From: Planctomycetaceae bacterium
GTDB lineage: Bacteria > Planctomycetota > Phycisphaerae > Phycisphaerales > SM1A02
NCBI GenBank assembly: GCA_021297815.1
Contig: JAJTGK010000012.1
Location: forward strand, 1-39,786
DNA: 39,786 bases
Direction: 5' to 3'
In this document: positions 1 to 39,786 of the stretch, one piece after another
Layout of the letters: each line of letters opens with the position of its first letter
Numbering within the stretch: position 1 is the stretch's first letter
Translations under genes and position numbers: made by a program
Notes under the pieces: model-generated
What the model saw: the letters and a program-made list of their open reading frames with translations, nothing else
Database searches by the model: none
Told to the model about the DNA's origin: nothing

Positions 1-47
1 AAGAGCGCTTCCTCGCTGGGTTCGTCGGATGACTCGTCGCTGGCCAT
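1..47 (-). CDS. 5' end of an unidentified gene (runs off the window)
   Basis: An ATG at 47 reading leftwards opens a frame that stays open to the window edge. It encodes a short acidic, Ser-rich N-terminus that begins MASDESSDEPSEEAL. The product cannot be recognised from 15 residues. The gene lies 20 bp downstream of aroDE on the same strand. A TACGAT box at 54-59 stands exactly 6 nt before the ATG, the same arrangement seen before holA and the FHA-kinase gene, so it may also have its own leaderless promoter. No Shine-Dalgarno sequence is visible. Confidence 0.5.
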   Translation of the reverse strand, partial: MASDESSDEPSEEAL

Positions 48-53
48 GCGGCG

Positions 54-59
54 ATCGTA
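54..59 (-). promoter_or_regulatory. Candidate -10 box TACGAT for a leaderless transcript
   Basis: Read on the minus strand, TACGAT is followed by CGCCGC and then the ATG at 47. The hexamer and the 6-nt spacing match those before holA and the FHA-kinase gene. There is no recognisable -35 element; upstream sequence is the 3' end of aroDE. Confidence 0.4.
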
Positions 60-67
60 CAGCGCGC

Positions 68-1678
68 CTACCAGCGGCGCAGGAAGAGTTCGGACTGCAG
101 CTCGGCCTGCCTGAGGAACATCGCCTCGCCGTCGACGCAGACCGCGCCGCGCGCGCGGGCCTCGCGCAGGAACGGCGTTTCCTTCGGCGCGTAGACGGTG
201 TCCATGACGACGGTCGCGTCGTCGAGGAACGCATCGTCGGGCATGGGCGAACCCTTCGGGTCAGGGCCGCCCTCCATGCCGAGCGGCGTGCAGTTGACGA
301 GCGCGTGGAAACACTCGCAGCGCGGCGCGTTGCAGCGGAAATGGTCGTCGTTTCCCGCGATCACGCGCGTGGTGCGGCCACCTTCGCGCGCGCGTCCGCC
401 GAGCGCCGCAGCGAGGGCCTCGGCGCGCTCGCGGCTCCTGTTGAAGACGACGACCGTCGCGCCTGCGAGCGCGAGCCCGCCCGCGACGGCGCGCGCCACG
501 CCACCCGCGCCGAACACGGCGACACGCGCGCCTGCAAGCGCGACGCCGCGCGTCGCGAGCGCCGCCGACAGCACCTCGACCGCCGCGGGCATGTCGGTGT
601 TCGTCGCGTAGAGCCGCTGCGCATCGGCCGTTCCGTGCGGATGGACGACCAGCGTGTTCGCCGCGCCAAGCCACGCGGCGTCGGCGTCGACCGTGCCACC
701 GCGCTCCGCGACGAAGCGCACGAGGTGCTCCTTGTGCGGAATCGTCACGCTCGCACCCGCGAAGTCGAGCTTCTCGTGGTCGACGAGCGCGCCGAGCGTC
801 GCCTTGAAGTGTTCCCACGCCGCAGGCACGGGAATCGGCAGATACACGCCGTCGTAGGCCTTCTCGGCGAAGCGCGCGTTGTGGAACGCGGGCGAGCGCG
901 AATGCGCCACGGGCCAGCCCACCACGCCGAACACGCGCGTCGCGGGCCCGACCGCGCCGAAGCGATAGAGGTCGCGCAGCTCGCGAATGCTCAGTTGCCC
1001 GGGCGCCGTTCCCGTGCCCTCGGCATCCGACGCGAAGGTCAGGAACCCGCCGAACTTCGGCGCAAGCACGCGGCTCATCAGCCCGAACTCGCCCATGCAG
1101 AGCGCGATCGTGGGCTTCGAGCGCATGCCGAGCAGTTCGAACGCCTCGAGGTTGTCGCGCACGCTGCGCGCCATCCACGCGAGCTTCGCGACCGACACCA
1201 GCGGGTCGTGCTGCAGCGCCTCGAACCGCTGCGTGAGGTCCGCGGGGCGGCCGTCGAAATCATGCGTGCTGCCCACGATGCGCGCAGGCTGGTCGCCCTC
1301 GCCCGCATCGTCGCGTGGCCCCGCCGCGGCAAGCATGAGGCTGCGCGCCAGGTCGCTCGAGAGCGACGCGTGCTCGACATCGACCATGCGCGGCGCGCCG
1401 GGCCCGCGCGCCACGCGCGCCAGCAGCGCGAGCCGCTCGTTCTCGGCAAGCGCGCACGATCCGCCTTCGTCCTCGCTGCGCACCGTGACGATCGCGGGAA
1501 TCGGCGCCTCGCGCACGAGCCGCATCACCGCGTCGAACGCCCCATCGCACGACGCGAGCCCGTCGCAGCGCCATTCGACGAGCCGCGCCCCGAGCACCTG
1601 CGCTCGCCGCGCGCGCTCGAGCGCCAATGGGATCTCCTCGACGGCATTCACGGCGATGGGCACACAGGCAAGCGACAT
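68..1678 (-). CDS. aroDE: Bifunctional 3-dehydroquinate dehydratase / shikimate dehydrogenase
   Basis: This 536-residue fusion would catalyse two consecutive shikimate-pathway steps: dehydroquinate to dehydroshikimate, then NADPH-dependent reduction to shikimate. Residues 1-235 are a type I (Schiff-base) dehydratase with VEWRCD (Glu35, Arg37), TVRSEDEGG (Arg67), STHDF (His139), the lysine of VAKLA (Lys165), Arg203 and APGQLS (Gln228), so the expected active-site set is present. Residues about 248-536 are shikimate dehydrogenase with VAHSRSP, VTIPHK (Lys316), AANT, ATNTD (Asp362) and the Rossmann motif VFGAGGVARAV. Type I AroD fused to AroE is known from plants and some bacteria. It starts 1 bp after the dehydrogenase stop upstream, so it is translated within the moxR operon. 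Confidence 0.95.
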   Translation of the reverse strand: MSLACVPIAVNAVEEIPLALERARRAQVLGARLVEWRCDGLASCDGAFDAVMRLVREAPIPAIVTVRSEDEGGSCALAENERLALLARVARGPGAPRMVDVEHASLSSDLARSLMLAAAGPRDDAGEGDQPARIVGSTHDFDGRPADLTQRFEALQHDPLVSVAKLAWMARSVRDNLEAFELLGMRSKPTIALCMGEFGLMSRVLAPKFGGFLTFASDAEGTGTAPGQLSIRELRDLYRFGAVGPATRVFGVVGWPVAHSRSPAFHNARFAEKAYDGVYLPIPVPAAWEHFKATLGALVDHEKLDFAGASVTIPHKEHLVRFVAERGGTVDADAAWLGAANTLVVHPHGTADAQRLYATNTDMPAAVEVLSAALATRGVALAGARVAVFGAGGVARAVAGGLALAGATVVVFNRSRERAEALAAALGGRAREGGRTTRVIAGNDDHFRCNAPRCECFHALVNCTPLGMEGGPDPKGSPMPDDAFLDDATVVMDTVYAPKETPFLREARARGAVCVDGEAMFLRQAELQSELFLRRW

Positions 1679-1679
1679 G

Positions 1680-2489
1680 TCAGCGGTCCATCACGCCCTT
1701 CGGAATCATGCGGCTCGTGACTGCATACGGCAGCACGCGGCACATGCCCGCGGCGAACTTGTTGAAGAGTCCAGGCACGACGACGGCCTTGTTGCGCTCG
1801 ACGCCTTCGAGGCCCGCGCGGCACACGGTGCGCGCGTCCTGCCATATGAAGCGCGGCAGGCGGTCCATCGTGGCGCGGTTGCCGAGCACATCGTGGAACT
1901 CGGTGTAGGTGAAGCCTGGGCAGAGCGCCGTGCAGTGCACGCCCGTGCCGAGCAGGTCGAAGCGCAGCGCACGGCTTGCGCTCGTCATCAGGCTCTTCGC
2001 GGGCGCGTACAGGCTTCCCGGCGGCTCGGGGCAGAGCGACGCGAGGCTCGACACATTGAGCACGCGGCCACGCCCGCGGCGCACCATCGCGGGAAGGAGG
2101 AGATGCGTGAGGTGCAGCCACGAGGTCGCCATCACCTGGATGAAGTCGGCGTGCGTGGCCCAGTCGTTCGAAAGGAAGCGCCCGTTGAGCGCGTAGCCCG
2201 CGTTGTTGACGAGCATCTCGATCTCGAGGTTCGACGCACGCACGGTGTCGGCGATGCGGCGCGGCGCGGCCGCGTGCGAGAGATCCTCGGCGATCACCAT
2301 CGTGCGCGCGCCGGACTTCTCGGCGAGCTCGCGCTTGAGCTCGACGAGCCTGTCCTCGCGCCGCGCCACCACGACGAGGTCGTACCCGCCGTCGGCGAGC
2401 ATGCGCGCCATCTCGCGGCCGATGCCTGCGCTCGCGCCCGTCACGAGCGCGACGGGACGCGGTTCCTGTGGCTTCGCGGCTTCGGGCAT
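1680..2489 (-). CDS. Short-chain dehydrogenase/reductase (SDR family)
   Basis: This is a 269-residue classical SDR. It has the N-terminal dinucleotide motif TGASAGIG, the NNAG motif, and the catalytic Ser-Tyr-Lys set in NVSSLAS and YAPAK, so it should be an active NAD(P)-dependent oxidoreductase. The substrate cannot be told from sequence. VVARRE after the second beta strand, with basic residues, favours NADP over NAD (inference). The gene starts 3 bp after the stop of the outer-membrane protein gene and ends 1 bp before aroDE, so it is an internal operon gene. The proline-rich C-terminal part (FTYTEFHDVLGN onwards) resembles SDRs acting on lipid-like substrates only loosely. Confidence 0.9.
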   Translation of the reverse strand: MPEAAKPQEPRPVALVTGASAGIGREMARMLADGGYDLVVVARREDRLVELKRELAEKSGARTMVIAEDLSHAAAPRRIADTVRASNLEIEMLVNNAGYALNGRFLSNDWATHADFIQVMATSWLHLTHLLLPAMVRRGRGRVLNVSSLASLCPEPPGSLYAPAKSLMTSASRALRFDLLGTGVHCTALCPGFTYTEFHDVLGNRATMDRLPRFIWQDARTVCRAGLEGVERNKAVVVPGLFNKFAAGMCRVLPYAVTSRMIPKGVMDR

Positions 2490-2492
2490 CGC

Positions 2493-3446
2493 TCAGTAGG
2501 TCCAGCTGAAGAAGACGCCTGCGAATGGCGCGGCGTCGACATCCTCGCGCGCGAGCTGGTTGCCGCCGCTGTCGTCGAGCCGCATCTCGCCCGCGAGCTG
2601 CACGCCCGCCACGAGGTCGAGGCGCGCGCCGCACTTCGCGCGCATCGTCGCGCGCAGCCAGATCGGCAGGCCCTCGTCGGTGCCCACGCCCTCCGACCGC
2701 TGCGTCGAGCCCGAATCGTCGAGTCGGAAGCGGCGGTAGGTGTAGCGGCCGCCGAACGCGAGCTCCATGTCTTCGGCGAAGGTCCAGATCGCCTCGAGCC
2801 CCGCGCCGCCCGGGAACGCCTCGGGCCCCGCGAAGTTCGACAGGCGGAACTCCTTGCATGGCCGCCAGTCGATGAGCATCTGCGGCACGACGAGCATGTC
2901 GTCCTCGATGCGCGTGATCGCCAGCACGCCCGCGCCAAGCAGGAACTCGCGCGAGAACGCGTAGCTTGCGCCCACCACGCCGCCGATGTTCGCGCTGTCG
3001 AACGCGTCGGCATCGTTCTCACCCGAGAACTCGACGATGAGCCGCGTGCTCAGGCGCCAGCGCTCGCTGAGCGTGAACCGCGCGCCCGGCGCGATCATGA
3101 CCGACTGCACCGCGTCCCACGGCTTGCCGCCCGCGGCGGACGCCAGCGCGCCGCTGCTGCTGAAGCCGTACCACGCGCCCTCCCACTTGATGGGAAGGTC
3201 CCACGAGTACGACTCGTTCGGCGAGCCCGAGATCGAGAGGCCTGCGAACGCGCGGTCGACCGAGACATCGCCGCCGCCATCCTCGAAGTCGGACGAGAAG
3301 AAGTGCGCATAGCCGCCCGAAAGCACATACTTGAGGTCGCCGAGCGCGCCCGACGCGCTCTCTGCGGGAGGCTGGGGCGCGGGCTGGTCCTGGGCGTGCG
3401 CGACGGCGGCTGCGAGCAGCGCGATGGGAAGCATGGATCGGTGCAT
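2493..3446 (-). CDS. Secreted outer-membrane beta-barrel-like protein (possibly DUF6268-like)
   Basis: This 317-residue protein has a typical signal peptide (MHRSMLPIALLAAAVAHAQ, cleavage near residue 19). The rest is dominated by alternating hydrophobic and polar short strands rich in Gly, Ser, Tyr and Trp, such as YVLSGGYAHFF and WDLPIKWEGAWYGF. It ends in FFSWTY, an aromatic C-terminus typical of outer-membrane barrels. The pattern resembles the DUF6268 barrel-like proteins common in planctomycetes, but that assignment is from memory. It lies 14 bp downstream of moxR in the same operon. Its cargo or role is unknown. Confidence 0.75.
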   Translation of the reverse strand: MHRSMLPIALLAAAVAHAQDQPAPQPPAESASGALGDLKYVLSGGYAHFFSSDFEDGGGDVSVDRAFAGLSISGSPNESYSWDLPIKWEGAWYGFSSSGALASAAGGKPWDAVQSVMIAPGARFTLSERWRLSTRLIVEFSGENDADAFDSANIGGVVGASYAFSREFLLGAGVLAITRIEDDMLVVPQMLIDWRPCKEFRLSNFAGPEAFPGGAGLEAIWTFAEDMELAFGGRYTYRRFRLDDSGSTQRSEGVGTDEGLPIWLRATMRAKCGARLDLVAGVQLAGEMRLDDSGGNQLAREDVDAAPFAGVFFSWTY

Positions 3447-3460
3447 GGGTGTTCCTGCGC

Positions 3461-4465
<1,005 letters not shown>

Positions 4466-4472
4466 GGCGCGC

Positions 4473-4478
4473 ATGGTA
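4473..4478 (-). promoter_or_regulatory. Candidate -10 box TACCAT for moxR
   Basis: On the minus strand TACCAT is followed by 7 nt (GCGCGCC) and the ATG at 4465. It closely parallels TACGAT-GCGCGC-ATG before holA. This places transcription start at or next to the start codon, implying a leaderless moxR mRNA. No clear -35 hexamer is visible. Confidence 0.4.
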
Positions 4479-4487
4479 CGGACGGCT

Positions 4488-4505
4488 GCAGCCTCGTGAG
4501 GCTGC
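4488..4505. promoter_or_regulatory. 18-bp dyad between divergent moxR and hydrolase genes
   Basis: GCAGCCTC-GT-GAGGCTGC is an 8-bp perfect inverted repeat with a 2-nt centre. It overlaps the 10-bp palindrome GGCTGCAGCC at 4484-4493. It lies between the candidate -10 boxes of the two divergent genes, where a shared operator would be expected. No family of regulator is identified. Confidence 0.35.
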
Positions 4506-4508
4506 GCC

Positions 4509-4514
4509 TACCCT
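4509..4514 (+). promoter_or_regulatory. Candidate -10 box TACCCT for the alpha/beta hydrolase gene
   Basis: TACCCT fits the TANNNT form of a -10 box and is 8 nt before the ATG at 4523, within the range of the other leaderless-type starts in the window. It is the weakest match of the set. Confidence 0.25.
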
Positions 4515-4522
4515 TCCCGACC

Positions 4523-5482
4523 ATGAACCGTTTCGTGAAGTGGACCTTGATCGGCCTTGCGGGGCTTGCGGCCACCACCGTCGCCGCGGGCGTCTGGCTC
4601 TGGAACGACCCGGCGCGCGCGTTCGCCCTCGCGATGGCCGCCGGCCACGCGAACGCAGGGGTCGTCGAGCGGTTCGTCGAGATCGACGGGCATCGCTGGC
4701 GCGTGCTCGACAGCGAGCCCGCCGCACCTGCGGGGACGCGCGCCACGCTCGTCCTCCACGGGCTCGGCACATCTGCAGAGGCGATGATGGGCATCGCGCC
4801 GATCCTGCGCGACCGTTCGCGGGTCCTCGTGCCCGACCTGCCAGGATTCGGCGAGCATGCGATGCACGGCGACGCGCCGCACGATTGGCGCCTGTACATC
4901 GAGCAGATCGAGCGCTTCCGCGTGCACGAAGGGCTGGGCACGGTCGATGTCGTGGGCACCTCGATGGGCGGCGCGTTCGCCGCGGCCTACGCCGCGACCT
5001 ACCCCGCGTCGGTGCGCCGTGTGGTGCTGCTCTCGCCCGCGGGCGTGACGGCGCCCGTGCAGAATCCGTTCATGAAGCGCGTCGCCGAGGGCGAGATTCC
5101 GCTCGACATCAAGGACGAGGCGAGCTTCGCCGAAGTGCTTCGGCTCAACTTCCCGAATCCGCCCGAGATGCCTGCGCCGATCCGCCAGGCCTTCATCGAC
5201 CGCGCGATCGAGCGTCGCGAGGCGCTGCTGCAGATCATCGAGGATCTACGGCCATTTCTCATCAACGGCGTCGAGCCGATGCTGTCGTCGGTCAAGGCTC
5301 CTGTGCTCGTCCTGTACGGTTCGCTCGACCAGCTCACCGATCCATCGATGATGGCGTCGTGGCGTCTCGGCCTTGGCAACATGGAGGGCGAGGTCTACGA
5401 CGGCGCAGGCCATGTGCTGCTCTACGACAAGCCGGCGCAGGTTGCGGAGCGAATGAGGCGGTTCCTCGGTACGGAAAGGTGA
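4523..5482 (+). CDS. Membrane-anchored alpha/beta hydrolase
   Basis: This 319-residue alpha/beta-fold hydrolase has an N-terminal hydrophobic segment (about residues 7-28), so it is likely exported or anchored in the inner membrane. The catalytic triad is visible: Ser147 in GTSMGG, Asp269 in YGSLDQ and His297 in GAGHVLLYDKP; VLHGLG near residue 78 supplies the oxyanion region. The core resembles lipase or carboxyl-ester hydrolases of the BioH/MhpC type, but the substrate is unknown. The start is fixed by the hydrophobic N-terminus; the frame also extends upstream antisense to moxR, which is a coding shadow. It stands alone and is convergent with the DUF72 gene across a repeat-filled gap. Confidence 0.9.
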   Translation: MNRFVKWTLIGLAGLAATTVAAGVWLWNDPARAFALAMAAGHANAGVVERFVEIDGHRWRVLDSEPAAPAGTRATLVLHGLGTSAEAMMGIAPILRDRSRVLVPDLPGFGEHAMHGDAPHDWRLYIEQIERFRVHEGLGTVDVVGTSMGGAFAAAYAATYPASVRRVVLLSPAGVTAPVQNPFMKRVAEGEIPLDIKDEASFAEVLRLNFPNPPEMPAPIRQAFIDRAIERREALLQIIEDLRPFLINGVEPMLSSVKAPVLVLYGSLDQLTDPSMMASWRLGLGNMEGEVYDGAGHVLLYDKPAQVAERMRRFLGTER

Positions 5483-5498
5483 GCGGGGGGCGCCGCTC
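5481..5498 (+). terminator. Weak hairpin at the end of the hydrolase gene
   Basis: GAGCGG-GGGGCG-CCGCTC is a perfect 6-bp stem that overlaps the stop codon. It is followed by CTCCCCC rather than a T-run, so it is at best a weak or factor-assisted terminator. Confidence 0.2.
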
Positions 5499-5510
5499 CT
5501 CCCCCGAACG

Positions 5511-5564
5511 GTGCACGGCACGTGCCAGGCAGTGCCAGGCACTGCACGGCACGTGCCAGGCACC
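5511..5564. repeat. 54-bp GTGCC/GGCAC repeat array, copy 1
   Basis: This is a string of five 10-11-nt units of the form GTGCMMGGCA(C). It is highly self-complementary and contains the palindrome GGCACGTGCC twice (ACGT at 5520 and 5551). Copy 2 at 5664-5717 is identical except for one base at the eleventh position. The left flank CCCCGAACG resembles the left flanks of the arrays at 32809 and 39658. It sits in the convergent gap between the hydrolase and DUF72 genes. Confidence 0.95.
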
Positions 5565-5663
5565 ACGGTTCCGCGGCGTCGACGCGCTTCCGTGAGTTCC
5601 GATGGGAGCCGTTTTTCCGAGCGAATCGACGGCTCGCGAGGTGCCGCGCTGGTTCGGGCGGCC
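5565..5663. other. 99-bp variable core between repeat arrays 1 and 2
   Basis: This non-repetitive stretch separates two nearly identical arrays in direct orientation. An 87-bp stretch plays the same part at 32863-32949, but the two cores share no convincing long match by eye. No credible gene is seen in it. Confidence 0.5.
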
Positions 5664-5717
5664 GTGCACGGCAGGTGCCAGGCAGTGCCAGGCACTGCAC
5701 GGCACGTGCCAGGCACC
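5664..5717. repeat. 54-bp GTGCC/GGCAC repeat array, copy 2
   Basis: It differs from copy 1 by a single C-to-G change, which removes the first of the two GGCACGTGCC palindromes; the second (ACGT at 5704) remains. It lies just beyond the 3' end of the DUF72 gene and could fold into strong hairpins in transcripts from either side. Confidence 0.95.
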
Positions 5718-5748
5718 AGCTGGGCGCGGGCGCACGCGTCGCGGCCCG

Positions 5749-6741
5749 CTACCCCTCCGCGATCCTCCGCGCGAGCCGTTCCACCGACAGCGGGCTCGAG
5801 CCCTCGGCCTTGTTGTTCACCACCACCCACACGCCGAGACCCGCCGCGATCGCGCCCCTTGCCAGCCGCGCCAGCGCGTCGCGGCTATCGTCGTCGGGCT
5901 CGACCAGCCGGTCGAACGGCGCGTAGAGGTCCTTCGCCTCCTCGTAGCGGTGGTTTCCACGCAGCATCCAGCGCATCACCAGCGGTTTGCTCGGATCGAG
6001 CGCCAGTTCGCGCGACTGGATCTCTGGTGCAGGCATCGTCGGGTGCACCGTGAGGCACGGGGCGACGCCTTGTTCGGCGAGCATCTCGCCGAGTTCGGGG
6101 CCGACCAGTTCCGACGCGCGCAACTCGACCGCGTACAGCGGTCCTTGCGGCAGCTCCGCGAAGAAGCGTCGGAGATCCGCGATGAACTCGCGTCGCGCGC
6201 GCTCGCCTGCGAAACGCATCGGGCTGAACTGGAACAGGAGCGGGCCCGCCTTGTCGCCGAGGCCTTCGATCGCGGGTGCGATGCACTCGTCGACCGCCAC
6301 GCGCGCGTCGAGAAACGGCGTGGTTTTGGTACCGGCGTGATGGGCCTCGCGTTCGAGCAAGCCGCGCCACAACTTGACGAGGAAGCGGAACCCCTCGGGA
6401 ACCTGCTGCGCGAGCCGTTCAAACTCCGCGCGCGGCGCGGGTCGGTAGTAGGTCTTGTCGAGCCCGACCGTTCGGAAGAGCGGGTGCCTCGCGTAGTGCG
6501 AAAGTCCGTCGCGGGCGAGCGTCGACTCGCTTGCGGGCGCGCTGTAGACGAGGCCAGCCCAGCCAGGGAAGCTCCAGCTCGAAGTGCCGAGCCGAACCGT
6601 TGCAGGCAGCGCGGTCGCGAGCGACCGGATCTCCGCGGTCGGCTCCGCAGGTGCAAGCGCCATGCGCCCGCGCGTGGGCCCCAAATTTGTGCGCGGAAGC
6701 CATGTCGCGTCGAACAATGTGGGATCATCCGACTCCAGCAT
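5749..6741 (-). CDS. DUF72 (YecE-like) TIM-barrel protein
   Basis: This 330-residue protein matches the DUF72 family: VRLGTSSWSFPGWAGLVY near residues 49-66, then LDKTYYRPAP, VPEGFRFLVKLWRGL, PLLFQFSPM, YAVELRA, and a C-terminal VWVVVNNKAEGSSPLSV. The family adopts a TIM-barrel-like fold and its biochemical activity is not established. The N-terminal 45 residues (MLESDDPTLFDATWLPRTN onwards) precede the usual family start and may be a variable extension. It is monocistronic, convergent with the hydrolase gene and divergent from the 417-residue protein gene. Confidence 0.9.
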   Translation of the reverse strand: MLESDDPTLFDATWLPRTNLGPTRGRMALAPAEPTAEIRSLATALPATVRLGTSSWSFPGWAGLVYSAPASESTLARDGLSHYARHPLFRTVGLDKTYYRPAPRAEFERLAQQVPEGFRFLVKLWRGLLEREAHHAGTKTTPFLDARVAVDECIAPAIEGLGDKAGPLLFQFSPMRFAGERARREFIADLRRFFAELPQGPLYAVELRASELVGPELGEMLAEQGVAPCLTVHPTMPAPEIQSRELALDPSKPLVMRWMLRGNHRYEEAKDLYAPFDRLVEPDDDSRDALARLARGAIAAGLGVWVVVNNKAEGSSPLSVERLARRIAEG

Positions 6742-6746
6742 TCAGG

Positions 6747-6760
6747 AGATTGTCCAATCT
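6747..6760. promoter_or_regulatory. 14-bp dyad and -10-like box at the DUF72 start
   Basis: AGATTG-TC-CAATCT is a perfect 6-bp inverted repeat ending 6 nt upstream of the DUF72 start codon. On the minus strand it includes GACAAT (6749-6754), 7 nt before the ATG, which fits a leaderless -10 position. It could be an operator overlapping the promoter. Confidence 0.35.
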
Positions 6761-6974
6761 TGATCGCAGAGTGGGACCCGCTCACTGCCCCAATGCGAAC
6801 AACGAGGTCCGCAAAAACCACGCATGGTGAACAGGGAGAGCGTCTTTCTTCTTATCCATCTCCAGAGACGATTCCGCGCAATCTTTGCATCACGAGGCTC
6901 GACGAATTGAGCGAAGTGCGGCAGTACACCGCCGCCGCTCGTCGTATGGCGCGTATACAGCCGCCTTCTGTTAG

Positions 6975-6988
6975 GTCGTGAAAACGAC
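6975..6988 (+). promoter_or_regulatory. GAAA-tetraloop hairpin upstream of the 417-residue protein gene
   Basis: GTCGT-GAAA-ACGAC is a 5-bp stem closed by a GNRA-type tetraloop and can be extended by G-U, A-U and U-G pairs. It lies 29 nt before the ATG at 7018. The surrounding 276-bp gap (6742-7017) is noticeably less GC-rich than the coding regions and otherwise shows no gene, tRNA or clear riboswitch. Confidence 0.3.
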
Positions 6989-7005
6989 TTGTTTGCGATC
7001 CAAAA

Positions 7006-7011
7006 TCCGAT
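7006..7011 (+). promoter_or_regulatory. Candidate -10 box TCCGAT before the 417-residue protein gene
   Basis: TCCGAT lies exactly 6 nt before the ATG at 7018 and differs by one base from the TACGAT boxes before holA and the FHA-kinase gene. There is no Shine-Dalgarno sequence, so a leaderless start is plausible; in that case the hairpin at 6975 would be upstream DNA, not leader RNA. Confidence 0.3.
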
Positions 7012-7017
7012 TCACCC

Positions 7018-8271
7018 ATGCAGCTTGCAGATCATCACTCGAAGACGAGCCTCGCGGAGGTGCTTGAAGCGGCCGACGCCCTTCGCGCCGCGATGCGTTC
7101 CGCCATCGCGCCGCTCGTGCGCTCCGACGACGGCGCGCGCGCCTGCGCCCGCACGCTCGGCCTCGACAAGTCGCTCGGGTGGAAGATCCATCAGATCGCG
7201 TTCTGCACGGAGTCGGTGGACGCGCTGTCGGCGATGCCGGGCAGCCGCGGCTGGGAGATCGCGCTGCAGGGCCTCGCGACGGCGGGCGCCGACGCAGAGG
7301 CCGTCGCACGCGTCCGCACGGCGCACCTGTCGTTCGAGCGCGCGCTCCTCGACGGACGCATCGACCGCAAGACGCTGGCTGGCATGGTCGCGGCGCTCGC
7401 CGACAACGACTCGGGACGGCGGCAGATCCTCCGCATGCGCAAGTCGGCCACCGAGTCGAGCGCGCTGCTCTACGGGGCGCACATGGTGGCGCGCATCGGC
7501 GCGTACCTCGTGATGCCCTCGCGTTCGAAGCCAGGGTTCGTCGATCTCGCGGCGCTCACGATCCTCGAGGGCATCGAGCGCCGCCGCCCAGGAAACCCCT
7601 GGCCGATCTACACCCCGATGTTCCGTCACCCGACGGGCAGCCTTGCGATGCAGCTCGCCACGGAACTCGCGCTCGACGCCGACGACAAGGGCGGATTCGG
7701 TTCGCTTGTCCGAAGCCTGTCGTCGCCCGACCTCGGGCGCGACGAGATCGCACCGAGCGCGATCCCAGGCTCCCGCGCGATCACCTTCCTCTCGCGCTCC
7801 GTGAACCGCGGCTCGCCGCTCAGGCTTGCATTCGCCGAGTCGATGCCCGCTGCGGGCAGCGCCTACGCGACGCCAGGCGACGAAGAGCTCTACATGGGTC
7901 TGCCACCCGGCACGCCGTGCGACATGGCGGTGTTCGATGTGCTCATCCACCGCGATGTTCCGCGTGGCAGCGATCTCGACTCACGCTACTCGCTGCGCCA
8001 GATCAGCTCGAACTCGAGCCCCGACGAGGTCAGCGCCGCGATGCACGAGCACAGCGAGCTTCCCGTCGACGCCGAGATCACGCGGCCCGATTCGCTGCGC
8101 CTCGCAGGCATGCTCTCGTCGGCGAACTCCGCCTACGAAGCGCTCGTCGGCCGCGCCACGCAGGCGTTCGGATACCGCGCATCCGACTTCGAGATCTTCC
8201 GCACCGCCGTCGAGTATCCGCCCGTCCCGGGCATGCTGATCGCCTCGTGGCGGCTGGCGCCTGCGCGCTGA
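7018..8271 (+). CDS. Unrecognised 417-residue protein with possible N-terminal HTH
   Basis: I do not recognise this family. There is no signal peptide or membrane segment, so it should be cytoplasmic. Residues about 42-62 (ACARTLGLDKSLGWKIHQIA) have the spacing of a helix-turn-helix, with a small residue, a turn at GLDKS and a recognition-helix-like LGWKI. The remainder is mixed alpha/beta, with an aromatic and proline-rich stretch (RRRPGNPWPIYTPMFRHP) and a conserved-looking DMAVFDVLIHRDVP. A DNA-binding regulator with a ligand-sensing domain is one reading, but it is inference. It is monocistronic, ends in a strong shared terminator, and has codon use like its neighbours. Confidence 0.85.
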   Translation: MQLADHHSKTSLAEVLEAADALRAAMRSAIAPLVRSDDGARACARTLGLDKSLGWKIHQIAFCTESVDALSAMPGSRGWEIALQGLATAGADAEAVARVRTAHLSFERALLDGRIDRKTLAGMVAALADNDSGRRQILRMRKSATESSALLYGAHMVARIGAYLVMPSRSKPGFVDLAALTILEGIERRRPGNPWPIYTPMFRHPTGSLAMQLATELALDADDKGGFGSLVRSLSSPDLGRDEIAPSAIPGSRAITFLSRSVNRGSPLRLAFAESMPAAGSAYATPGDEELYMGLPPGTPCDMAVFDVLIHRDVPRGSDLDSRYSLRQISSNSSPDEVSAAMHEHSELPVDAEITRPDSLRLAGMLSSANSAYEALVGRATQAFGYRASDFEIFRTAVEYPPVPGMLIASWRLAPAR

Positions 8272-8297
8272 ACCGGTTCGCGCTACGCCTGGAATGC

Positions 8298-8327
8298 AAG
8301 CGGACCCCGCGATCGCGGGGTCCGCTT
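8298..8327. terminator. Bidirectional intrinsic terminator between the 417-residue protein gene and clpP
   Basis: A perfect 30-bp palindrome (arms AAGCGGACCCCGCGA / TCGCGGGGTCCGCTT) lies between two convergent genes. It is followed by TTTTCTT on the plus strand and by an A/T-containing run on the other, so it can terminate both transcripts. Confidence 0.85.
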
Positions 8328-8353
8328 TTCTTCGTTCATGCGCTGCGCGGCGA

Positions 8354-8965
8354 TCACGCGGGCTTCGACGCCTGCATCGGCAGCTTCTCGAGCACCTTGT
8401 CGACGAGGCCGTACGCCAGCATGTCCTTCGACGAGAGCCAGTAGTTGCGCTCGCAGTCCTCGGCGATCTTCGCCGCGGTCTGGCCCGTGTTCTCGGCGTA
8501 GATCGCGTACAGCTGGTCGCGAAGCCGCAGGATGTGGCGCGCCTCGATCTCGAGGTCGGTCGCCTGGCCCTCGAGCACGCCGCCGATCAGCGGCTGGTGC
8601 ATGAGGTTCTCCGCGTTCGGCAGCGCGTAGCGCTTGCCCTTCGTGCCCGAGCACGCGATGACCGAGCCCATGCTCGCCGCCTGCCCGATGATGTAGGTCG
8701 CGACATCGCACGGCACGAACTTCATCGTGTCGACGATGCCGAGGCCCGCGGTCACGCTGCCGCCCGGGCTGTTCACATACAGCGAGATGTCGGCGCGCGG
8801 GTCTTCGTTCGCAAGGAACAGGAGCTGCGCCACGACCAGGTTCGCCATGTGGTCGTTCACGGCGCCGCTCATGAAGATGATGCGGTCGTTCAGCAGGCGC
8901 GAGTAGATGTCGTAGGCGCGCTCGCCGCGGCCGGTCTTCTCGATGACGATGGGAATGATGCTCAT
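8354..8965 (-). CDS. clpP: ATP-dependent Clp protease proteolytic subunit, paralogue 1
   Basis: This 203-residue ClpP has a complete triad: Ser98 in GQAASMG, His123 in LMHQPL and Asp170 in [14 protein letters not shown], the [10 protein letters not shown] segment and the handle region match canonical ClpP. It should assemble into a tetradecameric chamber working with ClpX or ClpC, neither of which is in the window. It is the last gene of a three-clpP operon, 43 bp after paralogue 2, and ends just before a strong terminator. Of the three it shares with paralogue 2 the N-terminal form IPIVIE...[14 protein letters not shown], so these two are the closest pair. Confidence 0.95.
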
Positions 8966-9008
8966 GTCGCGAACCTTCGTTGAGGGCGCAGGGCCCGGTG
9001 GTGGTCTG

Positions 9009-9671
9009 TCAGCTGTTCACTCTCGCGAGCGGCGCGCGCTCGACGATTCCGTCGATCAATCCGTACGCGAGCATCTCCTCGGCGTTCAGCCAGAGGTCGC
9101 GCTCGCAGTCCGCCGCGATCTGCTCCTTCGTCTTGCCCGTCATCTCGGCGTAGAGCGCGTTGCACTGGTCCTCGATGACCAGCATGCGGCGCGCCTCGAT
9201 CTCGAGGTCGGTCGCCTGCCCCTCGATGACATCGAGGATGCGCCCCTGGTGCACGAGGTTCCACGCGTGCCGCGTGGCGAAGCGCCGCCCCTTCGTGCCG
9301 CAGCAGGCGATCAGGCTCGACATGCTCGGCGCGCAGCCGATGATGTAGGTCGCGATGGGGCAGGGCAGCGACCGCATCGTGTCGATGATCGCCATGCCCG
9401 CCGTGATGCTTCCGCCCGCGCCGTTCACATACATCGCGATCTCGGCCTCGGGGTCGGTGGCCGAGAGGTACAGCAGCTGCGCGCAGATCGAGTTCGCCAT
9501 CGGCGAGCGGATCTCGCCCGAGCACATCACGATGCGGTCGGCGAGCAGCCGCGACCACATGTCGTACTGGCGCTCGCGGCCGCCCGCCGACTCGATGACA
9601 TACGGCACGAAGCCGTAGTCGCCGTCGTCGTCGGACGAGAGAAGCGTGGGTTGTTCGGCGGAGGGAGTCAC
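9009..9671 (-). CDS. clpP: ClpP paralogue 2 with altered active-site loops
   Basis: This 220-residue ClpP-like protein keeps the residues needed for catalysis: Ser116 in GCAPSMSS, His141 in LVHQGR and Asp188 in IAADCER. The surrounding loops depart from canonical ClpP: the Gly after the nucleophile motif is Ser (SMSS instead of SMGS), NSPGGS is NGAGGS, and the usual HQPLGG loop is HQGRILD. It also has a 20-residue acidic N-terminal extension. It probably forms mixed rings or a chamber with altered specificity (inference), as seen for paralogous ClpPs in other phyla. It starts 28 bp after paralogue 3. Confidence 0.93.
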
Positions 9672-9699
9672 GGGTTCGGCATCGCGCGCGGAGGCCGCG

Positions 9700-10350
9700 T
9701 CACTTCTTCGTCTTGTCGGGGAACACCGCGACCTCGTCGACGAGGCCGTACGCCTTCGCCTCCTCGGCGCTGAAGAACTTGTCGCGGTCCGAGTCCTTGG
9801 CGATGCGCTCGAAGGGCTGGCCCGTGTGCTTGGCCAGGATCTCGTTCAGCGTGCGCTTCATCTTCACGATGTGCTCGGCCTGGATCTGGATGTCGGTGGT
9901 CTGGCCCGTCACGCCGCCGAGCGGCTGGTGGATCATGACCTTCGCGTGCGGCAGGATGAACCGCTTGCCCGGGTGGCCGGCCGCGAGGAGCAGGGCGCCC
10001 GCCGAGTACGCGCGGCCGATGCAGAAGGTCGACACATCCGACGAGATGAACTGCATCGTGTCGTACATCGCCAGCATGTCGTCCACCGACCCGCCCGGCG
10101 AGTTGATGTAGAAGTTGATGTCCTGCCCCTTCTTCTGGTTCTCGAGGTAGAGCATCTGCATCATCACGCGCGCGGCCGAGGCGTAGTTGACCTCGCCGAT
10201 GAGGAAGACGACGCGGTTCTCGAGCAGGAGCTCGTCGATGGTCATCTCGCGGGTGCGCTGGTAGTTGACGGCGCTCAGCACCTCATGGCGACGCTCGGGA
10301 GGCAGGCTCGCGAGGATGTGGGGGAGGTGCGCGTCAAGGATCGAATGCAT
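9700..10350 (-). CDS. clpP: ClpP paralogue 3 (operon leader)
   Basis: This 216-residue ClpP has triad residues Ser116 (GRAYSAG), His141 (MIHQPLGG) and Asp186 (IAKDSDR). The AYSAG nucleophile loop replaces the usual AASMG. The N-terminal 45 residues (MHSILDAHLPHILASLPPERR onwards) are longer than usual and helical in character. The open frame continues upstream, but the ATG at 10350 is the first in-frame ATG that gives a normal ClpP length, and nothing ClpP-like lies before it. It is the first clpP of the operon, preceded by a 181-bp gap holding a candidate promoter and a dyad. Confidence 0.93.
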   Translation of the reverse strand: MHSILDAHLPHILASLPPERRHEVLSAVNYQRTREMTIDELLLENRVVFLIGEVNYASAARVMMQMLYLENQKKGQDINFYINSPGGSVDDMLAMYDTMQFISSDVSTFCIGRAYSAGALLLAAGHPGKRFILPHAKVMIHQPLGGVTGQTTDIQIQAEHIVKMKRTLNEILAKHTGQPFERIAKDSDRDKFFSAEEAKAYGLVDEVAVFPDKTKK

Positions 10351-10448
10351 GCTCGGGGCCTTTGGTTCGGTTCGGACAGGAACTCGTCCGAGGAAGGTCG
10401 TGCCAGGCCTGCACACGGCTCGCAGGTTGCCATCCACGGGGAGGCGGG

Positions 10449-10476
10449 ATCGTATTCGCCGAGGCTTGATCGGCAA
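10449..10476 (-). promoter_or_regulatory. Candidate promoter of the clpP operon
   Basis: On the minus strand TTGCCG (10476-10471) and TACGAT (10454-10449) are separated by 16 bp, a plausible vegetative promoter. It would give a leader of roughly 90 nt before the first clpP. The same TACGAT hexamer occurs as the -10-like box of three other genes in the window. Confidence 0.45.
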
Positions 10477-10490
10477 GCCGCGTCGGGAAC

Positions 10491-10508
10491 TTCGCATTCC
10501 TTTGCGAA
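10491..10508. promoter_or_regulatory. Dyad upstream of the clpP promoter
   Basis: TTCGCATTCCTTTGCGAA is a perfect 6-bp inverted repeat with a 6-nt centre, 14 bp upstream of the -35 element. Its TTCGC...GCGAA arms recall, from memory and with different spacing, the dyads bound by ClgR-type clp regulators in actinobacteria. It is a candidate operator for the clpP operon. Confidence 0.4.
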
Positions 10509-10531
10509 AGGCAGGGCGCGGCGGCGCCCGC

Positions 10532-11644
10532 TCACTCGAACTTCCAGCCGAACTGCTCGGGAGGAATCCCCTGCGGTCGCGAGTCGGGCGGCGCGTCGGA
10601 GCCCGTGGGGGCGTGCGTCTCGCCCGGGTCGGCGCCCGAGCCTGAGCCTGGCAGCGCGAGCCGGAACCGCGTGCCCGACGCTGAAGTCTCGACAAGCTCG
10701 AGCCGTCCGCCGTGGCGCTCGGCGATCTTGCGCGCCACTGCGAGGCCGAGGCCCGTTCCGCGCTGGCCCTTCGACGAGACGAACGGCTCGAACAGGCGGG
10801 CGCGAACGGCGTCGGGAATGCCCGAGCCGTTGTCGGCCACATCGACATGCGCCTCGTCCGTCGCCGCGTCGAACGCGACCGTCACGCGCACCATGCCCGT
10901 GCGCTCGGGCGCGGCCTCGATCGCGTTCATCAGCAGGTTGGTGAGCGCCTGATGCAGCGCGGGCGAGTCGAGCGGCACGGGTGGCACGCCGTCGGCCGCA
11001 TCGACGATGACCGCGACGCGCCTGCGGCCCGCGGCGGGCGCGAGCAGGTCGCGCACCTCGCGCGCAAGCGCCGCAAGATCGGCGGGCTCGGGTTCGAGCG
11101 GCCGCTCCTTCGCCCACGCGAGCATGTTGAGGACGAGCGCATGCACGCGGTCGAGGTTCCGCTGCAGGACGGGCCAGCCCTCCTGCGCCTTGCGGAGGTC
11201 GCCGCGCGACAGCGCGAGGTCGACCGCATCGGCGCCGAACCGCATGCCCTGCAGCATGTTCTTGATCGAGTGGCTGAGCGCGGCGACGGTCTCGCCGATC
11301 AGGGCGAGCCGCTCGTGGTTGCCGCCCGCCACGGAAAGCGACGATGCGTCGCCGTCTCCCTCGAGGACGAGAAGCTCGGTGTCGCCGCAGCGGATGCGGT
11401 CGCCCGCGCCGATCGGCATGGCGCCCGCGAGGCGCGTGCCGTTGAGCGTCGTTCCATGGCGCGACCCGAGGTCGCGAAGCCGCCACGCGTCGCCGTCGGG
11501 CGTGAGTTCGGCGTGCAGCCTGCTCACGCTCGGGTCGGTGATGCCGACCGCCTCGCTCGAGCGGCCGATGAGCTGCGGCTCATGCGTGCCGAGCACGAAC
11601 GAGCGCCCGCGGTCCGGCCCGGCCGTGACGAGGAGCGACAGCAT
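10532..11644 (-). CDS. Soluble FHA-domain sensor histidine kinase
   Basis: This 370-residue protein joins an N-terminal FHA domain (about residues 5-95; IGRSS, SRLHAEL, LGSRHGTTLNG), which binds phosphothreonine peptides, to a histidine kinase core. The phospho-acceptor His125 is in ALSHSIKNML; the ATPase domain has LLMNAIEAA (N box), DNGSGIP (G1) and GTGLGLAV (G2). The C-terminal 35 residues are a Pro/Gly-rich tail. No membrane segment or signal peptide is present, so it is cytoplasmic and probably receives its signal through the FHA domain from a Ser/Thr kinase. No response regulator is encoded nearby. It is divergent from holA and 181 bp upstream of the clpP operon on the same strand. Confidence 0.92.
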   Translation of the reverse strand: MLSLLVTAGPDRGRSFVLGTHEPQLIGRSSEAVGITDPSVSRLHAELTPDGDAWRLRDLGSRHGTTLNGTRLAGAMPIGAGDRIRCGDTELLVLEGDGDASSLSVAGGNHERLALIGETVAALSHSIKNMLQGMRFGADAVDLALSRGDLRKAQEGWPVLQRNLDRVHALVLNMLAWAKERPLEPEPADLAALAREVRDLLAPAAGRRRVAVIVDAADGVPPVPLDSPALHQALTNLLMNAIEAAPERTGMVRVTVAFDAATDEAHVDVADNGSGIPDAVRARLFEPFVSSKGQRGTGLGLAVARKIAERHGGRLELVETSASGTRFRLALPGSGSGADPGETHAPTGSDAPPDSRPQGIPPEQFGWKFE

Positions 11645-11647
11645 GCC

Positions 11648-11688
11648 CGCATCGTACAGACGCCCCCCGTGCGCGGCCGTACGATGCG
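11648..11688. promoter_or_regulatory. Symmetric divergent promoter region of FHA-kinase gene and holA
   Basis: A perfect 10-bp inverted repeat (CGCATCGTAC ... GTACGATGCG, 21-bp centre) fills most of the 47-bp divergent gap. Each arm carries TACGAT reading outwards, and each TACGAT is exactly 6 nt from its start codon (11644 on minus, 11692 on plus). This fits two mirror-image leaderless promoters. The 10-bp arms could also bind one dimeric regulator. Good -35 hexamers are not evident. Confidence 0.5.
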
Positions 11689-11691
11689 CGC

Positions 11692-12711
11692 ATGGCCGAG
11701 GCCGTCACGGCATCCATGCGCTTCGTGATCCTGCACGGGAAGGACTCGTTCCTCATCGTGCGGAGGCTGCACGACCTGCAGGCCGCGCTTGCGGCGGCGC
11801 ACGGCGGCGAGGTGACGAGGTTCGACTTCGACGGCTCGACCGCGCGGCTCGTCGATGTGCTCGACGAGCTGCGTACCTTCGGGCTGCTTGCCACCCACAA
11901 GCTGGTCGTGGTCGACAAGGCCGACCAGTTCGTCGGGCAGGAGGAGACGCGCCGCGCGCTCGAACGCTACGCGGAAAGCCCCATGCAGGAGGCGACGCTC
12001 GTCCTGCGCAGCGAGTCGTGGCGCCCTGGCAACCTCGACAAGCTGGTCGCGAAGGTCGGCGCGGTGCTCAAGTGCGACCCGCCCGACATCGGGCGCGCCG
12101 AGGACTGGTGCGCGGGCCGCGGCAAGAAGGAGTACGGGATCGATGTGCCCGACGACGCGGCGGCGGCGCTCGTCGAACGCGTCGGCAACGACCTCGCGCG
12201 GCTCGACGGCGAGCTCGCCAAGTACGGCGCGTATCTCGCCACCGAGCCCGAGGGCAAGCGTGTGGTGACCAAGCAGCTCGTGACGACGCTGACCGGGCAG
12301 ACCCGCGAGGAGGCCGCGTGGGAGGTCCAGGAGGCCGTGCTTGGCGGGCGGCGCGACGCGGCGATCCGAAAGGTGCGCGAGCTCATCGAGATCTCGCAGG
12401 CGCCCGAGCAGCTCATCGTGTGGTCGCTCGTCGACCTTTCGCGCAAGCTGCACGACGCGGCGCGCATGCTGGCCGAGGGGCAGCCCGAAGGTGCGGTCGC
12501 CAAGCAGGTGAAGCTGTGGGGGCCCTCGATGTCGCCGACGCTGCGGGCCGCCCGCACGCTGGGCGCGGCGCGTGCCGCGCGGCTCTTCCACCAGGCCGTC
12601 GACCTCGACAGGCGCTCGAAGAGCGGCCTGGCGGGCGACCTTCCGCGCACGCTGGAGGCGTTCGTCGCGGGGTTCAGCGCGGAACTCGCCCCAGTCGCCC
12701 GCCGCGGCTGA
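11692..12711 (+). CDS. holA: DNA polymerase III subunit delta
   Basis: This 339-residue protein matches HolA, the clamp-loader delta subunit that opens the sliding clamp. It shows the N-terminal ILHGKDSFLIVRRLHDL, the FDFDGS and TFGLLATHKLVVVDKAD segments, the middle LVERVGNDLARLDGELAKYGAYL, and a C-terminal collar domain with SQAPEQLIVWSLVDLSRKL. As is normal for delta, there is no working Walker motif. The ATG at 11692 is preceded by TACGAT at 6 nt with no Shine-Dalgarno, pointing to a leaderless mRNA. The intergenic 12712-12880 that follows holds only weak hairpins and the ribosome binding site of the next gene. Confidence 0.93.
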   Translation: MAEAVTASMRFVILHGKDSFLIVRRLHDLQAALAAAHGGEVTRFDFDGSTARLVDVLDELRTFGLLATHKLVVVDKADQFVGQEETRRALERYAESPMQEATLVLRSESWRPGNLDKLVAKVGAVLKCDPPDIGRAEDWCAGRGKKEYGIDVPDDAAAALVERVGNDLARLDGELAKYGAYLATEPEGKRVVTKQLVTTLTGQTREEAAWEVQEAVLGGRRDAAIRKVRELIEISQAPEQLIVWSLVDLSRKLHDAARMLAEGQPEGAVAKQVKLWGPSMSPTLRAARTLGAARAARLFHQAVDLDRRSKSGLAGDLPRTLEAFVAGFSAELAPVARRG

Positions 12712-12880
12712 CGGCGGCTGGCCGGGAAACTGGCGGTTTCCGCTGCAAAACGCCGATCCTCCGCGCGTTCCGAAAGCCGAGCCCCAGGCGTCGGGTTGTC
12801 CCATGCGACCCGCCGCCGGCGCCCTGCGTCGGATGGTCCGCGATTGGTCAGGATGACCGAGTCACGAAGAGGAGCTTCTC

Positions 12881-14350
12881 GTGGATTTCCCGCGCGTTTT
12901 GCCCGCCGATTCCCTGCCGACGACCGCCCTGACGCCCGACGCCGCGCCGCGCCGCGCCGCCTGGCGCCCGATTTCCGCGGCGATGCTGTGCACGGCGACG
13001 CTGCTCGGCTTCGGATGCGCGAGCACGACCGCCGCGGAGACCATGCGACCGCAGGCTACGGCTCCGACGGCCCGTGCGCCGTTGCCCTCGCGGGCAAGCC
13101 GCGCGCTCGTGGCCGAACCCTCGTCGGTCGAGCTCTCGCCCTATCGCGACGACGGCGCGGCGACGGTGCAGACGGGTAGCTCGGGCGATGGGCTCGTCGG
13201 TGCGCTCGCGTCGAGCTACGAGTCGGACATGCAGGCCCTGGCCGCCATGCAGCTCAAGCGCACGGCCACGAAGGCGTCGCTGTCGGCGGCGGCGTCACCC
13301 GATGTTCCGCTGCCAGCGATCGCGCCGACCCCTTCGCCCACGCCTTCGACAACGCCAACGCCAACGCCTTCGCCCACCGCACCGACCGCCGCGGCGCCGA
13401 AGCCGACCGAGGCCGCGCCTGTGCTGCCTGCTCCCACTCCGCCGGCGGACGCAGCCAAGCCCGAGCCCACGCCGACCCCCGTGGCCACGGCTCCGCAACC
13501 GAACACCGCCGCTTCCATCGCGCCGCCGCCCGCCGCGAGCGCGGCGGAAGGGGCGCCCGCGCCGTCGGCACCCTCCACCGCCACGCAGGCGAACACCGCC
13601 CTCGAACTGCCACCCGCGGTTCCGACCGACTCGAAGGCCCTCGGGCGCCTTCTCGCCGACAGCCTGGCGCGCGAGGGCGCCGCGAGCGAGACGCCGCTTC
13701 AGGCGTGGTTCGGCTTCGCGGCGCTCGCGATCAACGACCCCGCCCTCGAACTTCCCAAGGGTTTCGGCGACGACCTGCTGCCCGCCGAGCGGGAGCGCGT
13801 GCTCGAGGCGCACGCCGCGTTCACGGCGCTCGGCCGCGCGCTGCGCGAGGGGCGTGGCAACATCGACCGCGCGACGATCGACCGCCTGACCGCGGCGCTT
13901 GGCGGCGGGCCGAAGCTTGCGATTCCCAAGGTGGAGCTCTGCACGCGCGTCGAGAGTTTCGGGCGTTTCGACGCCATCGCGACCAAGCGGTTCCCAGCCC
14001 GACGCAACACGCGGTTCATCGCCTACACCGAGCTCGACGGCTTCACCAGCCTGCTCGAGCAGGGGAAGTTCACCACGCGCCTCGCGACGCGGGTCTCGAT
14101 CGAGGCCCAGTCCGACGGCACCGAGGTCTGGACGCGCTCGCCCGAGTGGACCGCCGTGGTCGACGCGAGCGAGGTGCGGCGGACCCAGTTCTTCGTCGGC
14201 GAGATCGTGACGCTCTCGGACAGCCTGTCGGTGGGCGGCTACCTGTTCAAGGTCACGGTGCGCGACGAGTCGACGGGTGCGTCGGTGACCTCGTCGATGC
14301 CCTTCCAGATCGTCGCGGACAGCGGCTTCGCCTCGGCTCCAACCCAGTGA
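12881..14350 (+). CDS. Pro/Ala/Thr-rich lipoprotein with a C-terminal beta domain
   Basis: This 489-residue protein starts at a GTG with a strong Shine-Dalgarno, AAGAGGAG, at 12867-12874, 6 nt upstream. Residues about 29-46 form a hydrophobic stretch ending in a lipobox-like LLGFGC, so it is probably lipid-anchored, with an unusually long n-region of 28 residues. Residues about 140-250 are a low-complexity linker of Thr-Pro, Ser-Pro and Ala-Pro repeats. The C-terminal region (about 350-485) is strand-rich (RFIAYTELDGFTSLLEQGKF, GYLFKVTVRDE) and looks like a beta-sandwich. I do not recognise the family. It is probably a periplasmic or outer-membrane-facing protein. It lies 61 bp before pyrB without sharing its function. 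Confidence 0.85.
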   Translation: MDFPRVLPADSLPTTALTPDAAPRRAAWRPISAAMLCTATLLGFGCASTTAAETMRPQATAPTARAPLPSRASRALVAEPSSVELSPYRDDGAATVQTGSSGDGLVGALASSYESDMQALAAMQLKRTATKASLSAAASPDVPLPAIAPTPSPTPSTTPTPTPSPTAPTAAAPKPTEAAPVLPAPTPPADAAKPEPTPTPVATAPQPNTAASIAPPPAASAAEGAPAPSAPSTATQANTALELPPAVPTDSKALGRLLADSLAREGAASETPLQAWFGFAALAINDPALELPKGFGDDLLPAERERVLEAHAAFTALGRALREGRGNIDRATIDRLTAALGGGPKLAIPKVELCTRVESFGRFDAIATKRFPARRNTRFIAYTELDGFTSLLEQGKFTTRLATRVSIEAQSDGTEVWTRSPEWTAVVDASEVRRTQFFVGEIVTLSDSLSVGGYLFKVTVRDESTGASVTSSMPFQIVADSGFASAPTQ

Positions 14351-14398
14351 ATCGCCTTCCCGCGCGTGGGGCCGGGTCGGCGGGGCGACCGCTTCGGC

Positions 14399-14404
14399 TA
14401 TTCT
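14399..14404 (+). promoter_or_regulatory. Candidate -10 box TATTCT for pyrB
   Basis: TATTCT stands 7 nt before the GTG start of pyrB, in the leaderless position seen at other unit-leading genes. No Shine-Dalgarno is present between it and the start codon. Confidence 0.35.
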
Positions 14405-14411
14405 CCGCCCC

Positions 14412-15377
14412 GTGCGCCTGATCCAGCGAACCAACGGGACGCCGCTCTCCTCTCCCGCACGCGATTTTCTGGCGATCGAAGGCCTGCCCGCGGGTGAACT
14501 GCGGCGGCTGCTCGACCTCGCGCGGTCGCTCCTGCCGCGAGCGGTGGGCGATGCGCCGAGCGCGCCCGAGCTCGCGGGAAAGATCGTGGCGAACATCTTT
14601 TTCGAGGACTCGACGCGCACCCGCGTGAGCTTCGAGATCGCGGCAAAGCGCCTTGGCGCCGATGTGGTGAACCTCGGCGCGAGCGGTTCGAGCGCCTCGA
14701 AGGGCGAGACGCTGGTCGACACCGCACGCAACATCGAGGCGATGGGGGTCGACGCCCTCGTCATCCGAACCTCGATCTCGGGCGGCGCGGGGCTGGTCGC
14801 GGGCAGCGTCGAGTGCCCGGTCATCAATGCGGGCGACGGACGCCACGAGCACCCGACGCAGGCGCTGCTCGACATGCTGGCCCTTGAACTCCGACTCGGC
14901 GACCTGCGCGGCAAGCGTGTCGCCATCGTGGGCGACATCGCGAACAGCCGCGTGGCGCGTTCCTCGACCCATGCGTTGGTGGCGCTCGGCGCGGAGGCCG
15001 TGATCGTGGGCCCGCCCGCATTGGTTCCCGAGGGGTATGATCAACTTTCGAACGGAGTTGGAAAGATCACGATCACACATGATCTTGATGGCATCGTTGG
15101 TGAAATAGACGCCATCATGATGCTTCGGATCCAACTGGAGCGTGCGGCGGGCAGCGGGATTGCCCCAGACTACCGCGCGAGTTTCGGCCTGACCGAGGCC
15201 CGTCGGCGCAAGTTGCGCCCAGGCACCCCGATCCTGCACCCAGGCCCCGTGAACCGAGGCGTCGAGATCGATGATGCGGTCGCAGACGACGCCAACGACA
15301 GCCTGATCCTGCCTCAGGTTTCGTGCGGCGTCGCCGCGCGCATGGCGGTGCTCCTCCGCGCATTCGGCCACGGCTGA
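14412..15377 (+). CDS. pyrB: Aspartate carbamoyltransferase catalytic subunit
   Basis: This 321-residue enzyme condenses carbamoyl phosphate with aspartate, the committed step of pyrimidine synthesis. Diagnostic motifs are FFEDSTRTRVSFE (carbamoyl-phosphate site, residues 63-75), SSASKGET with Lys97, GDGRHEHPTQALLD (about 141-154) and the C-terminal HPGPVNRGVEI. Its length is typical of the class without a fused dihydroorotase; no pyrC or pyrI is adjacent. It starts at GTG with a TATTCT box 7 nt upstream. The 3' end overlaps the upstream extension of the next frame, but the next gene's real start is beyond it. Confidence 0.96.
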   Translation: MRLIQRTNGTPLSSPARDFLAIEGLPAGELRRLLDLARSLLPRAVGDAPSAPELAGKIVANIFFEDSTRTRVSFEIAAKRLGADVVNLGASGSSASKGETLVDTARNIEAMGVDALVIRTSISGGAGLVAGSVECPVINAGDGRHEHPTQALLDMLALELRLGDLRGKRVAIVGDIANSRVARSSTHALVALGAEAVIVGPPALVPEGYDQLSNGVGKITITHDLDGIVGEIDAIMMLRIQLERAAGSGIAPDYRASFGLTEARRRKLRPGTPILHPGPVNRGVEIDDAVADDANDSLILPQVSCGVAARMAVLLRAFGHG

Positions 15378-15426
15378 TCTCGCCTGTCGGGCACAACGCC
15401 CCCGAATCCTCAAATCACAACCACAC

Positions 15427-15503
15427 GCATGCCGATAAGGCATGCCACTCGTCGGGTTTGCATCCGGGTGGATGCTTCTCGGCGTGTTGGCGAGCCATCG
15501 CCG
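15427..15503 (+). promoter_or_regulatory. Structured 5' leader of the polysaccharide export gene (three hairpins)
   Basis: Three hairpins follow one another: GCATGCC-GATAA-GGCATGC (15427-15445), GCATCC-GGGT-GGATGC (15460-15475), and CGGCG-TGT-TGGC-GA-GCCA-T-CGCCG (15480-15503). The last overlaps the candidate ribosome binding site CCGGAG (15501-15506) of the downstream gene, so it could sequester it. The region between pyrB and this leader is AT-richer than usual. It does not match the c-di-GMP riboswitch consensus I can recall. Confidence 0.4.
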
Positions 15504-15514
15504 GAGTCCTGATC

Positions 15515-17092
15515 GTGCCCTCGAATTGCACCGCCCGAACCATCGCGACCACGAAGCCCGCCCGCTGCATGGGTGCATCGCGCACCAGCCTGGCGCTTCT
15601 CGCCGCGCTCTCGACCACCTTCCTCGCGGGCTGCGAGGTCGACTCGTACTTCGATCCGAGCCGCACCGGCTACTTCGAGAAGACGCCGACCACGATGCCC
15701 GTGCTGTCGCGGCTCGATGTGATCGAGCGGCAGGCCTACAAGGGCGCGACGATCTCGCCGCCGCAGGCCGAGGATCTCGTGCCGAGCGAGCTGAAGTACC
15801 GCCTCGCGCCAGGTGACAATGTGCGCGTCGAGATCTTCGAGCTCATCACGCCCGGCGCCACCGAGGTGCTGCCCGTGACGATCGACCAGACGGGCAACAT
15901 CCGTCTGCCTGAGGTTGGCGATGTCACGGCGGCGGGCCTGACCATCGAGGAGCTGCAGGAAGAGGTCGTCCTCAAGGCGAGCCGCTTCATCGAGAACCCC
16001 GTTGTGGTGGTCTTCCTCGAGCGTGGCCTCGGCTTCCAGTTCACGATCTCGGGTGCCGTCGGCGAGACGGGCGTCTTTGCGCTGCAGCGCCCTGATTTCC
16101 GGCTCTCCGAGGCGATCGCGCTGGCGCGTGGCACCATCGACACCACGCAGCGCGTGATGATCATCCGCGCCGCGGCCCTCGACGACACGCTGAAGCCCAT
16201 CTATCCGCAGCGCCAAGGCGCCGCGGGTGGCGGCGCCGCAGGCGGCTCGACGGGTGGAGCGACGGGCGAGAAGCCCGCGGTCGATGTCGACGCGCTCATC
16301 AACGAACTGACCGACGAGAAGAAGACCGACAAGCCCGCCGAGGGCGGCGAGCAGCCGAAGCCGTCGAGCCCTGGAGCGGTGTCGGGCCTCGCCCGCACGC
16401 TCGCACAGGACGACAAGCCCGCGGTCGATGTCGACGACCTCGCCACGCCGAAGGCCGCTGCCGAGGAAACCGCGGCTTCGCCCACGGGATGGACCTTTGA
16501 CGCAGCCTCGGGCCGCTGGGTGCGCGGTGTGGCCGCAGGCGCGGGAAGCAAGCGCGGCGGACGGCCGTCGCCTTCGCCCACGGCGTCGATGTACGCGACG
16601 CGCATCATCGATGTCGACTACCAGGAGCTCATCAAGGGCGATCCGAACCTCGATGTGATCATCCGCCCGGGCGACCGTATCTATGTCGAGCCGCCCGAGA
16701 CGGGCTTCATCTACATCGACGGCGAGATCAACCGCCCCGGCGTGTTCAACCTCGAGAACTCGAACGGCAAGCTGACCCTGAGCCGTTTCGTGACCGCAGC
16801 AGGCGGCCTTGCGCCGACGGCGATTCCGAACCGCGTCGACATCGTTCGTGTGGTCGGGAAGGACCGCGAGGCGACGATCCGCGTCGACCTCGCAGCCATC
16901 CGAAATCGCTCCGAGCCCGATATCTACATCAAGCCGAACGACCATGTGATCATCGGCACGAACTTCCTCGCGGTGCCGCTGGCCGTGATCCGCAACGGCT
17001 TCCGCATGACCTACGGCTTCGGCTTCCTGCTCGACCGCAACTTCGGCAACGACGTGTTCGGCCCGCCGCCGAGCGACGACATCTTCAACTGA
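15515..17092 (+). CDS. Polysaccharide export (Wza-like) SLBB lipoprotein
   Basis: This 525-residue protein resembles Wza/EpsA-type outer-membrane export proteins. A lipoprotein signal ends in LAGC (Cys40); the polysaccharide-export domain follows (YRLAPGDNVRVEIFEL), then an SLBB domain (FTISGAVGETGVFAL) and a second SLBB domain (FIYIDGEINRPGVFNL, then VTAAGGLAP). About 120 low-complexity residues (about 230-350), rich in Gly, Ala, Lys, Glu and Pro, interrupt the first SLBB unit and include two copies of KPAVDVD. I chose the GTG at 15515, which has CCGGAG 8 nt upstream; an ATG at 15569 without an obvious binding site would also leave an intact lipoprotein signal. It heads the envelope polysaccharide locus. 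It contains the only ACGT in coding sequence (17052). Confidence 0.9.
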   Translation: MPSNCTARTIATTKPARCMGASRTSLALLAALSTTFLAGCEVDSYFDPSRTGYFEKTPTTMPVLSRLDVIERQAYKGATISPPQAEDLVPSELKYRLAPGDNVRVEIFELITPGATEVLPVTIDQTGNIRLPEVGDVTAAGLTIEELQEEVVLKASRFIENPVVVVFLERGLGFQFTISGAVGETGVFALQRPDFRLSEAIALARGTIDTTQRVMIIRAAALDDTLKPIYPQRQGAAGGGAAGGSTGGATGEKPAVDVDALINELTDEKKTDKPAEGGEQPKPSSPGAVSGLARTLAQDDKPAVDVDDLATPKAAAEETAASPTGWTFDAASGRWVRGVAAGAGSKRGGRPSPSPTASMYATRIIDVDYQELIKGDPNLDVIIRPGDRIYVEPPETGFIYIDGEINRPGVFNLENSNGKLTLSRFVTAAGGLAPTAIPNRVDIVRVVGKDREATIRVDLAAIRNRSEPDIYIKPNDHVIIGTNFLAVPLAVIRNGFRMTYGFGFLLDRNFGNDVFGPPPSDDIFN

Positions 17093-17170
17093 CCGGAGTT
17101 CGCCGTTCCCCGACCCGCGCTCCGTGATCTCCATGTTTGACTCATCGGTCGAATTCCCGAACCACATGGT

Positions 17171-17195
17171 CGGGCGTGCCGTAGCGGCCCGCCCG
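17171..17195 (+). other. Strong intercistronic hairpin upstream of the exosortase gene
   Basis: CGGGCG-T-GCCG-TAG-CGGC-C-CGCCCG forms two stacked stems of 6 and 4 bp around a single mismatch. It lies in the 201-bp gap between the export lipoprotein and exosortase genes. There is no T-run after it, so it may act on mRNA stability or attenuation rather than as a simple terminator. A 54-codon frame (17133-17297) crosses it and ends in ATGA at the exosortase start, but its composition does not persuade. Confidence 0.35.
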
Positions 17196-17293
17196 GCTGC
17201 GTGCGTGCGCGGCGTGCGGTCGCATGCGTCGGGTGCGGAGGCTGGGTGCGGGGTCCGTGCGCATGGCGCGCCTGGGATCGTGGATTCGACCGC

Positions 17294-18247
17294 ATGAGCA
17301 CCCTGCAAGGTTCACCGATGCACCGCCAGCCTGCACCTGCAGGCGTGCGGCCCATTGAGCCGCGCACCGCGATCGTCGCGGGCCTGGTGATGCTTGTCGC
17401 GTTGGTCGCGGTGTTCTGTGTGTTCGTGAAGACCCAGGTCCGCTTCGCATTCGAGGAGCCCGCCGACTGGGGCCATACGCTCGTGGTGCCGTTCATCGCG
17501 GGCTACTTCGCGTACATGAAGCGCGACGAGCTCTTCGCGAAGCCGTTCCGGCCGAACTGGCTCGGCGCGCCGCTGATGGCGATCGGCCTTGCGGGATACA
17601 TGGCCTCGACCTTCGGACCCGAGTGGTTCGTGCTGCACCACAACGCGCGCGGCGCTGCGATCGGCGTGACGCTGTTCGGAATGGTGCTGCTCGTGCTCGG
17701 CGCGCGCGCCATGTGGATCCTGGCGTTTCCGCTCGTGTACTGGATCGTCTTCGGACAGTCGGTCAGCGACCGCCTGCTGCAGCTCGTGACGCAGAGCATG
17801 CAGGACTGGTCGGCGGTCGGCGCGTACGCCGCGCTCAAGATCACGGGCCTCGACATCGAGCGCAGCGGCAATGTCATCACGGTCTTCGCGAACGGCGAGC
17901 CGCGTCAGCTGAATGTCGCCGAGGCCTGCTCGGGCATGCGCATGCTCGTGGCGTTCCTCGCGCTCGGCGTCGCCATCGCCTACACGGGGCTTCCGCGGGT
18001 CTGGCAGCGTGTGGTGCTCGTGATCGCGGGCATCCCCGTCGCGCTTGCGGTCAACATCCTGCGCGTCTACACGCTCGGCGTGCTCTCGCTCTGGTCGGTC
18101 GACTTCACGGCAGGCGACTTCCACAGCTTCGTGGGTCTCGTCTGGCTCGTTCCTGCGTTCCTCTTCTACCTCGGCATCATGTGGTTCCTCAAGAACCTCT
18201 TCGTCGAGGACGACGCGAAGCCGGACTCCGCGGGGGGTGCGTCTTGA
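17294..18247 (+). CDS. Exosortase (membrane transpeptidase-like sorting protease)
   Basis: This 317-residue protein has about eight membrane segments and the catalytic triad of the exosortase/archaeosortase family: Cys212 in NVAEACSGMRML, Arg257 in NILRV and His277 in DFHSFVG. Exosortases cleave C-terminal PEP-CTERM-type sorting tails and hand the proteins to the cell surface, usually beside exopolysaccharide genes. No protein in this window has such a tail, so the substrates are elsewhere. The start could also be the ATG at 17318, which has AAGG 8 nt upstream; the choice only affects eight residues. EpsI overlaps it by 4 bp. Confidence 0.93.
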   Translation: MSTLQGSPMHRQPAPAGVRPIEPRTAIVAGLVMLVALVAVFCVFVKTQVRFAFEEPADWGHTLVVPFIAGYFAYMKRDELFAKPFRPNWLGAPLMAIGLAGYMASTFGPEWFVLHHNARGAAIGVTLFGMVLLVLGARAMWILAFPLVYWIVFGQSVSDRLLQLVTQSMQDWSAVGAYAALKITGLDIERSGNVITVFANGEPRQLNVAEACSGMRMLVAFLALGVAIAYTGLPRVWQRVVLVIAGIPVALAVNILRVYTLGVLSLWSVDFTAGDFHSFVGLVWLVPAFLFYLGIMWFLKNLFVEDDAKPDSAGGAS

Positions 18248-19101
18248 GGGCCGAGCCAGGCACGATCCGCGCCTACTTCGTGGCGCTCGCGCTGCTCGTC
18301 GTCGGTTTCGGCGGCTTCTACGCGCTGGTGCGGCAGCTCAACATCCACCTGCTCAAGGAGCGCGTGGAGCTGCGTCGTCCGCTCGATTCGGTGCCGACGC
18401 GCTTCGGCCGCTGGCAGCGGGTCGGCAGCGACACCGTGTACAGCGACACGCTGATCGAGGAGCTCGGCACGCGGAGCTACCTCGATCGCAACTACGCGAT
18501 CGACGGCGACCCGAGCAAGGGCATGATCTTCGTGCATGTGGCCTACTACACGGGCACGATCGATGCGGTGCCGCATATTCCCGAGCGCTGCTGGGCGGTC
18601 GGCGGGCTCGAGGTCACGCAGAACTCGACGGTCGTTCCGTTCGCGATCGACCGCACGGGCTGGACGCCGCTCGAAGGCGACGATTCGGGGCAGTACTTCG
18701 TCAGCTTCGTCACCGATGCCGTGACGGCCGACCGCGAGCCGGTCACGATGCCTGTCGGCGAGATCGCGGCGACGACGATCGAGTTCCAGGATCCCAAGCG
18801 CCCCGAGGTCCGCCAGGTCGGCGGCTACTTCTTCATCGCGAACGGCCGCGCGACGAGCAACAGCTACGGCGTGCGCTCGCTCGCGTTCAACCTGTCCGAC
18901 CGCTACGCCTACTACTGCAAGATCCAGCTCATGAAGCGCGGCACCGTGGCCTCGGCCGACGGGTCGCTGATGGGACCTTTCACCGAGGATGCCTCCGAGC
19001 TCCTCACGCTGCTTCTTCCTCATGTGATGAGGTGCCTCCCCGACTGGCCCGAGTGGGAGAGGCGTTCGCGCGGGGGCGAAGGAGCCGCGACGACGGGCTG
19101 A
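18244..19101 (+). CDS. epsI: EpsI-family exosortase-associated protein
   Basis: This 285-residue protein has a single N-terminal membrane segment (about residues 10-32) followed by the EpsI domain: a VPTRFGRWQ opening, VHVAYYTGTIDAVPHIPERCWAVGGL (equivalent to the usual Cys-Tyr-Pro region) and a strand-rich end with GGYFFIANG. EpsI domains occur as a C-terminal extension of exosortases or as a separate partner, as here. The best start is TTG at 18244, which overlaps the exosortase stop as TTGA, so translation is probably coupled. No better ATG precedes the membrane segment. Confidence 0.88.
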   Translation: MRAEPGTIRAYFVALALLVVGFGGFYALVRQLNIHLLKERVELRRPLDSVPTRFGRWQRVGSDTVYSDTLIEELGTRSYLDRNYAIDGDPSKGMIFVHVAYYTGTIDAVPHIPERCWAVGGLEVTQNSTVVPFAIDRTGWTPLEGDDSGQYFVSFVTDAVTADREPVTMPVGEIAATTIEFQDPKRPEVRQVGGYFFIANGRATSNSYGVRSLAFNLSDRYAYYCKIQLMKRGTVASADGSLMGPFTEDASELLTLLLPHVMRCLPDWPEWERRSRGGEGAATTG

Positions 19102-19128
19102 AGGCCCTGAAGTCCACGGAACAGCACA

Positions 19129-22100
19129 ATGGCTAAGAAAGTCAACAAGAAGCTCGTCTTCGTCGTCGGTTCGCTTGCGCTCGTCGTCGTGATCGGCGGC
19201 GTGGCGACGCTCGCGGTGCGCTACCAGTTCGATGCCGAGCGCAATGTGAGCGCGGGCGACGGGTTCATGGCGGCGGGCGACTACAAGAAGGCCGCCGATG
19301 CCTACGGCCGCGCGGTCAACAAGAAGCCGAACAACCTCGGCTACCTCGACAAGCTCGAGGATTCCGTGCGGAAGACGGTTCCCGCGACGGCATCCGAGGC
19401 GATCGAATCGCACTCGCGCCTGATCGCCGTGCTGAACGCGCAGGCGAAGGTGGCGCGCAACGACATTGGCCGCTGGCGCGAGTCGCTCGAGATCATGCGC
19501 GAGCAGAGCGAGGCTGCGGACACGGTGAATGCGTGGAAGAGCCTGGCGGACCGTGCGACCGACATGCTCGGCATCCTGCCGCCCGAAGATCCGTGCGTGG
19601 CGATCGCGAACCTCTACCGCGGCTACGCGCTCGCACGCGTCTCGAGCGCGCTCAACGAGAGCGAGCGCGAGAACACCGTGAAGGACCTCGAGGCGGCCGC
19701 GACCGGCGCCGCGCTCACGCCCGTCGAGAAGGACATGGCGTATGGAACGATCGCGCGTCTTGCGGTCGCCGACTACGCGCGCGCCCGCGCCGTGGGCCGC
19801 GGAGACCGCACCGATGCCACGCGCGCCGCGGCCGACAGGGCCATCGCGACGGCGGACCAGCAGGTTCCGGGCGGGCTGCGGACGATGTTCGCGAAGCTCG
19901 AGCGCAAGCTCGTCGACATCCGCGCGGGCGATGAGGGCTCCGTGACCGACACGCTGCAGCAGGTCGCGGACGCCGCGGTTGCGCTCGACGACGGGACGAC
20001 GCTGCTCGAGTCGGCGGATGTCTTGGCGAAGGCTGGCCGCGACGGAAGCAACGCTTCGATCGCCATGCTGCGGAGCTATCTCGCGAAGCATCCCGACGAG
20101 TTCCGCCACCGCCGCGCGCTCGCATGGCTCGTCGGCCGCACCGATCCGCAGGCCGCGCTGCCCGAGATCGAAATGGTCGTGTCGGCGAAGCGCCCCGCGA
20201 CGGGTCTGCTCTCGGCGATCTACGACGCCGCGACGACCGACGCCGCGATGCTCCGCTTCGACTTCCTGTATTCGAGCTACCAGACGGCGCCCGCCGAGGA
20301 GCGCAAGACGAGGCGCGAGGCGGTCGACGCGGCGCGCGCGGATCTCGCGAAGCTGCTCGCAGGCAACCCCGACAACTCCGCGCTGCTCCGCACCGACGCG
20401 AAGCTGCTGCTCGCCGATGGCAAGGCGAGCGAGGCGCTGATCAAGATCAACGAGATCTTCGCCAAGGGCAGCCAGATCGACATCGAGCTCTACCTGCTTG
20501 GCGCCGAGGCGAACTCGCGGGCGGGCGAGACGGGCCGCTCCATCGAGCTCATCGAGCAGGGTCTGCAGCGCGCGCCTGGGAACGCGGGTCTGCTCGCGCT
20601 GCGTGCGGACCTCGAGTTCCGTGCAGGTCGCTACCGACAGTCCCTTGCGACGGCCGAGGCGGTGCTGTCCGTGCTGCCCGACAACGAGCAGATGCGGATG
20701 GTCGCCGACGAGTCGCGGCGCATGCTGGCGGCCGACCCGACCGAGCTCGCGGCGGACGACCCGATCGTCGAGTTCGGCGCGCGCATCCAGCAGATGGTCG
20801 ATGCGAAGGAGTTCGACAAGGCTCGCCGCGCATACCGCGAGTATCTCGCGGCGGTGAAGAACGAGGATGTCCGGATGGCCCGTATGGCCACGGGCATCGA
20901 GCTGCAGGCGGGCGACTATGAGACCGGTCGCAAGCTCATCGACGAGTACCTCACGAAGTTCCCTGCCGACCCCGTGCTCTCTCGCTTCAAGGCGGTGATC
21001 TCGAGCGACGACCCTGTCGAGCGCATCGTGGCGCTGACGGAATCGACGCAGGGAGCCGATGGCGCGGGCGCCTCGTCGCCCGTGGCGGTGTACATCCGTC
21101 TCAAGCAGGCGGCGCGCCTCCTCGACGAGCAGGCGACGCGCGAGGAGCGTCTTGGGCTCGCGACGGCGTCGAACTCGCGTGCGACGGCTCGCCGCGTTGC
21201 GGACGGCGCCGCGGAGTGGAAGTCCAAGGCCGAGGCCGCGGACCGCTCCAACCCGACGCTTCTCGAAGCGCAGTTCCTGGACGCCATCGACAACAAGGAC
21301 TTCGCCGCCGCCGAGGCGGTCTCCAAGCTCGCCGAGGCGTCGAGCCCGGACCGTACGCAGGCCGTGACCATGCGCGCGCGTGCGCTTCTCGTCCAGGGCA
21401 AGGCCACCGAGGCGACCGCGATGCTCGAGGCCGCGATCCGCACGGGCGTGGATGCATCGACCGTGCTCCGCACGCTCGGCGCCACGCTTGAGCAGGCGGG
21501 CAACCTCGAGGGCGCGCTGCGCCAGTACGAGGATGCGTACCGTCGTCGCCCGTCCGACATGACCACCGTGCGACTGCTCGTCGGCGCCCTGATGCGCTCG
21601 GGCAATTCGCAGCGTGCGCTCGAGGTGCTGCGCGAGGCGCGGACGGTCGCGGGACTCGACGAGGAGATCGGCGAGACCTGGGTCGGTCTCGAGAGCCGCA
21701 TCGGCGACCGCCGGCTCGCGCAGCGCATGCGCGAGAACCGCTACCGCGTCGCCCCCGCCGACACCACGAACGCGATCGCGCTTGCGAACATCTATGCCAT
21801 CGCCGCGCCTGACCGCGAGGATGTGATCACCGAGCGTGGCGAGGTGGCGTACAACGAATCGCAGTGGCGTGCGCTCGACGCCGCGGCACGCAACGCCGCC
21901 GTCGACCGTACGCGCGAGACATGGCGCCGTCGTGCGGAGGACATCCTCAAGGATGTCACGCGACGCGACCCCGGGAGCATCGATACGGGCATCGCGTACT
22001 CGAACCTCATGCGCATCCTTGGCCGAACCGCCGAGGCTGAGGCGGTGCTGGCGGCGGCTGTGAATGCCGCGGGCGATGCGGCGGGCTGGCGCGGATATGC

Positions 22101-23868
22101 CGTGCTTGGCCAGGTCCAGGTCGTGCTCGACAAGTCCGAGGCGGCGAAGGCGTCGTTTGCCGAGGCCGTGCGCCGCGAGGATCCGGCGACCCGCGAAGCC
22201 ACCAAGGCGATCGTGGATGGACTCATGCAGATCGAGCGGTTCGCGCTCGCGCTTCCGTACCTCGAATCGGTCGCCGCTTCGGCCAACGACGCACCGACGG
22301 TGATGAGGCTCGCCGAGTGCCAGATGCGCCTCGGCAAGATCGCCGAGGCCCGCGCGAGCTTCGATCGCGCCGTGAAGACCATGAAGGAGCGCGACCTCTC
22401 GACCGAACTGCTCGACGGAGCGATCTCGGTCGCCAACGGCGACGCGCTGCGCGTGCAGGGCGATGTCGCCAGGGCGAAGGCGTCGTACGAGGCGGCCGTC
22501 GAGCCGTACCAGCGTGCGAAGCAGCTTGCGCCTTCGCTGCCCGTGCCGTTCGTGCAGGACGCGATGCTGAAGCGAAAGCTCTTCGAGCTCACGGGCGAGC
22601 GCTCGCGGGCCGCGGAGGCGCTGGCGGTCGCCGACCGCGCGGTGGCCGTCGGGTCGAACTACTACCCCGCGTCGGCGGCGCGCTCTGAGGTCCTCATCGC
22701 GACGGGCGATCTGAACGGCGCGATCGCCGAGCTCGAGCGGTTCCTCCGCGTCGCCCCCGCGACGGTGGACGCGCGCCGGCGCGTCGTCGAGCTTCTGATG
22801 CAGACGGGCAACGCCGCGCGCGCCGAGGAGTCGTTGCGTGCGGCGATCGGCTATGCGCCCGGCGAGTCTGGCTGGCACTACATGCTCGGCGATATGCTGA
22901 GCCGTCAGCGGAAGTTCGCCGAAGCCGCCGTCGCGTTCGAGCGTTGCGACACGCTGCGCCCGGATCCCGCTGCGTTCCTCGCGGAGCTAGCCGCCCGCAT
23001 CAATGCCAAGGACTACCGCGGCGTCGTCAGCGCGAGCCGCCGAAGAAGCGACTTCATGCGCACGAGTGGAACGGCGCGCGCCTATGTGGGCGTCGCCCTT
23101 GTCGCGGCGGGCGAGGCTTCCGACGGCGTGAAGACGCTCTCCGAGTGCTACGCCGAGGCCCGCAAGGCCTACGACGCGGGCGACTCGACGCCGCTCTTCG
23201 AGTGGTACGGCCCCGTCGACCTGCTCTACCCACCGACGCGGTTCGCCGAAGCCGAGGCTCTTGTCGCCAAGATCGCGGGTGCGAATCCGACGGCGCTCGA
23301 CCACGAGTACCTCGCGTCGCTTGCGATGATGAACCCCGCGGTCGGCCCCGCGAAGTCGATCGCGCTGCTCGAGAAGTACGCGACGGCCGACTTCTCGAAG
23401 ACTCCCGATGTCGGCGTCGCGGTGTTCGAGCGGCTCGGAACCGCGTACTACCTCCATAACGAATGCCCGAAGGGCATCGAGATGCTCGAGAAGGCGCTGC
23501 AACTCGCGCCACAGGCCCACGCGATCCTGAACAACTACGCGTACCTGTGCGTCGAGTGCCTGAAGGATGCGAAGAAGGGTCTTCCGTCCGCACGGCTCGC
23601 CGTCCAGATGCAGCCGATGCGGCCCGAGTACCTCGACACGCTCGGTGCGCTGTTGATCGCCGATAATCAATCGCGCGAGGCGCTCGAAGTGCTCGACCGG
23701 GCTGCAACGCTTGGGACCTCGGCCCCGATCGAGGCGCATCGCGCGCAGGCGCTCAACGCGCTCGGCCGCGGCAAGGAAGCGAAGGACGCGCTTGCCAAGG
23801 CCGACGCGCTCTCGCCCGATCCCGCGACCAAGCGCCTGATCGAGCAGCTCAAGTCCGAAGTGAAGTGA
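19129..23868 (+). CDS. Giant membrane-anchored TPR protein of the exosortase/polysaccharide locus
   Basis: This 1579-residue protein has a short basic N-terminus and one membrane segment (about residues 9-28), then tetratricopeptide-type helical repeats almost throughout; clear units include AGDYKKAADAYGRAVNKKPNN, AGRYRQSLATAEAVLSVLPDN and PKGIEMLEKALQLAPQAHAILNNYAYL. The topology suggests a periplasmic scaffold tethered to the inner membrane. Large TPR proteins (PrsT-like) are found in PEP-CTERM/exosortase loci, where they are thought to organise export machinery; equivalence here is inferred from context. It is 27 bp downstream of epsI. A 1570-residue frame on the opposite strand is a coding shadow. 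Confidence 0.88.
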   Translation: MAKKVNKKLVFVVGSLALVVVIGGVATLAVRYQFDAERNVSAGDGFMAAGDYKKAADAYGRAVNKKPNNLGYLDKLEDSVRKTVPATASEAIESHSRLIAVLNAQAKVARNDIGRWRESLEIMREQSEAADTVNAWKSLADRATDMLGILPPEDPCVAIANLYRGYALARVSSALNESERENTVKDLEAAATGAALTPVEKDMAYGTIARLAVADYARARAVGRGDRTDATRAAADRAIATADQQVPGGLRTMFAKLERKLVDIRAGDEGSVTDTLQQVADAAVALDDGTTLLESADVLAKAGRDGSNASIAMLRSYLAKHPDEFRHRRALAWLVGRTDPQAALPEIEMVVSAKRPATGLLSAIYDAATTDAAMLRFDFLYSSYQTAPAEERKTRREAVDAARADLAKLLAGNPDNSALLRTDAKLLLADGKASEALIKINEIFAKGSQIDIELYLLGAEANSRAGETGRSIELIEQGLQRAPGNAGLLALRADLEFRAGRYRQSLATAEAVLSVLPDNEQMRMVADESRRMLAADPTELAADDPIVEFGARIQQMVDAKEFDKARRAYREYLAAVKNEDVRMARMATGIELQAGDYETGRKLIDEYLTKFPADPVLSRFKAVISSDDPVERIVALTESTQGADGAGASSPVAVYIRLKQAARLLDEQATREERLGLATASNSRATARRVADGAAEWKSKAEAADRSNPTLLEAQFLDAIDNKDFAAAEAVSKLAEASSPDRTQAVTMRARALLVQGKATEATAMLEAAIRTGVDASTVLRTLGATLEQAGNLEGALRQYEDAYRRRPSDMTTVRLLVGALMRSGNSQRALEVLREARTVAGLDEEIGETWVGLESRIGDRRLAQRMRENRYRVAPADTTNAIALANIYAIAAPDREDVITERGEVAYNESQWRALDAAARNAAVDRTRETWRRRAEDILKDVTRRDPGSIDTGIAYSNLMRILGRTAEAEAVLAAAVNAAGDAAGWRGYAVLGQVQVVLDKSEAAKASFAEAVRREDPATREATKAIVDGLMQIERFALALPYLESVAASANDAPTVMRLAECQMRLGKIAEARASFDRAVKTMKERDLSTELLDGAISVANGDALRVQGDVARAKASYEAAVEPYQRAKQLAPSLPVPFVQDAMLKRKLFELTGERSRAAEALAVADRAVAVGSNYYPASAARSEVLIATGDLNGAIAELERFLRVAPATVDARRRVVELLMQTGNAARAEESLRAAIGYAPGESGWHYMLGDMLSRQRKFAEAAVAFERCDTLRPDPAAFLAELAARINAKDYRGVVSASRRRSDFMRTSGTARAYVGVALVAAGEASDGVKTLSECYAEARKAYDAGDSTPLFEWYGPVDLLYPPTRFAEAEALVAKIAGANPTALDHEYLASLAMMNPAVGPAKSIALLEKYATADFSKTPDVGVAVFERLGTAYYLHNECPKGIEMLEKALQLAPQAHAILNNYAYLCVECLKDAKKGLPSARLAVQMQPMRPEYLDTLGALLIADNQSREALEVLDRAATLGTSAPIEAHRAQALNALGRGKEAKDALAKADALSPDPATKRLIEQLKSEVK

Positions 23869-23884
23869 CGGGCCGTTCGGCCCG
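23869..23884 (+). other. Intercistronic hairpin after the TPR gene
   Basis: CGGGCC-GTTC-GGCCCG is a perfect 6-bp stem starting right after the TPR stop codon and 23 nt before the next gene's ATG. Without a T-run it is more likely an mRNA-stabilising or processing element than a terminator. Confidence 0.35.
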
Positions 23885-23907
23885 ATGGAACGATTCCGAG
23901 AAATGCC

Positions 23908-26103
23908 ATGACCACCGCTCCCACACGCAGCCCCGCCGAATCCCGTCCCGCCGCGCGCCCCAGGCAGTCCGCGCCGGCGAGCAATGCGGGGCGCATCGAT
24001 CCGATCCGCGTCCTCCGCGAGCATGCATGGCAGCTCGGCGCCTCGGTGATCGCCGGCGTCGTCGTCGGGGGCATCGCGCATGTGGGCTTCGGCTTCGCGT
24101 ACCCGCTGTACTCCGAGAGCGTGCTCTTCGAGCTCGTTCCCGCGCCTGACGAGGTCGGCGATGTGATCGTCCGCGACCAGCGCACCGAGGAAGCGGTCGA
24201 GCGACTGGCGCAGACCGAGGCGGCGCGCATGATCTCCAAGGAACTCCTCGAGCGCGCGCTGAACAACCGCGACATCGAGCAGACCGAGTGGAGCAAGTGG
24301 TTCCGCGACGAGAACGACCGCTTCGTGGTCAACGACGCGGTGGACGAGCTGATCGACGAGATCGGCGCAGGTCACCGTCGGCGCACGAACTATGTGCAGC
24401 TGTCGTGGTCGACGAACCATGCGGAGGATCTCCCGATCATCCTGAACCGCATCGCGGAGACCTACATCGAGACCCGCAAGGCGGCTGACAACGCGCGATT
24501 CGAGCAGAACCGCAAGACCTTCCAGAAGCAGCTCGACGACCTCGACTCGCAGCTCTCGAGCCTCGGCAAGGAGCTTTCCGGCTTCGTCGTCGAGCAGAAC
24601 CTGACCTCGACGAGCGAGGAGCGCAACGACCTCCTCCTGTCGGTCGAGGACACGGCGCGCCGCATCAACGAGACCCAGTCGTACCTCACGCTCTCGCAGA
24701 GCCGCAAGGCGCAGACCGAGGCGAAGATGGAGGGCCGGCTCGAGCCGACGCCCGACGACTATCGCACCGCGGAAGAGGACCCGCAGGTCGTCTCGGCGAA
24801 CCGCATCCTGCAGGAGCTGCGGGTTGCGGCCGAGACCTATCGCAAGAAGTTCGGCGCCGGCCACACCGCGCTTCGGAGCATGGAGCGTCAGGCGGCTGCG
24901 GCCGAGCTCGAGCGCGACGCCACGCTGCAGCAGATCCTCAAGCGCAACCTGAACGCCGACTTCAAGACATTCTCCGACCAGGTGGAGAGCTACACCGAGC
25001 TCCTCTCGAAGTTCCGTTCGGACCTTCAGGTTCAGGAAGGCCGCCTCAAGGACTTCACGGCGGCGCTCACCACGGTCACCGAGCTCAAGGAGCGCCGCGA
25101 ACGCCTGCTCGAGGCGCGCGCGAAGCAGCTCGAGGTGCTCGCGAACCTCGACCAGCTCAAGGCGCGCGATGACGCGCGGGCGGTCACCATCGCAAAGCCC
25201 GCGGCGACGCCGCGTGAGCGCAGCTTCCCGCTCCTCAAGGTCATGCTGCCGCTCGGCGCGATCCTTGGCGTGGGCTCGATGCTCGGATTCGTGTTCGTGC
25301 GCGAGTTCCTCGACAAGCGCGTGCGCTTCGTGAGCGACCTCGCGGCGATCTCGGGGCTGCGCGTGCTTGGCAGCGTGCCCGACCTCGCCGACGATCCCGC
25401 GTCGCCCGCTCGCATCGAGCGCGTCGTGCGCGACGCGCCGAAGTCGGTCGCGGCCGAAGTGTGCCGACAGACGGCGCAGCAGATCCGCAAGGCCTGCGAG
25501 CAGGGCGGGATCCGCACCGTCGTCTGCATGAGCGGCCTGCCCGAGGCGGGAACCACGAGCTTCATCACGAACCTCGCCGACTCCGCCGCGGCCGCTGGAC
25601 GCAAGGTACTCGTCATCGATGCGAACTTCCGTCGCAGCCGCCTGGCGGCCGCGATGGGCACCGAGCCCGACGCGAAGGGTCTAGGCGATGTGCTTCGCGG
25701 TTCCGCGACGCTCGCCGAGGCGATCCGCTCGGCTGGCAGCGGCGTCGACATCCTGTCGGCGGGCACCGTCGACAGCCGCGTGTTCGAGCTGCTGGGCACC
25801 AGGGAGATGGACACGGTCCTCGCGGGTGTCTCGGCGATCTACGACTTCGTCGTGCTCGATGTGCCGCCGATCGTCGTCGCTGGCGACGGCCTCGTGGTCG
25901 CGAACAAGTGCGACGGCGCGGTGATCGTCGTGCGCGCGGTCCAGGAGCAGCGCGGTCTCGTGCAGCGCATGGTGAACCAGCTGCAGGATGTCCGGGCGCA
26001 GCTCGTCGGCGCGGTGCTCAACCGTCCAAGGAACCTCGCGGGCGGCTACCTGCGGAAGAACTACGAGGCGATGGCGAGCTACTCCGAGTCGAAGTCCTCC
26101 TGA
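23908..26103 (+). CDS. Wzz/Wzc-like polysaccharide chain regulator with degenerate ATPase domain
   Basis: This 731-residue inner-membrane protein has the architecture of a bacterial tyrosine kinase of the Wzc type: an N-terminal membrane segment (about 41-62), a Wzz domain, a long periplasmic coiled coil (about 190-420), a second membrane segment (about 442-465) and a cytoplasmic P-loop domain. The P-loop is altered: the usual PGEGKST Walker A is PEAGTTS near residue 543, so the lysine is Thr, and Walker A-prime reads VLVIDANFRRS instead of IDADLR. Walker B (FVVLDVPP) is intact. The C-terminus still has Tyr714, Tyr719 and Tyr725. It may be an inactive kinase-like copolymerase phosphorylated by another kinase, or a structural chain-length regulator. 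Confidence 0.88.
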   Translation: MTTAPTRSPAESRPAARPRQSAPASNAGRIDPIRVLREHAWQLGASVIAGVVVGGIAHVGFGFAYPLYSESVLFELVPAPDEVGDVIVRDQRTEEAVERLAQTEAARMISKELLERALNNRDIEQTEWSKWFRDENDRFVVNDAVDELIDEIGAGHRRRTNYVQLSWSTNHAEDLPIILNRIAETYIETRKAADNARFEQNRKTFQKQLDDLDSQLSSLGKELSGFVVEQNLTSTSEERNDLLLSVEDTARRINETQSYLTLSQSRKAQTEAKMEGRLEPTPDDYRTAEEDPQVVSANRILQELRVAAETYRKKFGAGHTALRSMERQAAAAELERDATLQQILKRNLNADFKTFSDQVESYTELLSKFRSDLQVQEGRLKDFTAALTTVTELKERRERLLEARAKQLEVLANLDQLKARDDARAVTIAKPAATPRERSFPLLKVMLPLGAILGVGSMLGFVFVREFLDKRVRFVSDLAAISGLRVLGSVPDLADDPASPARIERVVRDAPKSVAAEVCRQTAQQIRKACEQGGIRTVVCMSGLPEAGTTSFITNLADSAAAAGRKVLVIDANFRRSRLAAAMGTEPDAKGLGDVLRGSATLAEAIRSAGSGVDILSAGTVDSRVFELLGTREMDTVLAGVSAIYDFVVLDVPPIVVAGDGLVVANKCDGAVIVVRAVQEQRGLVQRMVNQLQDVRAQLVGAVLNRPRNLAGGYLRKNYEAMASYSESKSS

Positions 26104-26174
26104 CGCTCGCGTCGGGAGATCGCGAAGAACCGCACCAAGCCCCGTGGGGCCACCTGGTCGAGGCGACCGAGGCA

Positions 26175-27209
26175 ATGCAGCGCATGGCGAACGGCCGTCC
26201 ATCACAGCGGGTGCTCATCACGGGTGGCGGCGGCTTCATCGGCTCGCATCTCTCGGAGCTTCTTCTCGACGGCGGCGACACGGTGACCGTGATCGACGAC
26301 TTCTCGACGGGGCGCCGGCAGAACCCTGGACTCGTGCGGCGCGTGGCGTCGCGCGTGCCTCGGTACGAGGTGATCGAGGGCGATGTCTCGACCGTGCTTC
26401 CGACGCTCGATGCCGCGGACTTCGATGTGATCTACCACCTCGCGGCCGCGGTGGGCGTGCGGCTGGTCGTCGAGCGGCCGATCCACACCATCGAGACGAA
26501 TGTGCACGAGACCAGCACGGTGCTCAAGTTCGCGGCGCGGCGGGCGACGCCCGTCTTGATCGCGTCGACGAGCGAGGTGTACGGCAAGGGCGTGCGCGTG
26601 CCGATGCGCGAGGACGACGATGTGCTCTACGGCTCGACGGCGTTCAGCCGCTGGTGCTACGCGTGCTCGAAGGCGATCGACGAGTACCTTGCGCTCGCCT
26701 ACCACCGCGAGCACGGGCTGCCCGCGGTGATCGTGCGGTTCTTCAATACGGTCGGGCCGCGGCAGGTGGGCGAGTACGGCATGGTGCTTCCGCGCTTCGT
26801 GGCCGCGGCGCTCGAGGGCAGGGACCTCGAGGTGCACGGCGACGGCAGGCAGTCGCGCTGCTTCTGCGATGTGCGCGATGTGGTGAAGGTGCTGCCGCAT
26901 CTTCTTGCGACGCCCGCGTGCCATGGGCGGGTGTTCAATGTCGGTCGCGAGGAGCCGATCTCGATCCACGCGCTCGCCGAGCGGGTGATCGCAACGCTTG
27001 GTTCGACGAGTCGCATCCGCATGGTGGCGTACGAGCAGGCGTTCGCCTCGGGCTTCGATGACCTGAAGGAACGGCAGCCCGATCTGACGCGGATCCGCGA
27101 GGCGGTGGGTTGGTCGCCGGCGATCCCGCTCGAGCGCACGATCCTCGATCTTGCCGAAGAGATCCGTGCGCGGCATGAGCTGGCCTCGTCGCAGGGAGGC
27201 GGCGGATGA
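26175..27209 (+). CDS. NAD-dependent sugar-nucleotide epimerase/dehydratase
   Basis: This 344-residue extended SDR has the NAD-binding motif TGGGGFIGSHL (residues 16-26), DDFSTG, the STSEVYG serine region, a catalytic YACSK (Tyr-x-x-x-Lys) and RFFNTVGPRQ, matching UDP-glucose 4-epimerase or UDP-glucuronate decarboxylase-like enzymes. Which sugar nucleotide it converts is not decidable by eye. It probably supplies an activated sugar for the polysaccharide made by the flanking genes. The ATG at 26175 is used; ATG 26184 is also possible. Its stop overlaps the next gene as ATGA, so the two are translationally coupled. Confidence 0.88.
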   Translation: MQRMANGRPSQRVLITGGGGFIGSHLSELLLDGGDTVTVIDDFSTGRRQNPGLVRRVASRVPRYEVIEGDVSTVLPTLDAADFDVIYHLAAAVGVRLVVERPIHTIETNVHETSTVLKFAARRATPVLIASTSEVYGKGVRVPMREDDDVLYGSTAFSRWCYACSKAIDEYLALAYHREHGLPAVIVRFFNTVGPRQVGEYGMVLPRFVAAALEGRDLEVHGDGRQSRCFCDVRDVVKVLPHLLATPACHGRVFNVGREEPISIHALAERVIATLGSTSRIRMVAYEQAFASGFDDLKERQPDLTRIREAVGWSPAIPLERTILDLAEEIRARHELASSQGGGG

Positions 27210-28558
27210 CCCAGACGCTCGACGGCACGATTCCCGTGCTTCATACGCCTGAGACGGCTGCAGGCGATGCGGTGTCGATGACGGGGTCTGCGACCTTCAC
27301 GGCGCTTGAGTTCCTGAACGGCTACGCGGGCGTGTTCCTGGTCGCGTTCGTGGTCACGCTGTTGGCGACGCCGTTCGTGCGCAAGCTCGCCATCGAGATG
27401 GAGATCGTCGACAAGCCCGACGAGGTGCGGAAGCAGCACAAGTTTCCGATCGCGTATCTGGGCGGCTTCGCGGTGTTCCTGGGCGTGATGGCGGCGATCA
27501 TCTACAGCTACACGCTGGTCGACGGGCCGGGCGGGGCGCTTGGCCCCGTGCCGCTCTCGATCGTGGTCGGCGTCCTTGCGATCACCTTCACGGGGCTTGC
27601 CGACGATGTCTGGGGCTGGGATCCGCGGCTGAAGATCGCGGGGCAGCTCGTGGCCGCGGCGGCGCTTGCGGTGCAGGACATCGGAACACGCGTCGCCGAA
27701 GGGGCGCTCGCGCCGTTCCTCGGCGATGCCGACACGGTGCTGCTCACGCTCGGGCCGATGCTCATCCACTCGGGCGATGTCTTCTACTGGAGCGGTACGG
27801 CGCTGATCGCGCTGTTCGTGCTTGGCGGCTGCAACTCGATGAACCTGATCGACGGGCTCGACGGCCTCTGCTCGGGCACCGCGGCGATCATGTCGACGGC
27901 GCTCCTGTGCCTTGCGCTGCTGATGGCGTCGGGAATCACGGTGGCGGACCCGTTCGATTCGATGGCGGGTGTGCGCATCGTGCTGTGCCTGGCGCTGCTG
28001 GGGAGCGTGCTCGGGTTCCTGCCGTGGAACTTCAACCCCGCGGTGATATTCCTCGGCGACTGCGGGAGCCTGCTGATCGGGTACCTGCTCGTCGTGAGCA
28101 TCCTGTTGCTCGGCGAGCATGGCGACACCCATCTGGTGTTCGCGGGGCTGATCATCTTCTCGCTGCCGATCATGGACACCTCGCTCGCGATCCTGCGCAG
28201 GAAGCTGGCGGGGCTACCGATGTCGGCCCCCGACGCCAACCACATTCATCACATCGCGAAGCGGTCGCTCGGCGGGGTGAAGCGGGCCGTCGTGTCGCTC
28301 TACGGCGTCTCGATCGCATTCGGAATCATCGGAGTGACCCTTGGGGCGCTCGCGATCGAGCAGATCGTCCGCTTGCGCATCGTGTATGCGGCGGCGATCG
28401 TCCTGTTCGGGTTCATCGGGGCCGTCGGGCTGAAGATCGCGCTGCGAAACCGCTGGTCGCTGGCGCCCGCCGTGCCTGTGCAGGCCGAGTCGGCAGCCGT
28501 GCCGAGCGTCGAGTCGCAGGCTCCGAAGTCGGCTGAGTCGTCAGGCGCCCAGCCTTGA
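27206..28558 (+). CDS. WecA/MraY-family polyprenyl-phosphate phosphoglycosyl transferase
   Basis: This 450-residue integral membrane protein has about ten or eleven membrane segments and the family's cytoplasmic signatures: DKPDEVRKQHKFPIAYLGG, the acidic pair in GLADDVWGWDPRLKI, NLIDGLDGLCSG, FLGDCGSLLIGY and the DANHIHH loop. It would transfer a sugar-1-phosphate from a UDP-sugar onto undecaprenyl phosphate, the first membrane step of polysaccharide assembly. Family resemblance is to WecA/TagO rather than MraY, from the HIHH loop. The N-terminal 30 residues are a polar extension. It overlaps the epimerase by ATGA and the broken rsmH by TTGA. Confidence 0.9.
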   Translation: MTQTLDGTIPVLHTPETAAGDAVSMTGSATFTALEFLNGYAGVFLVAFVVTLLATPFVRKLAIEMEIVDKPDEVRKQHKFPIAYLGGFAVFLGVMAAIIYSYTLVDGPGGALGPVPLSIVVGVLAITFTGLADDVWGWDPRLKIAGQLVAAAALAVQDIGTRVAEGALAPFLGDADTVLLTLGPMLIHSGDVFYWSGTALIALFVLGGCNSMNLIDGLDGLCSGTAAIMSTALLCLALLMASGITVADPFDSMAGVRIVLCLALLGSVLGFLPWNFNPAVIFLGDCGSLLIGYLLVVSILLLGEHGDTHLVFAGLIIFSLPIMDTSLAILRRKLAGLPMSAPDANHIHHIAKRSLGGVKRAVVSLYGVSIAFGIIGVTLGALAIEQIVRLRIVYAAAIVLFGFIGAVGLKIALRNRWSLAPAVPVQAESAAVPSVESQAPKSAESSGAQP

Positions 28559-29542
28559 ACGAGTCACAAAGACCCATCAATGGTGGCTCCGATGGCGATT
28601 CTGAGTCGCTGGCGGGGTTCGTCGGGCATATCCCAGTGCTCCGATCAGAAGTGTCAGAGTCACTCAATCTGAAGCAGGCCGAGGCCTATGTCGATCTCAC
28701 GGCGGGCCGAGGCGGGCATGCGGTCGACGCAGCCATGCGGGTGGGTGCAGAGGGTCAGGTCGTTCTCTTCCGACAGGGTACGGCGCGAGTCAGGGGTCGC
28801 CTTGACCGCAATCCACGGCAGCTTCGCGTCGGTCGCCCGCGAGCTCCAGTCGCGCCACATCACGGCGAACGCGGTGCTCGCGGACCTTGGCTTCGCCTCG
28901 ACGCAGGTCGACGACCCTGAACGCGGCCTGAGCTTCATGCGCGACGGCCCGCTCGACATGCGGCTCGACCAATCGCAGGGGGTCACGGCGGCGGACCTCG
29001 TGAACCGGTCGTCGGAGCGGGAACTCGCCGAGACGATCCAGCGGTTCGGCGAGGAGCCGATGGCGCGTCGCATCGCGTCCAAAATTGTTGCCGTGCGGCG
29101 CGAAGCGCCGATCACGACGACGGCGCATCTTGCGGATCTGGTTCGCGACGCCTACGGGTCGCGGGCCCGCACTTCGCGAATGCACCCGGCGACGAAGACC
29201 TTCCAGGCGCTTCGCATCGCGGTGAACGATGAGCTTGGCGCGCTTGGCGCGCTGCTCTCGTCGATTCATGCGGCGGCGCGCGCGGTGCACGAAGGCCGAC
29301 CGAGCTGGCTTGCACGCGGTGCGCGCATCGCGGTCATCGGGTTTCACAGCCTCGAGGACCGCATGGTGAAGCAGTGTTTCGCAGAGATGTCGAGAGCCGG
29401 ATTCGCGACCGAGATCACGCGTGGAGCGTTGGTATCATCGGAGTCCGAGGCCGCGGAGAACCCGCGGTCACGAAGTGCGAAGTTGCGGGTCGCCATGGTC
29501 GGCGTCCCGAGTTCAGGAGAGTTGCCTCCGTCGCGCGAATGA
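28555..29542 (+). pseudogene. rsmH: rsmH (16S rRNA m4C1402 methyltransferase), broken by a frameshifting deletion
   Basis: Two frames together spell RsmH/MraW. The first, from a TTG at 28555, gives GHIPVLRSEVSESL and the SAM-binding YVDLTAGRGGHA and reads properly to VVLF near 28770. The second frame, one base over, supplies SSDRVRRES from about 28766 and then AIHGSF, LADLGFASTQVDDPERG, FMRDGPLDMRLD, HPATKTFQALRIAVN, IGFHSLEDRMVK and AENPRSRSAKLRVA to 29542. Compared with E. coli RsmH as I recall it, about six or seven residues are missing at the join, including the DRD motif after the first SAM strand; a deletion of about 20 bp explains both the shift and the gap. Either the gene is truly inactivated or the sequence has an error. 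Its place before ftsL-ftsI is the usual division-cluster order. Confidence 0.85.
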
Positions 29543-29608
29543 GGCATGCGCTTGGCGCACGCGCGGTGGACGGCGTCGGCAGCGAGGCTGCGGCAAGGAC
29601 GCTCGGTC

Positions 29609-30343
29609 ATGACGCGCGAGAACAAGTTGGCGATGGTGATTGGCTTCGGACTCCTGCTCTTCGTGGGCATCTTGGTGTCCGACCACCTGTCTGCACGCAC
29701 CGATCAGATCGGAACGCCGCTGGTCGCCGTGAAGCTTCCTCCGAAGGAGGGGCTGCCCGGTGGACAGGCGCCTGCGCCGATTCCGTTTGGTCGCGAGCTC
29801 GACCTCGTGCAGCCGCCGAGCATTCCGAACGATGGACAGTTCCCGCTGGTGGCCGATCCGCTGCCTGGCATGGGCGGCACGATGCTGCCTCCTGCGCCGC
29901 CCGTCGAGGAGTCGCGCGAGCGCACGCACACGGTCGCCAAGGGCGAGTACCCCGGCGACATCGCCAAGAAGTACTACGGCAAGCGCGGCCTTGGCATCGC
30001 GCTCGCCGAGTTCAACAAGGTCGAGCCATCGAAGCTGAAGGTGGGCATGAAGCTGCGCGTTCCTCCGATCGAGGTGCTCGATCCGACGGCGGCGCCGACC
30101 TTCCCGCCGCCGGCGAGCGGTGACGCGACTGCTCCGACGGCGCAGGTCGCGCAGATGCCGACGCAGCTTCCCGAGTCGCCCGCGGTGAAGACGGTGCGAG
30201 TCCGCGAGGGCGACACGCTGTTCGCCATCTCGAAGCGCGTCTACGGCACGGGCAACCGCTGGAAGGAAATCGCGGCGGCGAACGGGCTCGGCGATGGGAA
30301 GAACATGAAGGTCGGCATGGAGCTGAAGATCGCGTCGAACTGA
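29609..30343 (+). CDS. Membrane-anchored protein with two LysM domains
   Basis: This 244-residue protein has an N-terminal membrane segment (about residues 8-25) followed by a Pro-rich linker and two LysM domains: HTVAKGEYPGDIAKKYYG...LKVGMKLRVP and VRVREGDTLFAISKRVYG...MKVGMELKIAS. LysM binds peptidoglycan glycan strands, so this is a periplasmic wall-binding protein. The start is the ATG at 29609, with AAGGA about 10 nt upstream; the frame's earlier ATG at 29546 would add a poorly hydrophobic extension. Its position between rsmH and an ftsL-like gene suggests a part in septal or lateral wall growth. Confidence 0.88.
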   Translation: MTRENKLAMVIGFGLLLFVGILVSDHLSARTDQIGTPLVAVKLPPKEGLPGGQAPAPIPFGRELDLVQPPSIPNDGQFPLVADPLPGMGGTMLPPAPPVEESRERTHTVAKGEYPGDIAKKYYGKRGLGIALAEFNKVEPSKLKVGMKLRVPPIEVLDPTAAPTFPPPASGDATAPTAQVAQMPTQLPESPAVKTVRVREGDTLFAISKRVYGTGNRWKEIAAANGLGDGKNMKVGMELKIASN

Positions 30344-30412
30344 GCGCCGAGCTTGGCGCGGTGTATCCGTGCCGTGCGACGGCCGGTTGTTCCCGAGAGG
30401 CATGGAGGCCTG

Positions 30413-30748
30413 ATGTTCGCGAAGATCGCCACCGTCATCATCGTGCTGGGTGCGATGTTCGGCGCGCTGCTGGTGAACCGCCAGAAGCGCATCGACGCGG
30501 CCGCCGAGATCAGCCGCAGCCACTTCCGCATGCTGCAGCACGACCGAGCGCGCACGCGCCTCCAGGCGCAGGTCGCCGCGGCCGTGCGTCCCGATCGCCT
30601 GCGTGACAAGCTCGAGCAGGTCGACGAGGGCAAGTTCAAGCCGATTCCGAATAGGTACGACCCGCAGAACGGCGAGGGTGCGTCGGGTGGTGGCCTGCTT
30701 GTCGGAGAGCCCGTGGTTGGAAGCCGCGACGAGAGGTACGGCGGATGA
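30413..30748 (+). CDS. FtsL-like small bitopic division protein (by position and topology)
   Basis: This 111-residue protein has an N-terminal membrane segment (about 5-20), then a basic helical region (NRQKRIDAAAEISRSHFRMLQHDRARTRLQAQVAA) that could form a short coiled coil, then AAVRPDRLRDKLEQV, similar in placement to the end of FtsL. Sequence similarity to FtsL is weak; the call rests on size, topology and the gene order rsmH - small membrane protein - ftsI. The ATG at 30413 has GGAGG 4 nt upstream. It overlaps ftsI as ATGA. Confidence 0.7.
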   Translation: MFAKIATVIIVLGAMFGALLVNRQKRIDAAAEISRSHFRMLQHDRARTRLQAQVAAAVRPDRLRDKLEQVDEGKFKPIPNRYDPQNGEGASGGGLLVGEPVVGSRDERYGG

Positions 30749-32796
30749 GCCATACAGATGAACACGGAGCATCGCGGCCTGCGGCCGCGGCGGCGCGCGC
30801 CACAAGCATCTCCCGCTGGGCGCGCGTGCTCGTTTCAGGCGTCGCCCTGTCGGTGGTGCTGGTCGCAGCGCGCGTCGTGCAGCTGAAGGTGTGGCCCGAG
30901 CCGCAGCTTCAGGCGGCGATGGTGCGGCCGAACGGGCAGCTCGTGCAGCAGCGCGCGGCCGAGGAACCTGAGCCGCGCGGCCGCATCGTCGACCGGGCTG
31001 GAAGGCTGCTCGCCGTCGACACGATCGGCGGGCGGCTCTTCATCGATGTGAAGGACCTGTACACCGATGCGCTCGCCGCGATCGAGCGTGAGGAGCAGCG
31101 CTACGAGAATGGGCTTGCGCGCGCGAAGGACAAGGGAACGCAGCCGCCTGCGCCGCCCGTGCTGAGCTTCGATCCGATCGCGGACATCGCGGAGCAGATC
31201 GCGCGGCCGATGGGCGTCGCGCCTGCGGCGATCATCGCGCCGATCTATGCGCGCGTTCCGCAGGAGCTGCGCACGCTGCGCCGCGACCTCTCGGAGGCGG
31301 ATTGGAAGCGGCTTCCGCGCTTCGTCGTGCTGGCCGAGGACCTCACCGAGCCGCAGGTCGACGCGCTGACCGAGGCGCGGCGCCGCGCGGGCCCCACGGG
31401 GCTGCTGCGTGGCGCGCATGTGCAGCCGAAGTCGGTGCGCATGAGGCCGTTCGAGGAGATGGCGGCGGCGCTCGTCGGCAAGACGGGCTTCGATGGCAAC
31501 GGGCAGTCGGGCGCGGAGCTGCGCGCGAACAAGGTGCTCAAGCCGACCGCGGGTCGCACGATCTTCTTCGCCGACAACCGTGGTCAGGTGATCTCGGTTC
31601 CTGCGCACGGACATCTGGCGGGCGAGCCGGGCGACGATGTGCGCCTCTCGATCGACATGGTCATCCAGGAGGCCGTGGAGCGCGAGATCAACGCGACGGT
31701 CGACGAGTCGAACGCGGGCGGCGGTCGCTGCATCGTGGTCGATGTCAACACGGGCGAGATCCTTGCGGCGTACGACACCGTTCGCCGCAACACGGGCCGC
31801 TCGTTCATCGCGGCGGACCCGAGCGACAAGAACGGCATCTCGAATCTGAAGGACCCTGCGCTCGCGCGCATGCGGTGGGTGACTGATCCGTTCGAGCCCG
31901 GCTCGATCTTCAAGCCGTTCGTGTGGGCGTGGTCGATCGAACTCGGAAGGGCCGGCCGCCGCGAGACGATTCGTCTTCCCGACGGGCCGCTGACGGTGAG
32001 CGACGGCCGTGCCAAGCGCACGATCCGCGAGGCGCACCGCACGAGCTACGGCACGAAGAGCTGGGAGGATTGCCTCATCAAGTCGGTCAACGCGGGCATG
32101 GCGACGATCGCGTTCCGCATGACGACCGACGAGATGAAGCAGTGCCTCTCGGCGTTCCGGTTCGGCATGAAGACGGGCATCGGGCTTCCGGGCGAGACCG
32201 CGGGTCTCCTGCCGCGCGCCGACGAATGGACCAACAAGACGCGCGCGCAGACCTCGGTCAGCTTCGGCCAGGGCATCGCGGTCACTCCGCTGCAGCTGGT
32301 GCAGGCTTTCACGGCGTTCTGCCGCGATGGCTCGATGGTTCCGCTGTCGATCGCGCCCGTCGCGGATGGATCGCTCACGGGTTCGCTCGAGGCAATCGGC
32401 GAGCCCGCGGCGCTGATGACGCGCGAGGTCATGCAGGATGTGATCGTGCGCGGCACGGGCAAGAAGCTGAAGGACATCCTTCGCTTCTCGGCGTTCGGCA
32501 AGTCGGGTACCGCGCAGCTTGTGAAGACGGAGGGCGGCTACTTCGACGACCGCTATGTGTCGAGCTTCCTGCTCGGCGCGCCGTTCGATCGCCCTGAGGT
32601 CGCGATCCTCGTGACGATCGAGGACCCCGACAAGGTGAAGACGAAGGGCGCGTATGGCGGTGGCGCGCTCGCGGGCCCGTGCGCGGCACGGATCATGAAT
32701 GCAGCGCTTGAGTACATGGGCGTGCCGACCGACGGCGAGCTCGTGTATGCCGAGAAGAAGGACGAGCCGAAGAAGCTCGCGCAGGCGGATCAGTAG
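30745..32796 (+). CDS. ftsI: Peptidoglycan D,D-transpeptidase FtsI (class B penicillin-binding protein)
   Basis: This 683-residue class B PBP has one N-terminal membrane segment (about 27-45), the RGRIVDRAGRLLAVD entry to the pedestal domain, and the three transpeptidase motifs: Ser387-Ile-Phe-Lys390 in PGSIFKPF, Ser447-Val-Asn449 and Lys586-Ser-Gly-Thr589. It cross-links septal peptidoglycan. It is somewhat longer than E. coli FtsI (588 residues) mainly through the pedestal domain and a Lys/Glu-rich tail. Its presence agrees with Phycisphaerae, which keep more of the division cluster than many other planctomycetes. It is the last gene of the plus-strand run, convergent with sucB. Confidence 0.94.
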   Translation: MSHTDEHGASRPAAAAARATSISRWARVLVSGVALSVVLVAARVVQLKVWPEPQLQAAMVRPNGQLVQQRAAEEPEPRGRIVDRAGRLLAVDTIGGRLFIDVKDLYTDALAAIEREEQRYENGLARAKDKGTQPPAPPVLSFDPIADIAEQIARPMGVAPAAIIAPIYARVPQELRTLRRDLSEADWKRLPRFVVLAEDLTEPQVDALTEARRRAGPTGLLRGAHVQPKSVRMRPFEEMAAALVGKTGFDGNGQSGAELRANKVLKPTAGRTIFFADNRGQVISVPAHGHLAGEPGDDVRLSIDMVIQEAVEREINATVDESNAGGGRCIVVDVNTGEILAAYDTVRRNTGRSFIAADPSDKNGISNLKDPALARMRWVTDPFEPGSIFKPFVWAWSIELGRAGRRETIRLPDGPLTVSDGRAKRTIREAHRTSYGTKSWEDCLIKSVNAGMATIAFRMTTDEMKQCLSAFRFGMKTGIGLPGETAGLLPRADEWTNKTRAQTSVSFGQGIAVTPLQLVQAFTAFCRDGSMVPLSIAPVADGSLTGSLEAIGEPAALMTREVMQDVIVRGTGKKLKDILRFSAFGKSGTAQLVKTEGGYFDDRYVSSFLLGAPFDRPEVAILVTIEDPDKVKTKGAYGGGALAGPCAARIMNAALEYMGVPTDGELVYAEKKDEPKKLAQADQ

Positions 32797-32808
32797 CCGT
32801 CTCCGAAG

Positions 32809-32862
32809 GTGCCTGGCACGTGCCAGGCAGTGCCAGGCACTGCACGGCACGTGCCAGGCACC
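32809..32862. repeat. 54-bp GTGCC/GGCAC repeat array, copy 3
   Basis: It has the same five-unit layout as copies 1 and 2; the first unit reads GTGCCTGGCA instead of GTGCACGGCA. Two GGCACGTGCC palindromes are present (ACGT at 32818 and 32849). The left flank is CTCCGAAG, like the flanks of copy 1 and the array at 39658. It begins 12 bp after the ftsI stop. Confidence 0.95.
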
Positions 32863-32949
32863 GGTCGCTCGCGCAGGGATCGTCCGCGATTCTTCAGCGA
32901 TCTGCCTCGAAAACCATCGATGAGCGATCAGGACGCCTGGACACTCGGC

Positions 32950-33002
32950 GTGCATGGCGCGTGCCAGTCGGTGCCAGGCACCGCACGGCACGTGCCAGGC
33001 AC
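32950..33002. repeat. GTGCC/GGCAC repeat array, copy 4 (degenerate)
   Basis: It is aligned unit by unit with copy 3 but has several changes in the first two units (GTGCATGGCG, CGTGCCAGTCG). The last three units and one GGCACGTGCC palindrome (ACGT at 32990) are kept. An 87-bp core (32863-32949) separates it from copy 3, matching the paired arrangement at 5511-5717. Confidence 0.9.
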
Positions 33003-33035
33003 GGGTTGGATTGGCGGCGGCGGGGGGGAAAGAAG

Positions 33036-33063
33036 AGCAGCGGCCCCGAGAGGGACCGCTGCT
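33036..33063. terminator. Bidirectional terminator between ftsI and sucB
   Basis: AGCAGCGG and CCGCTGCT form a perfect 8-bp stem around a 12-nt centre that can pair further. It is followed by TTTC on the plus strand and by CTTCTTTC on the minus strand, and lies between the convergent ftsI and sucB genes. Confidence 0.7.
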
Positions 33064-33093
33064 TTCGATGAGTCCGATCCGTGCGTCGCGCGT

Positions 33094-34293
33094 TTAGAAC
33101 AAGAGCCGCTCGGGCTTCTCGATCATGTCCTTGATGTGCACGAGGAAGCCGACCGCTTCCGCGCCGTCGATGATGCGGTGGTCGTAGCTGAGCGCGAGAT
33201 ACATCATCGGACGGAGCGCGATCTGGCCCGGGTTTCGCGGATCTTCGATCGCGCGCTTCTTGATCGCATGCATGCCGAGGATCGCCGACTGCGGCGGATT
33301 GAGGATCGGCGTCGACATGAGCGAGCCGTAGACGCCGCCGTTCGAGATCGTGAAGGTGCCGCCCGTCATCTCGTCGACGGTGAGCTTGCCGTCGCGCGCG
33401 CGCACGGCGAAGTCCTTGATGGTCGACTCGATGCCCGCGAACGAGAGCGACTCGGCGTTCCGCAGCACGGGGACCACGAGGCCCTTCTCAGTGCCGACCG
33501 CGACGGCGATGTCGCAATAGTCGTGGTGCTCGATCTCCATGTCGGCGCCCGTGCCCGCGACATACGCGTTGACGCGCGGGTACTTGCGAAGGGCGCTGGC
33601 GGCGGCCTTCACGAAGAAGCTCATGAAGCCGAGACCGACGCCGTGCTGCTTCTCGAAGGCGTCCTTGTGCTCGGAGCGAAGGCGCATGACCTCGGTCATG
33701 TCGCACTCGTTGAAGGTCGTGAGCATCGCCGCGGTGTGCTGCGCGTGGACGAGGCGCTCGGCGATCTTCTGGCGGAGCTTGGTCATCTTCTCGCGACGGA
33801 CGCCGCGTGAACCGACGGGCGCGGGCGGCACGACGGGAGCGGCGGGCTTCGCAGCGGGCTTCGTCTCCGTGGCGGCCGCGGGCTTCGTGGTGGCGGCGAG
33901 CACATCGTCCTTCATCACGCGGCCCGATGGACCTGTGCCCGGGATCGACGCCGTGTCGACGCCCTTCTCGGCGGCGACCTTCTTCGCGACACCCGACACG
34001 CGCGCGGGTTCCTCGGCCTTCGCCGCGGGCGCCGCGGGCGCCGACTTCGGCTTGGCGGCATTCGTGTCGATCGACGCGACCACCGCGCCGACCTTGATGC
34101 CGTCGCCCTTCTTCGTGCCGATCTTCAGCGTTCCTGCAGCGGGCGCGCGCAGCTCGAGGGTCGCCTTGTCCGATTCGATCTCGGCGAGGAGGTCATCTTT
34201 CTCGACATAGGTTCCGTCGTCCTTGAGCCAGCCGCTGAGCGAGACCTCGGTGATCGATTCGCCGGGCGAGGGGATGGTGATGTCGACTGCCAT
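33094..34293 (-). CDS. sucB: 2-oxoglutarate dehydrogenase E2 (dihydrolipoyl succinyltransferase)
   Basis: This 399-residue E2 has one lipoyl domain (lipoyl Lys43 in [11 protein letters not shown]), an Ala/Pro/Lys-rich linker, a peripheral-subunit-binding domain (about 97-130, [14 protein letters not shown] and [13 protein letters not shown]), a second linker and the catalytic acyltransferase core with SYDHRIIDG (His372, Asp376). [16 protein letters not shown] and the [11 protein letters not shown] region match succinyl- rather than acetyl-transferases. It forms the core of the TCA-cycle complex with SucA. It starts 27 bp after sucA on the same strand. No E3 (lpd) gene is nearby. Confidence 0.95.
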
Positions 34294-34320
34294 GTCAGTT
34301 GCCTTCCGTCTCAGGGCGCA

Positions 34321-37188
34321 TCACTTCTGCGCGGTTTCCTTCTTGCTGCCGGGTCCACCCGCAGGTCCGTCGCCACCCTTGGCGGCGCCGATCGCCTCGG
34401 TGAGGATCTTGTCCTGCTCGATCGCGTGCTGCTTCTGGCTGCCGACGGCGGGGCTCGCCGAATCGGGGCGGCCGACATAGCCGACATCGATGCTGCAGAG
34501 CTCCTTGAGCTGCGTCTGCGCGAAGCGGTACGCGCCCATGTTGCGCGGCTCCTCCTGCACCCACACGAACTTCTTCGCGTTGGGATAGAGGCCGAGCGTC
34601 TTGGTGATCGCCGCGTCGGGGAACGGGAACAGCTGCTCGAGGCGCACGATCGCGGTCGTGGCCTGGCCGCTCTTCTCGCGCTGCGCGGCGAGCTCGTGGT
34701 AGATCTTGCCCGAGCAGAGGATCACCTTGTTCACCGCGTCGCACGCCTCCTTGGCGACGCCAGGGTCGGCGAGCACCGTGCGGAAGTGGCCGTCGGTGAA
34801 GCCCTCGACGCGGCTCACCGCCGCGGGCAGGCGCAGCATCGACTTCGGCGTCATCACGACGAGCGGCTTGCGGAAGCCCTGCTTCACCTGGCGGCGGATC
34901 ATGTGGAACACCTGCGCCGAGGTCGTCGGGTACGCGACGATCATGTTGTCGTGCGCGCACAGCTGCAGGAACCGCTCGAGCCGCGCGCTCGAGTGCTCGG
35001 GTCCCTGGCCCTCGTAGCCGTGCGGCAGGAACATCGAGAGGCCCGTCGAGCGCTTCCACTTCGCCTCGCCCGAGGCGATGAACTGATCGATGATCACCTG
35101 CGCGCCGTTCACGAAGTCGCCGAACTGCGCCTCCCAGATGACGAGCATGCGCGGGTCGCCGAGCGAGTAGCCGTACTCGAAGCCGAGCACGGCGCTCTCG
35201 GTGAGCGGCGAGTTGTGCACGCAGAAGCGGGCCTGCTTCTCGCTGAGCGCGTTGAGCTGGCAGTAGCCCTCGTTCGTCTCCTGGCAGTTGACCACCGCGT
35301 GGCGGTGGCTGAAGGTGCCGCGCTCGACATCCTGGCCCGAGAGGCGGATGGGGTGGCCTTCGGAGAGGAGCGTCGCGTACGCGAGGAGCTCGGCCAGCGC
35401 CCAGTCGATGGAGCCCGTCGCGATCGCGCCCGCGCGCTGCTCGAGCAGTCGCGCGACCGTCTTGTGCGCGGTCGCGTGCGACGGCATCTCGCCGAGCTTT
35501 CGCGCGAGCGACTCGAGCGTCTCGAGCGCGACCTTCGTCTGGACGGGCTCGTCCTTGTACTGGCTGGTGATGCCGCTCCACACGCTCTTGAACGGATCGA
35601 TGACGGGGTCGATCGGCTGCTTCTTCGCAGCCACCTGGGCCTCGTCCATCACGGCGTTTCGCGCGGCGAGCATCGCGTCGACCTCGGCCTCGGTGACGAC
35701 GCCCTCGGACACGAGCTTCGCGCGGTAGGTCTTGAACGCGGGGCGAGCCTTCTTCACGCGCGCGTACAAGAGCGGCTGCGTGAACATCGGCTCGTCGGTC
35801 TCGTTGTGCCCGTTCTTCCGGAAGCACCACATCTCGACCACGATGTCGTGGCCGAAGGCCTGCCGCCACTCCATCGCAAGCCGCGCCGCCCACGCGCACG
35901 CCTCGGCGTCGTCGCCGTTGACATGGATCACGGGGCAGTCGTAGGCCTTCGCGAGGTCGGTGCAGTAGTTGCCGCCGAAGGTGTCGCGCGGATTCGTGGT
36001 GAAGCCGACCTGGTTGTTGACCACGACATGGATCGTGCCGCCGACGGTGTAGCCGTCGAGGTGCATCATGTTGAAGCACTCGGCGACGATTCCCTGTCCT
36101 GGGAACGCGCTGTCGCCGTGCACGATGACGGGGACGACGGCCTTGCGCTCGGTGTCGCCGACAAGGCGCTGCTTGCCGCGGCAGCGGCCGAGCACGACCG
36201 AGTTCACGAACTCGAGGTGCGACGGGTTCGCGGCGAGCACGACGCGGAGCTTCTGCCCCGTCGAGGTCGTGTGCTCGTTCGAGTAGCCCATGTGGTACTT
36301 CACATCGCCGCCGCCCGACGCGAACGCCGCGGTCCACGCCTCGTCGAACTCGGTGAAGATCTGCTGAAGGTTCTTGCCGACGATGTTCGCGAGCACATTC
36401 AGGCGGCCGCGGTGCGCCATGCCGAGCATGAACTCCTGCACGCCGAGCGCGGGGCCCGACTCGAGGATCTGGTCGAGGATCGGGATGAGCGACTCGCCGC
36501 CCTCGAGGCCGAAGCGCTTCTTGCCCACATAGCGGTTGGCGAGGAAGTTCTCGAAGCTGTCGGCCTCGAGCAGCTTCGAGAGCACGCGCTTCTTCGCGTC
36601 GGCGCCGAGCTGCGGACGGTTGCGCGTCGACTCGAGGCGCTTCGCGATCCACGCGCGGCGCTCGAGCGAGCCGAGGTGCATGTACTCGACGCCCATCGAG
36701 CCGCAGTAGGTCTGCTCGAGGCAGTCGATGATGTCGCCGAGCGTGGCGGGAGAGTCGATGGGCAGCGTGCCCGCGTCGAAGGTGCGGCCGAGCGCGCCGT
36801 CGTCGAGGCCGACGGCCTCGAGCGTGAGTTCATCGGGGAACGCGCGCGTGGTGCCGAGCGGATCGAGCTGCGCGGCGAGGTGTCCGTGGCTGCGGTAGCG
36901 CAGGACGAGCTCGTCGACCTTGCGCTGGTCGGCGTCGGCGGTGGTGCCGGTCGCGACTGGCGTCGGGGCGGATGGCGCCGCCGCGGCGCTCGTCGAGGCC
37001 GCGGCCTCGGGCTCGCGCGACATGCCAAGCTCGAAACCGAGGAAGAACTGCCGCCACTCGGGGCCGACCGAGTCTGGATCGGCGAGGAAGCGCTGGTACT
37101 GCGCCTCGACGAACTCGGGTTGCCAGCCGTTCAGCGACTGGCGGGCGTGGGGGCGGGAACCTTCGTGACTCGGACCCTCGTGGGCCAT
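34321..37188 (-). CDS. sucA: 2-oxoglutarate dehydrogenase E1 component
   Basis: This 955-residue thiamine-diphosphate enzyme decarboxylates 2-oxoglutarate and passes succinyl to the E2 lipoyl group. The N-terminal NGWQPEFVEAQYQRFLADPD is the E2-binding helix typical of OdhA/SucA. MAHRGRLNVL, HGDSAFPGQG, the ThDP region VNNQVGFTTNPRDT, HGYEGQGPEHSSARLERFLQ and the C-terminal VWVQEEPRNMGAY follow in the expected order. The ATG at 37188 was chosen because it has GGAG 8 nt upstream; the frame is open further upstream to 37566 through low-quality sequence overlapping the priA 3' end. It leads the sucAB operon. Confidence 0.95.
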   Translation of the reverse strand: MAHEGPSHEGSRPHARQSLNGWQPEFVEAQYQRFLADPDSVGPEWRQFFLGFELGMSREPEAAASTSAAAAPSAPTPVATGTTADADQRKVDELVLRYRSHGHLAAQLDPLGTTRAFPDELTLEAVGLDDGALGRTFDAGTLPIDSPATLGDIIDCLEQTYCGSMGVEYMHLGSLERRAWIAKRLESTRNRPQLGADAKKRVLSKLLEADSFENFLANRYVGKKRFGLEGGESLIPILDQILESGPALGVQEFMLGMAHRGRLNVLANIVGKNLQQIFTEFDEAWTAAFASGGGDVKYHMGYSNEHTTSTGQKLRVVLAANPSHLEFVNSVVLGRCRGKQRLVGDTERKAVVPVIVHGDSAFPGQGIVAECFNMMHLDGYTVGGTIHVVVNNQVGFTTNPRDTFGGNYCTDLAKAYDCPVIHVNGDDAEACAWAARLAMEWRQAFGHDIVVEMWCFRKNGHNETDEPMFTQPLLYARVKKARPAFKTYRAKLVSEGVVTEAEVDAMLAARNAVMDEAQVAAKKQPIDPVIDPFKSVWSGITSQYKDEPVQTKVALETLESLARKLGEMPSHATAHKTVARLLEQRAGAIATGSIDWALAELLAYATLLSEGHPIRLSGQDVERGTFSHRHAVVNCQETNEGYCQLNALSEKQARFCVHNSPLTESAVLGFEYGYSLGDPRMLVIWEAQFGDFVNGAQVIIDQFIASGEAKWKRSTGLSMFLPHGYEGQGPEHSSARLERFLQLCAHDNMIVAYPTTSAQVFHMIRRQVKQGFRKPLVVMTPKSMLRLPAAVSRVEGFTDGHFRTVLADPGVAKEACDAVNKVILCSGKIYHELAAQREKSGQATTAIVRLEQLFPFPDAAITKTLGLYPNAKKFVWVQEEPRNMGAYRFAQTQLKELCSIDVGYVGRPDSASPAVGSQKQHAIEQDKILTEAIGAAKGGDGPAGGPGSKKETAQK

Positions 37189-37313
37189 CTCTGCTGCTCC
37201 ATCTGACGCGACAGCGCGCGCCCGCATGGGCGCGTCGCGCGCATCGGGGCGATTGTAGAGGAAGGCGCGGTGCGGTTCAGGCCGCTCGATGCGGGTTTCC
37301 GCGGTGCGACGGG

Positions 37314-39632
37314 CTAGACGGCGCTGATCGCATCGACATCGACGGCGAGTTCCTCGCCGAGCTTCAGGAGCCCCTCGCTGCGGGCGGCGGCCAGCACCTT
37401 GGTGAGGTCCGAGGCCGACTCCGAGAAGAGCTCGATCTGCCGACGGTACTTGCCCGAGATGCGGGCGATGGGGCAGATGGACGGGCCTTGGACCTCGACG
37501 CCCGAGAACCCGCCCGCGACGATCCTGCGGAGCGCCTCGGCGAGCGCGGCGGCGCGCTCGGCGCATTCGGTCTCGCCGGGGTGGCGCAGCACCAGCCGTG
37601 CCAGGCGGCGGTAGGGCGGCAGGCGGAACTGGCGGCGGTCCTCGAGTTCCTGCGTCGCGAAGCGCTCGTAGTCATGGGCGGCGGCGAGGCGGATGGCGGG
37701 GGCGTCGGGCTCGAAGCTCTGGATGATCGCGCGGCCCGGCTTCTCGCCGCGGCCCGCGCGGCCCGCGACCTGGCTCACGAGCTGAAAGGTCCGCTCTGCC
37801 GCGCGGAAGTCGGGGAGCGAGAGCGCCGTATCGGCCGAGATCACGCCCACGAGGCGCACATTCGGGAAGTCGAGGCCCTTCGCGATCATCTGCGTGCCCA
37901 TGAGCACCTTCACCTCGCCCTTGCCGAAGCGCTCGAGCGCGTGGTGGAAATGCGCCGCCGTCTGCATGGTGTCGCTGTCGACGCGCAGCATGGTCTCGCC
38001 CTCGACAAGCGAGGGGAAGAGGCGCGCGAGCTCCTCCTCGACGCGCTGGGTGCCGAGGCCGAAGACCGTCACTGGCTTGCCGCAGTCGGGGCATGTCTTC
38101 GGCAGAAGCTGCTCGGCGAGGCAGTGGTGGCAGCGGACATAGCTGCGGCGCGCGGCACCCGTGGCGTCGACATGGCAGACCATGCCCGCGTCGCAGGCGT
38201 CGCAGGTGAGCATCCAGTCGCAACGGGGGTCGGTGCAGGCGATGTAGTTCGCGTAGCCGCGGCGGTTGAGGAGGAGGAGGACCTGTCCGCCTTCGTCGAG
38301 GGTGCGCTGCATGGAGGCGCGCAGCGTGGGGCCGATGAGCGTGACGCGGCGGTCGCGCACTTCGCGGCGCTCGGCGGCGAAATCGACGACGGTCACCTTC
38401 GGCACGGCGAGGCCGGGCGCGCGCTCGGGCAGGCGGTGCAGGCGCGAGACCTTGCGCTCGACGGCGTTGACCCAGCTCTCGAGGCTCGGCGTGGCGGAGC
38501 CGAGGACGACAGGGCACTTCGCGATCTGCGCGCGGCGGATCGCGGCGTCGCGGCCGTGGTAGCGGGGCGCGGAGTCCTGCTTGTAGCCGGGCTCGTGCTC
38601 CTCGTCGACGATGACGAGGCCGAGGGAACCATCGGGAATCGGCGCGAAAATCGCGCTGCGCGCGCCGACGACGACATCGGCGCCGCCTTCGGCGAGGAGC
38701 TGCCACTGCTGGTTGCGCTGGGCGTCGGTGAGGCCCGAGTGCAGCACGGCGACCTTGGCGTGGACGAGGCGGCCCGCGATGCGGCCGACGGTCTGCGGTG
38801 TGAGCGAGATCTCGGGCACGAGCAGCATCGCGCGCTTGCCCGACGCGACGCAGCGCTCGAGGATTCGGATGTAGACCTCGGTCTTGCCCGAGCCTGTCAC
38901 GCCGAAGACGAGGTGCTGCGCGAAGCGGCCGAGGTCGGCGGAGATGGCGTCGACGGCCGCCTGCTGCGCGGCGGTTGCCTGCGGCGCGGGCGGCACGCGC
39001 CCCGCGCGCGCGATGAAGCCCGCTTCGACGGAGGTCTTGCGCACGGCGACGAGATGACCCGAGGCGATCAGCCGCTTGAGCGGCTCGGTGGAGGAGTATC
39101 CGCTTGCGTCGGCGAGATCGCCGAGCTCGCAGGGGCGCGGCAGCGTGGCGAGCACCTCGAGCGCGTGCTGCTGGCGCTTCGTGATCTTCGGGAGCGCGGC
39201 ACGCGCGTCTTCGGCGGCGAGGTCGACGAGCGTGCGCTCGACGCGCCCGATCGACTTGCGGACCGCGGCGGGCAGGATCGAGGCGAGCGTCATGCCGATC
39301 GGGCACGCGTAGTACGCGCTGATCCAGCGCGCGAACTGGATGAGTTCGCCTGGAAGCACGGCGCCCGAGGCGTCCTGCGCAAGAACCGCCTTGATCTTCT
39401 CGCGCGGGATTCCAGGGTCTTCGTCTGCGGCAAGCCTGCGCACGATCCAGCCGGCGGTCGGGGTCTCGCCTCGGCCGAGCGGCACCTCGACGCGCGCCCC
39501 CTCGGGAAGCTGCGCGAGCTTCGGCGGCAGCGCGTAGGTCAGCCCGTCGGGGGAGCGGTCGACGGCGCGCTCGACGGCGACGACGACGAGCGGGCTCTCT
39601 TCCGAAAGGGTGCTGGACGCGAAGAGCGACAC
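37314..39632 (-). CDS. priA: Primosomal replication-restart helicase PriA
   Basis: This 772-residue protein (E. coli PriA has 732) restarts stalled replication forks. The N-terminal DNA-binding domain contains VEVPLGRGETPTAGWIV; the helicase has Walker A GVTGSGKTEVY, DEEH in VIVDEEHEPGYKQ, GSATPSLES, the paired zinc-binding Cys motifs (CDACD, CHHC, CPDCG), QMIAKGLDFPNV and QVAGRAGRGEKPG. The frame is open to 39761, but its first 43 codons are made of repeat-array sequence, so I place the start at the GTG at 39632. No good Shine-Dalgarno is seen there; a TAGGCT box lies 10 nt upstream. It is on the same strand as sucAB but separated by 125 bp. Confidence 0.93.
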   Translation of the reverse strand: MSLFASSTLSEESPLVVVAVERAVDRSPDGLTYALPPKLAQLPEGARVEVPLGRGETPTAGWIVRRLAADEDPGIPREKIKAVLAQDASGAVLPGELIQFARWISAYYACPIGMTLASILPAAVRKSIGRVERTLVDLAAEDARAALPKITKRQQHALEVLATLPRPCELGDLADASGYSSTEPLKRLIASGHLVAVRKTSVEAGFIARAGRVPPAPQATAAQQAAVDAISADLGRFAQHLVFGVTGSGKTEVYIRILERCVASGKRAMLLVPEISLTPQTVGRIAGRLVHAKVAVLHSGLTDAQRNQQWQLLAEGGADVVVGARSAIFAPIPDGSLGLVIVDEEHEPGYKQDSAPRYHGRDAAIRRAQIAKCPVVLGSATPSLESWVNAVERKVSRLHRLPERAPGLAVPKVTVVDFAAERREVRDRRVTLIGPTLRASMQRTLDEGGQVLLLLNRRGYANYIACTDPRCDWMLTCDACDAGMVCHVDATGAARRSYVRCHHCLAEQLLPKTCPDCGKPVTVFGLGTQRVEEELARLFPSLVEGETMLRVDSDTMQTAAHFHHALERFGKGEVKVLMGTQMIAKGLDFPNVRLVGVISADTALSLPDFRAAERTFQLVSQVAGRAGRGEKPGRAIIQSFEPDAPAIRLAAAHDYERFATQELEDRRQFRLPPYRRLARLVLRHPGETECAERAAALAEALRRIVAGGFSGVEVQGPSICPIARISGKYRRQIELFSESASDLTKVLAAARSEGLLKLGEELAVDVDAISAV

Positions 39633-39657
39633 GGCGGCGCGGAGCCTATCTCCGAAC

Positions 39658-39733
39658 GGTGCCTGGCACGTGCCGTGCACCTCGATGGCACATGCCGGGG
39701 AGGTGCATGGCATGTGCCGTGGAGGTGCCGGGG
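39658..39733. repeat. GTGCC/GGCAC repeat array, copy 5 (divergent, upstream of priA)
   Basis: The first 17 nt, GGTGCCTGGCACGTGCC, are identical to the start of copy 3, and the left flank CTCCGAACG is shared with copy 1. The rest drifts to related units such as GGCACATGCC, GGTGCATGGCATGTGCC and GGTGCCGGGG. It contains one ACGT (39668). Unlike the other arrays it sits upstream of a gene start (priA), not between convergent 3' ends, as far as the window shows. Confidence 0.85.
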
Positions 39734-39760
39734 ACGAGTGCGCTTGATGTGATGCGTGCA

Positions 39761-39785
39761 TAAGTCACTGCAAAGAAATGACTTA
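39761..39785. repeat. 7-bp inverted repeat at the window edge
   Basis: TAAGTCA (39761-39767) and TGACTTA (39779-39785) are perfect inverted repeats 11 nt apart in a short AT-rich stretch. It could be an operator or hairpin of a neighbouring gene beyond the window. Confidence 0.4.
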
Positions 39786-39786
39786 C

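Follow-up and report, generated by a model that had tools for sequence, protein, structure and literature searches.

Candidate REP/BIME-like arrays with helically spaced units in a planctomycete genus, and a loss of ACGT that is independent of them

The function of REP elements is still debated. In the excerpts available of the relevant literature, REP, BIME and REPIN elements associated with a RAYT (TnpA-REP) are described mostly from gammaproteobacteria (PMC3733652, PMC3116915, PMC6006769, PMC2817692), and the feet of REPs are reported to vary between classes, with CnGA in class 3 (PMC6006769, in part). In the accessible portion of another study, DNA preferred by gyrase has been shown to carry a 10.75-bp periodic GC pattern in its wrapped flanks (PMC6379681). 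A search of the open-licence literature found no paper joining REP, helical spacing and gyrase, and the word "helical" has 0 occurrences in the main text of the sampled open-licence REP papers. The same kind of search found no paper on avoidance of ACGT, and palindrome avoidance in general may outlast the restriction-modification (R-M) system involved, according to the part of PMC4687349 that was available.

The window analyzed here, a stretch of 39,786 nt from a planctomycete genome of 3.03 Mb assembled in 180 contigs, contains 8 ACGT against 133 +/- 11 expected from dinucleotide shuffles. Seven of these eight lie in GGCACGTGCC, for which 0.09 occurrences are expected, and all seven are within three repeat sites (Table 1). 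This recount confirms the scarcity of ACGT and its confinement to GGCACGTGCC in arrays reported in the preliminary description, while the share of the window occupied by the repeat sites, estimated there at well under 1 percent, is somewhat larger (~478 nt together, 1.2%). GGCACGTGCC occurs 70 times in total in the genome. A sample of 843,256 bases, made of the window and 60 further stretches, holds 112 ACGT, 65 of which are GGCACGTGCC in arrays; once the arrays are masked, 47 ACGT remain against 2,416 expected under a Markov model (O/E 0.019). Fifteen of the 60 stretches had been chosen for holding sites, the other 45 being contig ranges or stretches fetched for another gene, and ACGT falls inside arrays in 47 of 63 cases in the former and in 11 of 41 in the latter. 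Since arrays hold about a quarter of the ACGT outside the site-chosen stretches, the window's seven of eight overstates the concentration, and the claim that arrays hold nearly every ACGT is valid for the window but not for these other stretches.

Each array is composed of two ~53-bp compound palindromes flanking one locus-specific spacer. Within a unit, two cores GGCACGTGCC, 31 bp apart from core to core, are each separated by 5 bp from a central GTGCCWGGCAC, and in all species compared the core keeps its place within the unit. Each unit is itself nearly palindromic. The outermost flanks of an array are inverted, with a common inverted CG beside GTGC at the outer ends; the consensus of the outward flank is CG preceding GTGC, with a weak A ahead of it. 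Folded as single-stranded DNA, positions 5510-5564 give one long hairpin (z -5.4), and all four units folded have z values from -5.4 to -9.6. The repeats lie between genes, the overlap with a called gene exceeding 20 nt in none of 22 repeat clusters. The repeats are thus palindromic, hairpin-forming, intergenic and many-copy, as REPs are. By layout alone they are unlike CRISPR, since most of the many loci have a single spacer between two units. Rfam and tRNA scans returned nothing from the window, nor did PADLOC from five window ORFs. At the 5' end of priA, where the window has its degenerate third site, paired arrays are found in G003 and G012 too.

Table 1. Repeat sites, ACGT occurrences and neighboring genes in the window.
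Feature	Position	Strand	Remarks
Alpha/beta hydrolase gene	4523..5482	+	Left of array 1
Array 1, REP-like unit 1	5511..5563		Cores 5517-5526 and 5548-5557, both GGCACGTGCC
Array 1, spacer	5568..5659		92 nt as cut by the script; 153 bp from unit to unit
Array 1, REP-like unit 2	5664..5716		Core 5670-5679 is GGCAGGTGCC, its single mismatch falling in ACGT; core 5701-5710 is intact
DUF72 gene	5749..6663	-	Converges on the hydrolase gene from across array 1
ACGT inside a called gene	17052..17055		Sole window copy outside the repeat sites
Penicillin-binding protein (transpeptidase) gene	30853..32796	+	Left of array 2; ORF open from 30745
Array 2, REP-like unit 1	32808..32862		Cores 32815-32824 and 32846-32855; hairpin z -8.5
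Array 2, spacer	32866..32945		80 nt as cut by the script; 141 bp from unit to unit
Array 2, REP-like unit 2	32950..33002		Core 32956-32965 is GGCGCGTGCC, its single mismatch falling in ACGT; core 32987-32996 is intact
2-oxoacid dehydrogenase acyltransferase (SucB-like) gene	33094..34293	-	Convergent across array 2
priA-like helicase gene	37314..39632	-	Adjoins repeat site 3; model-called start, ORF open to 39761
Repeat site 3, degenerate	39658..39735		Just past the called 5' end of priA
Repeat site 3, cores	39665-39674; 39687-39696; 39709-39718		GGCACGTGCC; GGCACATGCC; GGCATGTGCC
All window ACGT	5520, 5551, 5704, 17052, 32818, 32849, 32990, 39668		

A PF01797 RAYT (Y1/HUH transposase) gene on C180 has full repeat units on both sides and encodes the motifs NHVH (HuH), WEGR and YIERNP; it gave no PDB sequence match at E<=0.001. 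Of the 10 genomes that have at least 15 cores, 9 yielded a RAYT, and of the 6 below that number, 1 did (Fisher p=0.008, for a cut-off set post hoc with the data already seen). GGCACGTGCC is near 9 of 15 same-genus RAYT loci and not near the remaining 6; G007 has a RAYT and no GGCACGTGCC-type core, and no RAYT was found in G011, which has 48 cores in an assembly that is 84% complete. Judging from this co-occurrence of repeats and RAYT, the arrays are REP/BIME-like, mobile-type elements of a putative RAYT system. As in the REP/RAYT systems of the literature excerpts, paired intergenic palindromic repeats in tens of dispersed copies bracket a HUH/Y1 transposase gene and lie between convergent or unidirectional genes, with variable spacers. 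They differ in that the unit is a ~53-bp compound palindrome and in the orientation of the pairs, which are inverted in the classical REPINs and BIMEs of the same excerpts and here mostly direct (49 direct, 10 inverted and 1 tie among 60 scored pairs). In addition, no GTAG foot and no GTAG/GGAG (or CGTC) guide was seen here, the spacers are helically quantized with phased A/T, and the RAYT motifs (NHVH, WE, YIERNP) are nearest to subclass 2.1, which the available part of PMC6006769 reports without REPs. The proposal that the arrays are recent arrivals gains from their mobile-type, RAYT-linked nature and loses from the fact that several of them are flanked by corresponding genes in other species of this genus; array positions common to species could represent repeated insertion at hot spots.

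To explain why ACGT is nearly absent outside the arrays, it had been proposed that GGCACGTGCC is a landmark and that the host purges ACGT elsewhere so that the palindrome stays specific. The recurrence of the core at the same place of the unit in the species looked at is consistent with such a role, but comparison of 16 genomes of the genus, together with examples from other genera, makes it very improbable. ACGT O/E within the genus ranges from 0.02 to 0.91 among the genomes sampled. Weak avoiders are rich in cores (GACGTC count/repeat cores: G003 2006/104, G012 1459/147, G002 1654/81), whereas strong avoiders can be devoid of them (G013 55/0 and G009 86/0; in other genera, G016 25/0 and G092 16/0), and the Spearman correlation between relative GACGTC level and core count is +0.42 (p=0.10, 16 genomes). 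ACGT avoidance is shown by these data to be a genome-wide trait that varies within the genus independently of the repeats, and it looks species-specific. Same-genus genomes in which ACGT is near normal have at least as many GGCACGTGCC repeats, and some strong avoiders lack them altogether, so protection of the palindrome is not supported as the reason for the rarity of ACGT; genomes such as G003, G012 and G013 contradict this idea. In the genome studied here, ACGT is even the favored place of change inside the repeats, all 15 single-mismatch cores being altered in ACGT, as compared with 16 of 37 such cores from six relatives. ACGT is present in the repeats as part of the conserved core of the family, and not by host reservation.

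Our best guess for the cause of the ACGT loss is a past or unseen restriction system. Purging by a type II system recognizing ACGT, lost or present but unrecognized, has in our estimate about an even chance of being correct and is compatible with the explanation of the arrays favored below; the ACGT of the repeats would then be kept through renewal by copying, or through shielding by protein or hairpin structure. As in known cases of R-M palindrome avoidance, a four-base palindrome is depleted genome-wide, in a lineage-specific manner that varies between close relatives and to a similar depth in every codon frame (0.011, 0.020 and 0.030); such a pattern may be the trace of a lost system, as described in the part of PMC4687349 consulted. 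The erosion of ACGT within the repeats also speaks for this reading. In contrast to those cases, no matching enzyme was found here among the two families searched: no PF00145 (C5 methyltransferase) gene was found in this 88%-complete assembly, and PF01555 genes do not track avoidance, the distribution of the two families together not following it either. A further difference lies in the depth, with CTAG (O/E 0.18) and CCGG (O/E 0.24) likewise depleted in the 843-kb sample and ACGT far below them (0.019). PF01555 N4/N6 methyltransferases were discarded as a cause, as they are spread across genomes regardless of avoidance. Threonine codons before T have shifted to ACC (90%), ACA being only slightly raised (6% vs 4% of non-ACG codons), so that there is no clear deamination signature. 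This shift also weighs against the restriction reading and, together with the search for PF00145 that found no such gene in this genome, leaves deamination of methylated ACGT unsupported, although ancient deamination could have occurred.

The distances between paired units are concentrated at multiples of ~10.9 bp, with 57 of 61 pairs from 8 genomes within 2 bp, a period that was fitted to the very distances it describes and that 10.5-11.1 bp fits nearly as well. The four pairs beyond 2 bp have distances of 155, 155, 91 and 80. For the first three genomes (n=34), R at 10.9 bp is 0.86; four further genomes (n=26) give 0.81 with unchanged phase, 23 of these 26 pairs having been fetched after the pattern had been noticed. 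Most arrays in six genomes fall in one distance class (~109), so the independent evidence for the spacing amounts to about 10 class differences and 4 loci with changed spacing. The between-class differences (n=10) gave a Monte Carlo p=3e-4. In all 11 pairs of arrays whose two flanking genes correspond, the distances were compared; they differ by 0, 0, 0, 0, 2, 2, 10, 23, 33, 33 and 35 bp, that is by 0-3 turns with residuals to whole turns of at most 2.3. Favored distances could also arise in an ordinary REPIN or BIME, in which the pair moves as a unit via RAYT and the distances reflect a few founding spacer lengths, the double helix being irrelevant. The RAYT linkage fits this interpretation, as does the preference of classical REPs for distances of 71 and 110 bp in SBW25, mentioned in the accessible part of PMC3116915. 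It nevertheless appears unlikely, since the distance classes lie whole turns apart within species, between species and at matching loci, and since phased A/T is common to spacers without sequence homology.

The spacers are indeed largely unrelated in sequence. One clear case of homology, an orthologous pair, was found in 1,770 all-against-all pairs, and the median similarity of 14 equals that of shuffles, the upper tail being slightly heavier (23 vs 20 at the 99th percentile). Common ancestry of the spacers is accordingly not supported as the cause of their equal lengths. Despite this lack of homology, spacer A/T is phased at ~10.5 bp (range 10.2-10.7) when counted from both units, the search for periodicity beside the units having covered the spacers. 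The coherent amplitude is significant in each of four species groups (p<=0.013), and the incoherent signal is not in G003 alone (p=0.37). Counted inward from either spacer end, an AA begins at 12-13 nt in 33 and 38% of the 64 halves of short spacers, against 0-6% at nearly all other offsets. Edge effects do not account for this signal, which persists after 6 or 10 nt are trimmed from each spacer end, nor does a genome-wide A/T periodicity, which is absent from 400 coding pieces and weak in 199 other intergenic pieces (1.29 vs 1.08, sd 0.06).

Taken with the spacing shifts by whole turns at matching loci, the phased, bend-like A/T suggests that these REPs are read as double-stranded DNA by a wrapping or bridging factor. 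A pair and its spacer would form a site that a protein wraps around itself or spans, the two units facing the same side of the helix. By analogy with the BIMEs of E. coli, the likeliest use would be as a gyrase- or nucleoid-protein-type site. Like BIME-2 gyrase sites, the REP-like units are clustered within intergenic gaps, and the spacers have a periodic composition (10.2-10.7 bp) near the ~10.75 bp given for gyrase in the excerpts, a resemblance that alone does not identify gyrase; unlike in BIME-2, where cleavage is reported within REPs, the phased tract lies here between two hairpins. The helical spacing and the phased A/T lend support to the earlier idea that the arrays are a dispersed signal, for instance a nucleoid-binding site, the binding itself being putative. 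The hairpins might instead serve as bidirectional terminators ending convergent genes, with incidental spacing. Arrays do occupy short gaps beside gene ends, and convergent pairs are over-represented (9 of 19 classifiable clusters, 2 of these 9 being those that flank the uncalled RAYT gene, vs 105 of 616 gene pairs). With 7 of the 19 clusters in tandem and 3 in divergent gaps, and with helical spacing and phased A/T not predicted by termination, this role is improbable. Collectively, we regard it as probable that the arrays belong to a RAYT system as its REP/BIME-like elements and act as wrapped or bridged double-stranded sites, that the loss of ACGT is a separate process and that the host does not reserve ACGT.

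More tentatively, and with somewhat less than an even chance, the arrays may be genome-wide, helically phased DNA-wrapping sites whose phase is conserved in evolution despite turnover of the spacer sequence; a REP/RAYT system would then have become part of a chromosome-structure code in planctomycetes. A sequence may look reserved for a signal where two unrelated processes overlap, and a genus that spans near-normal to almost absent ACGT constitutes a natural experiment on palindrome purging.

The repeat unit consists of GTGCCWGGCAC flanked by two ACGT-containing GGCACGTGCC cores with a core spacing of 31 bp, and each of the four units folded forms a long single hairpin. Pairing of units around a locus-specific spacer is the usual state, the orientation being direct in 49, inverted in 10 and tied in one of the 60 scored pairs. 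At the outer flanks of the pair, C before GTGC occurs in 79% and G in 76%, and at the inner flanks in 37% and 55%, respectively. For all 22 repeat clusters, any overlap with a called gene is 20 nt or less. Nine of the 19 classifiable clusters occupy convergent gaps, seven tandem and three divergent ones, with three more at contig edges; these gene calls come from a simple in-house model, and two of the nine convergent clusters adjoin an uncalled RAYT, the transposase gene linked to REP repeats. Like the third repeat site of the window, arrays lie at priA, at its 5' end, in two other genomes of the genus (G003 and G012). The table also lists a separate region resembling a tandemly triplicated gene.

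Features located in the window
Feature	Positions	Adjoining gene	Content
Third repeat site	39658-39735	priA	GGCACGTGCC, GGCACATGCC, GGCATGTGCC in 22-bp steps
Apparent tandem triplication of a gene	8399-9855		Three stretches of related sequence, separated by 652 and 685 bp; 67-79% match to the first

Across 61 pairs from eight genomes, unit-to-unit distances fall at 107-111, 119-120, 129-132, 141-143, 151-155, 163 and 217 bp, with outliers at 91 and 80 bp. By our own count, 57 of the 61 deviate from a multiple of 10.9 by no more than 2 bp, and those that miss are 155, 155, 91 and 80 bp. The pattern was first noticed in G000, G003 and G002, together with four stray pairs; the strength of periodicity at 10.9 bp (R) was 0.86 in these three genomes (n=34) and 0.81, with the same phase, in four others (n=26, of which 23 were fetched after the pattern had been noticed). 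Because one distance class dominates most genomes, the test was restricted to between-class differences within a genome, which fit whole turns (n=10; p=3e-4 when the period may vary from 10 to 11.5). Cross-genome comparison relied on 28 array pairs having a similar flanking protein and a single distance each. The 11 in which both flanks match differ by 0, 0, 0, 0, 2, 2, 10, 23, 33, 33 and 35 bp, all with residuals from whole turns of at most 2.3. Of these 11, three have members in common, two are drawn from near-identical genomes, and in one array (G000 L021) the left-hand match is short, which reduces the loci whose distance changed to four. The 17 one-flank pairs, several of which are paralogous, gave residuals up to 3.0. 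When aligned with one another, the spacers proved unrelated, save for one near-identical orthologous pair (one clear case in 1,770, with a slight upper-tail excess).

Averaged inward from either unit, left or right, spacer A/T oscillates at ~10.5 bp, with an amplitude of 0.047-0.063 versus a shuffled 95th percentile of 0.018-0.025, and the signal survives trimming of the spacer ends. The coherent signal was significant in four species groups (p 0.003, 0.013, 0.003 and 0.003) with similar phases, and the incoherent signal in three of the four (p 0.005, 0.37, 0.03 and 0.01). This periodicity was absent from coding DNA (0.97 vs 1.06) and weak in other intergenic DNA (1.29 vs 1.08). In 64 halves of short spacers, the frequency of AA starts, counted inward from either end, is 33 and 38% at offsets of 12-13 nt, 16% at offset 14 and 0-6% at other offsets. 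Since A/T is phased from the units, the spacer is not random filler.

On contig C180, a Y1/HUH transposase gene (PF01797; NHVH, WEGR, YIERNP) carries a full repeat unit on both sides. Within the genus, a RAYT tends to be present where cores are numerous, in nine of ten versus one of six genomes divided by a cut set after seeing the data; the exceptions are G011, which has cores and in which RAYT was not found, and G007, whose RAYT accompanies a different repeat. GGCACGTGCC lies close to nine of 15 same-genus RAYT loci, while none was found near copies L113, L115, L116, L117, L131 and L133 (G014, G005, G010, G007, G006). L116 has another direct repeat, GTGCCGGGTAGCTCGCGGG, and L117 the GTGCCAGGCACCAACCTGG type; several RAYT/REP families thus seem to coexist.

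The preliminary description held that arrays contain nearly every ACGT. This is true of the window, contig C146 of a 3.03-Mb genome in 180 contigs, where seven of the eight sites (133 expected) are GGCACGTGCC. Across the 45 stretches taken for reasons other than holding sites, arrays account for only 11 of 41 ACGT (47 of 63 in the 15 site-chosen ones), and the window therefore exaggerates the concentration. Outside arrays, 47 ACGT were counted against 2,416 expected (O/E 0.019) in 843 kb of the genome, a sample made up of 60 stretches plus the window, 15 of the stretches having been picked for holding sites; CTAG and CCGG have O/E of 0.18 and 0.24 in it. All three frames of the called coding sequence are short of ACGT relative to synonymous shuffles (0.011, 0.020 and 0.030), and codon choice reverses where ACGT would otherwise arise, NAY codons ending in T 1,487 times and in C 23 times before GT, versus C 22,050 and T 3,226 times elsewhere. 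The leftover 47 sites bunch in a few contigs, C165 (L045) holding nine, C124 (L020) eight and C167 (L047) four. C165 (nine in 6.9 kb) contains a gene that by eye we take to be HsdM-like, and C167 (four in 7.7 kb) one presumably resembling a serine recombinase; both may be younger DNA, ACGT density being a possible marker of recent acquisition.

With GACGTC as a proxy for ACGT, whole-genome counts range from 24 to 2,006 in 16 genomes of the genus and from 16 to 5,103 in 101 genomes (genus relatives and an order-level sample); ACGT O/E within the genus spans 0.02 to 0.91 in stretches of 9-53 kb per relative. Palindrome avoidance thus turns over very fast. CCGG, strongly avoided here, is also strongly avoided in samples of G013, G009 and G004 (0.07-0.26) and more weakly in the other 12 of 16 genus genomes (0.55-0.92). 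A search of this genome for C5 methyltransferase (PF00145) found none, and neither PF00145 nor PF01555 presence tracks ACGT avoidance across the genomes compared. The favoured reading of its cause is a lost or unrecognised restriction system.

It had also been suggested that ACGT is kept rare elsewhere so that the palindrome stays specific. Repeat number proved independent of avoidance, which argues against this: GGCACGTGCC is common in the weak avoiders G003 (104), G012 (147) and G002 (81), numbers 70 in this strong avoider and is absent from the avoiders G007, G009 and G013, the rank correlation between GACGTC level and core number being weakly positive (p=0.10, 16 genus genomes). The core therefore retains ACGT regardless of host avoidance, and avoidance and repeats are two separable matters. 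Anti-ACGT pressure extends into the repeats of this genome. Among single-mismatch cores from units scoring at least 27, whose copies are related so that changes are not independent events, the change lies inside ACGT in 15 of 15 here (ATGT or ACAT in 10), versus 16 of 37 for six relatives that avoid ACGT weakly or not at all (Fisher p=9e-5); pooling three other avoiders with this genome gives 18 of 24 (p=0.019).

REP pairs with variable spacers are already known (PMC3733652), and preferred spacings, at 71 and 110 bp, have been described in SBW25 (PMC3116915). The word "helical" is absent from the main text of the REP papers searched, and the literature search surfaced no helical-spacing result for REPs. 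In the simplest reading, unit, spacer and unit would together form a putative double-stranded site for wrapping or bridging. Possible partners include a nucleoid protein and a double-stranded DNA form of the RAYT complex. By analogy, gyrase would be the leading candidate, because E. coli BIME-2 elements are gyrase sites and because DNA preferred by gyrase has a 10.75-bp periodic composition across its wrapped flanks (PMC6379681).
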